NCBI RefSeq assembly: GCF_009828925.2
Contig: NZ_WUTY02000002.1
Span: forward strand, 248,001-312,000
Source of the DNA: Methylicorpusculum oleiharenae
Lineage (GTDB): Bacteria > Pseudomonadota > Gammaproteobacteria > Methylococcales > Methylomonadaceae
Length of the DNA: 64,000 bases
Direction: 5' to 3'
The stretch's first letter is position 1; each line of letters begins with the position of its first letter. Positions 1 to 64,000 of this stretch are shown here, piece by piece. A model generated the notes under the pieces. The model searched no databases. It had not been told where the DNA came from and saw only the letters and a program-made list of their open reading frames with translations. Made by a program: the position numbers and the translations under genes.

Positions 1-816
1 AGTGACGGTAAAGAATCTTCGTTGAAAAATGTCGCTAATGCAATGGGACTGTTTCTTGCCAGGCGCCATCAACTTATCACTGGCATATTCGAACCGAAAG
101 ACTTTGGGCGAATTTCAATTACCCTTCCGGACAAAAACGCTCCAATACCGACCTTGAAACAGGAAGATATCGACGAGTATTCAACGTCTCCGGAATGGAT
201 CAATTACATGGCCAAAATGATTATCAAGGCATCCAGTAGCGGAGAACGAGTAGTGGCACTAACACTGTCCTATCGTGACACTCGACTGATTGCAGATGCC
301 ATAGACCAGCAACACGGAACTTTGTCATTGATCCAGCACACTGAATCCGATTCTACACAAGATCTGCTCAGTCAGTTTGCCGATACTGAAGGCGCAATCC
401 TGCTGTCACCGTCCTGCTGGGAAGGCGTGAATTTGCCAGGACTCGTCAAGAATTTGGTGATTACCCGCATACCGTTCACCCGTCCCGATCCAGTGCGTAT
501 TCAGATCACACGAGAAAATATGTCGAGACGAGGAGTATCTATGTCTAGCATCAAATCTATGCTTTATGCGACTTCGGTCTGTAGCACTCGCAGAAAACTG
601 CGACAAGCCATAGGCCGTGGCATCAGGCAAAAATCTGATGTTTGTAGGGTCTGGTTTGGTGATAAGAGAATCCATGAGCAGAATGGAAAGCTGCGCTTGG
701 ATTCCTGTTTGCCTAGCCGATTCCTTCCCGAACTGAAATCCGCTGACACATTCCTCCTGGACGGGTCAGTGTTGCATGCCGAAGTAGAAGAGAAGCCAAA
801 ATCTTTGGTGTGGTAA
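1..816 (+). CDS. DinG-like superfamily 2 DNA helicase, C-terminal part (5' end outside window)
   Basis: The reading frame is open from base 1, so this is the C-terminal part of a longer gene; the TTG at 22 is not taken as the start. The translation has the end of an XPD/DinG-type (DEAD_2) helicase: a motif V region (SPSCWEGVNLPG, about residue 130) and a motif VI (QAIGRGIRQ, about residue 195) with the arginines that contact ATP. Such helicases unwind DNA 5' to 3'; DinG acts on R-loops and repair intermediates. The N-terminal Walker A and any FeS cysteines are outside the window, so exact subfamily is unknown. A RecG-like helicase follows after 91 bases on the same strand, which suggests a two-helicase module. 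Confidence 0.8.
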   Translation, partial: SDGKESSLKNVANAMGLFLARRHQLITGIFEPKDFGRISITLPDKNAPIPTLKQEDIDEYSTSPEWINYMAKMIIKASSSGERVVALTLSYRDTRLIADAIDQQHGTLSLIQHTESDSTQDLLSQFADTEGAILLSPSCWEGVNLPGLVKNLVITRIPFTRPDPVRIQITRENMSRRGVSMSSIKSMLYATSVCSTRRKLRQAIGRGIRQKSDVCRVWFGDKRIHEQNGKLRLDSCLPSRFLPELKSADTFLLDGSVLHAEVEEKPKSLVW

Positions 817-907
817 TTAGATTGGCAACAAAACCCAGTAAATACCCGTTTTTTCGTTAAAGTTACCATTCCTCGTAGAATTACACTGAAACATCACACG
901 TTTCTCC

Positions 908-2863
908 ATGGTCTCGACAAACACAAAATCATTACAAAAACTTAATCTTGGTCGATTAAAGTCATTAGGCATTTCTGCGCCTGAGTTTGCGCCATTTTTT
1001 CTTCCTACCAAATATGTTGATTTGAACCATGATCAACTAACCATCAACTTTACTGACTTACATGATGGTGACAAGCTGATTCTGTATGGGACGCTTATTG
1101 AATACTTGGTTCATCGTAATTCCGTTCCATCAAGAACGGTTGTCAAGCTGATAGATGAATCCGGCCATGAGATATCCGCTACATTCTTTGGAGATCCCAG
1201 AATTTATGCTGCCTATCTTGATGGCAATCTTCAGTGTAAGGTGTGCTTGTCTGGCCAGGTTGGCTATTACATGCAGTTTGCTCAACTTCGAAACCCATCC
1301 TTTATCGACCCAGCTTTGATTGGTCGTGTAATTCCTGTTTATCCTGGGAAGGCTAAAGTAATCAGTTCCGAGACAGTATTCCAGAAATTTCAGTATTATC
1401 TTCTGCCTTTGACTATTCCAATTGCAGCTAAATGGTTGCTGAAAAAACTAAAATGGTCTTCAGGTGAAGACACTCTGCGTCTATCCATTATGAAAGAGCT
1501 TCCTCCTAATCCTACGATAGAATCTCTTTTGAATGTCATTCATTTCCCACCTAGTGTGCGCCATGGACTACTTGCATGCCGCTTATTGAAGCTCATTGCG
1601 ACCTACGATGTATTGACCGGTGCCTGTGCGGAAACTTATCGAGAACGCACTATTCAATCAGCTCTTTATATTCCTAAAGAGACACTGGATTCGTTGCTAA
1701 CAGAAACTGATTTAAAACCCACTGAAGAACAACGTAATGTTATTACTGATATTTGTGCTGACATCGCTTCCGATCAACCAATGCTTAGATTACTGAGTGC
1801 CGATGTTGGTTTCGGAAAAACGTATGTGGCTGCAGCTGCCGGTGCCGCTGTTGTAAGAAATGGAGGTACCGTTATCTGGCTATGCCCAAACCAACCATTG
1901 GCTGTTCAAACGAGAGATAACATTGCATCTTGGTGGCCCGATTTAGCACCTGGACTTGTTGTTCACGATTCCGATGAGACGCAGGATTCCAAATTCTTAA
2001 TTGGAACAACAGCCTTGCATCACCGTCTGCCTAAGAATTTCCATCCGAATTTATTGGTCATCGACGAATCGCAAAAGTTCGGGACTTTGCAAAAGGATCA
2101 GCTAGCCGGACCAGCCACCAACATCCTCAATGCAACCGCCACTTGTATTCCTCGCACGGCAGCCTTGCTTGAATGGGGCGGCATGTCGGTTTCAAGACTG
2201 ACCAAGGCCCATGTCCAGAAGCAAATCAAGACCAGACTTGTGTCACCTAAATACCGGGAAGCTTTATTTGAATCCATCAAGCGTAATGTGCTTGCCGGAC
2301 ATCAAGCGTTGATTATCTATCCGCTCGCCAAATCCAAAGAAGAAGCAGCGATTGACAGAAAATCTGCTCAGGGCGCATTTGAACTTTGGTTTCGCCACTT
2401 TCCTGGACGGGTTCGATACATGCACGGCAAGTTGAAGGACGAAGAAAAGTTGGCTGCGATCGCGGCCATGAGAAATGATGAAGCCGACATCCTGATTAGC
2501 ACCATTGCCGTTGAGACCGGAATCGACTTGCCACGTCTTCGCCATGTCGCCGTGATTCATCCGGAAAGATTAGGCTTGAATACACTGCATCAAATCCGCG
2601 GTCGTGTTGCCAGACGAGGCGGGATTGGCCGGTGCGACTTATTTCTACCCAAAGACGTGGGTGAAGATTCCATGAAACGCCTCGAAATCCTCGTTAAATT
2701 CTCAGATGGATTTGATGTGGCCAACGAGAATATGAAACTGCAAGGCTTTGGCGACTTAGGGACCGATGGTACCTCGCAGTCAGGTCGATCCTTGAGTTTC
2801 ATTCCTGGTCACAAGCTTGACCATAAAGAGGTTGAGTGGGTTGCCGAAAGATGGCTGCCTTGA
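908..2863 (+). CDS. RecG-like ATP-dependent DNA helicase
   Basis: A 651-residue superfamily 2 helicase of RecG type. Residues about 50-140 look like the OB-fold wedge domain. A Walker A (DVGFGKT) lies near residue 298, motif II reads DESQ near 385 where RecG usually has DEQH, and motif VI (HQIRGRVARRG) is near 560. RecG remodels stalled forks and branched DNA. This protein is shorter than typical RecG (about 690 residues) and divergent, so it may be an accessory-element paralogue rather than the housekeeping enzyme. The start is the ATG at 908, with little Shine-Dalgarno character. It follows the DinG-like gene closely and probably shares its transcript. Confidence 0.8.
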   Translation: MVSTNTKSLQKLNLGRLKSLGISAPEFAPFFLPTKYVDLNHDQLTINFTDLHDGDKLILYGTLIEYLVHRNSVPSRTVVKLIDESGHEISATFFGDPRIYAAYLDGNLQCKVCLSGQVGYYMQFAQLRNPSFIDPALIGRVIPVYPGKAKVISSETVFQKFQYYLLPLTIPIAAKWLLKKLKWSSGEDTLRLSIMKELPPNPTIESLLNVIHFPPSVRHGLLACRLLKLIATYDVLTGACAETYRERTIQSALYIPKETLDSLLTETDLKPTEEQRNVITDICADIASDQPMLRLLSADVGFGKTYVAAAAGAAVVRNGGTVIWLCPNQPLAVQTRDNIASWWPDLAPGLVVHDSDETQDSKFLIGTTALHHRLPKNFHPNLLVIDESQKFGTLQKDQLAGPATNILNATATCIPRTAALLEWGGMSVSRLTKAHVQKQIKTRLVSPKYREALFESIKRNVLAGHQALIIYPLAKSKEEAAIDRKSAQGAFELWFRHFPGRVRYMHGKLKDEEKLAAIAAMRNDEADILISTIAVETGIDLPRLRHVAVIHPERLGLNTLHQIRGRVARRGGIGRCDLFLPKDVGEDSMKRLEILVKFSDGFDVANENMKLQGFGDLGTDGTSQSGRSLSFIPGHKLDHKEVEWVAERWLP

Positions 2864-3094
2864 CTGTTGTTCCGGAATACAAATGAGGGGACCTCAGTTG
2901 GATGTTTCAGGAAAGATGACATTGCTTAGATCCAAACCATGTTGGTTAAAGTTCTGGTTACTATGGCAATGAGTGAAAAATCACGCGGATTTACTGCCTA
3001 TAAATTCCCTTCAGTTGAGCCAGTATTGAAACACAAGCCCGATTCCAGTGCTGCTGGCAGAATTTCATAAGTTTGCGAACGGTACTGGCATATT

Positions 3095-3286
3095 GTGTTA
3101 AGTTCACCAATTACGCTGACTTCTGATGAAATGGCAATGGTGGCTGACTCATTGCAGGGTGCGTTCATTGATCCATTAATGGTGGATTACCTGCATGACG
3201 AAATAGCTGATATGAAAGATGATCTTAACCCAGGCGTCCGATTGCCTGAGTATGTGGCGTTATCCCGGTCTGTTTATCATGCATAA
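3095..3286 (+). CDS. small hypothetical protein (doubtful)
   Basis: A possible 63-residue acidic protein starting at TTG (3095); an internal ATG at 3129 would give a shorter product. No recognised domain or clear ribosome binding site. It sits between the RecG-like and GyrI-like genes, and the 230 bases before it show no other gene. It could be a remnant. It is listed because its amino-acid composition looks coding. Confidence 0.25.
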   Translation: MLSSPITLTSDEMAMVADSLQGAFIDPLMVDYLHDEIADMKDDLNPGVRLPEYVALSRSVYHA

Positions 3287-3403
3287 AATGTAGATTAAAC
3301 CGTTTAGAAAATCTGGTGCCGAGGCTCATTTTTGACAACTAGATTTAAAAAGTCGTAAGTTAGCCCGACCTGGATAATAACTTGTTACCCGCCAAAGACT
3401 GCC

Positions 3404-4018
3404 ATGTCGAAGATCGACCTCAAAAGAGAACTGAAACATCTATACAAGCCGCCGGCAAGGTCGGTAGCCACTGTTGACGTTCCGGCAATGCGTTTCCTAA
3501 TGATTGACGGACAAGGCGATCCAAACAACTCCACCGAGTACGCTGAAGCAGTCGAAGCATTGTTCTCCGTTTCCTACGTCACGAAATTTTCCGTGAAACG
3601 TTCGCTTTCTGCTGTCGATTATTCGGTGATGCCACTAGAGGGGCTTTGGTGGTCAGACGATTGGTCGTCGTTCACATCTGGGGACAGGTCGGCGTGGAAA
3701 TGGACTATGATGATCATGCAGCCCGATTTTGCGTCCGACGATGCAATCAGCGAAGCAATTGATCAGGTTCGCACTAAAAAGTCACTTAAGGCAATAGACC
3801 TACTGCGGCTCGAAAGTTTCACGGAAGGCTTGTGTGTTCAAACGCTCCATATTGGCCCGTTTTCCGATGAAGGCCCCACGATTGAACGCATACATACCTA
3901 CATCGAATCGAAGGCAAAACTACGTGGCAAACATCACGAAATCTATCTGTCCGACATACGACGTGCTGCACCGGCAAAATGGAAGACGGTGCTTCGTCAG
4001 CCCATGACGGTCGGGTAA
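3404..4018 (+). CDS. GyrI-like small-molecule-binding domain protein
   Basis: A 204-residue protein of the stand-alone GyrI-like (SOUL/GyrI fold) family, recognised from the N-terminal stretch with DVPAMRFLMIDGQGDPN followed by an EAVEALFSVSY segment, the central GLWW segment, and the closing HEIYLSDIRRAAPAKWKT. These proteins are thought to bind or hydrolyse small hydrophobic compounds and the length matches the full-length family. No operon partner is evident. The ATG at 3404 aligns with the expected family start, although the ribosome binding site is weak. Confidence 0.85.
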   Translation: MSKIDLKRELKHLYKPPARSVATVDVPAMRFLMIDGQGDPNNSTEYAEAVEALFSVSYVTKFSVKRSLSAVDYSVMPLEGLWWSDDWSSFTSGDRSAWKWTMMIMQPDFASDDAISEAIDQVRTKKSLKAIDLLRLESFTEGLCVQTLHIGPFSDEGPTIERIHTYIESKAKLRGKHHEIYLSDIRRAAPAKWKTVLRQPMTVG

Positions 4019-4381
4019 CAATGCGATGCAACGGAGCGAAAATGGCGTTCCGATTTTTCCTTAAAGTCAAGATTAAAAGAATTGATTGAAATGGCCGCAG
4101 TCATTCAGGATTCCTCCAGAATATTAGGCCGCATTCCCCACACAGTTATTTACTTGAATCGACACCTAGACGCCTCCACCACCTATCTTCTGCTCGATGC
4201 ATTACCCTGGTTACCCTCCACCAAACAAAAACATTTAACCGGTTTCTTCTTGCTATATTCCGCAACCTCTTTACCAGGCGCCACGCCTCAACATCCAATA
4301 ACCCTGTTTTTCTTGAAAAAAAATGCTCCATAATCCCTTACTCAATTATTGTTAAGTGCTCAACTCGTTTTTCTTTGTTTT
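4019..4381. other. intergenic region, no supported gene
   Basis: About 360 bases with weak open frames on both strands (4082-4333 plus, 4146-4331 minus). Neither has a recognisable domain or ribosome binding site. No terminator or RNA gene was recognised. Confidence 0.4.
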
Positions 4382-4831
4382 CTACTCGGTTTTTTTGACA
4401 TATTCTTCTTCGTTTCTGTGTCCTTTCGGACTCTCAAAAGAAGCATGTCTTTTACTTAACCACTCGGGCGAATTCAAGCGCTTATTGTTAGCCCGGTTAA
4501 ACGGATCATCCCATTCGACAAAATCTAATGGTTTCGGAATATCCACTCCCGAGGTGCAATATTTAATAAGGTCATCTTTTGTGACATAGGCAACGCCGCT
4601 AATATTTAAAGGGATTGGTTTTTTTTGTTCCCGAAGATAGCCCCAAAGATTGGACGCTTCCTGATATGCGCTGTCGTAGTCCAGCTCTTGGCCTGTGTTT
4701 TTTTTGAAATATTCAACTATTAAAGGGGCGAAGGTTTCCGCGAAGTCGTCCACGCTACCCATTTTTGCGGTTCTAAAGTCTCGCCTTAAATCAGGGTTTT
4801 TGTAGGTTAATCCTTCGTAAAGCTCTTTCAT
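4382..4831 (-). CDS. hypothetical protein, 149 aa
   Basis: A 149-residue mostly charged soluble protein with no recognised domain, signal peptide or membrane segment. The N-terminal half is acidic and helical in character; the C terminus is basic and rich in Lys, Arg and Glu. ATG start at 4831. The reading frame is long and clean with coding-like composition. It lies just outside the left inverted arm of the 5-8.5 kb unit and transcribes away from it. Function unknown. Confidence 0.6.
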   Translation of the reverse strand: MKELYEGLTYKNPDLRRDFRTAKMGSVDDFAETFAPLIVEYFKKNTGQELDYDSAYQEASNLWGYLREQKKPIPLNISGVAYVTKDDLIKYCTSGVDIPKPLDFVEWDDPFNRANNKRLNSPEWLSKRHASFESPKGHRNEEEYVKKTE

Positions 4832-4902
4832 GGTTTTAATGCTCTAGTTTTATTTTAATCTTAAGATTTAACAAGGCAAAAAGCCAGAAAAAGAAGAGGT
4901 TC

Positions 4903-5039
4903 TGTTGCCGGTTAAACCTACCAGAGCACTTCTGTTGCCAGTCAAACCTACCGTTGTGGCTGGTAGATAGCTCAATCGATTTGCCAAGTTTTCTGCAGAT
5001 GCCGATTAAATCTACTGCTAGCTGCCAGTTATACCTACT
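4903..5039 (+). repeat. array of degenerate direct repeats, core TGCCGGTTAAACCTACT
   Basis: At least four same-strand copies with TGCC at 4906, 4936, 5000 and 5023. Spacing is irregular (30, 64, 23 bases). A further good copy lies beyond the right arm at 8457-8477, preceded by a partial copy ending in ACACCTACT. The irregular spacing argues against CRISPR. The array abuts the left inverted arm. Confidence 0.7.
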
Positions 5040-5207
5040 TGTAGCGGCTTGCAATCAAAAATCCCCAAACCAGCAATCAGCGCAATTTTCGACCGGAATT
5101 AATTGCAACTGACAGTCGCTCAAACCGAGAGTATCTGCAACTGAACCTGCAATCATTCGTGCTGACCTGCAATCATCGGCCGTAAACCGACATTATTTGC
5201 AACTGAA
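5040..5207. repeat. left inverted arm of the 5-8.4 kb unit
   Basis: The reverse complement of this segment aligns over its whole length with 8280-8449 at roughly 80 percent identity by eye. Both arms start (inside) with TTTCAGTTGCAAATAAT and end (outside) with a GCTACA/GTTACA-like sequence. Inside each arm are degenerate repeats of the type GATTGCAGGT and AGTTGCAnnTAAT followed by a GGTTT block. Multi-site terminal arms like this are typical of protein-bound element ends. No recombinase lies between the arms. Confidence 0.8.
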
Positions 5208-5321
5208 ATATGTCACTGGTCATCGGCGGCAGCCGGCCAGTTGTTGCCTGACGCCATTGGCTGCTTTGTGGCGATGAATAACACTTAATCGAGACTATTT
5301 GCAAAATACAACTCAACTTGC

Positions 5322-5362
5322 GTAAACATGTTAAGCATTGTTACAATGATCTACATGTTTAC
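5322..5362. promoter_or_regulatory. 41-bp nested symmetric operator upstream of the DUF4268 gene
   Basis: GTAAACATGT at 5322-5331 is mirrored perfectly by ACATGTTTAC at 5353-5362, and inside it CATTGT at 5336-5341 is mirrored by ACAATG at 5343-5348. All share one centre at base 5342; only the two four-base spacers break the symmetry. It ends 13 bases before the probable ATG at 5376. The downstream protein begins with a ribbon-helix-helix-like segment, so autoregulation through this site is a reasonable inference. Confidence 0.75.
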
Positions 5363-5375
5363 AGATGAGGTTGTT

Positions 5376-5936
5376 ATGTGTCCTGTTATACGAGTTTCAG
5401 ATAAATTATTCACAAGGCTAGAGAAATATGTAAAAGGTTTTGGCGACACCCCTTGTGCTGTGATTGAACGCATATTAGATGAATATGAGAATATTGAAAA
5501 AGATCAAAGAACACCACCAGATCAAGAACCAAATTCAACAAAAATTAAATTTTGGCAAGAATTTAGTGAATTCGCTATATCGAACAATGCACCGCTCCAA
5601 ATAAGGCCACCGACTCGGGATCAGTACTATTGCGACATTCGGATAGGACGGAGCGAATGCCATATATCGTTGACAGTTTTGACTAAAAAAAACCAGATTG
5701 GCTGTCAACTATACATCCCTAACAAAAAAACTCTTTTTAAAGAATTCCTTTCAAATAAAGAAACCATTGAGGAAAATCTGGCAATTGAAGGGCTGTTATG
5801 GGAAGAAAAAACAAATGCATGTCGCATACAGGCTTTTTTTCCGTTCGATTTCGAAAACCAAAACCGCGAAGATGGTTTTAAATGGTATCTAGAAACAGCT
5901 AACAAGTTTAAGGCTGTCTTTTCCAAAGAAAATTAA
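5376..5936 (+). CDS. DUF4268 protein with ribbon-helix-helix-like N terminus
   Basis: The ATG at 5376 is chosen because a GATGAGG ribosome binding site precedes it by five bases; the frame also opens earlier at 5328, but that start would lie inside the operator. This gives 186 residues. Residues 1-35 (IRVSDKLFTRLEKY...VIERILDEYE) resemble a short ribbon-helix-helix DNA-binding or dimerisation segment. The rest, from FWQEFSEFA on, matches DUF4268: the ECHISLTV strand, the NQIGCQLYI strand and the closing WYLETANKFKAVF helix. DUF4268 is often found at the C terminus of restriction-like or nuclease-associated proteins and its own activity is unknown. It is the first gene inside the left inverted arm. 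Confidence 0.8.
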   Translation: MCPVIRVSDKLFTRLEKYVKGFGDTPCAVIERILDEYENIEKDQRTPPDQEPNSTKIKFWQEFSEFAISNNAPLQIRPPTRDQYYCDIRIGRSECHISLTVLTKKNQIGCQLYIPNKKTLFKEFLSNKETIEENLAIEGLLWEEKTNACRIQAFFPFDFENQNREDGFKWYLETANKFKAVFSKEN

Positions 5937-6018
5937 GGTTGCAAACTTGGAATATAAAATACAGAGCCTTCAGTTCGTAGGAAGGGTATACGAATGAAAA
6001 TATCTATCAGAGTGAAAA

Positions 6019-6267
6019 ATGAGTAATTCAAGAGAATTTTTAGAACAAGAAATAAAGGCCGGTAGACTATTGCATACCAAAGGCAATACCCTAGGTATGA
6101 AAGATAGTAGCTGTAAACAATGCGAAACCATGTATATCAATGCGAGAGCCTTATTGAAAAAGGCAAAAGAACCTGAAGACAAGCCAGTAAGCTATGCAAT
6201 AGCGAGAGCCTTACTAGAGGGGTATTTAAAACCTAATTATGTAGTAGATATCAATGTTAAAAAATAA
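6019..6267 (+). CDS. hypothetical protein, 82 aa
   Basis: An 82-residue helical, charged protein with no recognised domain. It has a CxxC pair (CKQC) near residue 35 and repeated ARALL segments. The start at 6019 has a weak purine-rich site just upstream. It lies 82 bases downstream of the DUF4268 gene on the same strand and may be cotranscribed. Function unknown. Confidence 0.5.
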   Translation: MSNSREFLEQEIKAGRLLHTKGNTLGMKDSSCKQCETMYINARALLKKAKEPEDKPVSYAIARALLEGYLKPNYVVDINVKK

Positions 6268-6468
6268 CTGGTTTGTCTGCCGACGACTGACTCATGACCG
6301 TCCGATTTAGGAAAACGTAAAATCATAGCTGACCGGCAGTTGTGGGTCGCAGTCAGGCTTTTCAAATTGGTGAAACTTTGCCTTAGCCAACGTCAGCTTT
6401 GGAGTATTATTAAGGGGAGTTGAAACTTAATGTCAAAGTCGGAGTGAATAGATGATCAGTTCGTTAAA

Positions 6469-7269
6469 TTACTTAGCTCGAAGATACAAAACCTTATGAT
6501 CTGAACCTTCGATTTTTCTCTCTTCAATCACAAACAAATCCACCTTTGCCTTAACTAAATCCGAGAGTTTTTTGAATCCGAATAATCTAGAGTCGAAGTC
6601 TGGTTGTAATTTGGTCAAATAGCTCCCAAAAGTACCCAAATTAGCCCATCCCGAATCATCAATAGACTGATCTAATGCAGCCAAAAGAAATGCCTTTGGA
6701 AACTCAACATTGGGGTCCTTGATCTCTGGTTGGGGCCTAGGTATAGACTGCTCGCTTCCAGTTTTACCCAGAATAAGTGCCTGTTCAGTATCAAGTGAAG
6801 GTCGAAGTAACTCTGTTAAAATAAATTTGTGACAGGCATTCCGAAATGCCTCGGGAGTTTTTTGCTCTCCGAATCCAAAAACGGTGAGCCCTTCTTCCCT
6901 TAACCGCATCGCAAGACCTGTAAAGTCGCTGTCACTTGTAACCAAGCAAAATCCATCAAACTTACGTGTGTAGAGCAAGTCCATGGCGTCAATAATCATC
7001 GTGCTGTCTGTAGCGTTTTTTCCGGTTGTGTAGGCAAACTGCTGAATTGGTTTAATGGCATACTTTTGTAGAACTTTTTTCCATGATGAACTTGCCTGGG
7101 ATGTAAAATCGCCATAAATCCTTTTTACAGTGGCTTCGCCAAATCTTGCAATCTCAGCAAGGAGATTTTCAATAACAGCTGCTTGGGCGTTATCGGCATC
7201 AATTAAGACTGCCAAATGAAGTGTAGGCTCTTCTTGTTCTATTTTGGCTACCAATCTGGGTGAAATCAT
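6469..7269 (-). CDS. NYN (PIN-like) ribonuclease domain protein with OST-HTH/LOTUS domain
   Basis: A 266-residue protein. Residues about 15-150 form a LabA/DUF88-type NYN domain with the acidic positions expected for metal-dependent RNA cleavage: VLIDADNAQ near residue 22, the ATDSTMIIDAMDLL segment near 90, and LVTSDSDFTGLA near 115. The C-terminal part (about 195-266; FLLAALDQSIDDSGW...LYLRAK) resembles an OST-HTH/LOTUS RNA-binding module. This pairing is common in bacterial LabA-like proteins, whose targets are mostly unknown. It runs opposite to the DUF4268 gene. ATG at 7269; no strong Shine-Dalgarno. Confidence 0.85.
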   Translation of the reverse strand: MISPRLVAKIEQEEPTLHLAVLIDADNAQAAVIENLLAEIARFGEATVKRIYGDFTSQASSSWKKVLQKYAIKPIQQFAYTTGKNATDSTMIIDAMDLLYTRKFDGFCLVTSDSDFTGLAMRLREEGLTVFGFGEQKTPEAFRNACHKFILTELLRPSLDTEQALILGKTGSEQSIPRPQPEIKDPNVEFPKAFLLAALDQSIDDSGWANLGTFGSYLTKLQPDFDSRLFGFKKLSDLVKAKVDLFVIEERKIEGSDHKVLYLRAK

Positions 7270-7579
7270 TGTTTTTTAGTTCTGAAGTCAAGTAAAGTTT
7301 TGTCTCATCACAAAAAGAATAGTCCAAATGTTGCATTTGATTCATGGCGATTTATAAAGTTTGTGAGGATTAGTTGGCCATGTCTGGTTCGATTCGTCTC
7401 TTATTCTCAGGTTAATGTCCGCCTCTTCAGCCAGGCAATAGATAGGCTGGGTTGGACGACGAATCAAGGTTAACAGTCCTCAGTTCTTTGGCGTTGATCT
7501 GCCCATCATATAGATGGAGTAGGCTGTTTTCTATTGTGGTAACAAAAGATTAAAATGGCGGCTGATACACGACAGTTTG
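7270..7579. other. intergenic region, nothing recognised
   Basis: About 310 bases between the NYN gene and parE, both on the minus strand. The NYN promoter must lie upstream of 7269 in this stretch. No gene, terminator or repeat identified. Confidence 0.4.
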
Positions 7580-7867
7580 TTATAGCCAGTCTTCCGTGCC
7601 CTGATAGCCTAAGATAGCCATGATTTCGACTATGTCGCCATTGATCCGGTAATAAATGCTGTCGGAGCCATACACACTACGCCTATATCCTGCACGGATA
7701 GAGTCAACGGCCTGATATAAATAAGGTTGTTCTGCGATTAGTGCAAAACGATCAAGCATCCCTTGATGATATTGATCGGCTCTCTGATTTCCGTGCGTGT
7801 TAACGCCGTATAACCAGATTCTCTTCAAATCGGTGCGGGCTTTTTTCGAAAGTTTATAACAGCCCAT
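7580..7867 (-). CDS. parE: ParE-family toxin
   Basis: A 95-residue RelE/ParE superfamily toxin: YKLSKKARTDL at the start, the central ADQYHQGMLDRFALIAEQPYL helix pair, and the closing GYRRSVYGSDSIYYRI strands with a late VEIMAILGYQ. ParE toxins poison DNA gyrase. The start at 7867 overlaps the last 14 bases of parD, the usual coupled arrangement; an ATG 15 bases upstream (7882) is the alternative. The complete fold and intact antitoxin suggest a working pair that would stabilise the 5-8.4 kb unit. Confidence 0.88.
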   Translation of the reverse strand: MGCYKLSKKARTDLKRIWLYGVNTHGNQRADQYHQGMLDRFALIAEQPYLYQAVDSIRAGYRRSVYGSDSIYYRINGDIVEIMAILGYQGTEDWL

Positions 7868-8105
7868 CTTGCCGTGCTTCATCCTTGAAGTTAGCCAATA
7901 AATCTTCCGGCTGCTCGTCGATAAAACCACTTCGTTCCGCTTTAATCAGTTCAGAACGAATATGCTCTATTTCAAGCTGCCGCCGCCGTGCTTGTCTAAT
8001 TAAGTCGTTAATCGCTTCGCTCTTACTGCTGTACTCTGCACTGGCAACTTGAGCCTTCAACCATTCGTCGTTGGGTTCCGATACGGATATGCTTTGCCTT
8101 ACCAT
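7854..8105 (-). CDS. parD: ParD-family antitoxin (ribbon-helix-helix)
   Basis: An 83-residue CopG/ParD-type antitoxin. The N terminus (MVRQSISVSEPNDEWLKAQV) is the ribbon-helix-helix; the helix SSKSEAINDLIRQA is typical of ParD; the acidic C terminus would wrap the toxin. ATG at 8105 is preceded by AAAGG. ParD proteins repress their own promoter; the upstream sequence carries AACATGTT (8122-8129), part of a 14-base stretch shared with the DUF4268 operator at the other end of the unit. Overlaps parE. Confidence 0.88.
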   Translation of the reverse strand: MVRQSISVSEPNDEWLKAQVASAEYSSKSEAINDLIRQARRRQLEIEHIRSELIKAERSGFIDEQPEDLLANFKDEARQDGLL

Positions 8106-8279
8106 TGTCTGACCTTTCAAAAACATGTTAAACACCAATATAGCACCAATTTTGCACCGCATAAAACAAAAATGCAGCGTCCAAAAAACGGAGGTTTTCT
8201 GGACGCCTTGGTGGTGTGCCTAACATTGACTTAACAGACCCTAATCGGATGCCCTAAACCGTACTGGTCGAGGCTGCCG

Positions 8280-8449
8280 TTTCAGTTGCAAATAATCCTG
8301 GTTTGCGGCGGATGATTGCAGGTTGATGTGATTGGTTTGCAGGTTCAGTTGCAAATAATCTCGGTTTAAACGCCAGTTAGTTGCATTTAATCGCGGTCGA
8401 AAAATCCGCTGATTGCAGGTTTTTGGGTTTTCAATTGCAGGTTGTTACA
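8280..8449. repeat. right inverted arm of the 5-8.4 kb unit
   Basis: Inverted partner of 5040-5207. Contains TTTCAGTTGCAAATAAT at the inner end, two GGTTT-containing repeats, and the segment GCTGATTGCAGGTTTTTGGG which mirrors the left arm with a few substitutions. The two arms enclose 3.07 kb. Confidence 0.8.
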
Positions 8450-8456
8450 CCTACTG

Positions 8457-8477
8457 CTGTTGCCGGTTAAACCTACT
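8457..8477 (+). repeat. outlying copy of the TGCCGGTTAAACCTACT repeat
   Basis: Near identical to the copy at 4903-4922 and in the same orientation, although the arms between them are inverted. This fits an element inserted into a pre-existing direct-repeat array. The short ATACCTACT/ACACCTACT next to the left and right arms could be a decayed target duplication. Confidence 0.6.
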
Positions 8478-8549
8478 GAATCTTTGTTATCCTCACCGCC
8501 TAAAACGGCCACTGAAAAGAAGAAACAATAGAATGGTTTTGACCGGCAA

Positions 8550-9263
8550 TTAATTACCCTCCATTATTTGCCCTATCTGTTTACCTGCTTTGGTCTGCAC
8601 CGGTCGGTGAATGGATATGTCCTTTGCAGCATCAAAACCGGCTTGTAACGCTTTGACATCACTTTCTCTCTCGATATTAGGCCGCTTTCGTTTGTCTTGC
8701 TCAAGATCGTCACCCCATCTTCGCGATTTGTATGCATCAATAGCAATCTTTTCTTGTTCGCTCCCCGAAAAGTCCTGGACTTGTTTGGCGATTCGATCGA
8801 TCCATGCCGTACAAAACAGATTGGCCATTCTGATTTTATTCGATCGTTTGTATCGACCAAGTGTTGTTTGGTAGGCTTTTCTGTCTTTAATGATCTGTCG
8901 TCGAAGCACGTCGAATGTGTACGAGGCCAGTTCTGGTTTAACGCCTACGCCGAAAAATGTCATAAAACTTGCCCGGTTACCGAACCCATCATTTCGAGTA
9001 GTCGATACCATTTCGCAAGAGAATGCTCGGGCGATAAGTCCACCCAAATGCATTAAATAAACAGGTGGTCTATGCGAGCCTGTATTCACATCGATTTCTT
9101 GCACCTTTGCAGCCGAAACATCGTCACAGTTCAATCCGTGTTTGCGCATAAGGGCTTCAGCTTGCCGTCTGGCTGCTTCCGCTTCAGCCGGGTTATCGGA
9201 TGATGCCAGAGCTAGGCATTTGGCTATTTTCTCGGCAACTTTTTTGAGAACTTGATCAGTCAT
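8550..9263 (-). CDS. DUF2786 domain protein
   Basis: A 237-residue protein with the DUF2786 N terminus (AEKIAKCLALASSDNPAEAEAARRQAEALM, then a KHGL segment) followed by the usual companion region (about 70-170; FFGVGV...YTFDVLRRQIIKDRKAY...FCTAWIDRIA). The C-terminal 60 residues are basic. This family is common on phages, plasmids and integrative elements and has no established function. It lies 15 bases downstream of the PRTRC ThiF gene, so the two are probably one operon. Confidence 0.85.
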   Translation of the reverse strand: MTDQVLKKVAEKIAKCLALASSDNPAEAEAARRQAEALMRKHGLNCDDVSAAKVQEIDVNTGSHRPPVYLMHLGGLIARAFSCEMVSTTRNDGFGNRASFMTFFGVGVKPELASYTFDVLRRQIIKDRKAYQTTLGRYKRSNKIRMANLFCTAWIDRIAKQVQDFSGSEQEKIAIDAYKSRRWGDDLEQDKRKRPNIERESDVKALQAGFDAAKDISIHRPVQTKAGKQIGQIMEGN

Positions 9264-9278
9264 TCTGCTTTAATTCCA

Positions 9279-10031
9279 TTATTCAAAAATATTGATCGGC
9301 GTCTGCGTTCCATTTCGGATATCCACAAAAGCTCCTTGATGATTTAATCCGCCATGCCGCAGAAGTGACCAGATCAACTGCATTGCCACGTTGGCTATGG
9401 CACGATTGATCGGCAAATCCTGACTAGCCAGGGCTTCTTCCATGCTGCAAGATGGCGTATTGTGATCCATCATACCATCCAACTCCGGGTGGAAATCGAA
9501 TACGGAAGGCAGTTTGACCGGATTCTCACTGGCATGACCAAGCCTTCCCAAAATGACTTGCCCAGTGCTTTCACCGTTCCCACAATCCAGCCAAACGCAA
9601 CTCGAATAGCGATTATTGTTGCACGTTGCCAAGTCGGCGCGGAATTGTGCCACATCGACGCAGGTAATCAGTAGATCACAGTTCAAACCGTTGCAATCTC
9701 TGTCAATAGCGAACATGCGGGGCATGGCCACCCAATCACGCCCGAACAAATAATTGATTCTTCGAATGGTGACTATTGCTTTATTATGCCCAAGATCGGC
9801 AGGAAAGAATGCTTGTCGTCCTATATTGGGCCTTTCAACAACATCTCCGTCCCATGCCGTTACATGCAGGCCTGGATGACCAAGCTCTCTGATAGCGTAA
9901 TCTATCCTTGCGAGACTGGTTAAGACTTCAGAGCCGGTACCGCCGACACCCATCAGACAAATATTAACGCATCGACGCAGCCAGTGATCGGGCGTGCAGA
10001 ATTTGAAGGGTTTGACGATATGGTTTGTCAT
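9279..10031 (-). CDS. PRTRC system ThiF-family protein
   Basis: A 250-residue E1/ThiF-like protein. The nucleotide-binding loop GVGGTGSEVL lies near residue 30, followed by the WDGDVVERPNIGRQ segment near 63 that is characteristic of the PRTRC ThiF family, and the ITCVDVAQFR strand. ThiF-type folds adenylate C-terminal glycines of ubiquitin-like partners; for PRTRC the substrate is unknown. The ATG at 10031 is preferred over a TTG at 10043 because GCGAGG sits five bases upstream. Unusually, it is more than 13 kb from the rest of the PRTRC cassette (21.8-31.5 kb) but on the same strand. Confidence 0.88.
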   Translation of the reverse strand: MTNHIVKPFKFCTPDHWLRRCVNICLMGVGGTGSEVLTSLARIDYAIRELGHPGLHVTAWDGDVVERPNIGRQAFFPADLGHNKAIVTIRRINYLFGRDWVAMPRMFAIDRDCNGLNCDLLITCVDVAQFRADLATCNNNRYSSCVWLDCGNGESTGQVILGRLGHASENPVKLPSVFDFHPELDGMMDHNTPSCSMEEALASQDLPINRAIANVAMQLIWSLLRHGGLNHQGAFVDIRNGTQTPINIFE

Positions 10032-10375
10032 GTTGCCTCGCAAAGAAAAATCGATTTGTTAATGATATTTCTAACATGGGCGATCGATCATGCAAGTCAC
10101 GATTAACCGTCAGACTCCAACTTCTTGTTTGATGGGCTTTCAAAATCCTATTTGAATCTTTTTTTGCTTATTTCGGCTATTTGCATTCTAGGGTTGGAAA
10201 TCAGAACGGCTCATGCTTTTTAATCACGCCGTTTTGTGCAAAATCCGGTTGGATCGTTTAAAAATGCACTGACTTGTTATGCGCAATAGTTGGTTGGACT
10301 GCCAATGCTCGTTACCGACCCAAAGCTGTCATCCAAACAGTTTATTCATGAAAGACATGATATACACTACTAAAA
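10032..10375. other. intergenic region, nothing recognised
   Basis: About 340 bases between two minus-strand genes. It must hold the promoter of the ThiF-DUF2786 pair, but no convincing -35/-10 pair or operator was identified. Confidence 0.4.
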
Positions 10376-10888
10376 CTATTTTTGGTGTTTTATAGCTCCG
10401 GATTTTACCCACTCATGAGATGGAGGGGGTTCCATTTTTGGGGCCTTTTGACCAGTCGCGTACCAACCAGGTCTAGTTACGCGCAACTCTTGATGAAATA
10501 CAACAAAGTCGCTGACATGCGCTAGTGTTTCTCGTAATGGTTTGGTTTGTTGGAGATTCTCCAGCCATGAGTTTTTATCTACCGTCCCTATGATCAGATA
10601 TTCATTTCCAACTGTCTCGGGCTCTGTTTGGCTAAACAGGTCAGTTAATAAATGCTCAATTTCATGTTTATGAGCTATTAGCAAATCACATGATTTACAG
10701 TAACGGCAGGTGTAATTCAGAGCTATTAAATGCATAGGATTAATGTGGATCAACAGCGGAACTTTCCGTTGTCCGGTTTTGCGTTCGCACATGGGACAGC
10801 TTGTGATACGCATATCCGGATATGGATTGATTACAAAACTATGCTTGGCCGGTAGTTCGCCAAATTGAGGCTTTTTAGTTTTTATCAT
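10376..10888 (-). CDS. hypothetical zinc-ribbon protein, 170 aa
   Basis: A 170-residue protein with two cysteine pairs in its first half: CPMC at about residue 31 and CRYCKSC at about 61, the arrangement of a zinc ribbon. The remainder is soluble with no recognised domain. ATG at 10888. No operon partner nearby. A nucleic-acid-binding role would fit the zinc ribbon but is only a guess. Confidence 0.6.
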   Translation of the reverse strand: MIKTKKPQFGELPAKHSFVINPYPDMRITSCPMCERKTGQRKVPLLIHINPMHLIALNYTCRYCKSCDLLIAHKHEIEHLLTDLFSQTEPETVGNEYLIIGTVDKNSWLENLQQTKPLRETLAHVSDFVVFHQELRVTRPGWYATGQKAPKMEPPPSHEWVKSGAIKHQK

Positions 10889-11392
10889 GTTTAATTATTA
10901 GTTCTAGCTCTATTCTAAACTTCAGTATAAGCATCTGCTATAGCAGATGACTTATAAAAACATCACAATTTTAAAATTCAAAGCTGTCTGTCCGGTTTTG
11001 GCCGATTCCCAAACTTCATTCTGCTATATTCATTACCATAAAGCGGTCAGTCGTGGCCTGCACAAATAGCTATTAGTTCGTTTCACCAAAAAGCGTACAA
11101 TTAATTCACTCAGCATGAGCTTGCTGAATGCCTATTTTATAGGTTTTTTTCGGCTCGACTAGCCCACCATAATATGTAGATATTTTAATGAAACGTACTA
11201 CTAGGTGCGCTGCTGTCGGCGATCTTCTCGAAAAATTGTCGGTTCGAAAGTCAGACACAAAGTGTTACAACATCTTCCGTATACCCTCAATAAACTTTTG
11301 GCTAATCCCTATCGCCACCCATTCCGCCACATAATCACCATGACTCGCCTTTCAAGGCGATGGTGCCTGGAAAAAGGTTTACACTATCTCAA
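10889..11392. other. intergenic region with an orphan hairpin
   Basis: About 500 bases without a supported gene. A short plus-strand hairpin followed by T residues occurs at 11131-11150 (CCTAT, loop, ATAGG, then seven T), preceded at 11108-11130 by a second inverted repeat. It has the form of a weak terminator, but no plus-strand gene ends upstream of it. A 71-residue open frame at 11205-11420 looks non-coding. Confidence 0.35.
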
Positions 11393-12337
11393 TCAGGGCT
11401 TGATCTTTGCGGCAAAATAAATAATGTCGGGAAGTAGTTGCAGATAGACCGCCAGCTTGCCTAAAACATCCACTGCGTCGTTCGGCGGTTTGATGACACG
11501 CGTCCTCACTTGCTCAATGATTTCACGTAACATTTTTTTGCCTCGAAATCGATTGATGCCAACGTCCAGCAATGGTGATAAAAAAGGCGCGATGATGAGT
11601 GTTGCCATTAATCCGCTGGTTGCCCCAACCCAACCTACCCAAGCAGGAACTCCGGTTAGACTCACCCATAGACTGCCCCACCAGGACAGATTGCTGGTAT
11701 AAAGCGCTGTTGCAGCAGCCTGCCCTGTAGCGACGCTGCTGCCAAAGCCGCTGGCTCCCAGACCCTTCCCGAGTAAGCCGGTCAATAAAAACATCAAGGC
11801 TTCTCGCGAACCTTCAACAGGAAGCGTCATTCGTTCAATATGATGGGCGAGTTGTCTCTCAACTGCTTCACGCTGATGGGTTGGCAGTCCGTCAAGTAAA
11901 CCACTCAATTGGGCCTCGAAATTGGCTTGATAATGAGCAACATAATCCTGAAGCTTTTTGTCCAAGCCGGGTAAATCAAGCAATTCAACTTCAATCGCGG
12001 TATACAACTCATTTTGCTTACCCGATAAAGCAACAGAATTGAGTTGATTTTTCTTACGGGTAGCGGCTGACTTGATAAAGCCCCATGCTGAACGAGGCAG
12101 GGTAGCTAACTCCTTGGGAATATCGCCTCGGTGGCGCCAATGGCGGCTTAAGACAACACGCGGGGAAGAAAAATAGGTCAAATACACTGGCGTGACCCGA
12201 TTTTTAGCCTCATCAAGATGCGACTCAACGATGTCGTTTAGATTTTGCCGGTGTTGTTCGATATTATGCGCGTAACCACAAAAAAGGCTCTTGTCCGGAA
12301 GCTGTGCTGGAGCGTTTTGATTATCGAGCTGAGACAT
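11393..12337 (-). CDS. hypothetical membrane protein, 314 aa
   Basis: A 314-residue protein of unknown family. Residues about 1-165 are soluble and helical. Residues about 180-255 hold two or three hydrophobic segments (a glycine/alanine-rich run, then LWVSLTGVPAWVGWVGATSGL and a following hydrophobic stretch), which suggest insertion in the inner membrane. A charged helix follows (about 265-295) and then a final weakly hydrophobic tail. ATG at 12337. A small basic protein gene lies 60 bases upstream on the same strand. Function unknown. Confidence 0.65.
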   Translation of the reverse strand: MSQLDNQNAPAQLPDKSLFCGYAHNIEQHRQNLNDIVESHLDEAKNRVTPVYLTYFSSPRVVLSRHWRHRGDIPKELATLPRSAWGFIKSAATRKKNQLNSVALSGKQNELYTAIEVELLDLPGLDKKLQDYVAHYQANFEAQLSGLLDGLPTHQREAVERQLAHHIERMTLPVEGSREALMFLLTGLLGKGLGASGFGSSVATGQAAATALYTSNLSWWGSLWVSLTGVPAWVGWVGATSGLMATLIIAPFLSPLLDVGINRFRGKKMLREIIEQVRTRVIKPPNDAVDVLGKLAVYLQLLPDIIYFAAKIKP

Positions 12338-12397
12338 TCAATTTATCGTTTTCGGCTTGTCAGCGTTTGGAAAATTTGCCCATTTAAAAAAATGGCA

Positions 12398-12667
12398 TTA
12401 CCGTTTATCCCTGTCCTCAGTATCGGCTTCGTGCTTTTCTCCCTCGTCCTTTATGTATTCCCACAAGCCGTTTTGATGCAGCCAAATGGGATCAGCATTT
12501 TGCTGGATGTACTCGTCAGCATCAATTCCTTCGATCATAGGCGGTCTTTTGATTTTTACTTGCTTGCCATTTAGGAATACCCAGAGGTACTTCTTTTGAT
12601 TTTCTTCTTTTGTCCTTTTTCTTGCACGCTTTTGAGCCGTTGTCAGCTTCTTTTTTACCTTAGCCAT
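12398..12667 (-). CDS. small basic hypothetical protein, 89 aa
   Basis: An 89-residue protein with a lysine/arginine-rich N terminus (about residues 1-25), then WVFLNGKQVKIKRPPMIEG and a NADPIWLHQNGLWEY segment, ending in an acidic tail. I recall similar small conserved proteins in gammaproteobacterial genomes but know no function. ATG at 12667. It may be cotranscribed with the following membrane protein gene. Confidence 0.65.
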   Translation of the reverse strand: MAKVKKKLTTAQKRARKRTKEENQKKYLWVFLNGKQVKIKRPPMIEGIDADEYIQQNADPIWLHQNGLWEYIKDEGEKHEADTEDRDKR

Positions 12668-13009
12668 TGTTTGATTTAATAGGGGTAGTTTAGAGTCGCA
12701 GCCGTTAGAGGAATAATATCAATGAAGCAGCAGTGCAAGTAGTGCCCTTCGGTTAAGTAGCGTTAAGCCGGAAAAAAGCAGTCACAGTATACAAAATTGA
12801 CAACCAAAAAAGTGGAGAGTACGGGCATTGACCATTTTTGGTACCGCTTTCCTTCAAAAAAGACGGCCGGCCTTCCTTTTTCCATTGCGTCACTGGTATA
12901 GGATGGACGACATACTCCAGAGCAACCTTGGCTTTTTGCGGAATGGCTTAAACCAGGGTCTGAATTTCAAGATCCACTGTAGGTGGGTTATATATCCGGC
13001 CCTAACGAC
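12668..13009. other. intergenic region, nothing recognised
   Basis: About 340 bases between recD2 (ending at 13010, minus strand) and the small basic protein gene. An open frame on the plus strand from 12828 overlaps the end of recD2 and is judged a shadow. Confidence 0.4.
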
Positions 13010-15472
13010 TCATGCCTTAATCAAGGCCTCTAAAGCCGTCTGTCTCTGGCTTACATCCTGTTGTCGTATCGCCATGGATAAGGCTTTTCGGGTGCCGACA
13101 AAGACCGCTAAATTTTTTGCCCTCGTTAAGCCTGTGTAGACAAGATTACGATAAAGCATTTTAAAATGTTGGCTAAGGATAGGAATAATAACCGCTTTAA
13201 ATTCGCTGCCCTGAGACTTATGAATGGTAATCGCATACGCAAGATCAAGTTCCATAATATCTTCTTTCTTATAGTGTACGGCTCTGTGATCCGGATAAAA
13301 AGTCACCACAGCGGTCAATTCCTCATTATTTATTGACACAATTTTGCCAATATCCCCATTGAAGACATTCAGATCATAATTATTCCGACGGTGAATCACC
13401 CGATCCCCTTCTCTGAAGAGTCGTTCCCCCACTTTCAATTGACACTTGTTTTCAGCGGGTGGGTTAGCTTTTGCCTGAATCACCTGATTTAGATGGGCAG
13501 AGCCCAGACTGCCCCGGGTCATGGGGGTTAAAATCTGAATTTCTGTAGCCTGGCCATGGTATTTAGGGATCCATTCAAGATAGAGCTTAACCACGGTATC
13601 AACAGCAGAAAGGCCATAATGCAGTGAAGACCACGGATGAATTTTCTTGACCACCGCTTTCAGCGCATCAACCTGCGCTTCTGTTTGGGTTAATTGCTCA
13701 ATATCCACATGTTTGAATTTATCAGGGACCACAAAGTCCACTTCATAAGCGGATTGGATGGCCTCTTCGATTCTGAACTCGAACGGTGACTGATCGGCAA
13801 CCAGGTTTTCCAACTCGGGGTTTTTCCAATCAAAATGGCGTTTCACGCGGTTAATAAACCCGAGTTGCTCTTGAGTGGCCTCATCCGAATCAATGAACAA
13901 ACAATCGGCTTTTTTGTGCCAGAGCTCAGGGTTTTTAAACGGTGACTCAATAGCCGGTGTTTGTCCTTGATTGATCTGATGCGCATACTGGATGATCAAG
14001 GAGGCTTGCGCCTGACGAAAAACCTGCGTCAATCGAAAACAGGGGATCACTTCAGAAGCAATCATATCCTTAAGGACATTGCCTGCGCCGACAGCAGGTA
14101 ATTGATCCGGATCGCCGATAAACAGCACCTGACAGCCAGGAGGTACCGCTTTTAATAAACAGGCCGTTAAACTGATATCCAACATCGAGCCTTCATCGAC
14201 AATCAGGACATCGGTTTTTAATTGAGAGGTTTCATTCATCTGGAACTCACCGCCTTTCCATTCCAGCAGTCGATGAATGGTTTTAGCTTCTCGGCCGATC
14301 ACCTCGCTCATTCGCTGTGCAGCACGTCCCGTAGGCGCAGCCAGTAAAACGGTCTTGTTCATGGCCTCCAATAGACGAACGATGACTAAGGTCGTCGTGG
14401 TTTTACCGCAGCCAGGTCCGCCCGTCAGTATTGAAAAACGGTGTTGCACCACGCCGTTAACGGCGCGGGCTTGTTCATCACTTAACGTGATGTGTTTACG
14501 CTGGCAATAGGTGGCGACCCACTGGGCAATTCTCTTTGGGTCACTGGCAACAGGCTGCTTCATTCCCCGCAGCAGGGCTGCGACAGCGGTTTCATCATAA
14601 AAAAGGGTCTTTGAGTAATAGCCGATAGTTTCCACAGTATCTTTGTTCAGACGTCGGGTACACAGCTGACCGGCTTGTTGCATTAAACCCAGATACTCGT
14701 TTAACCGCTCCCCCAGGTTTATGTCAATCAGTTCAATGATGCCGGTATTGATCTGGGGCGCGGTCAGATAACAATGGCCGTGCTCACGACTGGCGGCCAA
14801 GACATGCTTGATAGCTGCCAGCATGCGGGGTTGGCTGTTTACCGCCAAGCCAATACTCAGTGCCACTTTATCCGCTGAGAAAAAGCCAATCCCATAAATA
14901 TCATTCGCCAGCCGATAGGGATCTTCGGTGACCATTGCAATCGCTTTATCGCCATATTCTTGATAAATGCGCACCGCAAACAAGGTGCTGATGCCATGAC
15001 CCTGCAGAAACATCATCACTTCTCTGATAGCACGGTGCTCAGTCCATGCCTGCTCTATTATTTTTAGTTTCTTTTGGGCGATGCCCGGGACTTCGGTTAA
15101 GCGATGGATCTCATTTTCAAAGATAGTCAGGGTCTCTTTCTGGAAATACTTAACAATTTGTTTTGCCGTTTGCGGACCCACCCCCTTAATGAGGCCCGAA
15201 CCCAGATATTTTTCAATAGAGGCCGTCGTCGCCGGCTTCTTTTCAATGGCTTCGGTGGCTTTGAATTGCCGGCCATATTTATGATCAAGGGTCCAGGCGC
15301 CGCGAAATTCCATCGTGGCGCCGGCAAAGACTTTGGTTTGATGAACCGTGACGGTTTCTTGTTGTTGCGGCGATTGAAAGGGTTGAACTCGCAGTACCGA
15401 CCAGCCCGTTGTCGGGTTGTGATAAGTCACCCGGCTGACAATACCGGTCAAAACTTCGGTAATGGTGTTCAT
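13010..15472 (-). CDS. recD2: RecD2-type ATP-dependent DNA helicase
   Basis: An 820-residue superfamily 1B helicase of the RecD2 (stand-alone RecD-like) family. The N-terminal region (about 1-200) has the OB-like segment and helix-hairpin-helix motifs (SGLIKGVGPQTAKQIV near 93, then EVPGIAQKKL). Walker A (TGGPGCGKTTT) is near residue 350, Walker B (IVDEGSMLD) near 420, and the motif III region LFIGDPDQLPAVGAG near 450. Motif VI (YTGLTRAK) and the UvrD-like HKSQGSE are near the C terminus. About 100 residues between motif III/IV and the C-terminal core look like an insertion. RecD2 unwinds DNA 5' to 3' without RecBC. ATG at 15472. Confidence 0.92.
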   Translation of the reverse strand: MNTITEVLTGIVSRVTYHNPTTGWSVLRVQPFQSPQQQETVTVHQTKVFAGATMEFRGAWTLDHKYGRQFKATEAIEKKPATTASIEKYLGSGLIKGVGPQTAKQIVKYFQKETLTIFENEIHRLTEVPGIAQKKLKIIEQAWTEHRAIREVMMFLQGHGISTLFAVRIYQEYGDKAIAMVTEDPYRLANDIYGIGFFSADKVALSIGLAVNSQPRMLAAIKHVLAASREHGHCYLTAPQINTGIIELIDINLGERLNEYLGLMQQAGQLCTRRLNKDTVETIGYYSKTLFYDETAVAALLRGMKQPVASDPKRIAQWVATYCQRKHITLSDEQARAVNGVVQHRFSILTGGPGCGKTTTTLVIVRLLEAMNKTVLLAAPTGRAAQRMSEVIGREAKTIHRLLEWKGGEFQMNETSQLKTDVLIVDEGSMLDISLTACLLKAVPPGCQVLFIGDPDQLPAVGAGNVLKDMIASEVIPCFRLTQVFRQAQASLIIQYAHQINQGQTPAIESPFKNPELWHKKADCLFIDSDEATQEQLGFINRVKRHFDWKNPELENLVADQSPFEFRIEEAIQSAYEVDFVVPDKFKHVDIEQLTQTEAQVDALKAVVKKIHPWSSLHYGLSAVDTVVKLYLEWIPKYHGQATEIQILTPMTRGSLGSAHLNQVIQAKANPPAENKCQLKVGERLFREGDRVIHRRNNYDLNVFNGDIGKIVSINNEELTAVVTFYPDHRAVHYKKEDIMELDLAYAITIHKSQGSEFKAVIIPILSQHFKMLYRNLVYTGLTRAKNLAVFVGTRKALSMAIRQQDVSQRQTALEALIKA

Positions 15473-15496
15473 TGACGACCGGTCAACGCTATTGGC

Positions 15497-15960
15497 TTAT
15501 AGAGGACTATCCGGTAATAGTGATGCAATCTTGGGCGCATCGGTGTGATCGGGTCTGGAGGAACTGACATCGGGCAAGCCTTGAAGATAAATAACGTCTG
15601 GTTGGTGATTCATATAGGCATGAAAAATAGTCTCATTCCAATAAGTATCTGACAAGCCCTGTTTCATCAAATTTACCAGAGAGTTTGCCGTTGTCTTGGT
15701 TTTGTTGTCGCTGATGGTGCGGTTAAGATACGCTTCCCAACCAAGCTTATCGGGCTAAGCAATACATAGGGTGTAGTGAAGATGACACTGTACTCAAAGG
15801 GCGCTAAGACAGGCGGCAGAATCCTTACAAACCGCAGTTCACCTTGACGCCCCCCCTAAATTCATAGCTGCCCATGCGAGAGTCTTGCATCGTCTGCATG
15901 ACTTCTTTCATCGCTTTATGTAAACCGAACTGCTTTGCCCGGTCGATGATAATTGTCGTG
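15497..15960 (-). pseudogene. decayed gene fragment, unrecognised family
   Basis: Reading the minus strand in shifting frames gives protein-like stretches: one ending at a TAA at 15497-15499 (it contains WEAYLNRTISDNKTKTTANS and VIYLQGLPD), one upstream with ILPPVLAPFEYSVIFTTPYV, and one further up with GLHKAMKEVMQTMQDSR. At least two frameshifts separate them. I do not recognise the family; the hydrophobic middle and position on a mobile backbone would fit a conjugation or membrane gene, but this is a guess. Confidence 0.5.
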
Positions 15961-16246
15961 CAAGTTTATTTATCGAGTCAGGCCGTCAAATCAAGCAATA
16001 GCCCGCAATTAGGAATGTTCAGGAATAAGGTTCAGAACTTCCACCAGTATCGATAATAAGTTTTGGGTTGAATTCGCCTATATCAATATGGCTATTTATG
16101 CCAAAAGCCCAGAAAAGGCAACTATTCCATTTCACTAACACGTTAAATTAATGGATATACGTACTATTTTTTATTCGACAAGAATTTCGTTAAGTTCTAA
16201 TTAGTCTAGCCGAATAGCCCCTATTAGACGACAGTTAAATCAGCCT

Positions 16247-16285
16247 GGGGTACGACAACAATTCCTTCATTTTTAGGCCATAAGG
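16247..16285 (-). repeat. dispersed 39-bp repeat, copy 1
   Basis: The reverse complement of this segment matches 46773-46811 with about two substitutions. Part of the shared sequence is AAAAATGAAGGAAT followed by GTTGTCGTACCCC. It lies in a 1.2-kb stretch with no intact gene. See the second copy. Confidence 0.8.
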
Positions 16286-16677
16286 AATTTCAGTCTCTAA
16301 TGACCGGCTTATCCTTCCTCAAATCTGCCAATGTTTATGGTTTAAACCAGCCCATCCTGACCCACACAAATCACTTGAATTTATTCAAAAGCGGTCATTC
16401 ATGCTGAGTAAAATAAGGGACAGTCTACTGACAATAACGACCCCAAGTTGACGTTCAAAGCTTTGCGCTCAATGTCGGCAGGTATTTAATTAACTGTCAT
16501 TCAACGTCGCAAACGGAGCGTAGGGAATTTGCATCCGAATAAATTTGCTTTGTTAGATTGAAACACCAAGTCTAACCTCATTCATTTTGTTACCTGCTTG
16601 ATCAGTCCGTTTTTGAAGGAGGGGTCAAGCCTGTAAATCGCTTCTAAAATCATACAAAGTATTGTATAATTTATTCT

Positions 16678-17016
16678 ATGACAATCACCAAAACCGTCGA
16701 ATTTAGAGGCCGGTCGTTAGAAGATCTGCGCACGTTTCCGCTGTCAGCACGACGTGAAGCAGGATTTCAAATCGACAAAGTGCAGCACGGCCAGGAGCCG
16801 GACGATTGGAAACCGATGAATACGGTCGGCCAGGGCGTGAAGGAAATCAGGATTCGTGATTCAGCCGGAGCATTCCGTGTGCTGTATGTCGCCAAGTTTG
16901 CCGATGCGGTGTATGTGCTGCATTGTTTCCAGAAGAAAACGGAAAAGACCAGCACAACCGACCTGGACTTAGCCACCAAACGATATTTAGAGTTAGTAAA
17001 GGAGTTGAAGCCATGA
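16678..17016 (+). CDS. HigB/RelE-like (Gp49 family) toxin
   Basis: A 112-residue RelE-superfamily toxin of the phage Gp49-like/HigB type. Residues 1-35 hold the ARREAGFQIDKVQHG helix, then GVKEIRIRDSAGAFRVLYVAKF and VYVLHCFQKKTEKT, the core strands with basic residues used for mRNA cleavage. The 95-residue HTH antitoxin follows, overlapping by four bases at the stop. A toxin-first order is typical of HigBA. The promoter is probably just upstream; TATAAT-like bases lie near 16663-16672. The pair looks intact. Confidence 0.9.
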   Translation: MTITKTVEFRGRSLEDLRTFPLSARREAGFQIDKVQHGQEPDDWKPMNTVGQGVKEIRIRDSAGAFRVLYVAKFADAVYVLHCFQKKTEKTSTTDLDLATKRYLELVKELKP

Positions 17017-17300
17017 CCACTCAACGATTTGCCAGCGTATGGGATGCCATCGAGGACACGCCGCAGGAAGCGGAAAACATGAAATTGCGTTCCACACTGA
17101 TGATGGCCATCAAAAACCACATCACCCGCGCCGATCTCACCCAAGCCGATGCCGCCAAGTTGTTAGGCGTCACTCAACCCCGAGTTTCTGACCTGATGCG
17201 TGGCAAAATCAATTTGTTTGGACTGGATGCCCTGGTGAATATGGCTACTGCTGCGGGCTTGCAGGTTGAGATTAAAGTACTGGAAGTGGAATTAGCCTAA
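17013..17300 (+). CDS. XRE-family antitoxin (HigA-like)
   Basis: A 95-residue antitoxin. Residues about 30-70 form a helix-turn-helix (LTQADAAKLLGVTQPRVSDL, then a MRGKINLF segment). The ATG at 17013 overlaps the toxin stop (ATGA) and is preceded by AAAGGAG, so translation is coupled and efficient. It would neutralise the upstream toxin and repress the shared promoter. Confidence 0.9.
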   Translation: MTTQRFASVWDAIEDTPQEAENMKLRSTLMMAIKNHITRADLTQADAAKLLGVTQPRVSDLMRGKINLFGLDALVNMATAAGLQVEIKVLEVELA

Positions 17301-17540
17301 AACCGGAACATTCAGAGATTAAATCCAAAACGATCGACACGGAAAAGAATTGATCAACACACATTAGGCGCCTAGAAACTCTGTCCCCCGTTAGAAATGA
17401 AGGAGCTAAATCGACCCTGAGGCGACATTAGGATTAAATGTTACTGATTGTCTGGTTCTTGTGATATTCCAGTCCTTTAGTTTAGCAGGCCCCCCAACTT
17501 GACTTTTTTACGGTCAGATTGGGTGCCTAGCAAGCTTAAA

Positions 17541-20074
<2,534 letters not shown>

Positions 20075-20950
20075 ATGAACTTGCGTGATTTGAGCTACCT
20101 GGTGGCGGTAGCGGAATTAAGAAATTTTAGTCAGGCGGCCGACCAATGCTCGATAGGCCAACCAACGTTGAGCACTCAGATCAAAAAACTAGAGGATTAT
20201 TTGGGCGTAGACCTGTTCGTGCGCGAGAAAAATAGCGTTGAAGTGACGGAAACTTGCCAAGAGATTTTGCCGATTGCGAGAAGAATTCTCGCTGACGTTC
20301 AGAGCATTCGGCAAATCGCCACCCATGCCAGCGATCGGCATCGCAACATGCTGTCGCTGGGGGCGTTTCCTTCTCTGGCTAGTTACGTGCTGCCGGAGTA
20401 TGTATTCCGTATCAAGCAACACTATCCGGATCTCAAGTTACAGCTGGTCGAGGAAAAAACCAATTTGTTAATAGATTTGCTGCTGGGCAAAAAACTCGAC
20501 GCCGCTTTATTAGCCCTGCCCATAGAGCATGAGCTACTGGAATGCCGAATACTATTTGAAGACCCATTTACCTTGGCCGTATGCGCCGACCATCCCCTTG
20601 CCGATTTGGAGGAGGTGGACTTAGGCATGGTGGCAAAGGAGAATCTGCTATTGCTGGATGAGGGCCACTGTTTGCGGGATCAGGCGTTGAAATTGTGCAA
20701 TCCTTCCCGCTTCGTGGAACACGACTTCCGGGCATCCAGCCTGGAAACTTTGCGTTTCATGGTTAAGAACGGTGTCGGTGTCACGCTAATGCCATCCGTC
20801 GCCGTTCAACCCGATGATAAAGACATTCGATATATCAACATCCACCAACGCCCTAGCCGGACTATTGCACTGGTTTGGCAACGGGCTCATCCCCGTAGCG
20901 CGATTCTTGAGACATTGGCCAAACTGCTGGCTTATAAACCGCTGCCCTGA
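20075..20950 (+). CDS. oxyR: hydrogen peroxide sensor OxyR (LysR family)
   Basis: A 291-residue LysR-type regulator with the N-terminal winged helix-turn-helix (LRDLSYLVAVAELRNFSQAA). The segment DEGHCLRDQALKLC holds two cysteines nine residues apart, and the first is at residue 199, the same as the redox pair C199/C208 of E. coli OxyR. Oxidation to a disulfide would switch on peroxide-defence genes. Its divergent neighbour katG is the obvious target. Length is slightly below that of E. coli OxyR (305). Confidence 0.95.
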   Translation: MNLRDLSYLVAVAELRNFSQAADQCSIGQPTLSTQIKKLEDYLGVDLFVREKNSVEVTETCQEILPIARRILADVQSIRQIATHASDRHRNMLSLGAFPSLASYVLPEYVFRIKQHYPDLKLQLVEEKTNLLIDLLLGKKLDAALLALPIEHELLECRILFEDPFTLAVCADHPLADLEEVDLGMVAKENLLLLDEGHCLRDQALKLCNPSRFVEHDFRASSLETLRFMVKNGVGVTLMPSVAVQPDDKDIRYINIHQRPSRTIALVWQRAHPRSAILETLAKLLAYKPLP

Positions 20951-21495
20951 CCTTCAATTCTGAAATTCGGATAATTGAACACCATAAATACGGTATCGCA
21001 ACGGAAGCTGAAATTGGCAGTGGATAACTCAGTTTCTCTTGCTTATTACCGGCGTTTGTTGCTTCCAATTTGGAATGCCCGGAATAACGGGGCTAGAACC
21101 TAAAAGTCAGCTTCACAATCAAAACCAGCCATTAGTGAACAATGCCTTTCAGCAACCTGAATGTCGCAAATTGGCCGTTATGACACAGTGATAATTTCAA
21201 TTTGCTCGCCGGATACCGGACATTCGACTGGATTATAGAATGTATTAATCGTTGAAATTAAATAGTCATCCCGACCGACAAGTGATGGCCGTTAACGAGC
21301 ATTGACAGCCCAACCAACTATTGCACATAACAAGCTATCGCGCTCATCAACGATCCAACTATGTTTTGCACAAAACTGAGCTATTAAAAAACATGAATCA
21401 TTCTGATTTCCAACCCCAGAATGCAAATAGCCCTTATTTCTTTTGGTTTTGTGCGAAGATTGTTGTGATACACTGATTTTGGCCAGCGACAACCC
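20951..21495. other. intergenic region, nothing recognised
   Basis: About 545 bases after oxyR. A minus-strand open frame at 21292-21525 has no coding character that I trust. No RNA gene or clear terminator seen. Confidence 0.4.
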
Positions 21496-21822
21496 ATGAA
21501 CCTCAACCACAACCCAACAAGACAACAGCTAAAAGCCATATTTTCTGCTTGCGACGATACCATCGGTCATCATGTCCTTTGGGTTTCCAGAAATGGTGAC
21601 GTGGCCTTGACGCCAATGCCAAGCGAACGGATTCCTGTCGGATTTGACCAAACAAACCCGGATTTGCTTTTGAGTTATGAAACCTTCAGGCAAGGCACCG
21701 GCTATGTTGGCCACCAAGCCGCTGAGGATGAAAAGTTCGTGGACAGAATATTCAAGAGCCTGCAGAGCGAATGGGCGACCGTTACGGAAACATCCTCGAA
21801 GTGTTATGTTGATTTGTTCTGA
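21496..21822 (+). CDS. hypothetical protein, 108 aa
   Basis: A 108-residue soluble protein beginning MNLNHNPTRQQLKAIFSACD and containing GHHVLWVSRNGDVALTPMP and FRQGTGYVGHQAA. I recall similar conserved small proteins on proteobacterial mobile elements, without a function. No clear ribosome binding site. It converges with the minus-strand gene at 21804-21989, overlapping by 19 bases at their ends. Confidence 0.6.
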   Translation: MNLNHNPTRQQLKAIFSACDDTIGHHVLWVSRNGDVALTPMPSERIPVGFDQTNPDLLLSYETFRQGTGYVGHQAAEDEKFVDRIFKSLQSEWATVTETSSKCYVDLF

Positions 21823-21989
21823 GTATGTTTCTCCTGGCCGGTAGCATCCATCGGGTTTTCGCTTAAATCTTCGCCTGCACAACTGACTGAGATTTTCTCA
21901 TCGGAAAGCTTGAGATCGATGTCAACCAACTCGGCTCCCATTTCTTCTACGTTTTTGTACAGATCACTGAAATCCACGTTCAATTTCAC
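21804..21989 (-). CDS. small hypothetical protein coupled to the double-HTH gene
   Basis: A 61-residue acidic protein. It starts at GTG 21989, overlapping the TGA of the upstream double-HTH gene (GTGA), which supports translational coupling. Sequence starts MKLNVDFSDLYKNVEEMGAE. No family recognised. The first few codons of this gene are also present, truncated, after the neighbouring HTH copy (near 22636-22650), showing that it belongs to the duplicated unit. Confidence 0.55.
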   Translation of the reverse strand: MKLNVDFSDLYKNVEEMGAELVDIDLKLSDEKISVSCAGEDLSENPMDATGQEKHTQNKST

Positions 21990-22159
21990 TTTATTACCTC
22001 ACAATTCGACTGAAGCTCAATGTGCTTTTCGATTAGATCGTGAAGCGACTTGTTTGAATCGATTCCGTTTAGAACCTGCTCGATGTCTGTCTCAGGATTA
22101 ATGGCCTTGAGCATTCGCAAACGGGGTAACGGACCCAGTTTACTTTTTCCGGTTCTAAC
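21975..22159. repeat. 185-bp tandem duplicate, copy 1 (3' end of double-HTH gene 1)
   Basis: Compared with 22636-22820 (661 bases away) I find a single base difference (in the codon stretch GATGTCTGTC versus GATGCCTGTC). A second short segment, 22550-22620 against 23211-23281, has about three differences. The DNA between (22160-22549) is strongly diverged. Confidence 0.9.
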
Positions 22160-22606
22160 TCCAGAAATGGATGCTCTTTTCAAACCCAGGAATGAGGCCA
22201 TTTCCTGGTCTACGGTGAACAAGTTTTCATCTTGTCCAAATGCTTTAAACAGCTCTATGAGTTTTGTATCAACGGCTGTTGGCTCGCCCTTCTCAAACTC
22301 ATCAAGCGCTAGTCTTTCAGCGCCACGCAAACTGAGCCTAAGCAGTTCACTAGACAAATACTCGGGGCTGATTTTCTCCAATAAACCAGGAGTACTAACG
22401 ATATCTAGTCTGTCCATGGCTTTTAACCGCTGGTTTATGCTTAATCCCATCTCTCCACGTCGTATCTGGCTTATGGTCTCTTTAGTTACGCCTAGAAACC
22501 TTGCGATTCCAGCGTCTGCTTTATACCCAAACAGATGCTTGAGTTTATCCAGCAAATCCGCGTTCGAAACATTTGAATCAGTTTTTAACTTTAGCTCGCT
22601 CTTCAT
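21986..22606 (-). CDS. double-HTH (Cro/C1-like) protein, copy 1
   Basis: A 206-residue protein with two helix-turn-helix units. The first is at about residues 28-65 (ARFLGVTKETISQIRRGEMG) and the second at about 135-170 (MASFLGLKRASISGVRTGKS), each of the Cro/C1 type without a known effector domain. ATG at 22606 follows the adjacent gene by 41 bases. Paralogous to the gene at 22647-23267 and more distantly to 23927-24562. Its first and last parts are almost identical to copy 2 while the middle differs. Confidence 0.75.
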   Translation of the reverse strand: MKSELKLKTDSNVSNADLLDKLKHLFGYKADAGIARFLGVTKETISQIRRGEMGLSINQRLKAMDRLDIVSTPGLLEKISPEYLSSELLRLSLRGAERLALDEFEKGEPTAVDTKLIELFKAFGQDENLFTVDQEMASFLGLKRASISGVRTGKSKLGPLPRLRMLKAINPETDIEQVLNGIDSNKSLHDLIEKHIELQSNCEVIK

Positions 22607-22635
22607 CTTCTGAAATTCCTGCCATGAAGTTATAT

Positions 22636-22820
22636 CACGTTCAATTTCACTTTATTACCTCACAATTCGACTGAAGCTCAATGTGCTTTTCGATTAGATC
22701 GTGAAGCGACTTGTTTGAATCGATTCCGTTTAGAACCTGCTCGATGCCTGTCTCAGGATTAATGGCCTTGAGCATTCGCAAACGGGGTAACGGACCCAGT
22801 TTACTTTTTCCGGTTCTAAC
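22636..22820. repeat. 185-bp tandem duplicate, copy 2
   Basis: Second copy of the block at 21975-22159; covers the 3' end of double-HTH gene 2 and the truncated start of the small coupled gene. Confidence 0.9.
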
Positions 22821-23267
22821 ACTCGATATCGTGGCTCTTTTCAAACCAAGAAAATCAGCCATTTGTCGGTCTGTATGAACCAAGTTCAGCTTCTGTCCAT
22901 ACGACTTGAATAAATCAATCAGTTTGACATCAATTTCTTCTGGTTCGCCTGCCTCGATCTCGTCAAACGCTAATCCCTCCGCGCCATCCAAACTGAGTCT
23001 ATGAACCTCTCGAGATAAATGATCCGGCGCAATCTTTTCGAGCAAATTACGTATTTGGATGCTAGCCAACCTATCCATGATTTTGAATCTTTGCGCAATG
23101 CTCAAGCCTTGCAAGCCTTGGCGAATCTGACTAACCGTGTCCTTGTTGAGACCCAGGAATCCAGCAACTTCGACATCAGTTTTATAGTCAAAGCCTTCTT
23201 TGAGCTTATCCAGCAAATCCGCGTTCGAAACATTTGAATCAGTTTTTAGCTTTGGCTCGCTCTTCAT
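22647..23267 (-). CDS. double-HTH (Cro/C1-like) protein, copy 2
   Basis: A 206-residue paralogue of the previous gene. Helix-turn-helix units at about 28-65 (AGFLGLNKDTVSQIRQGLQG) and 135-170 (MADFLGLKRATISSVRTGKS). The frame is open upstream to 23540, but the start is placed at ATG 23267 because it aligns exactly with the start of copy 1 and the upstream part overlaps PRTRC A out of frame. Identity with copy 1 is nearly complete in the last ~55 and first ~20 residues and much lower between. Confidence 0.75.
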   Translation of the reverse strand: MKSEPKLKTDSNVSNADLLDKLKEGFDYKTDVEVAGFLGLNKDTVSQIRQGLQGLSIAQRFKIMDRLASIQIRNLLEKIAPDHLSREVHRLSLDGAEGLAFDEIEAGEPEEIDVKLIDLFKSYGQKLNLVHTDRQMADFLGLKRATISSVRTGKSKLGPLPRLRMLKAINPETGIEQVLNGIDSNKSLHDLIEKHIELQSNCEVIK

Positions 23268-23298
23268 CTTCTGATATTCCTGCCATTCTTGACCAATT

Positions 23299-23925
23299 TC
23301 AATTAAAAAACTTTCGAAAATCGGGACTCTCAAAGAAATGCCCATTGACCACGATTCTTGTGGCAAAGGTAGGCTCACCCGAATCGCAATTCCCAACAAC
23401 TCCTGCGATATAAAAGCCGCCGTTATCTGACTTATCGTCTGTTTTGGAAAAGAACGCCGGCACAGTTCCATGCGAATGCAGATCCATGACCAAATTATAC
23501 TTATCCGGAAGGACATTCCGATAGGAAATATGACCCGCACTAAACGAAATTACCTCCGGCTCATACAGTGCGTATTCTTTGCGGATTTTGTCCCACACCA
23601 CCAATCCAGCCCACTCCTTCGGTGCAAAAAGGAAGGTCTTCTCGCAGACAGCTTGCAAAATCTGTTTCGGAATCTTTCCGTTCACCAAACAGATGCCGAC
23701 CGCGCCTATTTGCCCATAGGGCAATTTGATTCCCGACTTCGCTACCGGCAACCTAACATCAAGCACCTGATTAACCGCTTCCACATACACACCATCACTG
23801 GCAATTACGAACCGATGCTTGCCTGTTTCCGGTTTCGGTAACGCTTCGCCGTGCAATGGCTGCATTAGGGTTGGCGTTTCCTCAAAAACGATTTGATCGC
23901 GCCGATCGGTGAGGTAGTTAATCAT
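23299..23925 (-). CDS. PRTRC system protein A (JAMM/MPN-type)
   Basis: A 208-residue protein of the PRTRC A family. The C-terminal half has a complete JAMM metalloprotease signature: HSH followed seven residues later by S and three more by D (DLHSHGTVPAFFSKTDDKSD). JAMM domains cleave ubiquitin-like conjugates, so pairing with the cassette's ThiF-type protein is suggestive, though the PRTRC biochemistry is unknown. The ATG at 23925 is preferred: the preceding gene stops at TAG 23929-23927, one base before it, while a TTG at 23937 is less likely. Confidence 0.9.
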   Translation of the reverse strand: MINYLTDRRDQIVFEETPTLMQPLHGEALPKPETGKHRFVIASDGVYVEAVNQVLDVRLPVAKSGIKLPYGQIGAVGICLVNGKIPKQILQAVCEKTFLFAPKEWAGLVVWDKIRKEYALYEPEVISFSAGHISYRNVLPDKYNLVMDLHSHGTVPAFFSKTDDKSDNGGFYIAGVVGNCDSGEPTFATRIVVNGHFFESPDFRKFFN

Positions 23926-23926
23926 G

Positions 23927-24562
23927 CTACGCGTCAATTAATTCAGCCAAAAGCTCAGTTGAGGAAGTCACTCGTTCAACGAAGTTAAGATCAAAATCCC
24001 CCTCAATCCGATAAAGAATTTTTAAGCAAGACTCTTCGCCAATGCCTTGACGACCCATTTTGATATTGCTGACGGTTGATGAGTCAATACCCAAGGCTTC
24101 GGCAAGGCTTTCGTTATTTTTAAACTGAAATAATCTTTCAAACGCTTTAATCAAATGTGAGCAATATTGATTTGAGGACATCGTTCCCCTATTTGTAAGT
24201 GTTTTTATTTCAGAATCATTAAGAAATTCTTCTTGAATTATATGAAAATTAGTTAAGCAAGACTCATTATGCAGCACTTTTTCTGCTTGCTTTTGGGCAC
24301 TAGCAATACTCAGTCCAGTTAGTTTCTTTCCTAATCGATCAGGGCGAATTTCTTCGGTCAAATCTCTCATAAATCCAAATTTATTGAGTATCTTTAAGCG
24401 ATAATGAAAGCTCAAACTTTTCTTTCCCTTCAATATTTTAGAAACCATTGACTCTGATAGCCCCAGAAAATTAGCTACTTCACGGTTTGTTTTGAGATCG
24501 AAGCATTTTTGCAATTGAAAGATAATAATTTCATCGTTCATGACATAAACTTGATCAGCCAC
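23927..24562 (-). CDS. double-HTH (Cro/C1-like) protein, divergent third member
   Basis: A 211-residue protein with the same plan as the two tandem copies: helix-turn-helix near 20-55 (ANFLGLSESMVSKILKGKKS) and again near 155-190 (AEALGIDSSTVSNIKMGRQG). It lies between two hypotheticals and PRTRC A in the operon, ending one base before PRTRC A. ATG at 24562. It is probably the ancestral neighbour of the two duplicated copies. Function inferred only as DNA binding. Confidence 0.75.
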   Translation of the reverse strand: MADQVYVMNDEIIIFQLQKCFDLKTNREVANFLGLSESMVSKILKGKKSLSFHYRLKILNKFGFMRDLTEEIRPDRLGKKLTGLSIASAQKQAEKVLHNESCLTNFHIIQEEFLNDSEIKTLTNRGTMSSNQYCSHLIKAFERLFQFKNNESLAEALGIDSSTVSNIKMGRQGIGEESCLKILYRIEGDFDLNFVERVTSSTELLAELIDA

Positions 24563-24620
24563 TCTTCTGGACTTAGCATTTTGCCTTTTTTGTTAATTGA
24601 ATTTTCAATATGAAACGGGT

Positions 24621-24983
24621 TTATTCCTGCAAATCCTTGCTGGTCAGGACATACTCACGCGCATCATGTACAGTGTAGAAGTTGATCGTGACGTGCTTTT
24701 GCATCCAGCTTTTTAATAGATCATCAAGCTCCTGTTTTGCTTCTACCGATACATCGTCCATAAAGCTATCCGCGTATTCACCGCCAATATCTAAGCCTCT
24801 GTTTTGCATCAGCTCGATAACAGCATCGGCATCACAAAGCTCGCTTAATTTAGGTTTCCGGCCATCCCCAACATATATCCTTTGCCCAACTGCAAGCTCG
24901 CCGCTATTGCTGTCGATTAACTCTTCAAGTGAACTGTAATTGAAATCTTCGTTGTTAGTTGACCACGCTTCTAATTCGCTCAT
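24621..24983 (-). CDS. hypothetical acidic protein, 120 aa
   Basis: A 120-residue acidic protein with segments GRKPKLSELCDADAVIELM and VTINFYTVHDAREYVLT. It resembles small accessory proteins often carried by plasmids and integrative elements, without assigned function. It lies inside the PRTRC operon, 12 bases after the preceding gene. ATG at 24983. Confidence 0.65.
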   Translation of the reverse strand: MSELEAWSTNNEDFNYSSLEELIDSNSGELAVGQRIYVGDGRKPKLSELCDADAVIELMQNRGLDIGGEYADSFMDDVSVEAKQELDDLLKSWMQKHVTINFYTVHDAREYVLTSKDLQE

Positions 24984-24995
24984 TTTGGTTTTCCT

Positions 24996-25235
24996 CTACC
25001 CATCTTTACTTTGGTACAAAATATCGCCGTTTGGCAAAAAAATGGTCATCTTGTATTCCGGGTGGCAATTTAAAACCCGTCCTGTATCGGCAAATTTCAC
25101 ATTAAAATTGGCCGAATGATTTCCGCCGAATATAACTCCTTCTTTTCCGTCAACCAGACACTTGGCGCCTTTTCTAATTTTAGGTAGGCCTCGATAGTCA
25201 CAAACCCTGTTAATTGCATCTTGCGTGTTACCCAT
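24996..25235 (-). CDS. hypothetical small element-borne protein, 79 aa
   Basis: A 79-residue protein with NRVCDYRGLPKIRKGAKCLV, GKEGVIFGGNHSANFNVKF and NCHPEYKMTI segments, a recurring small-protein type on phages and plasmids as I recall. The ATG at 25235 is preferred over a GTG at 25247 because GGTGA lies six bases upstream. Located 15 bases after PRTRC B; part of the operon. Confidence 0.7.
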   Translation of the reverse strand: MGNTQDAINRVCDYRGLPKIRKGAKCLVDGKEGVIFGGNHSANFNVKFADTGRVLNCHPEYKMTIFLPNGDILYQSKDG

Positions 25236-25250
25236 TTGAATCACCAAGTT

Positions 25251-26030
25251 TTAAGCATGATTTTCGATAAAACCCTCTACGCCATACCGCAAAGGATTCA
25301 AATGTTCAGTCGGAAATTTGTCCACCTTTTTCTTGGACAGGGAAAGCCAGAACCGATAATGAGCGTTGTTATCGACCGCCTTGCTCTTATACCCGGCCAG
25401 GAAAAGGGTTGACGGATTGTTGACATGGGAGAAGGCGCTATCGAACATGACCGATTCCCACGCTTTAATCTGCTCGATCCCGCATTCGTCGTGTAATGTC
25501 GCTGACCCCGTGCAGACATTGCCATTGGCATACACATTCATTAACGGCGCATGATATAGTTTTGTTTTGGCACCGACCCTGCCGTTTGTTTTTAACGCTG
25601 CCACCGCCAGTTTCCCATTACGATTGGCGACCATCAGCAACCTTGGCCAAGGCAAATCGATCTTTTTCATCGGCATTCCGGTCATATTGAACAGCATGGG
25701 GCGAACCTGGGCTGGAACCGTCCAGGCGAGATGGCTTTCGGAAATCGACACCACATTCGGTGGCAAAAGGCTGATTTTTCTTTTACCCATTTCCAGCATT
25801 GACCGCAGCACCGATTCCACATCCTCCTTCGACATCAAGCGACCGGCACCGATGACCGACTCCCCTTGCTCATTCGTCACGAAATCGTGCATCGACGCCA
25901 GAAAATCACTGGCTCGATACTGAGCATTAGTATCTGAAAGTGCCTTGGCTTGATGGATCAAAATGGCATGTTTTTGCACAATGCTTGGCTTTTCGCCTTG
26001 GTAAAACTCGAAAAAATCGTTAGGTTTCAC
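25251..26030 (-). CDS. PRTRC system protein B
   Basis: A 259-residue protein recognised as PRTRC B from its composition and place: it starts overlapping the end of PRTRC F by 11 bases and contains the conserved region LLPPNVVSISESHLAWTVPA and LFNMTGMPMKKIDLPWPRLL, then GRVGAKTKLYHAPLMNVYAN. No catalytic motif is known. Function of this family is unknown; it is always found with ParB, ThiF and the A/C/E/F proteins. Confidence 0.85.
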   Translation of the reverse strand: MKPNDFFEFYQGEKPSIVQKHAILIHQAKALSDTNAQYRASDFLASMHDFVTNEQGESVIGAGRLMSKEDVESVLRSMLEMGKRKISLLPPNVVSISESHLAWTVPAQVRPMLFNMTGMPMKKIDLPWPRLLMVANRNGKLAVAALKTNGRVGAKTKLYHAPLMNVYANGNVCTGSATLHDECGIEQIKAWESVMFDSAFSHVNNPSTLFLAGYKSKAVDNNAHYRFWLSLSKKKVDKFPTEHLNPLRYGVEGFIENHA

Positions 26031-27213
26031 TCTTAGCCTCCAACGCTGAATTAATAACCTCGGCCAATCGAATCAACCCTCTCGACTTGGCCAACAAAAT
26101 TAGTCTCTCACCGACTTCCGAACATGCAAGCGGATGCAACCGAATAATCCCTTCCGGATTTTCTCCGGCTTGTCCGATGTTGTCATAAACATCGCTCACA
26201 ACTGCTTCTTCCCAACCGAAACCAAAGCCGATGACATGACCGTAATCCAAACAGACATCGCCATGACTTTCGTTGCATGGGTACAGGTTAGATTCCGATG
26301 CTTTCAACCCTGATTTTTCAATCCACTTCCAAAGTTTGATCGTTTCCCGAATGAATTTGATCCAGGGATTCTCGTAGATAGCCCGATTGGATTTTCGCCA
26401 ACCGCATAGCATTCGCCTGATTTCAGCGATATCCGGCAACTCACCGAACACCGATTTAGAGTTATTGGTTAAAATCGATTTCAGGTAGGCAATATGCGCT
26501 TCCAGAGACTCCTGCTCGTCGCTTATCTCGGTAAACGGATAAACATCATTATCCAAAAAGAATTCAGCCAATTCCCCGTTGCTCAGATGGCCTTGAGTTT
26601 CCAATGTCTCCTCCAGCGCTTCCAGTTCATCCCCCATCATCATCCAGTGCTCGGACAAGTCATCGACCGTCAATCCAATGCCGCCATTGAAGATCGTCCA
26701 TTCCAGGCAACCGGCCACCGCTCTTGCAAGCTCACGATCCATTTCCAACAAGGAAAATTGGGAGAATCTCGGATAAACGCCTAACACCAAGAACACCCCT
26801 TCGCTTTTATTTTGCTGCATTTCAAAGCTTATTTGCTCGAAGTCTTCATGCTCCTCACCAACCCCTGCAATACGCATTGACTCTTCGTTGAGGTGGCCCT
26901 TGATCTTGGCAACGACCTCATGATACAGCCGGTAGATCGCTTCCCATCCTTCAGTTACGGCTTGATCGATTTCTGCTTCTTCTACCAGTCTCATTGAATG
27001 GGCCAACAAAATCATGCAGGAAATCCCGGTGCGATAAGTTTCAAAATCGGCCTTGTCTTTGCGGTGTCGAATATCGTCGATCAAACCGCTCAGGTCGGTT
27101 TCGATCCTGACTTGACCGAACAATTGACCTACAACATTGGTAACTGCTTGGGATCGATGCCCGTAAGCGTTCGATGGGGCAATTTCGGCAGGTTCAGCCT
27201 GAATTGAAAGCAT
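26020..27213 (-). CDS. PRTRC system protein F
   Basis: A 397-residue mostly alpha-helical, acidic protein assigned as PRTRC F from its position between C and B and from its size and content (LPDIAEIRRMLCGWRKSNRAIYENPWIKFI and a C-terminal EVGERLILLAKSRGLIRLAEVI). No enzymatic motif is visible. ATG at 27213, 78 bases after PRTRC C. Confidence 0.85.
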   Translation of the reverse strand: MLSIQAEPAEIAPSNAYGHRSQAVTNVVGQLFGQVRIETDLSGLIDDIRHRKDKADFETYRTGISCMILLAHSMRLVEEAEIDQAVTEGWEAIYRLYHEVVAKIKGHLNEESMRIAGVGEEHEDFEQISFEMQQNKSEGVFLVLGVYPRFSQFSLLEMDRELARAVAGCLEWTIFNGGIGLTVDDLSEHWMMMGDELEALEETLETQGHLSNGELAEFFLDNDVYPFTEISDEQESLEAHIAYLKSILTNNSKSVFGELPDIAEIRRMLCGWRKSNRAIYENPWIKFIRETIKLWKWIEKSGLKASESNLYPCNESHGDVCLDYGHVIGFGFGWEEAVVSDVYDNIGQAGENPEGIIRLHPLACSEVGERLILLAKSRGLIRLAEVINSALEAKSET

Positions 27214-27291
27214 GGCGACTCGTTCTCATTCATGTTTTTATCAATGGGGGATTGATTCCCCCATTCTTTCAACTGCGCTATACCAAAACCA

Positions 27292-27522
27292 TCAGCCTTT
27301 GGTTTTAATTTCTTGATGGGGTTTGATGGCATAGTGCAATTCCTCGCCTATCAGCTCAGGCTCGTTGAGTTCGACTTTAGCTAAATGCGGATAAGATGCC
27401 GCATAGAGCTTGATCGCTTCTTCCGGGGACAAGTCAGGGGCAGGATCGGCCAATCGAACAGACCCCATTTTGAAAACCCTGACCGGGCGAATGAAAGTGA
27501 CGTTGCTATTGCTGTTTTCCAT
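27292..27522 (-). CDS. PRTRC system protein C
   Basis: A 76-residue protein with the PRTRC C pattern: a short strand-rich start, PDLSPEEAIKLYAASYPHLAK, then LIGEELHYAIKPHQEIKTKG, the final KTKG being typical. The fold has been suggested to be ubiquitin-like, which would make it a candidate partner of the ThiF and JAMM proteins; that is inference. Starts nine bases after PRTRC E. Confidence 0.88.
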   Translation of the reverse strand: MENSNSNVTFIRPVRVFKMGSVRLADPAPDLSPEEAIKLYAASYPHLAKVELNEPELIGEELHYAIKPHQEIKTKG

Positions 27523-27531
27523 AGTGAATCC

Positions 27532-27972
27532 TTAAAACAATGATTTATCGGTGACTGCGATTTCCGCCGATTTTTCGTCTGTCTCGTCCTGATGACTTGC
27601 TTCTTCAAACCGGGATTTTTCCGCGGGTTTATCCGGCTGGTTGTTTTTTGCCGCCTCGGTCTTCGCTTGTTTTCCGGCTTCCTTGATACGGCTCATCACA
27701 TCCTTCAAATCGTTATGGCCGTCTTCGCGCACATCCGCAAAGTCAGCCAGAGAACGCGGAAAATCGGTGTCCAGTGCTTGAGGATTGGTGACGACATACA
27801 TAGGCATGGCCAAGGCTGCTCTCAGCGACTGGATCGCTTCTGAGGCTTTCTCGTCTAATCCCCCTTGCAGCACCGGCTGAACCAGCACGGCAAGTTGATC
27901 ACCCTTGCGGGTGACCGTGAATTGTATGCGCTCATCGTTTTTGAGCATGTTATGGAAGGTTTCAAAGATCAT
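27532..27972 (-). CDS. PRTRC system protein E
   Basis: A 146-residue protein. The first half (FHNMLKNDERIQFTVTRKGD, then LAVLVQPVL, then SLRAALAMPMYVV) matches PRTRC E; the second half is charged and low complexity (about 95-146, rich in Lys, Glu, Ala). ATG at 27972, just downstream of the IscB insertion, which has separated it from parB. Confidence 0.87.
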   Translation of the reverse strand: MIFETFHNMLKNDERIQFTVTRKGDQLAVLVQPVLQGGLDEKASEAIQSLRAALAMPMYVVTNPQALDTDFPRSLADFADVREDGHNDLKDVMSRIKEAGKQAKTEAAKNNQPDKPAEKSRFEEASHQDETDEKSAEIAVTDKSLF

Positions 27973-28019
27973 GTTAAGCAGCCTCGCTTTCTGGGTCTTG
28001 GGTATATCCGTTTGGGTTT

Positions 28020-29306
28020 TTAGTTTGTGTAAGCATAGCCATCGCCTCTTTGAATGATTGTGAAGTTTTTGAAACTGGCCGTTATTCTTCCGGCCATGGT
28101 TGCAATATCCAGCCTTCCGTTTGCACGTATTCCAGCCAGCCTTCCAACATGGGTTCCGGCGTATTTGCCTTTTGACAGATCAAGCCTTACCAAGTCGCCA
28201 GTCTGGAATCCGAAGACACGCTTAACACGTCCAGCGGCATTGCGTGGGAAGCCAAACTTGTCGGTTCTGACGGTTTGCCGAGTACCTCTTCCGGTTGCCT
28301 TGATTAACAATGGCTTGGGGTTCTCAGAAATGACAACATTGGCGCCGGTTTCCCCAACGCATGCAGCGTCCGAATAATGATCTTTTGCGTAGTGTTGTTT
28401 CGATCTATTTAGCTTGGTTCGGCCTCCAGTCCAAAATGAAGTCGGCAAGCCAAATTCTTTGATGGCGTTGCCAATGGCGTACCGTGTCGCATTAACGGCG
28501 GATGCGTCCTTCAGTGGCGCTTTGGCGTATGCCAGTATGCGATTTAATCTTGCTGGATCTTTTACGAACTGCTCGACTGGCATATTGCCTTTGCCCTGAT
28601 TGCAGTACCGACATGAGATGGTTAAATTGCTAACTCGATTTGATCCGCCTTTACTGCGCGGGACAATGTGTTCGATCTCCAAAGCCGTGTCTTTTGAATC
28701 GCAATAGACGCATTGTCGCCTCCATTTTTCCAGCAGGTATTCGCGCACCTCGTAGCCGGTCAACTCGCCTTTCTGGTACTCAATGCCGCTGATTTCTGGA
28801 TTAACGATCTTTTGCAGATCAAAACGTACGGTTTCGACATGGCACTCACTGATCGGAGCACGCGAACGCAGCTTTTTCAGCCATGAAGACACATTATCGA
28901 CACGGCTTTGCAGCGAGGGTGGTAGCCAACCGGTTTTCTTGCGGCGATTAAGGAAACGTGCGGCACGGTAACGCGTTTTGCGGTTTCTCCGCCCCCTGCG
29001 CAATGAACGGCGAGATTCCAGCTTGTCTTTAATCGATTGGCCACGGTGCGACAGATTCGCGCCCCAAAGCAATTCGTTGCCGCGATTAAATTGACCAACC
29101 AAAGCAATGCCTGTCGTTTTTGAGCCTGGATCGACTTTAAACTCAACGGGCTGATTGTCAGGGTCGACTTCGTATTTCAGAATGATCGTAAAAGGCACAC
29201 GTCGATACACGGCAGCTTTACCAGCAGCCAGTAAACGCCGTGCTCTGGCCGACCTGCATGGCATCAACGGGATTTTTCGATCATCTAAAACAAAAACTCG
29301 GTTCAT
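28020..29306 (-). CDS. iscB: IscB RNA-guided endonuclease
   Basis: A 428-residue IscB. Residues 1-45 form the PLMP domain. RuvC-I aspartate D59 sits in KVDPGSKTTGIALV, followed by the arginine-rich bridge helix (about 97-125). RuvC-II glutamate E158 is in HVETVRFD. The HNH domain has C199/C202, E212-H213 and C232/C235 in the zinc-bearing fold, and RuvC-III holds H310 and D313. All catalytic residues expected for cutting both strands are present, so it looks intact. IscB is the ancestor of Cas9 and is guided by an omega RNA encoded upstream. It is inserted between PRTRC E and the PRTRC ParB gene, leaving the two PRTRC frames intact. ATG at 29306. Confidence 0.95.
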   Translation of the reverse strand: MNRVFVLDDRKIPLMPCRSARARRLLAAGKAAVYRRVPFTIILKYEVDPDNQPVEFKVDPGSKTTGIALVGQFNRGNELLWGANLSHRGQSIKDKLESRRSLRRGRRNRKTRYRAARFLNRRKKTGWLPPSLQSRVDNVSSWLKKLRSRAPISECHVETVRFDLQKIVNPEISGIEYQKGELTGYEVREYLLEKWRRQCVYCDSKDTALEIEHIVPRSKGGSNRVSNLTISCRYCNQGKGNMPVEQFVKDPARLNRILAYAKAPLKDASAVNATRYAIGNAIKEFGLPTSFWTGGRTKLNRSKQHYAKDHYSDAACVGETGANVVISENPKPLLIKATGRGTRQTVRTDKFGFPRNAAGRVKRVFGFQTGDLVRLDLSKGKYAGTHVGRLAGIRANGRLDIATMAGRITASFKNFTIIQRGDGYAYTN

Positions 29307-29545
29307 ATTGTTCTATTGGCTTTCGCCACAAATAAAGTTACGGTCACCTCGCCCGGAACATGAATGTCGTTCAGGATCGTGCTTACAAATCAACCGGGTG
29401 TCTCGGTCATACACTTCTCCCACAGTTGCCCGGAACTGGTGAAGCATTCCGGGGTGTGTCGCTTTCGCTTCACTTCATGTCGATTACTGCTTCGCAGCAG
29501 TGGGCTGGTTGGGCTTTCGATCAACACGCTTACGCGGACTAATCA
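29307..29545 (-). ncRNA. probable IscB omega RNA (HEARO RNA)
   Basis: The 240 or so bases just upstream of iscB show strong secondary structure on the minus strand. Hairpins: CTGCT/AGCAG with a four-base loop at 29487-29500; CCCGGAA at 29429-29435 paired with TTCCGGG at 29447-29453; GGCGAAAGCC at 29321-29330, a few bases before the ATG. This is the expected place and type of structure for an IscB omega RNA. The guide is normally at the 5' end, so it should lie near 29545-29600 on the minus strand, adjacent to the end of parB. Exact ends are not determined. Confidence 0.65.
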
Positions 29546-29589
29546 AAAATGACTGAGCGAGCCCAGCACGGATGCTGGACGAAGATCAG

Positions 29590-31524
29590 TCAAGCCGGAC
29601 GCTCAACCACAGCATCCAAGGTCGCGCGTTCGTCGTCGCTGTTTGCGGTGCCCGATTCTGTCCGTTCGCAATCCAAGTCGTCTGCCAAATCATCCTTGAA
29701 CGGGCTTGGCGTTTCATTGCTCGATGCCATGTCTTGATGACTATCATCACCCATAAACTTCAAAACGCAACTCGGTACAAAGCCTGAAAAGTCGTAACCG
29801 CACCCAAAAACTTCATCCAAGATTTCGTTGTTTTTCTTCTTCATCAGCGCAGCGATTTTGTGTTTCTCGCTTTGCTTTTCATAATGCTCGACGAAAGATA
29901 CGCCATTGCCGTTTACCGCTTCACGCAGTACACCTTCGATTCCTGCTTTGGTGAACGAGCCCAAGAACTCCCTATCCAGAATAAAATGGTCAGCCAGTTT
30001 TGCTTGCGTAACATTCAATACGGATGCAGCGCCTTTCGCCCATGTCTTATTCAGAATCGGATGGGGTTTTTCATGCTCACCCAGCAAATGGCTTAACAGA
30101 CGATGATTGAAAGCCAGCGTGTCTTCCATACCTAAATCCGACAACGCCTTCACGAATACCCCTATTTCGCCGCCAATTCTTGTCGGGTCTTTTAAGGACG
30201 CTGGCATTTTTTCAAACGGAAACGAACTTCTCACCAACCGATAAAGCGCGAAGGTGTTCACGCACAAGACCGCCAGTTTATTATCGGAAATCTGTTTTGC
30301 ACCAAGGTCGCGGTAAAATCCTTCGATTTTCTCAATCACTCTGGCTGGGGGAATTGCCGCACTTGCATTGCGGGTGTCATCCTCTTTTACAGCGGAACCA
30401 ATGCTAGAATCCGGGCTTTTCCCGGTCGCTGGATGGGCGGGTTTGGTTGATTTCTTGGGTAAAGTTTTACCTTTATCGTCGTTCGCCGGAACGGATGACG
30501 TTTTCAAGCTCTCTTGGTAGGCCGTCACTTTTTCTTTGTGGCAATCTAGATTAAAGCAGCAATCCTCCGTAATTCGACCCAAACGATCGGGTGAAGTGGA
30601 TAGCAAGGCACCCAAATGAGCGCATTGCTTACAGCCTTTTTCAAACTGAGATTTGCCAACGCCTTCCCCACCGGACTGGCAGATAATCTTGAAAGAATCC
30701 GGTCTTCTTTGAGTGTCGAGAAAAACGACAGCGTATTGTTCGGATAATGACGCTTTTTTCTCTAACATCGCCGCTTCGGTTTTTTGCTCAAAGCAAGCCC
30801 GATTCGCGCACCGTCCCTCGTTGATATGTTCTTCGAACAGACTGGATTGCATACTGGAGTTATGAGGGCATCCATTGCAAGCCGTCTTATCGAACGTGGC
30901 CTTCGACAAATCCAGAGAGAATGACGCCAATCGGCTTTTCAGTTCAGCAACGGAATAGCCGTTTTCGAGAATTTTGCTGAGCGTTGCGCTCTGGAAGTCG
31001 CTGGGCAGTTGCGAGAGCAATTCCGCATGACCCAGTTTGATTTGGCGTTCTGTCAGCGCAGTGAGCACTTCCGGGGCCGCATGAAGCAGCAATAACCGCG
31101 CATCGAACTTAACAGTACTCCAGCCCAAAAGCCGTAACGCTTCCTTTTTATCACCACCGCAATCACTCAACACATCCCTGGCTGCCACCGCTTCTTCGGC
31201 TGGACTCATATCAGCCCTTTGCGAATTTTCGACGGTTGCAATCAATCTGGCTTCCCTGTCGCTCAGCTTACGCACTACCGCAGGAATTTCAGTTAAACCG
31301 GCTTCCTTTGCAGCTCTCCAGCGGCGTTCACCCGCTACCACCCAATAGCCATTGCCATCAGCAACCGGCCTGACAATGATCGGCTGAATCACTCCTTCAG
31401 CCTGTACCGAAACGACTAACTGCTGAAATTCGCAGTTATCAAAGAATTTGCGTGGATTGAATCCCTCTTGAACACTGATGTGATCGATAGGCACTTTTGT
31501 GAGTTTTGCTTGATGGGTTTGCAT
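29590..31524 (-). CDS. PRTRC system ParB-family protein
   Basis: A 644-residue ParB-like protein. The N-terminal ParB/Srx nucleotide-binding domain includes the GERRWRAAKEAGL box (near residue 70) and LIATVENSQRADMSPAEEAVAA, followed by a helix-turn-helix region. Two cysteine-rich segments (CNGCPHNSSMQSS near 220 and CKQCAHLG near 290) are typical of the PRTRC ParB family. A low-complexity linker follows, then a helical C-terminal domain. ATG at 31524 is preferred over 31536 because GGAG lies about six bases before it. It is the first gene of the minus-strand cassette. Confidence 0.9.
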   Translation of the reverse strand: MQTHQAKLTKVPIDHISVQEGFNPRKFFDNCEFQQLVVSVQAEGVIQPIIVRPVADGNGYWVVAGERRWRAAKEAGLTEIPAVVRKLSDREARLIATVENSQRADMSPAEEAVAARDVLSDCGGDKKEALRLLGWSTVKFDARLLLLHAAPEVLTALTERQIKLGHAELLSQLPSDFQSATLSKILENGYSVAELKSRLASFSLDLSKATFDKTACNGCPHNSSMQSSLFEEHINEGRCANRACFEQKTEAAMLEKKASLSEQYAVVFLDTQRRPDSFKIICQSGGEGVGKSQFEKGCKQCAHLGALLSTSPDRLGRITEDCCFNLDCHKEKVTAYQESLKTSSVPANDDKGKTLPKKSTKPAHPATGKSPDSSIGSAVKEDDTRNASAAIPPARVIEKIEGFYRDLGAKQISDNKLAVLCVNTFALYRLVRSSFPFEKMPASLKDPTRIGGEIGVFVKALSDLGMEDTLAFNHRLLSHLLGEHEKPHPILNKTWAKGAASVLNVTQAKLADHFILDREFLGSFTKAGIEGVLREAVNGNGVSFVEHYEKQSEKHKIAALMKKKNNEILDEVFGCGYDFSGFVPSCVLKFMGDDSHQDMASSNETPSPFKDDLADDLDCERTESGTANSDDERATLDAVVERPA

Positions 31525-31963
31525 GACTTTCTCCATAGCTTTGCCACTTTTTAGGTTTCCCGAAAATACGGCACGGTTAATAAAAACTACGGAACAACAG
31601 TCTCACGACCTTCAAAGAACGCAAGACCTAAAAATCATTTCCTGGGCCATTGATATTCAAGCAACACCTCTCAGGTTTGTAGCTTAGGTATTTAATGGGG
31701 AACCTATAAAAATCGTTATAAGCAAAGTGAATTGCAATGAATTCTTCATTACATGATTCAGAGTGATGCAAGAGGGAAAATGAGCCAGGATTATTCCAGA
31801 TAGAAACAGCGAGACAGAAGACAAGGCAATCTGGCTTTAAGACATTCTTGACGAATTACTTGAGGTGGAATGGATAATTCAAGACGAATATTGATAGCCC
31901 AATACCAGGGTTTTTAACCGATTGTCCAAATAGCATTACCTGACAGAATTCTATTGAAAAACA
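31525..31963. other. upstream region of the PRTRC operon
   Basis: About 440 bases that must hold the promoter for the operon running to about 21.8 kb. No parS-like palindrome or convincing -35/-10 pair was identified by eye. No other gene seen. Confidence 0.45.
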
Positions 31964-31994
31964 TGTAGGGGTTCTAAGCCCAAACCCTCGTAAT
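31964..31994 (+). repeat. island-edge repeat, copy A1
   Basis: Contains the shared core GCCCAAACCCTCG followed by an AATTTT-type tract (here one base differs). Inverted partner at 32211-32241; related copies at 52016-52053 and 52160-52195. Confidence 0.8.
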
Positions 31995-32020
31995 TTTTTT
32001 AATCATTTTAAATCAATTCG

Positions 32021-32293
32021 TTAGTCAAATTTTATACCGGCTAAAATCTCATCAAAGTCGATTGGACGCACGGTGACTTTGTCTACAGCCTCCCAGCGAA
32101 AAGCCATTTGACTGAGTGTTTTCTCGCATAATCGTTGTCCAGTAGTGATTAGGGAATCCTTCGGCGTGATGTTAAACGCCTGATCGGGGGTGTAAGCCCA
32201 AGCCGCCGAAAATTCCGAGGGTTTGGGCTTTGGACCCCTACAAAGCGAAGCAGAAAAAAGGTTATCAATCTGTTCTTGTAGCTCGTTAATCAA
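32021..32293 (-). CDS. hypothetical protein, 90 aa
   Basis: A 90-residue protein with no recognised domain; residues about 18-28 (CRGPKPKPSEF) are encoded by repeat copy A2 itself. It could be a genuine small gene or only an open frame across the repeat. ATG at 32293. It is the only minus-strand frame at the left edge of the island. Confidence 0.35.
   Translation of the reverse strand: MINELQEQIDNLFSASLCRGPKPKPSEFSAAWAYTPDQAFNITPKDSLITTGQRLCEKTLSQMAFRWEAVDKVTVRPIDFDEILAGIKFD
32211..32241 (-). repeat. island-edge repeat, copy A2
   Basis: Inverted relative to A1: AAAATTCCGAGGGTTTGGGC then a GACCCCTACA end. A second partial, plus-oriented copy just before it (32185-32218, GCCCAAGCC) makes this site a hairpin by itself. 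Confidence 0.8.
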
Positions 32294-32378
32294 TGCTATT
32301 CAAACACGCAAGTACAGCTTAGCGTAATATTTTTTCCGAATTCTGCCACTACCTCTTTAGCAATTCCAAAGATTGTCC

Positions 32379-32406
32379 TTGACAGAGTGTACTAATATTA
32401 TAGATA
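32379..32406 (+). promoter_or_regulatory. candidate sigma-70 promoter of the AAA ATPase gene
   Basis: TTGACA at 32379-32384 followed after 16 bases by TAGATA at 32401-32406. The ribosome binding site AGTAGG and the ATG at 32446 follow. The -35 is perfect; the -10 is only fair. Confidence 0.5.
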
Positions 32407-32445
32407 TTATGTTTTTATCGTAAATTCTATAAAGTAGGTATATAA

Positions 32446-33642
32446 ATGGACCCAATACGTAATCCATTTGCCCCTGGTGCTGGTAGCCCGCCTCCTGAGC
32501 TTGCTGGTCGTGACAGTGTTCGCCAAAAAATGAAACTTTGTCTTGGACGCCTGCGCATTGGCCGTCCTGCAAAAAGCGTCATGCTTGTGGGTCTACGTGG
32601 AGTTGGTAAAACGGTACTTTTGGACCGAATGATGAAAGATGCCGAAGCCGACGGTATGATAACCATTCGCATTGAAGCACCAGAAGGACGCTCATTGCCG
32701 GCCATGTTGGCACCACAATTACGTTTGGCGTTGCTTAGATTAAATCGCATCGCTAAGGCGGCAGACTACGCAGTTCGTGGCCTAAAGGCATTGGCTGGAT
32801 TTGCCAGTAAGCTAAAGGTAACATTCAATGACATAGAGGTTGGATTTGATTTCGATCCGGAGCCAGGCCTTGCTGATAATGGTGATCTTGAAGGCGACCT
32901 GACAATGCTGTTAGAGCAAGTAGGTTTGGCGGCAAAAGCGGCGGAAACGGTTGTAGCCATTTACATCGATGAATTGCAATATGTAGAAGAAGCGCAGTTG
33001 GCAGCTCTCATTTCGGCGTTACACCGCTGTTCGCAGAATCAATTACCACTTACTGTTATTGGCGCTGGACTCCCACAACTGCGAGGCAAAATGGGCGATG
33101 CCAAGTCATATTCCGAGCGACTGTTTGATTTTCCTGAGATTGGCCCGTTAAACGCTGCTGATGCAACTGAGGCCATCGTTAAGCCTATCTTGAGCGAGGG
33201 AGCAGAAGTTGACGCAAGTGCGGTAGATCTGATTATTGCGGAAACAAAGGGGTATCCCTATTTCCTTCAGGAATGGGGAAAACATGCATGGGATATTGCG
33301 ACGCAGAGTCCAATTGCCAATAGTGACATTGAGCGTGCATCCAAGGAAGCCATCGCAACTTTGGATGAAAGTTTTTTCCGTGTTCGGTTTGATCGTCTCA
33401 CACCAAAGGAAAAACAATACCTGCGTGCCATGGCTGAATTGGGCCCAGGTCCACACAGATCAGGCGATATTGCTGCCGAGCTGGCCCGTGAAACCTCATC
33501 ACTGGGACCGATCCGCAGCAGTTTAATTGTGAAGGGAATGATTTGGAGCCCTACACATGGTGATACAGCGTTTACTGTGCCTTTGTTCGATGAATTTATG
33601 AAAAGAATCGTACCGGGCAAAGACTGGACAAAAACCGAATAA
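32446..33642 (+). CDS. AAA-family ATP-binding protein (ORC/AAA_16-like)
   Basis: A 398-residue ATPase. Walker A GLRGVGKTVLL is near residue 48, Walker B VAIYIDELQYV near 168, and a sensor-like IGAGLPQL near 204. The last 100 residues (LTPKEKQYLRAMAELG...) look like a winged helix. The fold resembles the ORC/AAA_16 group. It is the first plus-strand gene of the island, 132 bases before the DUF499 gene, so it may be cotranscribed or separate. Similar proteins occur widely; function unknown, possibly an accessory to the following defence operon. Confidence 0.75.
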   Translation: MDPIRNPFAPGAGSPPPELAGRDSVRQKMKLCLGRLRIGRPAKSVMLVGLRGVGKTVLLDRMMKDAEADGMITIRIEAPEGRSLPAMLAPQLRLALLRLNRIAKAADYAVRGLKALAGFASKLKVTFNDIEVGFDFDPEPGLADNGDLEGDLTMLLEQVGLAAKAAETVVAIYIDELQYVEEAQLAALISALHRCSQNQLPLTVIGAGLPQLRGKMGDAKSYSERLFDFPEIGPLNAADATEAIVKPILSEGAEVDASAVDLIIAETKGYPYFLQEWGKHAWDIATQSPIANSDIERASKEAIATLDESFFRVRFDRLTPKEKQYLRAMAELGPGPHRSGDIAAELARETSSLGPIRSSLIVKGMIWSPTHGDTAFTVPLFDEFMKRIVPGKDWTKTE

Positions 33643-33774
33643 TAGATGGTTGCTAATCAACAATATGATTCTAATTCTAGTTTATTTAATAGCAATTAAT
33701 TAAATAGCAAGGGATTTATAAAAAATGAATGCAGCAAATTTAATAGTGATTTGGAAAGAAAGCAGGAGCAATAA

Positions 33775-36700
33775 ATGAGAACCATCCGAAGCGCCTGTAA
33801 GCTTCAGCCAAAAGCCCTCGATATTAATGTTGGTGATCAGATAGAGCAGCTCGACCAGATCATTAATGAAACCAATGGTCAGGAGTATTTCAATAAAACC
33901 TTCATCACTGACGGGATGAAGTCTCTTTTGACAAAAGGTATGTCCCGCCTGGCCGGGAAATCGAATGACACTGTTTTTCACCTGAAACAAGCAATGGGGG
34001 GTGGTAAAACTCATTTAATGGTGGGTTTTGGGCTTCTCGCTAAAGATCAGGCTCTTCGTTCCAACCAGATTGGGGTAATGCCATATCAATCCGATTTTGG
34101 AACTGCAAAGATTGCTGCGTTCAATGGCAGAAATAATCCACCTACCTATTTATGGGGAGAAATAGCCCGTCAACTAGGTAAGGAATCTCTATTCCGCGAG
34201 TATTGGGAAGCAGGAGCGAAAGCGCCTGATGAAAGAGCTTGGATGCAAATTTTCGATGGTGATACCCCCATCTTAATTTTACTCGATGAGATGCCACCCT
34301 ATTTCCATTATTACAGTACGCAGGTTTTAGGTAATGGTACAGTTGCGGACGTGATCACCCGAGCTTTTTCCAATATGCTCACCGCTGCGCAGAAGAAAAA
34401 GAACGTCTGTATCGTTGTTTCCGACTTGGAAGCGGCTTACGACACCGGTGGTAAATTGATTCAACGCGCACTTGATGATGCAACTCAGGAGTTAGGCAGA
34501 GCGGAAGTCAGTATTACGCCAGTAAACCTTGAATCAAATGAAATCTATGAAATCCTGAGAAAGCGCTTATTCCTGTCTCTTCCTGATAATAGTGAAATCT
34601 CAGATATTGCCGGGGTGTATGCAAGCCGTCTTGCCGAGGCTGCAAGAGCCAGAACAGTTGAACGTAGTGCAGAAGCCCTTGCCACTGAAATTGAATCGAC
34701 CTATCCATTTCACCCCAGCTTTAGAAGTATCGTTGCTCTTTTTAAGGACAATGAAAAATTTAAGCAAACCCGTGGCTTAATGGAGCTTGTTTCCCGATTA
34801 CTGAAATCAGTCTGGGAAAGTAATGAGGATGTTTATCTAATTGGTGCTCAGCATTTTGATCTGTCGATAGCGGATGTCCGGGAAAAACTCGCGGATATTT
34901 CTGAAATGCGTGATGTTATAGCTAGAGACCTGTGGGACTCATCCGACAGCGCTCATGCACAGATCATCGATATAGATAACGGCAATAACTACGCCAAGCA
35001 AGTAGGAACGTTGCTACTAACAGCGAGCTTATCAACGGCCGTAAATTCTGTAAAAGGCCTCTCAGAAAGCGAGATGCTTGAATGTCTGATTGATCCCATC
35101 CGTCAGGCCAGTGATTTTCGTGCCGCTTTTACGGAGCTTCACAAAGCAGCCTGGTATCTTCACCAGACACAGGAGGGAAGAAGCTATTTCGACCGTCAGG
35201 AGAACCTGACCAAAAAACTGCAAGGTTATGCAGATAAGGCACCACAGAACAAAGTCGATGAACTGATACGTCATCGTTTAGACGAGATGTATAAGCCAAC
35301 AACAAAAGAGGCTTATGATCGAGTACTTCCGCTACCTGAAATGGACGAGGCCGAAGCAGTGCTTAAAACTACACGGGCTTTACTCATTATCAGTCCTGAC
35401 GGTAAAGCACCGCCAGAAGTGGTGAAACGCTTTTTTGGTAGCTTGATTAATAAAAACAACATTCTCGTTCTTTCCGGCGAGAAATCATCGATGGCAAGCG
35501 TTGATAAGGCGGCAAGGCATGTCTACGCGGTGACGAAGACGGATAGCGAGATCAATGCATCGCATCCTCAACGAAAAGAACTCGATGAAAAGAAAGCGCA
35601 GTACGAACAGGACTTTCAAACGACTGTCCTTTCAGTGTTTGATAAGCTTATGTTTCCTGGTAAAAACGGTGACGAAGATGTGCTCCGCACTAAAGCTCTG
35701 GACAGCACCTATCCTTCCAACGAACACTATAACGGCGAACGTCAGATTATCAAAACCCTCACTTCAGATCCTATTAAACTTTACACCCAAATTCCCGAAA
35801 ACTTTGATGCCCTCAGAGCGCGATCTGAACAGTTGCTGTTTGGGGCACAGGACGAGGCTAGAAAAACAGACCTGCTGGATAAAATGAAACAGAAAACTCA
35901 AATGCCTTGGCTTCCCTCCAAAGGATTTGATCAGCTTGCACAGGAAGCTTTTCAAAGAGGTATTTGGGAAGATTTGGGTAATGGCTATATCACTAAAAAA
36001 CCCAAGGCAAAACAGACCGAGGTTTTAGTTTTTCCAGATAGTACGCCCGATGACAACGGAAAAGTGCGTCTAAAAATTGACGTGGTCAATGCCGGAAACA
36101 GCCCCAAAATTCACTATCAGGAAGACGGTGAAGTGACGACTAAGTCCCCCATTCTGACTGACAATGTCCTGCTCACCAAGGCATTGCGAGTGCAGTTTAT
36201 TGCCATTGATCCTACCGAAAAAAATCAGACGGGTAATGCTACAACCTGGACAAATGAATTAACCATCAGAAATCGCTTTGATGAGGTTGCTCGTAAAGTG
36301 GAGCTTTTTGTCGCTCCTAAGGGAACTATCCGCTATACCCTTGATGGCTCAGAGGCAAGAAATGGTATTGATTACACAGGGGCAATAGAAATTGGCGACA
36401 ATGCAGCTACAGTCTATGTGTTTGCAGAATGCGAGGGTATCGAAGCAAAACGTAACTTTTCCTTTGCGGAATCTGGCTCAAAAGAGATTCTGATTATTAA
36501 GGAAAAACCAGCGCAGCTATACAGCCCTACGCCCAAGCGACTTGATAACGCCGCAAAAACCTATGAAGGTCTTAAACTCGCCAAAGAGAAAAACATCACT
36601 TTTGAACAGGTGACGCTTATTATCGGCTCTGCCCCTAAGGTAATCCACCTATCCCTAGGTGAGATGAAAATTGATGCTGATTTTATTGAAAAGGCACTGT

Positions 36701-36843
36701 CACATCTTCAAACCCTGGTTACACCAGAGGCACCGGTGGCGATGCAGTTTAAAAAAGCCAACACCTTTACGGGACATGATTTGGAGCAATTCGCCAAGGC
36801 GTTGGGTATAGAACTCATCAATGATGAGGTCATTCAAGAATGA
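33775..36843 (+). CDS. DUF499 ATPase of an Hma-like anti-phage system
   Basis: A 1022-residue protein with Walker A QAMGGGKTHL (about residue 73) and Walker B LILLDEMPPYF (about 166), the pattern of the DUF499 ATPases annotated as anti-phage-associated. The C-terminal third is beta-rich with a chitobiase-like repeat (IRYTLDGSEARNGIDYTGAI near 850). It would supply ATP-driven function in the defence complex. AGGAG lies nine bases before the ATG. The stop overlaps the next gene's ATG by four bases. Confidence 0.85.
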   Translation: MRTIRSACKLQPKALDINVGDQIEQLDQIINETNGQEYFNKTFITDGMKSLLTKGMSRLAGKSNDTVFHLKQAMGGGKTHLMVGFGLLAKDQALRSNQIGVMPYQSDFGTAKIAAFNGRNNPPTYLWGEIARQLGKESLFREYWEAGAKAPDERAWMQIFDGDTPILILLDEMPPYFHYYSTQVLGNGTVADVITRAFSNMLTAAQKKKNVCIVVSDLEAAYDTGGKLIQRALDDATQELGRAEVSITPVNLESNEIYEILRKRLFLSLPDNSEISDIAGVYASRLAEAARARTVERSAEALATEIESTYPFHPSFRSIVALFKDNEKFKQTRGLMELVSRLLKSVWESNEDVYLIGAQHFDLSIADVREKLADISEMRDVIARDLWDSSDSAHAQIIDIDNGNNYAKQVGTLLLTASLSTAVNSVKGLSESEMLECLIDPIRQASDFRAAFTELHKAAWYLHQTQEGRSYFDRQENLTKKLQGYADKAPQNKVDELIRHRLDEMYKPTTKEAYDRVLPLPEMDEAEAVLKTTRALLIISPDGKAPPEVVKRFFGSLINKNNILVLSGEKSSMASVDKAARHVYAVTKTDSEINASHPQRKELDEKKAQYEQDFQTTVLSVFDKLMFPGKNGDEDVLRTKALDSTYPSNEHYNGERQIIKTLTSDPIKLYTQIPENFDALRARSEQLLFGAQDEARKTDLLDKMKQKTQMPWLPSKGFDQLAQEAFQRGIWEDLGNGYITKKPKAKQTEVLVFPDSTPDDNGKVRLKIDVVNAGNSPKIHYQEDGEVTTKSPILTDNVLLTKALRVQFIAIDPTEKNQTGNATTWTNELTIRNRFDEVARKVELFVAPKGTIRYTLDGSEARNGIDYTGAIEIGDNAATVYVFAECEGIEAKRNFSFAESGSKEILIIKEKPAQLYSPTPKRLDNAAKTYEGLKLAKEKNITFEQVTLIIGSAPKVIHLSLGEMKIDADFIEKALSHLQTLVTPEAPVAMQFKKANTFTGHDLEQFAKALGIELINDEVIQE

Positions 36844-37433
36844 TGCAAACCACAGATTTTGGTGCGCCATCCGGATTTGGAGCACATTGCTTTTATGTGG
36901 AAATTCCGGCCATTCCTCGATACGCGGTCCGCATTTATGAGGACTATGGCTTTGATGGGGATGAGAGCCGTCGTGAGACGACAGAGTGTCGCGTAATTCT
37001 TGCTCGGGAACTCTGGACCAAAATTCGGGATGATGCTCGCCGTGATTTTAATGCCCGCCTGAAGGCGAAAAAGCAGAGCACTGGATCATGGAATACTGGC
37101 ACGGTTAAGCTTGATCGGTTTTTAGGTCGTGAGCTTTGCGTTTTAGCCTGGGCGGCAGAACATGCAACTCCTCAGGAGTGTTTAATCATCTGTCAAAAGT
37201 GGCTTGCCCTGCGTCCGGAAGAACGCTGGTGGTTTTACTCAAAGACTGCTGCCGAAGCCAGGCTGGCAGATCAGTCCGAGCGGGGCTGGCGTAAGGCACT
37301 TTATTGTGCTCTCTCCGATGGAATCAGCATAAAACTTGAGCAGAAAATCAAACCTAAAGGTTTAAAAACAAAAGATGTTAATGAAGAGGCTCTGCCATCC
37401 CTCTTTGATTTTATTGAAATTGGGGAAATATAA
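36840..37433 (+). CDS. DUF3780 protein of the Hma-like system
   Basis: A 197-residue protein matching DUF3780: GFGAHCFYVEIPA at the start, RETTECRVILARELWTKI, LGRELCVLAWAAEH and the LRPEERWWFYSKTAAEAR stretch. DUF3780 has no known activity and is found almost only with DUF499 and DUF1156 genes. The ATGA overlap with the DUF499 gene and the TAATG overlap with the next gene show a tight operon. Confidence 0.88.
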   Translation: MMQTTDFGAPSGFGAHCFYVEIPAIPRYAVRIYEDYGFDGDESRRETTECRVILARELWTKIRDDARRDFNARLKAKKQSTGSWNTGTVKLDRFLGRELCVLAWAAEHATPQECLIICQKWLALRPEERWWFYSKTAAEARLADQSERGWRKALYCALSDGISIKLEQKIKPKGLKTKDVNEEALPSLFDFIEIGEI

Positions 37434-40270
37434 TGGCTTTGCAACCCTTTGAATGGAAAGATAAACCTGCACTAATTGAACACCTGTTTCCTGTTCAGAA
37501 AATTTCGGCGGAAAGTTTCAAGGAGCAGATGGCGGGTTCTGGTAAAACTTTGACAGCTTTGGGTAGTTACTGGAAGGGACGAAAACCACTTATTCTTAAT
37601 AAAGCCTGTATTCTTGGTGCGTTGCTTCCTGCAACTGATGATCCACTCAAAGACCTTCAGATTTTCGAGTTATTGATGGGTATGGACAGTCAAACGATGC
37701 AAAAGCGCATCGAAGCGACTTTGCCGGCCTCAAAGCAGGCCATCGTTAGTGAATATTTGGTATTGCCCTACAACGAGCAGGTTAGAAAGGCAAAGCGCCC
37801 TGAAGAGCTTCCTGATTCGCTTTTTTCTCATGCCTGGTCAAAGGTAAATGCTCACCTTGGTACTTCAGCATCATCGTTCTCTGAACTGTTGGAACAAATC
37901 GGCATAGCTCGCTTTGGTCACCGGCCAAGAGTTGCCGATGTTTTTAGCGGTAGTGGGCAAATTCCCTTTGAAGCAGCACGGCTAGGCTGCGATGTTTATG
38001 CCTCCGATCTGAATCCGATTGCCTGTATGCTCACTTGGGGTGGTTTTAACATCGTCGGCGCAAGTGCGGAGAAACGCATTGCAATCGACAATGCGCAAAA
38101 AGAACTGGCTAAAAAAATACAAACTGAGGTTGATACCTTAGAAATTGAAACCGATGGCAAAGGGTGGCGTGCAAAGGTATATCTCTACTGCCTTGAGGTT
38201 CATTGTCCAGAAAGTGGCTGGAAAGTTCCTCTGCTACCTAGCCTTATTATTAGTAAAGGTTATAAGGTAGTGGCACGACTTGTACCTATTCCAGTTGAGA
38301 AACGGTATGACATTGAAATAGTTTATGTTGATACGGATGAGCAAGTTGAAAATGCAAAGGTTGGAACGGTACAGGATGGCGATATTGTTCATTCACCCAA
38401 TGGAATAATAGTGCATCGTGTCAGCATAAATACTATTCGAGGCGATTACAAAGACGGCAAAGAAAATAAAAACCGCCTGAGATTATGGGAAAAATCAGAT
38501 TTCATTCCCCGCCCAGATGATATTTTTCAAGAGCGACTTTATTGCGTGCAATGGATGAAGCAAAAGTCAGGAGGTAAGAATTTTGACTATGAATTCCGCA
38601 CCGTTACTGCTGCTGATTTAAAACGTGAACAAATCGTTATTGATTACGTTCAAACGCATTTAGCGGATTGGCAGGAAAAAGGTTTTGTACCTGACATGAT
38701 GATTGAAAAAGGCGATGAAACTGAACGGCTTTATCGTGAACGTGGTTGGTCGCATTGGCACCATTTGTTTAATGCACGGCAGTTGCTATTCGTTGGACTA
38801 TCAAATCAATCTCAAATTGCTGTCAATAAATTTGCGATTACTGCGCTCGTAGATAGATGTTCACGTTTATGTAGATGGGATAACAGTGCATACAAAGGCG
38901 GCGGCGGAAACTCTGCAAACGTATTTGATAATCAAGCATTAAATACTGTTTGGAATTATGGATGTAGAAGTTTTTTATATGTTGCCGATTATATTCAACC
39001 AAATTTCAAATCATTTTCTGTTACATCAAAAACAACTGTTAATTCTCACACCGCTTCAAACCTCGAAACAGAAAACGACATTTACATCACCGACCCGCCT
39101 TATGGTGACGCGGTGAAATATGAAGAAATCACCGAGTTTTTTATTGCTTGGCTCCGAAAAAATCCGCCTGCTGAATTTTCTCATTGGACGTGGGATAGTC
39201 GTCGTTCGCTTGCGATCAAGGGCGAAGACGAAGGCTTTCGACAAGGCATGGTGGCAGCTTACCGTAAAATGACTGAACTGATGCCCGAAAACGGTATTCA
39301 GGTATTGATGTTTACCCATCAAAGTGGCTCTATCTGGGCTGACATGGCAAACATCATTTGGGCAAGTGGATTGCAAGTGACTGCGGCGTGGTATGTAGTC
39401 ACAGAAGCAGACTCAGCACTTCGGCAAGGTGCCAATGTGACAGGAACCATTATGCTGGTACTACGTAAACGCCATCAACATCTTGAAACCTTCCGCGATG
39501 ACCTTGGCTGGGAGATTGAGGAAGCTGTAAAAGAGCAGATGGAATCCCTAGTAGGTCTTGATAAATCAGTAAGAGCACAAGGTTCAGAAGGGCTTTATAC
39601 CGATGCCGATCTGCAGATGGCGGGCTATGCGGCGGCACTAAAAGTGCTCACAGCTTACTCGGTCATTGACGGTAAAAATATGGTGGTTGAAGCTGAAGCC
39701 CCCCGCCAAAAAGGAAAAAAGACCTTTGTTGACGAGTTGATAGATTTTGCCGTGCTAACAGCGGTGCAGTTTCTGGTGCCAGTGGGCTTTGAGAAGAGTG
39801 AATGGCAGAAGCTTGCTGCTGTGGAACGGTTTTACCTAAAAATGGCAGAGATGGAACATCAAGGCAGTCAGTCTCTTGATAACTATCAGAATTTTGCCAA
39901 AGCTTTCAAAATACACCACTTTGATCAACTGATGAGTGATTCCTCAAAGGCAAACTCAGCGCGACTGAAACTTTCCACCGAGTTCAAGTCATCAATGATG
40001 ACAGGGGATGCGGAGATTGCATCAACTCCGCTACGGGCGTTGTTATATGCCATGTATGAGCTCACCAAAGAGGTTGAAGTTGATGATGTACTGCTGCATT
40101 TAATGGACAATTGCCCTAACTATCTACCCACCAAGCCACTACTGGCGAAAATGGCTGACTACCTTGCAGAAAAGCGGGAATGCCTGAAGCCTACTAAAAC
40201 ATTTGATCCTAAGGGCGAGGCAAGTGCCGCCCGGGTGATGGCGGAAGCCATTCGTAACCAGAAGCTTTAA
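37433..40270 (+). CDS. DUF1156 DNA methyltransferase of the Hma-like system
   Basis: A 945-residue SAM-dependent methyltransferase. An N-terminal DUF1156 region is followed by motif I (DVFSGSGQIPFEAA near residue 168) and, far downstream, motif IV (ITDPPYGD near 553), which indicates amino-methylation of adenine or cytosine. The large gap between motifs hosts an insertion. It should mark host DNA so that the system can tell it from phage DNA. The start overlaps the DUF3780 stop by one base and GGGG precedes it. Confidence 0.88.
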   Translation: MALQPFEWKDKPALIEHLFPVQKISAESFKEQMAGSGKTLTALGSYWKGRKPLILNKACILGALLPATDDPLKDLQIFELLMGMDSQTMQKRIEATLPASKQAIVSEYLVLPYNEQVRKAKRPEELPDSLFSHAWSKVNAHLGTSASSFSELLEQIGIARFGHRPRVADVFSGSGQIPFEAARLGCDVYASDLNPIACMLTWGGFNIVGASAEKRIAIDNAQKELAKKIQTEVDTLEIETDGKGWRAKVYLYCLEVHCPESGWKVPLLPSLIISKGYKVVARLVPIPVEKRYDIEIVYVDTDEQVENAKVGTVQDGDIVHSPNGIIVHRVSINTIRGDYKDGKENKNRLRLWEKSDFIPRPDDIFQERLYCVQWMKQKSGGKNFDYEFRTVTAADLKREQIVIDYVQTHLADWQEKGFVPDMMIEKGDETERLYRERGWSHWHHLFNARQLLFVGLSNQSQIAVNKFAITALVDRCSRLCRWDNSAYKGGGGNSANVFDNQALNTVWNYGCRSFLYVADYIQPNFKSFSVTSKTTVNSHTASNLETENDIYITDPPYGDAVKYEEITEFFIAWLRKNPPAEFSHWTWDSRRSLAIKGEDEGFRQGMVAAYRKMTELMPENGIQVLMFTHQSGSIWADMANIIWASGLQVTAAWYVVTEADSALRQGANVTGTIMLVLRKRHQHLETFRDDLGWEIEEAVKEQMESLVGLDKSVRAQGSEGLYTDADLQMAGYAAALKVLTAYSVIDGKNMVVEAEAPRQKGKKTFVDELIDFAVLTAVQFLVPVGFEKSEWQKLAAVERFYLKMAEMEHQGSQSLDNYQNFAKAFKIHHFDQLMSDSSKANSARLKLSTEFKSSMMTGDAEIASTPLRALLYAMYELTKEVEVDDVLLHLMDNCPNYLPTKPLLAKMADYLAEKRECLKPTKTFDPKGEASAARVMAEAIRNQKL

Positions 40271-40273
40271 TTT

Positions 40274-42991
40274 ATGGCGCTGCACCGATTTTCTTCCCGC
40301 ACAGAGCGATTAGACACAGAGTTTTTGGCAAAATCGCTTCAGGGTGCGGTGAAGTATTTTCGTATTGCTGGATATTTCCGTAGTTCCATCTTTGAGTTGG
40401 TGGGTGAAGAGATTGCTCAAATCCCGGAAGTAAAAATTGTCTGCAATTCTGAACTGGATCTTGCAGATTTTTTAGTGGCAACCGGTCGAAATACCGCACT
40501 TAAGGAGCGCTGGAACCAAGTGGATGTTGAGGCTGAGGCCTTGCTCAAAAAAGAGCGGTATCAGATTCTCGATCAATTACTTACTGCTGGCAATGTTGAG
40601 ATAAAGGTCGTCCCTAAAGAACGATTGTTTCTGCATGGCAAAGCCGGTTCAATACATTATGCGGATGGCAGTCGTAAAGCTTTTGTGGGTTCGGTTAATG
40701 ATTCTAAAAGCGCATTTGCTCAGAACTATGAGTTAGTTTGGCAGGATGACGATGAATCAAGTGCTGATTGGGTTGAAAAGGAGTTCTGGGCACTTTGGAA
40801 AGAGGGTGTTCCGCTACCTAATGCCATCTTAGCCGAGATTCAACGTGTTGCCAGTCGGCGAGAAGTAACCGTAGATGTTCTTAAGCCTGGGGATATTCCA
40901 GCTGCAGCGATGGCGGAAGCACCTATTTATCGAGGTGGTGAACAACTACAGCCCTGGCAGCGATCCTTCGTAAGCCTATTTCTGGAGCATCGTGAAATCT
41001 ACGGCAAAGCCAGGTTATTGCTCGCTGATGAAGTTGGAGTTGGTAAAACCCTTTCCATGGCGACCAGTGCTTTAGTCAGTGCTTTATTAGACGATGGCCC
41101 GGTGCTGATTCTGGCACCGTCAACACTGACCATTCAATGGCAAATTGAGATGAAAGATAAACTGGGAATCCCCAGCGCGGTCTGGTCGTCGCAAAAAAAA
41201 GTGTGGATTGGTGTCGAAGGCCAGCAACTTTCACCTAGAGGTGATGCTTTATCCATCAAAAAGTGTCCTTATCGAATTGCTATTATTTCCACAGGGCTGA
41301 TTATGCATCAGCGGGAAAAGGAGGTGTTTGTTAAAGAAGCCGGTCTGCTTCTTAAGAATCGATATGGCACCATTATTCTTGATGAAGCGCATAAAGCCCG
41401 CATCAGAGGTGGTTTAGGCGATGGTGCTACTCAGCCAAACAATCTACTAGCCTTTATGCACTTAATGGGTAAACGCACAAAGCATCTTATCCTGGGTACT
41501 GGAACGCCGATTCAAACTGCGGTTCGTGAACTTTGGGATCTTTTAGGTATTCTCAATAGTGGCGCCGAGTTTGTTTTGGGTGATTCGCTTTCTCCCTGGC
41601 GGGATCACGAACACGCTATTCCAATGGTAACAGGCAACACTAGACCATCCAGTGAAGCGGCAGTTTGGGATTGGCTGAATAATCCGCTTCCTCCGGGCAA
41701 TGAACATCATATAGTTCAAAATATACGCGACCACCTGAGTATCAAGCCGAAAGATTTTATCTGTTCTCAACGGTTTGACGATCTTGATTATCTAGTGCAG
41801 AGCATGTGGCTCTCACAGTGTCTTGATCCTGATTTTTTTCGGTTGAGTAATCCCGTTCTTAGGCACACAGTGCTTCGCAAGAGAAAACAGCTTGAAGATG
41901 ATGGATTGCTGGAAAAAGTGGGGGTTAACACGCATCCGATCCTGAAAAAAAGTTACCTCTATCAATCCCGGTTTGTGGGGCTTGGTATTCCAACCAATAC
42001 CCCTTTTGAAGTCGCTTATAAAAAAGCCGAGGAGTTTAGCAAGTTACTACAGGCTCGTACCAAAAAAGGCGGGTTTATGAAATCGTTGATACTCCAACGC
42101 ATTTGCTCCAGCTTTGCGTCGGGTCGAAAAACAGCTCAAAAGATGTTGCAGCACACAGATTTTAGCGAAGATGAAGATAATAGTGACGAAGTGGAACACC
42201 TTCTTTCAGAAATGACGCCTGCTGAGGCGGCCTGTCTCCGTGAAATCGAGACCCAGTTATCCCGTCCTGAAGCAGTTGACTCCAAACTCGAAACGGTAAA
42301 ATGGTTTCTAACCGAATTCCGTACCGAAGGAAGAACCTGGCTTGAGCATGGCTGCATCATTTTTAGTCAATACTTTGATACTGCCGAATGGATTGCTAAA
42401 GAACTAGCGAAATCCTTTGATGGGGAAGTTGTAGCCGTTTATGCAGGGGCCGGAAAGAGCGGTCTATTCCGGGGGAACCAGTTCAACAAAGTGAGTCGTG
42501 AAGTGATCAAGACCGCTGTCCAAACACGAGAGATTCGGCTGGTCGTGGCTACCGATGCGGCCTGTGAAGGTCTTAACCTGCAAATGCTAGGAACGCTGAT
42601 CAACATCGACCTGCCATGGAATCCTTCTCGATTAGAGCAGCGATTGGGACGAATCAAGCGTTTCGGTCAGGCCCGTAAGTTTGTTGATATGCTTAATTTG
42701 GTCTACAGCGAAACCCAGGATGAAAAAGTTTATAACGTCCTGTCTGAGCGACTTAAGGATACCTATGACATTTTCGGTAGCCTGCCCGATACAATTGACG
42801 ATGATTGGATTCAGGATGAGGCGGAACTTGATAAGAGAATGGATGTTTATATCCACGAACGCAAACAAGCTGAAGATGCTTTTTCTGTAAAGTACCGTAG
42901 CACGATAGACCCTGAAGTTAATCTCTGGGAACGCTGTGCCACCGTTCTCTCCAGGCGGGATATTATCAATGCGTTAAGTGAGCCTTGGTGA
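40274..42991 (+). CDS. PLD-domain SNF2/DEAH helicase of the Hma-like system
   Basis: A 905-residue protein. The N terminus is a phospholipase D-type nuclease fold with LFLHGKAGSIHYADGSRKAF and SVNDSKSAF (H124, K126, about residues 120-155). The helicase core follows: Walker A ADEVGVGKTLS near 251, DEAH near 370, motif V DAACEGLNLQ near 762 and motif VI EQRLGRIKRFGQ near 790. It fits the 'PLD-like anti-phage helicase' seen with DUF1156/DUF499. Starts three bases after the methylase gene; ends the operon. Confidence 0.88.
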   Translation: MALHRFSSRTERLDTEFLAKSLQGAVKYFRIAGYFRSSIFELVGEEIAQIPEVKIVCNSELDLADFLVATGRNTALKERWNQVDVEAEALLKKERYQILDQLLTAGNVEIKVVPKERLFLHGKAGSIHYADGSRKAFVGSVNDSKSAFAQNYELVWQDDDESSADWVEKEFWALWKEGVPLPNAILAEIQRVASRREVTVDVLKPGDIPAAAMAEAPIYRGGEQLQPWQRSFVSLFLEHREIYGKARLLLADEVGVGKTLSMATSALVSALLDDGPVLILAPSTLTIQWQIEMKDKLGIPSAVWSSQKKVWIGVEGQQLSPRGDALSIKKCPYRIAIISTGLIMHQREKEVFVKEAGLLLKNRYGTIILDEAHKARIRGGLGDGATQPNNLLAFMHLMGKRTKHLILGTGTPIQTAVRELWDLLGILNSGAEFVLGDSLSPWRDHEHAIPMVTGNTRPSSEAAVWDWLNNPLPPGNEHHIVQNIRDHLSIKPKDFICSQRFDDLDYLVQSMWLSQCLDPDFFRLSNPVLRHTVLRKRKQLEDDGLLEKVGVNTHPILKKSYLYQSRFVGLGIPTNTPFEVAYKKAEEFSKLLQARTKKGGFMKSLILQRICSSFASGRKTAQKMLQHTDFSEDEDNSDEVEHLLSEMTPAEAACLREIETQLSRPEAVDSKLETVKWFLTEFRTEGRTWLEHGCIIFSQYFDTAEWIAKELAKSFDGEVVAVYAGAGKSGLFRGNQFNKVSREVIKTAVQTREIRLVVATDAACEGLNLQMLGTLINIDLPWNPSRLEQRLGRIKRFGQARKFVDMLNLVYSETQDEKVYNVLSERLKDTYDIFGSLPDTIDDDWIQDEAELDKRMDVYIHERKQAEDAFSVKYRSTIDPEVNLWERCATVLSRRDIINALSEPW

Positions 42992-43279
42992 GGGTAGCAA
43001 GGTAATAGTCACTGAACAGCAGTGTTGATGTGTCCCGAATGAGATGCTCTTCTCTTACATGATATTGTGTTGTGCGGCATGAGATTAATGATCGTAGGTC
43101 CGAATTGCACCAAATATTACTTGCTCTTGAAGCAATATATTAAGACGACGTTTGGGATCTACTAAACACAGCTGTCAGCATAGAATTATAACATTTGATT
43201 AATCCAAATTTGCCATACTGCGCGACTGACTCTTGCCGACGCTCATGAGCGGAAAAGTAACGGTTAAATTATAAAAGGA
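42992..43279. other. intergenic region upstream of the reverse transcriptase gene
   Basis: A 288-base gap between the Hma-like operon and the RT gene. An AAGG ribosome binding site is just before the RT ATG. No structured RNA is obvious, though some defence RTs carry an upstream RNA, so transcripts here would be worth checking. Confidence 0.45.
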
Positions 43280-46200
43280 ATGACGATGGGCTATCAGGCA
43301 AAATTTTCCGGCTGGCAAAATATTACCATTGAAGACATGCTGGTAGCCTATCGCAAGGCCAAGGCAGATTGTTTTTTTGAAAATACCTTCCCGACAGCCA
43401 TTAAGTTTGCTGAGTATGAGCAAGGCTTATTGGTCAAGCTAAATGCGTTGCTAAACAACCTGCAAACAGATAATGGCTTTACGGCAAATAAGGATTATTT
43501 GGGTGAGTTTCGCCTACTGCCTAAAAAACTTTCTTTTAAGCCAAAATCCACTGCAAGTAATGGACATGTTCACTTTTCGAACCCAAAAAGAACATTTGAA
43601 CATTTGACCCAAAATAATGATTTATTGCCCGAATTTCGTATTGTTGGTGACTTTCCAGTGGAGAGCCATATTATCTCGGCACTCTGGATCAATATGATTG
43701 GCCAGAAGTTTGATGCTTTTTTGGACGACAGCTGCTACGGCGCAAGACTAAGACGGATTCGAGATGAAGATACACTTGATGAAAATGCGCCTAAACCATT
43801 TCACTTAAGCTCAATCGGATCATTTACGCCGTATTTATATCCCTATCAAAAATGGCGTAACGATGGATTAAAAGCCATTCGCGGTGAGTTAGAGAAAGAA
43901 CGCGATGTGATTGCGGTGTCGCTGGATTTAAAAAGCTACTACCACTTTATCGATCCAATGGCTCTGGCGTTGCCGGGGTTGCATCAAGAACTTGGGCTAA
44001 CCTTAACAGAAGAAGAGCAGGGGTTTACGCTTGAGTTGGCTAAGTTTCTTAGTCACTGGTCAGAAAAAGCAAATGCTTTTGCCCAGAAGTCCATCCAGGG
44101 CAAATCGAATGTCTACGGTGGGCTTGTTATTGGCCTAACGGTTAGTCGTATTATTTCTAATGTGCTTTTGCACCACTGGGACCGCCTAATCAAGCAAAAA
44201 ATCGCACCGATCCACTATGGTCGTTATGTGGATGACATTTTTTTGGTGCTTCTTGATACTGGAACAATCACCAACAGTGATGGCTTTATGCAATTTTTAC
44301 AAGAGCGCTTGGGAAAAGATTGCATCTTTCATGACGCTGACAGCAGCAAAAGTAAAAAAGACACCCCCAGCCCCAAGCTATGGCAAATCCAGCAAGGCAA
44401 GGAGTTACAGGGCGATTCGCTGATAAAGTTGCAATCAGATAAACAGAAACTGTTTTTACTTCAAGGTCGAGCCGGGCTTGATCTACTCGATAGTATTGAA
44501 AAAGAGATTTACGAGCTGTCCAGTGAACATCGTCTGATGCCTTCGCCGGATCAACTTGAAGATTCAACGGCTGCGCGCGTTCTTTCTGCGGCCGGTTCTG
44601 TAGGCGAAAATGCCGATACACTGCGCCGGGCTGATGGTCTTACTATTCGCCGTTTAAGCTGGTCTATGCAATTACGTCATGTTGAAACCTTGGCACGTGA
44701 TTTACCTGCACACGAATGGTCAAAACAGCGCGAAGAGTTTTATCAATTTGCTTATAACCATATTCTTCGACCAGACAGCCTATTTGCCCATTTTAACTAT
44801 CTACCTCGCTTGCTAGGTTTTGCTATTAGTTTGAATGAATGGCAACAGGCTGAACAAATCGTATTGCGAGCATTTGATTCTATTGTTCAGCTGCAAGCAG
44901 CAATACCTAATGGCAAAAATATAACTGTAAATGGTGCTGATGTAGAAGCTGGTAATGACTTGTGGCGTTATATAAAAGGCACATTAACTTGGTTATTTAT
45001 CGATGCCGCTACTCGCTATTACGATCCTGATAAATTGATGTCCGATAAGCGGACAAGAAAAGAAAAGCGACTAGCCGAACTGTTCTTGAAAGGCATTTTT
45101 CAAGGTCTTGTTGAAGTTGAACAATGGCTTAATTTAACGTTTGGATTCGAAGAGTTTCATGAAAAGGCTCCTTTAGTTGCTATGGCCGATTTAGCCAAAG
45201 AGCCTTACAAACGGATACTTAAAAGTCGCTCAGCTGGCAACCTGATAAAAAGGCGGGATGGCAAAAAAGAAAGCAAAATTATGAAGTTGTTTAATTCGGC
45301 TCAACTGGTTGATACTGCAGTGCTTAAAGGTTTCTTGAAAGCTACTAATACGTCTCGACTTTTTGCTATTGAATCTGGTTCTCGTAAGGGAGAAAGCTAC
45401 TTACCTTATTTGTTTCCGACACGCCCACTCACCGCATTGGAAATTTCAGAACTTGCGCCGGAATGTGTTGGGCTACCCCAATGTGATGGCAAAATTTGCA
45501 AACAAAAACCATCAGTTATTTGGGCCAAATATACTCAAGCGATTCGGGGAGTATGGATAAAACCCACGTTACTGGCCGCCGACCAAGATGGTGAAGAACA
45601 CAAAAAAAGCTCAAAGGCAGTAAAGTATTTACGGATCGGGACGGAACGGAAGCAAAAAATTATCGTTGCTTTAACCAATCTAAAAACCGAAGACTCCGAT
45701 TGGGCAGCCATGGCTTGCAATAAGTCCAACCTTTCTGCAGATCGATATAGCCGAATTACAAAATTAATAGAGCAAATAATAAAGTTAAAACCCAAACCTG
45801 ATTATGCTCTTTTTCCGGAACTATCTCTTCCTTTGAGGTGGGTAGATACTATTGCCTACTACCTTGCTAAATCAGGTATAAGTTTGATTGCAGGTACGGA
45901 ATATCGACATTTCGATAAAAATGAGCTGCTGAGTGAAGTATGTCTTGTACTTACTGATAATCGGCTCGGTTTTCCGGCAGCAGTCAGAATTTGGCAGCCT
46001 AAACTTCAGCCGGCAGTTGGCGAGGACAAAGAGCTGACCTCTAAGTTTGGCAAGACTTGGGCGGTTTCCAAAATTAAAGGGAAACAGTCTAAGCCCGTTT
46101 ACATCCACAATAATACACACTTTGGGGTTATGGTTTGCTCTGAGCTACAAAATAGCAAAGCTAGAGTGAAATTTCAGGGTGAAGTCGATGCATTGATGGT

Positions 46201-46525
46201 ACTGAGTTGGAATCAGGATTTAGAAACTTTTTCATCTCTTATCGAATCTGCCGCGCTTGATGTGCATGCTTACACTATTTTGGTTAACAACCGTAAGTAT
46301 GGCGACAGTCGAGTGAGGTCTCCGTCCAAAGAGTCGTTTATGCGTGATTTGGCAAGGGTTCGGGGGGGAGACAATGATTTCGTTATTGCTGCCACTCTCG
46401 ATATAGATGAATTGCGAGCTTTTCAAAGTCGAGCCAAACGTTGGCCTCAAGATGACGATAAATTTAAACCTGTTCCAGAAGGTTTCAGACTAGCCAAAGG
46501 CCGCCGACGATTACCACCAAGATGA
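43280..46525 (+). CDS. DRT type 1 (UG1) reverse transcriptase fused to nitrilase domain
   Basis: A 1081-residue RT-nitrilase fusion as found in defence-associated reverse transcriptase type 1. RT motif A (IAVSLDLKSYYHF) is near residue 211, a motif B-like GLVIGLTVSRIISNV near 276, and the catalytic motif C (YVDD) near 315. After a long helical linker comes a nitrilase domain (about 835-1060) with the expected glutamate (LFPELSLPL), a lysine in the AVSKIKG segment and the cysteine (GVMVCSEL). Both catalytic sets look intact. In known DRT1 the fusion defends against phages through DNA synthesis of unknown template. Start ATG 43280, AAGGA upstream. Confidence 0.93.
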   Translation: MTMGYQAKFSGWQNITIEDMLVAYRKAKADCFFENTFPTAIKFAEYEQGLLVKLNALLNNLQTDNGFTANKDYLGEFRLLPKKLSFKPKSTASNGHVHFSNPKRTFEHLTQNNDLLPEFRIVGDFPVESHIISALWINMIGQKFDAFLDDSCYGARLRRIRDEDTLDENAPKPFHLSSIGSFTPYLYPYQKWRNDGLKAIRGELEKERDVIAVSLDLKSYYHFIDPMALALPGLHQELGLTLTEEEQGFTLELAKFLSHWSEKANAFAQKSIQGKSNVYGGLVIGLTVSRIISNVLLHHWDRLIKQKIAPIHYGRYVDDIFLVLLDTGTITNSDGFMQFLQERLGKDCIFHDADSSKSKKDTPSPKLWQIQQGKELQGDSLIKLQSDKQKLFLLQGRAGLDLLDSIEKEIYELSSEHRLMPSPDQLEDSTAARVLSAAGSVGENADTLRRADGLTIRRLSWSMQLRHVETLARDLPAHEWSKQREEFYQFAYNHILRPDSLFAHFNYLPRLLGFAISLNEWQQAEQIVLRAFDSIVQLQAAIPNGKNITVNGADVEAGNDLWRYIKGTLTWLFIDAATRYYDPDKLMSDKRTRKEKRLAELFLKGIFQGLVEVEQWLNLTFGFEEFHEKAPLVAMADLAKEPYKRILKSRSAGNLIKRRDGKKESKIMKLFNSAQLVDTAVLKGFLKATNTSRLFAIESGSRKGESYLPYLFPTRPLTALEISELAPECVGLPQCDGKICKQKPSVIWAKYTQAIRGVWIKPTLLAADQDGEEHKKSSKAVKYLRIGTERKQKIIVALTNLKTEDSDWAAMACNKSNLSADRYSRITKLIEQIIKLKPKPDYALFPELSLPLRWVDTIAYYLAKSGISLIAGTEYRHFDKNELLSEVCLVLTDNRLGFPAAVRIWQPKLQPAVGEDKELTSKFGKTWAVSKIKGKQSKPVYIHNNTHFGVMVCSELQNSKARVKFQGEVDALMVLSWNQDLETFSSLIESAALDVHAYTILVNNRKYGDSRVRSPSKESFMRDLARVRGGDNDFVIAATLDIDELRAFQSRAKRWPQDDDKFKPVPEGFRLAKGRRRLPPR

Positions 46526-46641
46526 ACGAAGCGTTTCGAATTGAACTACAAGCCTGTGATGTATCGCGTAACCGTTTGCGTTACACCGCATTGGGTGCTA
46601 ATCAACAAAAGGCTCTAAAGTTTCACGAGATTTATCCGTGA
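46522..46641 (+). CDS. 39-aa small ORF coupled to the DRT1 gene
   Basis: A 39-residue frame whose ATG overlaps the DRT1 stop (ATGA), implying coupled translation. It begins MNEAFRIELQACDVSRNRLR and ends at TGA 46639-46641. Not recognised; it may be a truncated gene or a genuine short partner protein. A strong hairpin follows. Confidence 0.35.
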   Translation: MNEAFRIELQACDVSRNRLRYTALGANQQKALKFHEIYP

Positions 46642-46644
46642 ATT

Positions 46645-46691
46645 GTAAGCGTCCATCCGAGCCACCTATTCATGCTCGACTGGACGCTTAC
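46645..46691. repeat. strong imperfect hairpin downstream of DRT1
   Basis: GTAAGCGTCCA (46645-46655) pairs perfectly with TGGACGCTTAC (46681-46691). After a two-base internal mismatch the arm continues with CGAGC against GCTCG, leaving an 11-base loop. No T-run follows, so it is not a classic terminator. It may act as a transcript end, a REP-like element or part of an RNA. Confidence 0.6.
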
Positions 46692-46772
46692 TATAGAGGC
46701 AGATTTTTTTCTGTTGACGATCCAGAACGGAGTTGGTGATAGTCACTTGAGGTTAAAATTACATCACTGCGA

Positions 46773-46811
46773 CCTTATGGCCCAAAAATGAAGGAATCGT
46801 TGTCGTACCCC
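46773..46811 (+). repeat. dispersed 39-bp repeat, copy 2
   Basis: Matches the reverse complement of 16247-16285 with about two substitutions. It lies upstream of the STAND gene, 30 kb from the other copy. The two copies are inverted to each other and lie in otherwise non-coding DNA. Confidence 0.8.
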
Positions 46812-46909
46812 TACTATTACCCAATTCGCACGAATCTTTACGGTCACCGGGTTTAACCTTAATAACCAAAGTTCTAAATACCAAATGATTTTCTTTTAGG
46901 AATTTTTCG

Positions 46910-49900
46910 ATGATTGAGACTCAGGATTTTGAAGTAATGGACTTAACAAAAGTCTGTGGTGTGTTTCCCCAACTAGGTGAACCCAATATTCTGCGGGACA
47001 ATATGATTATGACCGTTGAAGGGATGCTAAATAACAGTGAGGTTATTATTGTTGAAGGTGCAGATGGAGCAGGAAAAACTACACTATTAGCGCAATTTGC
47101 TCGCGCATTTCCAGAGCAAACATTTTGTCTTTTTATGCGTTCAAGTAGTCGTTGGGCGTATGATTCGCAGAATCTTACTCGTGATTTATGCGACCAAATT
47201 GGTTGGGCACTTTATAAAGAAGATTATCTTGAGAAAGATAAGGAAGTTGAGGCCAAGCAACTATTGAGGAAACGAGTGCATGAACTCCAGCGCAAAGCTA
47301 ATCTGGAGAGGAAGACATATTACTTTGTTGTGGACGGCTTACATGAAATTCCAGAAGAGGGATTCGGCGAGAAAGAAGTTATATTAGACCTTATTCCGTT
47401 TGGTATTCCTCGCTTTCGTTTTATTTTATCTGGTTCAATCGACTGTTTTCTAAACCGTCTAAAAAACTCTCAAATTCGCCCATTCCAATTACCGGGATTT
47501 ACATTAGAAGAAACTCGGCAATTCTTCGATGGATACATTAATGAGCCATCAAACCTGCAAACAATATTCAAGGTAAGCAAAGGAATTCCCGGCCATTTGG
47601 CGAGTATGCGCCGTTTGCTTGAATCTGGTGCTAAGCAGGAGGAAGATCTTCTCGATGAGTTGCCGGAAAGCTTGCCAGAATTGTTTGAAATGGAATGGCA
47701 AGTGGTAGAAAACAAAGATAACGGATTGCTGCGAAATGCTCTTGCAATTCTTGCCTTTGACCAACGTCGTCATTCGATAAATTCACTTGCACTGCTCTGT
47801 AACATTGATATAGACACTCTAAAAAATAAGTTGGCCTGTTGTACTTTTGTAGAGCAAAAGGGCGCTGAAGGAGATATAGAGTTTATTGGTGATGTGTTTA
47901 GTCGTTATGCCTCAAAACGTTTATCTAATTTACGAAAAGGCACTTTAGATAAAATAATTTCCGATTTGTTCGACAATCCTGAAAGCTCTGAGGCCATTAC
48001 CCACTTGCCGGATCTTTATCATACAGCTGGACGTTACGAGGAGCTATTAACCTATTTATCCCCGCAACATATTGGAAAACTGATTGATTGCAGTGAGTCG
48101 TGGGCACCATTGCGTCAGAAAGCTGAATTAGGGGTAAACACCGCACTTGAGCAGGAGCGGGATGGAGACCTACTGAGATTTTCCCTGCAACGCGCCACAA
48201 TTACTAGTATGGAAAATTCAGAGACCTGGCGTTCAGAGATTGAAGCATATGTTGCTCTTGAGGATTTTTCAACGGCATATGCATTAGTACAGCGAGTGGC
48301 CACAATAGCAGATCGCCTCCATTTAATGGCGGTCATTGCCCGAATGAAAAAGAGCAAGTCATTACCAATTGAGTTGGAACTAAAGGATCAAATTCAGCAG
48401 TTGTATGCACAATTAGACCGCAGCAATTTGGGTGACAGAGGTATTGAAATAGCCTCAGACTTGCTTTACACGCAACCAGAACTAGCCATTGATTTAGTTC
48501 AGGATTGCATGCGCAAATCAGATTCTGATCATGAAGGAAGGCTTGATCTTGCTCTGGCAAATTTATCTTTTAAAGCTTTGATCGAAAAACAGGATGGAGT
48601 TGATGGAATGGAATCAACCCACCAGGCTTTTCAGTCAAAGATTAAGAATCCAAATGTCCAAAAATTTATAGATAAGATTGGAATCTTCTTCGGTGGCTAT
48701 ACTGCGGATGGAGTAATCACCGAAGTGAGTAATTGGGAAAAAGTCTCAGACAGGATGTACGCATTGAGGGCTTGGACAATGGCTAATGCCGAAAGAGATG
48801 ATGCTGTAATTGTTGTTGAATATGCGATAAACACGATCCTTCAAACCACAACCTACACTGCAAATGCAAGAGTCTATCAGGAACTAGTTTCTCCATTGGT
48901 TTGCATCGCTGATCTTGAAAAGGTAAAAACAATAATTGCAAGGTTAGACGGGCTAAGAGAGCCAATTAAAGCGTCAGGGCCGACTTTAGAATATGTCAAA
49001 CTCCAAGTAACTTTAGCGGAAGCTGAATCACGGTACGATAGTCGTATTGCCTCTGATCGGTTATTAGAAGTTTATTTCTATATCGATGAACTTCTGGAGC
49101 CAGGAACAAAGCTTGCAACACTAGCAGTTTTGGCTTATGGACTAAAAATAATTAATGCCGATAATCAGCCCGAGCTACATAGTGGCCTTCACGCTTCAGT
49201 AGTTAAGGGCCTAGAGTCAGTCGTTGATGAGATATTAACAAAAACTGCAGATCATTACGAAGCAGTGCAGTCCGGGATTGGAGCTTTGTCAAGGAGTGAT
49301 TCTAAAGTTGCTTTGGGTGTAATTACCAAGCTAAATACAATCGAACGTCGTGAGGCGGCTTTAGTTAAGCTAATTGAAGCGACTGCGTCTGAACAGCCCT
49401 GCAATGAGAGTTTTTCCGCAATCGTAGAAGCCTATAACAGAATTAAAACTATTCCTCTGCGCGCAAAAGCAACGCGTGCCGCTTTACAGGGATTGTCAAA
49501 ACAAAAGAAAAATTTAACTTCATTTTTAACTCAAATATATCCTTTTAGGCAATGGGTGTATGAGATTCCAGACGCTGAAGAAAAATGCCAAGCCTTGTGT
49601 GTCTTTTTAGAGCTCATTTTTGAACATCAAAACAGTCTTCCCATAGGGTTCTTATCTGAATTACAGGAAGAATTGCGTAGAACCTGGAATTCAATAGACT
49701 CTGGATGGGCGAGAGTCGACAGTGGTTTCAAGATCGTCTCGAGAATGGCAGATAGCTTCCCAGAAATTAGTCATGAATTTTTGAAGCAGACAGAGGAAGC
49801 AAGGAAAACGATAATTTTGGACTCACCAGATACCGCCAATACTTATTTTCTGTGCGTCCAGCTGGCTATTCGCTGCTTTGCAGGGCTATTGAAACGTAAA

Positions 49901-51877
49901 CTCTACAACGAAAAAGATGATTTTGATGATCTCAGAGACCTTATTGAGAAGATTCCGGCTGCGCATGCTCGCGTGATTGCTTGGAGCGAATTGGCGCTGA
50001 GAGTTTTTATGGCTCATGACATTAATAATTGCCAAAAGATTGTCAATGAACAAATTCGTCCGCTGCTTGATACTGAACAGATCAGAGATAGAGAAGCTCT
50101 TTGGGATGCAACCATTTATGCCGCACCAGTATTACATTGCGCTCATTCCACTTCAGCCATACAAATAATTAGCCAAATACCTAACCCTTATAGAGATGAT
50201 GCCTATAGTTGGATATGTACATTTCTAATTAGTAAACGCTTGCCCATGGAGATTTACGATTCCGCAAGCAAACCAGAAAAAAAGGTTAGCTATGAAGATT
50301 TTTTAGATATTTGCAATTTGTTGGAGCAAATCGAAAACGACAGTGTTATTTGCTGGCATATTAAATGGCTCGTGGACGGGTTACATGCCAATTTTCGCAA
50401 TTCATTTAATAATACTCAGATAGCCGATATTCAAGGGAAATTGCTTAATTTAGCCGCGACGAAGTTTCAAACTACTGATGGCATTCAGCATGAGGGGTAT
50501 AAAATTTTGGTCGAAGCTCAAATTGCGAGGTTGGATCGTCAAAAAAATCCTTGGAGTAATTTAGCAATTAGGGCAAATACGCTCCCCAATCTGGCAGATA
50601 AGGCTTTTGTATTGATGCAAGTAGCCGCTGCGATGCCAAATAAACAAAAGACATTGGCGCTTGAACTGATGCAGGATGCCAAGCTACTCATCCCCGATAT
50701 TCCTTTCTTTGAGGACCGTTGTAGTCACTATGAAACATTAGCCAAATTAAGTGTCGACATTGATAGGCGCTTTAGTAAAGATTGTTTACGTCAAGCATGG
50801 AGTGAAACCAACCCATTAAATGCTGCTGAACTCCCCAAGATTCGAAAACGCATTATTGATTTCGCTCACCGGCTCGATCCAGAATTTGCTGCGACTTTGG
50901 CATCAGAAACCGATGACGATCCTGGTAGGGATTTTGCGAGAAATCAAGTTAATCGAAGGTTGCAAACGCTTAATCTAAGAGAGCAAGCTGCAAATGGAGG
51001 AAGAACGGCAATATCAAAGCTGACTCAAGATAAAAAACAAAAAATTGAAATTACAAAGATGTTGTTATCGGGTCTTAATTCTGATCGAGCAGGGACAGTG
51101 CACATTGAGGAAACACGGCAAGATATTAAAGATGCGAGTTATATGGATTTGCAGGATGCTTATACTATTTTTTCATGGGCTATTGAGAATTCAGTGCGTC
51201 GCTATTCTGATACTGACCAAGCAAACACGATCCTTCGCCCACTTTACGAGGCTGTTCACCTTTCATCAGAACTCGCTTTCAGAATTGCTTCCCGAATTCG
51301 TTCAGTTACAGACCAAGGCATTGATATTGCGCGACGCTCTGATGGTTCATCTGAAAGCGGGCTAATTCGTCCAGGAGAACGGAACAAAGCATTGGATATG
51401 CTCAAAAAGTGGGTAGTGAATGCGACCGGATTTATCAAGATCACCGATCCATATTTCGGCCTAGAAGAGCTGGAACTTGTTAAATTAATTCGAGGTGAGA
51501 AGCCTGATATTCCAGTTTTCATTCTTGCAGCTCGAAAGCATCAACAGGATTTACAAATACAAAAACCCTGGGAAGAAAGCTATCAGTTACATTGGCGCTT
51601 TCATGTTTCGGATGCTGATCCAGGAGATGTAAGGATTTTTATGATTGGTAAGGGGATTAGCGGTAGCCATCCAATTCATGATCGTTGGTGGTTGTCAGAG
51701 CAAAGCGGGCTTCGCCTTGGAACTTCGGCAAATAGTCTTGGCATGCGATTATCCGAAATGTCGTCTGTTACTGAATCAGAGATACCACATATGCTTGCTG
51801 AAGTGGATAAATATATCTCGGGGAGCGTTCGCACCATTGAGAATCAACGTCTCGAACATTCTTCTTTCTATCTGTAA
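46910..51877 (+). CDS. STAND-type NTPase with helical repeats and PLD-like C-terminal domain, 1655 aa
   Basis: A very large STAND-like protein. Walker A EGADGAGKTTLL is near residue 48 and Walker B-like YYFVVDGLHEI near 141, then an RFRFILSGS sensor. Residues about 350-1450 are nearly all helical, a TPR- or HEAT-like sensing array. The last ~150 residues (KALDMLKKWVVNATGFIKIT, then DPYFG) resemble a PLD-fold phosphodiesterase ending in IHDRWWLSEQSGLRLGTSAN, a degenerate HxK motif (H-D-R). In STAND defence proteins the sensor binds a phage factor and a C-terminal effector is switched on; here that is inference. A TTTTAGGA site precedes the ATG. It closes the defence island. Confidence 0.72.
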   Translation: MIETQDFEVMDLTKVCGVFPQLGEPNILRDNMIMTVEGMLNNSEVIIVEGADGAGKTTLLAQFARAFPEQTFCLFMRSSSRWAYDSQNLTRDLCDQIGWALYKEDYLEKDKEVEAKQLLRKRVHELQRKANLERKTYYFVVDGLHEIPEEGFGEKEVILDLIPFGIPRFRFILSGSIDCFLNRLKNSQIRPFQLPGFTLEETRQFFDGYINEPSNLQTIFKVSKGIPGHLASMRRLLESGAKQEEDLLDELPESLPELFEMEWQVVENKDNGLLRNALAILAFDQRRHSINSLALLCNIDIDTLKNKLACCTFVEQKGAEGDIEFIGDVFSRYASKRLSNLRKGTLDKIISDLFDNPESSEAITHLPDLYHTAGRYEELLTYLSPQHIGKLIDCSESWAPLRQKAELGVNTALEQERDGDLLRFSLQRATITSMENSETWRSEIEAYVALEDFSTAYALVQRVATIADRLHLMAVIARMKKSKSLPIELELKDQIQQLYAQLDRSNLGDRGIEIASDLLYTQPELAIDLVQDCMRKSDSDHEGRLDLALANLSFKALIEKQDGVDGMESTHQAFQSKIKNPNVQKFIDKIGIFFGGYTADGVITEVSNWEKVSDRMYALRAWTMANAERDDAVIVVEYAINTILQTTTYTANARVYQELVSPLVCIADLEKVKTIIARLDGLREPIKASGPTLEYVKLQVTLAEAESRYDSRIASDRLLEVYFYIDELLEPGTKLATLAVLAYGLKIINADNQPELHSGLHASVVKGLESVVDEILTKTADHYEAVQSGIGALSRSDSKVALGVITKLNTIERREAALVKLIEATASEQPCNESFSAIVEAYNRIKTIPLRAKATRAALQGLSKQKKNLTSFLTQIYPFRQWVYEIPDAEEKCQALCVFLELIFEHQNSLPIGFLSELQEELRRTWNSIDSGWARVDSGFKIVSRMADSFPEISHEFLKQTEEARKTIILDSPDTANTYFLCVQLAIRCFAGLLKRKLYNEKDDFDDLRDLIEKIPAAHARVIAWSELALRVFMAHDINNCQKIVNEQIRPLLDTEQIRDREALWDATIYAAPVLHCAHSTSAIQIISQIPNPYRDDAYSWICTFLISKRLPMEIYDSASKPEKKVSYEDFLDICNLLEQIENDSVICWHIKWLVDGLHANFRNSFNNTQIADIQGKLLNLAATKFQTTDGIQHEGYKILVEAQIARLDRQKNPWSNLAIRANTLPNLADKAFVLMQVAAAMPNKQKTLALELMQDAKLLIPDIPFFEDRCSHYETLAKLSVDIDRRFSKDCLRQAWSETNPLNAAELPKIRKRIIDFAHRLDPEFAATLASETDDDPGRDFARNQVNRRLQTLNLREQAANGGRTAISKLTQDKKQKIEITKMLLSGLNSDRAGTVHIEETRQDIKDASYMDLQDAYTIFSWAIENSVRRYSDTDQANTILRPLYEAVHLSSELAFRIASRIRSVTDQGIDIARRSDGSSESGLIRPGERNKALDMLKKWVVNATGFIKITDPYFGLEELELVKLIRGEKPDIPVFILAARKHQQDLQIQKPWEESYQLHWRFHVSDADPGDVRIFMIGKGISGSHPIHDRWWLSEQSGLRLGTSANSLGMRLSEMSSVTESEIPHMLAEVDKYISGSVRTIENQRLEHSSFYL

Positions 51878-52015
51878 AACTTTTTCTAATTCGGGTGGTA
51901 ATAAAGTGCATTAACCGTTGTTTTTGTATCCAAAAATAGTGCAGCAATCGAATTTCTGGGATTTCGGCTTAGAACCCCGGTTACGGTTTTTTTCCGATAT
52001 CCTGATTGAACAAGA

Positions 52016-52053
52016 GTAAGGGGTTGTTCGCCCAAACCCTCGGAATTTTCGAT
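52016..52053 (+). repeat. island-edge repeat, copy B1
   Basis: Contains GCCCAAACCCTCGGAATTTT preceded by GGGGTTGTTC. Same type as A1/A2 at the left edge; inverted partner at 52160-52195. Confidence 0.8.
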
Positions 52054-52159
52054 TTCGTCTGAAAATGTCGTATGAAATATAGAAGAAATGATGAAACAAC
52101 TCTATCTCGGATTGATCTTAATCACAGCAGAAATTTGTTAACATATTGTTTTTTATTGA

Positions 52160-52195
52160 TTAAAAAATTCCGAGGGTTTGGGCGTAGACCCCCAT
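52160..52195 (-). repeat. island-edge repeat, copy B2
   Basis: Reads AATTCCGAGGGTTTGGGC then a GACCCCC end. In reverse complement it matches A1 almost throughout, including the T-rich tail and AATC, so A1 and B2 are inverted repeats about 20 kb apart. Confidence 0.8.
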
Positions 52196-52269
52196 TTAGT
52201 GATCACTCTATATCTGGGTATGATTTATCATCCCAAAGCCACCCCTAACAAAGTGATGTCACATGAGCA

Positions 52270-52980
52270 ACGTCTATCCCTTACTTCCACGGCTTACTGT
52301 TAATAGTCAGTTTATCAATGATTTTCCGAAAAATGGCGGTTATCTCGGCAAAAGCCGACTCGGAAAAGCAGGCTGAGTTCTTGCTTGGCTGACTTGAGCC
52401 GTTACAGGAAGAAGAACAGCAAGTCAAGCGCAAGGTCTTCTTCGTTGACGCCGCCCACTTTTTAATGGGCGCTTTTTTGGGGATGCTTTGGTGCTTTGAG
52501 AGGCTATTCCTCAAGTCATCCAGGGGACGGAGGCGTTACAAAAGTCTTGGGGGCTTTCAGCGTAAAAGGTACCGACTTGATCACTGTAACAAATGATGCC
52601 TAAATCAACTCCGACACGATTGTGGACTTGCTCATCAAGATCAAGCAAGCACACCCTGACATCCCCGGTCATAGACAACGCCCGTAATCAAAGGTGCAAC
52701 AAGGTGACGGAGCAAGCAGAGGCACTGGGCATCGATATCCTTTTCCTACCCCCTTAATCACCCAATTTGAATTTGATTGAACGCTTATGGAAGTTTACCT
52801 AAAAGAAGTGCCTTTACAATCGGTCTCACGAGACATTTTGTGCTTTCAAGGAGGCCATTGACGAATGCCTTGAGAAAGTAAACTCTGTTTTCAGCGAACA
52901 AATAAAAACACTTTTGAACCAAAAATTCCAACTGTTTGGAAAATCCGCAGGCGTGACCGCGAGAGGTATACATTTCTATC
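52270..52980 (+). pseudogene. IS630-family transposase remnant
   Basis: Protein-like stretches in several plus-strand frames: FVDAAHFLMGAFLGMLWCFE near 52440, VKGTDLITVTNDA near 52565, DLLIKIKQAHPDIP and LIERLW near 52770. These match an IS630-type DDE transposase interrupted by frameshifts and stops, so it is inactive. No reliable terminal repeats were found. Confidence 0.8.
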
Positions 52981-52999
52981 TCGACCTCGTTTTACTTTA

Positions 53000-54529
53000 T
53001 TAATCATCGGCTAAAAAATCCAAATAAATTTGTTTTAATTCTTTACGTAAAGATTGCCGATCACTAGCGTTTATAGTGCGAGTACGACCTGCGATATTAA
53101 CCTCGAGAAAACGTTGGCGAGCATCTAAATCTGCGCCGAATTGTGAATAAAAGCTCTGTTCTATTTCCGAGAGCTTGCTTTGATATTGAATTTCACTTTG
53201 TAACGAATTTGTCACCATCTCCAAGTAATTGAAATTTCCTGTCAATGCCCCGGATTTGACGGTCGACATTGCCAATGAATTAAGCTGAGCCTTCGAAGCG
53301 TCCTCTTCCTGTTTTACCATTTCCAAATAACCAAGGCGAGTTGCCCGAAAACTTTTTCCAAATGCGCCATCAAGGATATTATCAGCAATAAGCTTGTCTT
53401 GCTTGGTGATAAATTGTTTTTCCAAATCGGCTAGTTGGGTTATCACAGCAATCCTATTTTGATCTTCTTCCGACTCAATCGCTTCTAACATAATTTTATC
53501 TGAAAGCGGTTTATCGTATTCCGCTACATATTCGAAAAATCCTGCTTGTGTGGCTTTCTTCAAATCATAACGGGATATACCATCGACTAGGGCTTGGACA
53601 TGAATTTCAATTGCTCGATTCTGTAAGGTATTTTTGTTGCTATCAAAAGTCGGCGCAGCCGATTGGACAATATATTCATCGGAAAAATTCTCCCCTATCC
53701 TGGGAAATAACATAAGCTCATTAGGTGTTAGAGGCAGCTTTTCCCGAACTGGTACATCAGAAAATTCATTGATTCGTTCATTTTCCGAATAAAAATGGTC
53801 CAATAATTCAGGCTGTCTGGCATTACGAGACGATAAACCTTTACAGACCGACTCGATAAATTTTTCTATTTTGATATAACTGTCCTCAGAAGAAACTGCT
53901 CCGCAAGTTTTAGGTGATGCTAAGCCGCCAGTTTTTATGGCAATTTTGGGGTCTATAAAAGGTGTAGGTGTTACGTGTGGTAATTGGTATAAATCCACTG
54001 TGAATGAAACAGGTATCTTTGATACAACCAAGGAGGTAATTTTTAAGCTTCCGGAATTAGCTGTTAATAATTGAGGCTCAAGAAGAATTTGGCTTTCTGG
54101 AATATACTTAGATAACTGGCGATAAAATTCCATTGCATAGTAGGTCGAATCCTCGGGTATTTTCTTGTACGCCGAGTGGTCAAACTGTGCACGGGCAATC
54201 CATCCTCCGATTGTAATTTTACCAAAGATCATAACAGCACCAATTGAGGGAGATAGCGCACTTACATACGATTCCCAGCCACTTACGTAATTATCCTCGA
54301 AAATTGTTTGAGCTTTTTCATCCATAGCTACCGGCCAGCGGATGGCTACTAACGCGGAACCCGGAATAGGCGTTGGTATATTGACCGTATTTTTTACCTG
54401 AAAAGCATCTGGAATATTTTTTGAGGAAACACCAGCACAACCCGCTATCAATATTAACGAAACTCTCGATACTACCACAATACTCATGTCAATTATTTGC
54501 TTTAATATCGTTTTGTTATTATTTTTCAT
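53000..54529 (-). CDS. hypothetical lipoprotein, 509 aa
   Basis: A 509-residue protein with a lipoprotein signal: hydrophobic stretch then LILIAGC lipobox, so Cys is the predicted lipidated residue. The start is placed at ATG 54529 (preceded by AAAGG); the frame is also open to 54565. The mature protein has mixed strands up to about 330 and then a long charged helical C terminus (about 340-509). No family recognised. Probably an outer-membrane-anchored surface or periplasmic protein. It lies between two decayed IS630 copies. Confidence 0.65.
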   Translation of the reverse strand: MKNNNKTILKQIIDMSIVVVSRVSLILIAGCAGVSSKNIPDAFQVKNTVNIPTPIPGSALVAIRWPVAMDEKAQTIFEDNYVSGWESYVSALSPSIGAVMIFGKITIGGWIARAQFDHSAYKKIPEDSTYYAMEFYRQLSKYIPESQILLEPQLLTANSGSLKITSLVVSKIPVSFTVDLYQLPHVTPTPFIDPKIAIKTGGLASPKTCGAVSSEDSYIKIEKFIESVCKGLSSRNARQPELLDHFYSENERINEFSDVPVREKLPLTPNELMLFPRIGENFSDEYIVQSAAPTFDSNKNTLQNRAIEIHVQALVDGISRYDLKKATQAGFFEYVAEYDKPLSDKIMLEAIESEEDQNRIAVITQLADLEKQFITKQDKLIADNILDGAFGKSFRATRLGYLEMVKQEEDASKAQLNSLAMSTVKSGALTGNFNYLEMVTNSLQSEIQYQSKLSEIEQSFYSQFGADLDARQRFLEVNIAGRTRTINASDRQSLRKELKQIYLDFLADD

Positions 54530-54739
54530 ATTATTAACCTTTGGTGCTAGTTGATATTTGGCCACAAACTAAAGTCAGGGATGGAAATATACCTCTCGTA
54601 AATCAAATTTTGGTTTAGATATGGCAGATAACAAGCTGATTTATATATAATCAAGCTATGTCAAATCGCTACCACCTGACACCACAATAAATCAATGGGG
54701 TGCAATATGAGCTCTCCATATTAGCGACTAGCGCTTTGC

Positions 54740-55260
54740 GGACCGCCTTAAGGCGGTGAACTTGCTCGGCAGTAGATGGCAAGTGAGTCAAGTCGCTCAA
54801 GCGCTGATGATTGACCGCGAAAGTGTGCATAACCATTACAAACGCTATCTCTAAGGTTGTCTGATTGCGTTACTTCGCAACGATGCCGGTGGCAGCGAGT
54901 GCGCATTAAAGAGCGAACAATGCCAACAGTTTTCCGACTATCTGCAAACTCATTTATGCCTAACCGCCAAGCAAGTCAATCACTCTGTTCAACAAACCTG
55001 GCAGATCACCTATAACTAGCGTGCTCGGTATTACCATGCCCAATTAATGAAGGATTATCTGACAGACTCTAAAATCGAACTGGTATTTCTTCCGTCCTCT
55101 GCACCTAATCTTAACTTGATTGAGCGGTTCTGGAAGTTTTCAAAAAACCGTGCTCTATGGGCGGTATTACGAAACCTTTTGCCAATTTAAAACGGCTTGC
55201 GACGACTTCTTTGCCGAAATCCCAAGCACTTTAGCCAATGAGCAACCATCCCATGTCGCT
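54740..55260 (+). pseudogene. IS630-family transposase remnant 2
   Basis: Plus-strand stretches: LLGSRWQVSQVAQALMIDRE (helix-turn-helix) near 54760 and ARYYHAQLMKDYLTDSKIEL followed by VFLPSSAPNLNLIERFWKF near 55020-55140. The central catalytic region between them appears deleted. Inactive. Confidence 0.75.
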
Positions 55261-55324
55261 TGACCATTGGGCGGCGTCTGTTCAATTTACTTAATCAAGC
55301 GATCTGTAGTTCCGGTACGGAATA

Positions 55325-55584
55325 TAAAGGGGACTTTCCAGACCTTTCGCGGTCATGAAGGCCTTTTAATCCCTCCGTTGCAAAGCGTTTTCGCTAAGCT
55401 GCCACGGTCCCTGGTCCAATATTAAACTCTTTTGCAACTTCATCATTCCGCTTTCCGCTAAGGCAGCTGATGATAATTTTGGCTCGCTCTACTATCCGGA
55501 TTTCAGAGGTGCGACTATTACTCAGTCGCTCAAGCTCCCGAAATTCGTTATCTGTACAACTAACTGGTAATGCTTGCGTGGCAT
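55325..55584 (-). pseudogene. IS630-type N-terminal helix-turn-helix remnant
   Basis: Reading minus from ATG 55584, with a frameshift near the start, gives SEIRIVERAKIIISCLSGKR and EVAKEFNIGPGTVAA, then GLKGLHDRERSGK after an in-frame stop. This is the N-terminal DNA-binding part of an IS630-like transposase. Confidence 0.7.
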
Positions 55585-55598
55585 GGTCCGTTCCAATA

Positions 55599-55835
55599 TC
55601 AAGCGGTTAAGTAGCCTAAATGTGCCTCACAATAGTCTTGCATTTGATGCCGCATATGCTTAACATGATTGACGACCGTGGACATCGAAAAGGCCGTTTC
55701 CACGAGCATTCGATCATTCCACTCCCCCCCGTTTACAAATTTTGAAATTAGGCGGATCTCCAGCCTCCGCATGAAAGCCGGTATCCGCCAACAATACCGT
55801 CTTATCCTGAAGTACCTCAACCAAAGGATGAAACT
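55599..55835 (-). pseudogene. unassigned DDE transposase, C-terminal part
   Basis: Reading minus gives VLQDKTVLLADTGFHAEAGDP and, after a one-base frameshift in a run of G, EWNDRMLVETAFSMSTVVNH, ending at 55599. It is the end of an older DDE transposase (IS4/IS5-like; family not assigned). It continues on the far side of the IS630 insertion at 56959-57375. Confidence 0.75.
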
Positions 55836-55836
55836 A

Positions 55837-56958
55837 GTGTTTAATTGCGTAAATTAGCTATTGTATTCTTTATCTGACTACCCTTTAACTCTCTTCGGCG
55901 CCATTTAAAAGGTTGAGCCTTCTGATTATGCCTCACGATAAAGGCCTCTATCGCACTCTTTAGCTCCTCAGCACTTGTAAAACTGGCTCCTTTGAGTGTT
56001 TTGCGGGATAAAATTCCAAACCATATTTCAATCTGATTTAACCAATTGGCTGAAGTCGGCGTAAAGTGAAACTTCACCCGATCCTGATGTTTTTCTAACC
56101 ACGCGTCGTTTTACTTATGCGTGCAATAATTGTCCAGTATGATATGCACTTCTTTGTCTTCGGGCACGTCCGCCATGACCAGATCCATAAAGCCTTGAAA
56201 GTCCTCGCGCGTTATAGTCGCCGTGGTCTGTGCCTTGATTTGTCCGGTTGCCACATTCAAAGCCGCAAATAAATTTAATGTTCCATGCCTTTTATAAGTG
56301 CTTTTACAGGCGGTAACAATGGTTTTATCTCGCGTTTCAACAAACCCTGTGGCGCGCTCCAAGATTTGAATGCTGGGCTTTTCATCGACACTGATCACCA
56401 AAGCGTTCAACGGCGGATTCAGGTACAAACCAATAATATTCGCCGATTTTTCGGTGAATTCAGGATCCGTGCTAACGCACCAACTTCGTGAGCGATGCAA
56501 ATAAATCCCTTCTTTTTTTAAAACACGCCAAACAGCATGATGACTGGCGTTCAATGCTTCCGCCAAAGTCGGACAATCCCATCGCGCCAAACCTTCCGGT
56601 GGTCTTTCTTCTAGTTTCGCTAACAAGCGATTCCTAAAGGCTTTTCCATAGGTTTCAGGCTTACCTGGGCGCGGCTCATCATCGAGTCCGGTAAGCCCTT
56701 TTTCCGTAAACCGCCTTCGCCATTTGCTGACACGAGGAATCGAACAGGCTAATGTCACGGCAACCTCTTGATTTTGCTTTCCTTTTGCGCATTCTAAAAT
56801 AATTTGAGCACGCTCGACCAGTCGACGCTCGGCACTATGGCTGCGGACTATTTTTTCAAGCTGTTTTTTTTGTTCGGTGGTCAGTGTTATTTCTATCGCT
56901 TTTCTAGGCATAATGCCTAGTATAGCTGATAGACTATGTTATTTTTGCAATTGAACTC
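55837..56958 (-). mobile_element. IS630-family insertion sequence inserted in an older transposase
   Basis: Bounded by about 25-bp inverted ends with matching cores (GTTTAATTGC on the left, the reverse complement GTTCAATTGC on the right) and flanked by TA on both sides (within CTAG at 55834-55837 and 56958-56961), the target duplication expected for IS630. It interrupts an older transposase gene whose halves lie on each side. Confidence 0.8.
55841..56911 (-). pseudogene. IS630-family transposase with an in-frame stop
   Basis: Transposase of the insertion sequence, ATG 56911. It has an N-terminal double helix-turn-helix (ERAQIILECAKGKQNQEV) and the DDE residues in VISVDEKPS, HIILDNYCTHK and NQIEIWFGIL. 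An in-frame TAA follows the HK of NYCTHK (near 56108); reading through restores the rest (FHFTPTSANWLNQIE...) to 55841. About 356 residues if read through, the normal family length. The stop makes it inactive unless suppressed. Split ORFs otherwise seem unmutated, suggesting a recent insertion. Confidence 0.88.
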
Positions 56959-57375
56959 TAGGTATCGTGCGCATTGGCTGGTGCCCAAACTCAACCAATA
57001 ATCTGCCCAAGATGATTAAAGACAACACATCTTTTCGCGCCCACGATCCAGCGATGATTGGAAATCCCGGATGCACAGAAGAATTCAGGATTGCGACCTC
57101 GGCGAACCGGATGGATCAATTCGATGCCATAGCTACCGATAAACCATAACAGCGAAGGCTTGACCAGAAAACGGTATGTCCATTGACGCTGATTTTTCAA
57201 ACGCAGGAACAATCGGGGGCGTTCGGGCAACAGTGGAAACCAATGACCATAAACCCGGCTTAGCCTGCGATAGAAGGCACGGCCCGGCCACGCCTTTTAG
57301 CGCAAACAGCACACTGATGGTCACTATCTCGCTGGGATAGAGTCCTGCTTGACTGAAGCGAGACTCATCTTTCAT
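56959..57375 (-). pseudogene. unassigned DDE transposase, N-terminal part
   Basis: Minus-strand stretches SQAGLYPSEIVTISVLFALK and, after a frameshift, LLWFIGSYGIELIHPVRRGR and NHRWIVGAKRCVVFNHLGQI, then VWAPANAHDT right at the IS630 edge. Together with 55599-55835 it makes one interrupted gene. Confidence 0.75.
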
Positions 57376-57646
57376 TTGGTCAAATACTTACCGCTTTATC
57401 TTCTTTCCATGGCTTCTTTAAATCAACTAGCACCAAAAGTGATTAGGAAAAAATACATAACTTAGATCGCCTTACCTAATTATTAGCTTAACTGACTGCC
57501 AATAATTCGTCAAAAATACAAAATCTGCTACAGCTCTTAACGAAAATGTCGTTTAACTTTTGTGGTATTGTTGAACATGTAAGCACCTTTGAAATGGTGT
57601 TTTTCAACAACCAAAATAAATCGGCCAAGTAGTGGACGACCTTAAA

Positions 57647-59245
57647 TTATCGGTTGTGCCCTGGACCCCAAGCGGTCTCTTTACGCCGGTTGTTTTTATT
57701 AGATTCTTGTTGGTTATTTGTAGCTACATTTGAATAGTGGTTACTAGTTTGTTTTGGTCTTTTAGCTGCCTGCTGAGAAGAAATATTAGTAACAATCCCT
57801 AGCGCTGCATTACCCAAAGCGGATATCGCATCTGATCCATCATCCTCACCATAATTACCAGATGACATTGAGGCGCTAGTATTTACCTCACGAACTCGCT
57901 CCAAAGAATTTTCATTTTGTTGCGCTTGTTTATCGAATATTGCATGTGCGGCTTTACCTTCACCTAAATCGCCTTGATCAATTTTTTGCTGGAGGGCGTT
58001 AAGCTTGATTTGTAATTTAGTCTGGCGATCCGATTTTAAGTCATCGACCTCATTTTTTACATTAATTCGTTGATCTTCGTATTTTTTCTCCTGTGCTTGT
58101 CTACGTTTCTGAGCTAGAAAATCTTTCTCATAGTCAAATTCATCCATGGCACCACCTGGCTTTGTGCCACTAGGACGTTTGTTCTCCAAAGATTTAATTC
58201 TGTTTAATTCGTTTAAAGCGTCATCTTGCGGTGTTATGACTTTTTTCGTGCCGGGTGACACTACCGATACATCCAAAGGTATAATATCTAGGTTGTGTCC
58301 TTGGTGGTTTTTCTTAAACTTAAGTGAGACCCCAATACCCATTTCATCTTCTTGAGTACGGTACATGCCTTTGTCTACGCTCATCCCGCCCGGCCTTTCA
58401 GAACTCAAATCTTCAAATTGACGGGACTTTTCTTCATCGTGCTCCTCGCAACTTGGATAACACTTATTTTCTCGGCGCCAACTAATTTCACTTTCAGCCT
58501 TTAATCCACTGTCTTTCAGTTTATCTGAAACAGCATTTTTAGCATACGAAACTTCTGTGTCCGAAGAGCTTGTTCCTGAAGGCTTTTTACACGATGTGGG
58601 GTCTTGTTCGCACAGCTTAGCTTCATCGGCAGAGATGTTCAGTGGCACATTACAGGTTTCATGCTTTCCTTCCAAACCTAGGGCGCTTAATTTGTAGGCT
58701 TCACAATGTGTATTGCTACTTACAGGTTGTATTATTCGATTGTTTGGGTGTGGGTTGTTATTTTTGGCGGTATCGAAATTAGAACGATCGGTTGAGTCGT
58801 CCCTAATTTTTTCACCGATCTTGAAGGATTGCGCACCCCCGTATTGAATGGAATCTGTTTTTTTATAGTGTCCTCCCAGGAATGATTCAGAACTTTGGCA
58901 TTTCTTTTTGTCTTCAGTGCAGTTTATACTTTTGCTTATAGTGTCATCATCGTTGCCAATTTTAATGCTTTCTATAAGTTTTCCCGGTTTTCCTTGATTA
59001 TTACCTTCTAAGCTATATGTACCATACGGAAAATTAGCTGATCCTGTGACCTGTTGATTTCCGTTACCTGCTTGGCCGCTTATTTCCCCTCCCCATTTGT
59101 CAACTTTAAATCCCGACGAAGCTTTGATTGTTAAATCCCTTTCCTCGGTTTTTGGGTATCTGGAGGTCTGCGTTTCTGAAGAAACTTCCTGCACAACCGT
59201 TACAAGAATAAAACCCAAACAAACATAACAAACTGAAAGTTTCAT
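57647..59245 (-). CDS. hypothetical secreted protein, 532 aa
   Basis: A 532-residue protein. The start ATG 59245 is chosen because GGAGGTGA lies just upstream; the frame continues to 59317 but with no site. A signal peptide (hydrophobic core GFILVTVVQEV) is present, and no lipobox. The mature protein is hydrophilic, Ser/Asn/Lys rich, with scattered cysteines (about 130-230) and a long charged region predicted to be helical or coiled coil (about 365-450). No domain recognised. Function unknown. Confidence 0.6.
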   Translation of the reverse strand: MKLSVCYVCLGFILVTVVQEVSSETQTSRYPKTEERDLTIKASSGFKVDKWGGEISGQAGNGNQQVTGSANFPYGTYSLEGNNQGKPGKLIESIKIGNDDDTISKSINCTEDKKKCQSSESFLGGHYKKTDSIQYGGAQSFKIGEKIRDDSTDRSNFDTAKNNNPHPNNRIIQPVSSNTHCEAYKLSALGLEGKHETCNVPLNISADEAKLCEQDPTSCKKPSGTSSSDTEVSYAKNAVSDKLKDSGLKAESEISWRRENKCYPSCEEHDEEKSRQFEDLSSERPGGMSVDKGMYRTQEDEMGIGVSLKFKKNHQGHNLDIIPLDVSVVSPGTKKVITPQDDALNELNRIKSLENKRPSGTKPGGAMDEFDYEKDFLAQKRRQAQEKKYEDQRINVKNEVDDLKSDRQTKLQIKLNALQQKIDQGDLGEGKAAHAIFDKQAQQNENSLERVREVNTSASMSSGNYGEDDGSDAISALGNAALGIVTNISSQQAAKRPKQTSNHYSNVATNNQQESNKNNRRKETAWGPGHNR

Positions 59246-59510
59246 GGAATTCACCTCCGAATTATCGTAGAATAAAAAGAGTATTTGAGTGCACTCGAAA
59301 GCTATCACAACTTCCAAAAATGATTAACGTATAGCGTTTATACGTAGCGCCTCTCAAGTTGGATAGAAGTGATGAGTTGAATTGCAACATATAAAGCTTG
59401 TTGAACTAAGTTGCCTTTAATTCACTACGTTTTAACGATTGATACTCTAGATCGTGGATAGTGTCAAATTCTTGAGCAAGATTGTATTCAATGCCTGTAT
59501 GAATTTATTG

Positions 59511-59765
59511 GCAAAGTGATGCGGATCGGATGTTAAGCCCGAGTGCGTCCAACTGGTCTTCCTGTCCTTCCCGATAGCTTATGCGCAATTCACCCCCTTA
59601 CCATGGAAGAGTGCCCTGGCCAAATTGTGCCTGCCTTCACCGCGATTGAGTTGAGTCAGATTCAAACTATGTTTATCTTCGTCGTCAAGCATGGTTAGCA
59701 TTTGCAGCGCCTTGGATTCTTCTATCTTGGCGCCTGCATCGAGCGCTTGTTCAGGCGTATGAGAA
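59511..59765 (-). pseudogene. Tn3-family transposase C-terminal remnant
   Basis: The minus strand reads AKIEESKALQMLTMLDDEDK, LTQLNRGEGRHNLARALFHG and ELRISYREGQEDQLDALGLN, ending at TAA 59511. This pattern is typical of the C terminus of Tn3-family TnpA. It is truncated on both sides. Confidence 0.75.
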
Positions 59766-59783
59766 CCCTAAAGACATTAAACA

Positions 59784-60239
59784 TCAGACGTAGGTAGTTA
59801 TAATTCCACCCCAAGCCCCGTAATCCTTAATATATATGGGAAGTACGCCACCCATATGATTTGAAATATTTGTCATGTCAACATACCAACGTTGCATTGC
59901 TTCACGAGCAGAAGCATTAGGCATTTCGTTACTAATCGCAAATTGCATTTCGGTTTCCAACTCCCATAAATGAATAAAGTACTTTGGAACACCTTTAGCT
60001 CCTATATTGACCTGAGTCGCCCTCTTTAAAAACGAAAAAATAGTTATCTTCGGATTTAACTGCAAAACAGATATATTATCCTTAGCCAGAAAAACACTTT
60101 TATACCCTTTATCAGTAAACAAACTAAATGAAAACTTTTTTAAGTCTGACCTCTCAGGATTTGAGTCTCTTAGGTAATCACCAAGCACTCGTTCTAAACG
60201 CAATAGTATCTCAGCCGAAATTGTCATTATTTCACTCAT
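59784..60239 (-). CDS. hypothetical protein, 151 aa
   Basis: A 151-residue soluble protein, no recognised domain or signal peptide. Alternating helix and strand, with WYVDMTNISNHMGGVLPIYI near the C terminus. ATG at 60239. The frame is clean and coding-like. Neighbours are transposon remnants, so it may be cargo. Function unknown. Confidence 0.55.
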   Translation of the reverse strand: MSEIMTISAEILLRLERVLGDYLRDSNPERSDLKKFSFSLFTDKGYKSVFLAKDNISVLQLNPKITIFSFLKRATQVNIGAKGVPKYFIHLWELETEMQFAISNEMPNASAREAMQRWYVDMTNISNHMGGVLPIYIKDYGAWGGIITTYV

Positions 60240-60759
60240 AATTTTTGGGTTTTAAGTCATGACTGCTAAGGATTTAGTTATCAAAAAATGCACTTATTTC
60301 CATACAGGTTAATTGTATTTGGTTGATAGATAGGTGTTTGCGGCAAGGGGAAAAACCGCCAACAATCCAGTGTGTATTCACAGCGTCCTGTCAATGGAGT
60401 AGCCGAACCCTTTACAAAGCTCATAGTTTTAGAAATTTGTCACTAAATACTTAATAGTCAGACGGCCCAAGGGTCTAAGATTATTGTACATAAGGTCTAG
60501 TTTATTGGCTTGACTTGGGATAAGACTTCATTATTTTCTTTTTGTTTATTACTTAGGATATTGTTTTACACTCGTTCATATGCCATCTTCGAACAAATGA
60601 TATTGCTGTTTTAAAGATTCCAGTTAATACTCATTTCCATATCAATTGTTAGAAGTATTACCTATTTTTTCTAAGAAGTGTTTTGAATATCTTTAATGAC
60701 AGTATCCGAAAAGAAATCTGTATCATTTTAACCATGTTTTTGCATGGATTCCATGCTAT
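60240..60759. other. intergenic region, nothing recognised
   Basis: About 500 bases with AT-rich sequence and no supported gene. It ends at the partial duplicate that starts near 60760. Confidence 0.4.
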
Positions 60760-61024
60760 GCATATGGTCTGTATTTCGGCATAATCTGCTGAAATGACGC
60801 GCTCAAAAAACTGATAAAGAGAAAGAGCTGAAACATCTTGCTAATCAGGTCAATTTTTAATTTAACGATAGCTCCATTATAAAATCGATATCGCACCAGT
60901 CGCATCACCCAGATGGGTGATGCATAAAATTGCGTTTTGGGGCAACTTCATGTCTGAAGAATCATTGGATCAGGTTATTAACGCGTTATATGAAGTGGTT
61001 CTTGAGCCCGAGAATAAGCGCTGA
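60760..61024 (+). repeat. partial duplicate of the LuxR-type gene's upstream region and start
   Basis: This stretch matches 62785-63050 with scattered changes. It includes a TTTCGGCA...TGCTGAAAT hairpin, the ATCACCCA/TGGGTGAT palindrome (one central mismatch here) and the first codons of the regulator. At 60950-61024 it encodes 24 residues (MSEESLDQVINALYEVVLEP...) and then hits TGA. Confidence 0.85.
60950..61024 (+). pseudogene. truncated 5' fragment of the LuxR-type regulator gene
   Basis: ATG at 60950 to TGA at 61022-61024. The first ~22 residues align with the start of the gene at 62976 with a few substitutions, then the match ends. The remnant has lost the rest of the gene. Confidence 0.85.
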
Positions 61025-61127
61025 CGATTTAACAACAAGAGATGTTCAGGCACCATTATCTTAAAAAGAGGAGTAACAGTAATAAGACTAAGTGGGCACC
61101 GCACGTTAAAAGTTTACATGCTACGAT

Positions 61128-61931
61128 CTAATTATCAACAATGCAGACAGAGGAATAGCCGAGCGCACTCGTGAAATGAGGTGTTTGCCCACTTCTGCAA
61201 GCCGTTCGCACCCAGTGACCATAATTTTCTTCACAAAAAATGTTAGAGTAAAGATCATAAGTATCATCATTTGCGTTAATTTTATACAATCCTGATTCTG
61301 GGAGACTGTAAACACCTTTGTATGGATAATCAGGTTTTGCCTTTGTGTAATCTCCTTTTGTTTTGCCTACACATCCATCTCTTACGTAAATATCAAACGG
61401 ACATATGTTCCTTATTTTTTTCTCTCGACTATCTGGGAGATACATTAAACAATGATTAACATTATAATCTGTTTTATGGCCTCCATAACGAGGAGTTAAT
61501 TCAAGGTGTTTTTCTAAATAAGAACTGTCGGTAATATAGGAACTCTCAGAATCAACGTTGGTGTTGGATTCTGAAGTCGTGTTCGAATCTGATAGACTTG
61601 AATATTCTTTTAGGTAATCGGGTGTCGTTTGTTGCGACATTTGTGAAGCTATAAGCACACCTGTACCAACGCTCGCTGCTGCTACTACAGCTGGCATTGC
61701 GGATAGTGGTATCATATCTGTTGCAAGGCCACCTAAAATACCAACGGGTGCTCCTATTAATCCCAGTATAGTTTCGAGGAGTTTGCCATCCGAAATGGGT
61801 TTTACTATTGCTGTGTTCGTATAACCTAATGCCATGCTTTTTCTATTTTCATCCATTAATACACCGCAGCCACTGATGCTAATGTATACAATTGAACTGA
61901 TAATTAAAGTTAATGGTTTCAGCGTGTTCAT
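61128..61931 (-). CDS. hypothetical lipoprotein, 267 aa
   Basis: A 267-residue protein with a hydrophobic signal and a lipobox (SISGCG). The start is placed at ATG 61931, giving a standard lipoprotein signal; the frame is open up to 62003. A glycine/alanine-rich hydrophobic stretch at about 55-95 may be a second membrane-active segment, then a Ser/Asn/Thr-rich linker, then a C-terminal domain with paired cysteines. No family recognised. Located between the two duplicated blocks. Confidence 0.6.
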   Translation of the reverse strand: MNTLKPLTLIISSIVYISISGCGVLMDENRKSMALGYTNTAIVKPISDGKLLETILGLIGAPVGILGGLATDMIPLSAMPAVVAAASVGTGVLIASQMSQQTTPDYLKEYSSLSDSNTTSESNTNVDSESSYITDSSYLEKHLELTPRYGGHKTDYNVNHCLMYLPDSREKKIRNICPFDIYVRDGCVGKTKGDYTKAKPDYPYKGVYSLPESGLYKINANDDTYDLYSNIFCEENYGHWVRTACRSGQTPHFTSALGYSSVCIVDN

Positions 61932-62002
61932 GTTTGTGTACCTATTGACAATTATGAAAGTTAAGAACAAGAAAATAACAAACTTACAAATTTTCCCTGC
62001 CA

Positions 62003-62245
62003 TCCTTACACTGTCCGCTGGGCGACGGTTACATGACCCCGGCCACCGTCCACTTCGACCAAGCGGCTATGGTATACCAAGCCCGCGCCAAAACTCTGGA
62101 GACGGCTTTCCTCGCCAATCCTAAGCGATTCAAAGGAAAGTGCCCGCTGCCACCCGAGTTGCCCAACGCTGCTTGGATCAATCCGCCTACTAATACAAAA
62201 GGAGAAACTTGGCCCATAAATACACATCAGCTAGATACTAAATAA
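62003..62245 (+). pseudogene. IS3-family transposase OrfB C-terminal remnant
   Basis: The frame reads TPATVHFDQAAMVYQARAKT, ETAFLANPKRFKGKCPLPPE and AAWINPPTNTK, the typical C-terminal end of an IS3-type integrase-core OrfB. The catalytic core is missing. Confidence 0.75.
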
Positions 62246-62265
62246 AACAACTGGGTGTCTCAAAG

Positions 62266-62541
62266 TCATTGACACATTCCAGCCGTGTCATTACCGACAC
62301 TAATAATCCCTCCTGTTCCTTCTAAATAAAAAATACCCACTGAACTCGCGTCGATTCTCATATTCCAGGCGTTACCTGGTAATAAGGGGGAAATGGCCTC
62401 TGATTGTATGTCTAATGTCTGATCGGGGTGAGGAACGGTTTGTGCACTCGGGTTGAAAGTATAAGTACCAAAATATTTATCTCCGCTATTGAACAGCGAG
62501 TGCCGCGATTCAAATTCTCCGGAAAAATAATACGTTAGCAT
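62266..62541 (-). CDS. hypothetical protein, 91 aa (possible fragment)
   Basis: A 91-residue frame with no signal peptide. The pattern YFGTYTFNPSAQTVPHPDQ resembles the start of exported beta-rich proteins of PEP-CTERM type without the signal or C terminus. It could be a truncated copy. ATG at 62541. Confidence 0.35.
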   Translation of the reverse strand: MLTYYFSGEFESRHSLFNSGDKYFGTYTFNPSAQTVPHPDQTLDIQSEAISPLLPGNAWNMRIDASSVGIFYLEGTGGIISVGNDTAGMCQ

Positions 62542-62792
62542 GCGAACTCACTAGCAACGCCAGGACATTCACTATCAAAGAAACGAGTGCTTGTTTGTAT
62601 TTATGTAATAGTCATTGATCGGACCTCATAAGATTCAGTTGTTGCTATTGTTGATATTGAAAAAGACAGCCGACAGTCAAAAATTTTTGATTAGCAAGAT
62701 ATTTCAGCTTAATTCATAAACCCGTCATGCCCGTCAAGAAATGAGCGTCCAGAGCCATAGATGGTAAGCTTCGAGCTATCAATGGGGTCTGG

Positions 62793-62816
62793 ATTTCGGC
62801 AATTCCCTGCTGAAAT
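62793..62816. repeat. small palindromic element (TTTCGGCA...TGCTGAAAT)
   Basis: A short hairpin, also found at about 60770-60795. It is of the widespread palindromic type seen in many genomes. It is part of the duplicated block. Confidence 0.55.
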
Positions 62817-62929
62817 GACGTGATCGACAACCGATAAAGAGTTAGAACTGAAACAACTTGCTAATCAGGTCGATTTTAAATTTTGATTTAACGACAGCTC
62901 CATCATAAAATCGACATCGGGCCAACCGC

Positions 62930-62947
62930 ATCACCCATATGGGTGAT
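62930..62947. promoter_or_regulatory. perfect 18-bp palindrome 28 bases upstream of the LuxR-type gene
   Basis: ATCACCCAT followed immediately by ATGGGTGAT, a perfect dyad that ends 28 bases before the ATG at 62976. A related palindrome with one mismatched pair sits in the duplicate (60904-60921). LuxR-family proteins bind such dyads, so autoregulation is plausible. Confidence 0.6.
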
Positions 62948-62975
62948 CAATAAAATTGCGTTTTGGGGCAGCTTC

Positions 62976-64000
62976 ATGTCTGAAGAATCATTGGATCATG
63001 TTATTAGCGCGTTATATGAAGCGGTTCTCGAGCCCGATAAATGGCAGGAGGCTGTTGGGTTGTGTGGTCAATTTGCTGGGGGTATTGATGCGCAAATGTT
63101 AACCATCGACAAAATTCAAAATCGAGTGCTCTTTGCCGTGATAGCCGGAGAGGCCTTTCCTTTGCAATTTAATCTCGATTATGAACAGCACTATGTCAAG
63201 ATAGATCCACATGTAACTCTGCTGCGTAACGCGAAAGTCCATGAGTGGAATTTTTGCCAGCGAACGATATTCCCCGGTGTAGTCAATAGGAGTGAGTTTT
63301 ATCAGGATTTTTTACTGCCCCGAGGCCTTGGCTACGCGCTGCTGGCGGTGGTCGACGAAGATGAAAGTAGCATGACGTCTTTTGTTGCCATGCGGTCAAA
63401 TGAGATGCGACCCTTCGATTCCGACAATAAAATGGACGCGTTACGATTTAGTTCGCATCTGCAACGAGCAATACGGATGCAGCAAAAAATGACAGGTTTG
63501 CTAAACCAGGTCGACTTAGGTGCTATGGCTATTGATGCATTGGCCATGGCGATATTGATAGTGGATGATTCAGGCAGAATTTTGCATCTCAATCAGAAAA
63601 CGGAAGAGTTGTTTAAAGCCCCTGCCTCCGGTCTAAAAAGCCGTTTTGGATGCATCACGACTACTGAGCAAAACCAAAAGCACAAATTGAACAAATTGAT
63701 TTTCGATGCTACTCGAACGCCTGCCTTCGGAGGAGCTATGGAATTGGGTTTAGCCGAACCAAGACATCTTTATGTAATACCGATGTCTGCCAGTTCTCCA
63801 TTTATCCGAGATTGGCAAAGACCCCTTGCTTTAGTTGTAGTGACCGATAATCGAAACAATTTGTCAGCACTGACCTTAACAGGACGACTTTATAATTTAA
63901 CTCAAGCTGAATTGCGAGTTGCGTCTGCACTCCTGGCTGGTAATTCACCAGAAGAATACGCGTTAGAATTCGGTGTAAAGCTAAATACGGTTCGAACTCA
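62976..64000 (+). CDS. LuxR-family helix-turn-helix regulator (truncated by window end)
   Basis: The frame from ATG 62976 is open to the window end (about 341 residues seen). The first 170 residues are a globular sensor-like region, residues about 185-290 resemble a PAS-type fold (AILIVDDSGRILHLNQKTEE), and the last segment (LTQAELRVASALLAGNSPEE, YALEFGVKLNTVRT) is the start of a LuxR/GerE helix-turn-helix. GGGG lies upstream of the ATG. A partial duplicate of its 5' end lies 2 kb upstream. Signal unknown. Confidence 0.85.
   Translation, partial: MSEESLDHVISALYEAVLEPDKWQEAVGLCGQFAGGIDAQMLTIDKIQNRVLFAVIAGEAFPLQFNLDYEQHYVKIDPHVTLLRNAKVHEWNFCQRTIFPGVVNRSEFYQDFLLPRGLGYALLAVVDEDESSMTSFVAMRSNEMRPFDSDNKMDALRFSSHLQRAIRMQQKMTGLLNQVDLGAMAIDALAMAILIVDDSGRILHLNQKTEELFKAPASGLKSRFGCITTTEQNQKHKLNKLIFDATRTPAFGGAMELGLAEPRHLYVIPMSASSPFIRDWQRPLALVVVTDNRNNLSALTLTGRLYNLTQAELRVASALLAGNSPEEYALEFGVKLNTVRT

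Follow-up and report, generated by a model that had tools for sequence, protein, structure and literature searches.

Tn3-derived miniature elements bracket what is probably a stack of independently acquired defence systems in Methylicorpusculum oleiharenae

Does a block of defence genes framed by paired repeats represent one mobile element, or did genes and repeats arrive independently? The question is raised by a cluster of about 20 kb in a 64,000-nucleotide stretch of the Methylicorpusculum oleiharenae genome (the whole stretch analysed, hereafter the window), which a preliminary description had read as a single defence island with element boundaries or recombination sites at its ends. Our analysis indicates that the four repeats are very probably the 38-bp inverted repeats (IRs) of a pair of miniature elements, non-autonomous and descended from a Tn3-family transposon of Methylococcales, and that the defence genes probably represent several systems acquired independently of one another and not cargo carried by a single element. 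Both parts of the locus are of known kinds: Tn3-derived miniature elements and known defence systems.

The core of the repeat, GCCCAAACCCTCGGAATTTT, occurs four times in the window as two inverted pairs, one at 31978-31997 (plus strand, one mismatch) and 32209-32228 (minus), the other at 52030-52049 (plus) and 52164-52183 (minus). No copy appeared in 100 shuffles (0 expected), in agreement with the earlier claim of inverted pairs at both cluster ends. Element A (31968..32238, plus strand), a TIME-like, Tn3-derived miniature element of 271 bp, is bounded by 38-bp Tn3-family terminal IRs, A1 (31968-32005, plus) and A2 (32201-32238, minus), with a piece of the 3' end of tnpA and an internal tnpA piece in between. 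Element B (52020..52193, minus strand, 174 bp) ends in IRs of the same family, B1 (52020-52057, plus) and B2 (52156-52193, minus), and its right boundary was placed independently by similarity to a Methylomonas AM2-LC plasmid, which begins at 52194. The outermost ends, A1 and B2, do match in reverse complement as described, with 31 of 38 positions identical without gaps and 82% identity over about 63 bp, and are the best match among the six end pairs. The boundary reading thus holds in part: the repeats do mark element ends, and similarity to relatives breaks off at both of the outermost ones, but each pair bounds its own miniature element and not one island.

TIMEs are defined by IRs of about 38 bp homologous to those of Tn3, a length of 50-500 bp and the lack of a transposase gene. 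A and B have 38-bp IRs of Tn3 type, are short and contain no transposase gene. TIMEs (Gomi and Yano 2026; PMC13367494) are likewise short, Tn3-derived and transposase-free, with 38-bp Tn3-type ends. The two ends of an element agree at 29-30 of 38 bases in TIME1-4, compared with 28/38 in A and 29/38 in B. A and B differ from these TIMEs in sequence, in their occurrence in Methylococcales and in having no 5-bp duplications.

The same ends were found on a 16.3-kb Tn3-family transposon in a relative (G015), whose IRs are one and three mismatches from the consensus. This transposon is flanked by an exact 5-bp target duplication (TTTAA/TTTAA) and encodes a TnpA (PF01526, 3e-104) and a resolvase (PF00239, 7.9e-39). 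Two separate parts of its tnpA end align with A, one with bases 1-96 (90% identity) and the other with bases 99-219 (86%); from this two-piece alignment it follows that A arose by loss of the interior and is an internal-deletion derivative of a G015-like transposon. B and A have only their ends in common, and against the Tn3-family transposon the ends of B alone match. A TA-target (IS630-type) miniature element was also considered and dropped, given the 38-bp ends starting with GGGG and the TnpA of the G015 transposon.

We scanned the whole of the window's contig (C2) and a second contig (C3) for these IRs, allowing up to 13 mismatches in 38, and recovered nine ends on C2 and one on C3; one shuffled and one reversed C2 gave none. 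A further inverted core pair on C2 (146630/146861) lies within a second copy of A (C2:146620-146890), 96% identical, inverted and 133 kb away. Related ends are also present in relatives' genomes, and a search of plasmid records for A returned no match. The preliminary description had held that many copies at unrelated loci would speak against its island, and the ends elsewhere on C2, on C3 and in relatives largely do so. No close cognate TnpA was detected in this genome (best 37% identity), and the scan placed no A/B-type IRs beside the 37%-identity tnpA copy on C2.

Two more transposon ends lie between A and B. A divergent solo IR of the A/B family (51941-51978, minus strand, 13/38 mismatches to the consensus) sits between the STAND gene and B. 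A different transposon, likewise of Tn3 type, has left a remnant end (46692..46811, minus strand, IR 46774-46811) between the reverse transcriptase (RT) and STAND genes; this remnant is 87% identical to one end of a 7.6-kb segment, C2:40557-48179, which carries both such ends, and also to plasmid MEALZ_p, where the match adjoins genes for a recombinase and a DUF4158 protein. Neither the solo IR nor the inner end figured in the preliminary description.

All seven ORFs of at least 150 aa between the pairs are on the plus strand, as had been noted; the minus-strand ORFs that overlap these are shorter (102-117 aa) and are taken as mechanical. The first encodes an AAA_16 ATPase (32446..33642, 398 aa; PF13191, 1.6e-17) with a weak PADLOC mad8 match (2.5e-5). 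Four genes follow that make up a predicted Type-2 BREX-related (Hma-like) system: a DUF499 AAA+ ATPase (33775..36843; PADLOC DUF499 model, 1896 bits), the marker DUF3780 protein (36840..37433; PF12635, 2.1e-70), a DUF1156 DNA methyltransferase (37433..40270; NCBIfam NF042963, 1309 bits, above the cut-off; also PADLOC) and a PLD (HKD)-helicase effector (40274..42991; PADLOC PLD_Helicase, 1733 bits; PF13091 and PF00271). The DUF499-centred Type-2 BREX-related system, also called Hma-like (PMC12839542), combines a DUF499 ATPase, DUF3780, an N6-methyltransferase and an HKD-helicase in one operon; the predicted system here showed no difference from it in gene content and family matches.

The next gene (43280..46525) encodes a UG5-nitrilase defence-associated RT, of the PADLOC DRT group; the RT_UG5-nitrilase model matches residues 3-1080, almost its entire length, at 1038 bits. 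This RT had been labelled DRT1, from which it differs: the Drt1a model scores 75 bits, and its best stretch (836-1064) falls in the C-terminal part. The last gene (46910..51877) encodes a large STAND/NACHT-type NTPase of 1655 aa with weak AAA_22/NACHT matches; its first 999 residues matched no PADLOC family, and full-length relatives at 22-28% identity are found on four plasmid records. The "PLD" end proposed for this protein found no support in Pfam or in PDB sequences, the C-terminus giving only chance-level matches to the latter. No recombinase had been seen inside the cluster before, and Pfam and PADLOC (for the STAND protein, PADLOC covered residues 1-999) showed neither a recombinase nor a transposase domain in the seven genes.

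Do these modules travel together? Across 201 genomes searched for each, our own included, DUF3780 occurred in 28, the RT in nine, the AAA ATPase in eight and the STAND gene in one, with no STAND gene in the 200 other genomes. We inspected 35 related loci (E<=1e-5), comprising 16 helicase loci and 19 others (nine operon, five RT and five AAA), many of them short (3.4-22.7 kb); the genomes examined were 9 of the 27 non-own DUF3780 genomes, 3 of 8 RT genomes and 5 of 7 AAA genomes. None of the 35 had more than one of the operon, AAA, RT and STAND modules. The preliminary description had also counted inside genes that do not move together as evidence against its island, and in the loci examined this largely applies. 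At L034 (Methylococcaceae), one helicase locus among the 16, sequences related to these ends lie downstream, 1-3 kb from the helicase: stretches resembling an end with 13-15 mismatches, and 40 bp that share 92.5% identity with bases 211-250 of A. Re-examining module co-occurrence and L034 without identity filters left our assessment unchanged. The cluster interior looks like a mosaic of separate known defence systems, not one travelling unit.

The reading that we favour, of two miniature elements beside a stack of defence systems, would work as follows. Movement of A and B would depend on a matching TnpA working in trans at their ends, nicking the 3' ends and joining them to the target by replicative transposition, after which the cointegrate would be resolved. 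The two may have landed separately on the 535-kb replicon, which is rich in transposon debris, or may have been brought beside the defence genes through recombination between copies, and the cluster would have accumulated stepwise. The flanking 5-mers are ATGTA/TACAA for A, AGTAA/ATTTA for B and AATAA/TACTC for the A copy; none of these three elements has a target duplication of its own that would mark a separate insertion. Target duplications of 5-6 bp are a hallmark of transposition that the TIME definition does not require, and the 2014 TIME paper found them at only four database TIMEs.

It is possible, though on balance doubtful, that an inversion between A and its inverted copy, or some other homologous exchange among dispersed copies, reshuffled the flanks and left the bracket as a by-product. 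That such a copy lies on the same contig is consistent with this, as is the lack of matching 5-bp flanks at all six miniature pairs compared, and the 2014 TIME paper rates copy-copy recombination as highly probable where database TIMEs have pieces of different genes on their two sides, as some do. However, when one inversion between A and its copy was reversed by hand, the flanks (AATAA, TACTC, ATGTA, TACAA) still failed to match. The unmatched flanks of another element, D, are the same in G000 as in G002, so the missing duplications may simply be old.

We consider it unlikely that the entire 20.2-kb block travelled as one composite non-autonomous transposon (TIME-COMP), with A1 and B2 as its ends and TnpA supplied in trans, which would make the cluster a present or past mobile unit. 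The geometry is as published, with two inverted miniature elements around unrelated genes (32239-52019) and no transposase inside; the outermost ends are the best-matching ones, and related ends occur near the L034 helicase too. The outer flanks, ATGTA and ATTTA, agree at four of five bases (chance of at least 4/5, 0.017, or 0.058 between AT-rich sites) and are not an exact duplication, although published IMU-bounded TIME-COMPs also lack duplications, yet one was mobilised. Against this reading, A and B are alike in their ends only, whereas the TIMEs of TIME-COMP1 and 2 are one base apart or identical. The span also exceeds the 11.4 kb of the largest TIME-COMP in the published table consulted, an extra Tn3-type end lies inside, no close cognate TnpA was found in this genome and the modules were together at none of the 35 loci.

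The outer edges bear on the same reading. On the left, the match to the congener G002 (95-96% over C2:270636 to 279961, about 9.3 kb, save for ∼1.6 kb unmatched at C2:276022-277608) ends at 31961, 7 bp before A1; on the right, a match to plasmid CP157006 begins at the first base after B2. These breaks agree with a moved block. An empty site joining the repeats had been proposed as a check, and no clean one was found. Beyond the left flank, G002 continues with sequence that this genome matches only in short stretches, so it marks a break and not a clean empty site, and the upstream sequence of CP157006 is unlike the left flank of A1. The flank outside A1 and the flank outside B2 were seen side by side in none of 101 genomes, and they are not adjacent in G002 or CP157006. 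It is rather improbable that A and B once delimited a 20.2-kb TIME-bounded composite whose cargo was the Type-2 BREX-related system, the UG5-nitrilase RT and the STAND protein, mobilised with a helper from another replicon.

A genomic island or integrative element whose attachment-site repeats serve as substrates of a site-specific recombinase would also give a one-strand gene block with paired repeats on either side, but we reject it as extremely improbable because the ends are inverted Tn3 repeats that start with GGGG, bound the G015 transposon with its target duplication and recur at other loci. No integrase domain was found in the block, nor any tRNA gene in the window.

The locus documents a sequence family of miniature Tn3 derivatives, together with a same-ended transposon, in methanotrophs. 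Miniature Tn3 derivatives are easily overlooked in annotation because they carry no gene, and this case shows that a defence cluster can look bracketed without proof of one mobile unit. Narrow literature searches returned no report linking defence-island assembly to trans-mobilised miniature elements; if the bracket does move, it would tie the one to the other.

Four copies of the core repeat GCCCAAACCCTCGGAATTTT lie in the window at up to three mismatches, at 31978 (+), 32209 (−), 52030 (+) and 52164 (−); at that threshold, 100 shuffles contained none. This bears out the preliminary description, which had placed inverted pairs at both ends of a 20-kb defence block (20.2 kb, 31968–52193, between the outermost repeat ends), with plus-strand genes between them; every one of the seven ORFs there that reach 150 aa lies on that strand. 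A search of the whole genome (contigs C1, 5.24 Mb; C2, 535 kb, which holds the window at 248001–312000; C3, 70 kb) at up to two mismatches added two hits, at C2:146630 and C2:146861; these too are inverted relative to each other and together form a copy of element A, the left-hand pair (96% identity). When the extended 38-base end was scanned along the whole of C2 and C3, allowing 13 mismatches, nine matches appeared on C2 and one on C3, against none in one shuffled and one reversed C2. C1, scanned with shorter end patterns only, had no match to them, and a BLAST search using element A and short stretches on either side of it found a single weak 24-base match there (E 0.85). Across 101 genomes (own included), the core was present in seven and the outer 20 bases of the end in 15, each at up to one mismatch; backward controls for both gave zero.

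In the relative G015, the same end adjoins a Tn3-family transposase (NF033527, E 1.5e-126; 424 bits, below the curated cut-off of 500, at a locus carrying just the C-terminal half of the protein). The full G015 transposon is 16.3 kb long, has ends one and three mismatches off the consensus, is flanked by TTTAA on both sides, and encodes TnpA (PF01526, 3e-104) and a resolvase (PF00239, 7.9e-39). It also carries passenger ORFs (locus C7:86001–106000 of G015), one of which is very long, at ∼2,477 codons between stops. Element A (31968–32238) aligns to this transposon in two pieces: bases 1–96 match the end and the 3′ end of tnpA (90% identity), and bases 99–219 an internal piece of tnpA (86%); the final 30 bases are the second end, inverted. 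Element A therefore derives, by internal deletion, from a transposon of the G015 kind. Element B (52020–52193) has ends of the same kind, which alone matched other loci among those compared; its right edge was set independently by the Methylomonas plasmid CP157006, whose similarity starts at 52194. Paired ends agree at 28/38 positions in A and 29/38 in B, fitting the 29–30/38 of the Tn3-derived inverted-repeat miniature elements (TIMEs) in a 2014 table (PMC4133298). A third miniature element, D (C2:33630–34001, 372 bp), is 99.7% identical to C57:45435–45806 of the congener G002.

Two such elements can bound a composite (TIME-COMP), and we considered it unlikely that the block moved as one unit in this way. 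A and B do lie in inverted orientation, and their outermost ends match best among the six end pairs (31/38), but they are different elements, and a further divergent end of the same type lies at 51941–51978. The closest TnpA in this genome has just 37% identity, and that copy, on C2, has none of these ends beside it. The outer flanks, ATGTA (left) and ATTTA (right), agree at four of five bases (chance of at least this agreement 0.017, or 0.058 between AT-rich sites), a point for the composite, yet short of an exact duplication. The shortfall is not decisive, since matching 5-bp flanks were found at none of six miniature pairs compared (A, B, the copy of A, D, G005 C30 and G049 C199, the last with its right flank taken by hand; the pair-like loci L024 and L201 fell outside the comparison), the unmatched flanks of D are identical in this genome and G002, and the TIME paper reports duplications at just four database copies (PMC4133298).

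Similarity to relatives breaks at both outer ends, as a composite would have it. Over the left flank, C2:270636–279961 (the last base being window 31961), G002 is 95%–96% identical, save for ∼1.6 kb of C2 without a counterpart there. Past that point it diverges, and the following 3,034 bp of G002 gave 12 short matches in this genome (E ≤ 0.001), none adjoining the block. The sequence on the other side of the right-flank match in CP157006 is unlike the left flank. A search for an empty site, a check suggested in the preliminary description, found no clean one: the flanks are non-adjacent in G002 and CP157006, and side by side in none of the relatives or the plasmid compared.

A further question was whether the block genes move together. 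We compared 35 related loci (498 kb), comprising 16 helicase loci and 19 from relatives (nine operon, five reverse transcriptase [RT], five AAA), the latter covering 9/27, 3/8 and 5/7 of the other genomes with DUF3780, RT and AAA, respectively. None of them held two or more of the four modules operon, AAA, RT and STAND (E ≤ 1e-5, no identity filter), which speaks against joint movement. Genomes with each gene, out of 201 per search (own included), numbered 28 for DUF3780, nine for RT, eight for AAA and one for STAND; in G011 the operon and RT share a contig at a distance of ∼1.56 Mb, and G205 has DUF3780 and AAA on separate contigs. The separation is consistent, although contig ends truncate many of the loci and make each single absence weak. 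The 38-base end (≤13 mismatches) occurred in one of the 35, L034, a Methylococcaceae contig and the sole locus outside this genome to link such ends to the operon, a point in favor of the composite; 1–3 kb downstream of its helicase, it has end-like sequences (13–15 mismatches) as well as a 40-bp stretch that shares 92.5% identity with A. L039 had one end match, at 15 mismatches. Within L034:4128–6232, downstream of the BREX-related helicase, end-like sequences at 4967 (+) and 6187 (−) flank an ORF (5103–5729) that by eye looks like a serine resolvase, possibly forming a resolvase-bearing miniature element.

By sequence, the operon and the UG5-nitrilase RT are of known kinds: the four genes (DUF499-DUF3780-methyltransferase-helicase) match PADLOC models nearly end to end and correspond to Type-2 DUF499-centred BREX-related systems as described in PMC12839542. 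The AAA and STAND genes have general family matches only. Homologues of AAA (32446–33642) at 91% identity occur in G199 and G239, each reported with a single TAG within the match, on short contigs from which the other island genes are absent. For STAND (46910–51877, 1655 aa), a search of 200 further genomes of its family yielded no relative at E ≤ 1e-10, but full-length relatives at 22%–28% occur on four plasmid records, three from genera we take to be Bacillota. In G001 (C74/C120) and G156 (C7/C2), contig ends divide the RT gene; those of G001 carry inverted CAGCAATTCTCA plus a common CATTTCAAC, which, read by eye, suggests interruption by an insertion sequence.

A second Tn3-type element is represented by facing solo ends 30.6 kb apart, at 16247–16284 (+) and, inside the block, which also counts against a single unit, at 46774–46811 (−); their flanks, AGCCT and TACTA, do not match. 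Both its ends bound a 7.6-kb segment at C2:40557–48179, with a transposase frame of 1001 codons and unmatched flanks. Left of the block lie a Prok-E2 family D protein and a ThiF-domain protein (25251–26030 and 9279–10043 [−], ∼15 kb apart), and an RRXRR-HNH protein (Pfam; 28020–29306, −), annotated as IscB in plasmid records with similar DNA.

A narrow search of one open-access library returned no paper linking TIME-COMPs to defence systems or Tn3-family miniature elements to defence islands. The helper TnpA of an autonomous relative can work in trans on TIME and TIME-COMP ends, according to PMC13367494. Such a helper would insert small elements and could mobilise DNA between two of them. We favor, as the most likely explanation, that two miniature elements came to lie in a debris-rich stretch of a replicon that we infer to be plasmid-like from its contig size and a ParB gene, and that unrelated defence systems would have piled up in that stretch.
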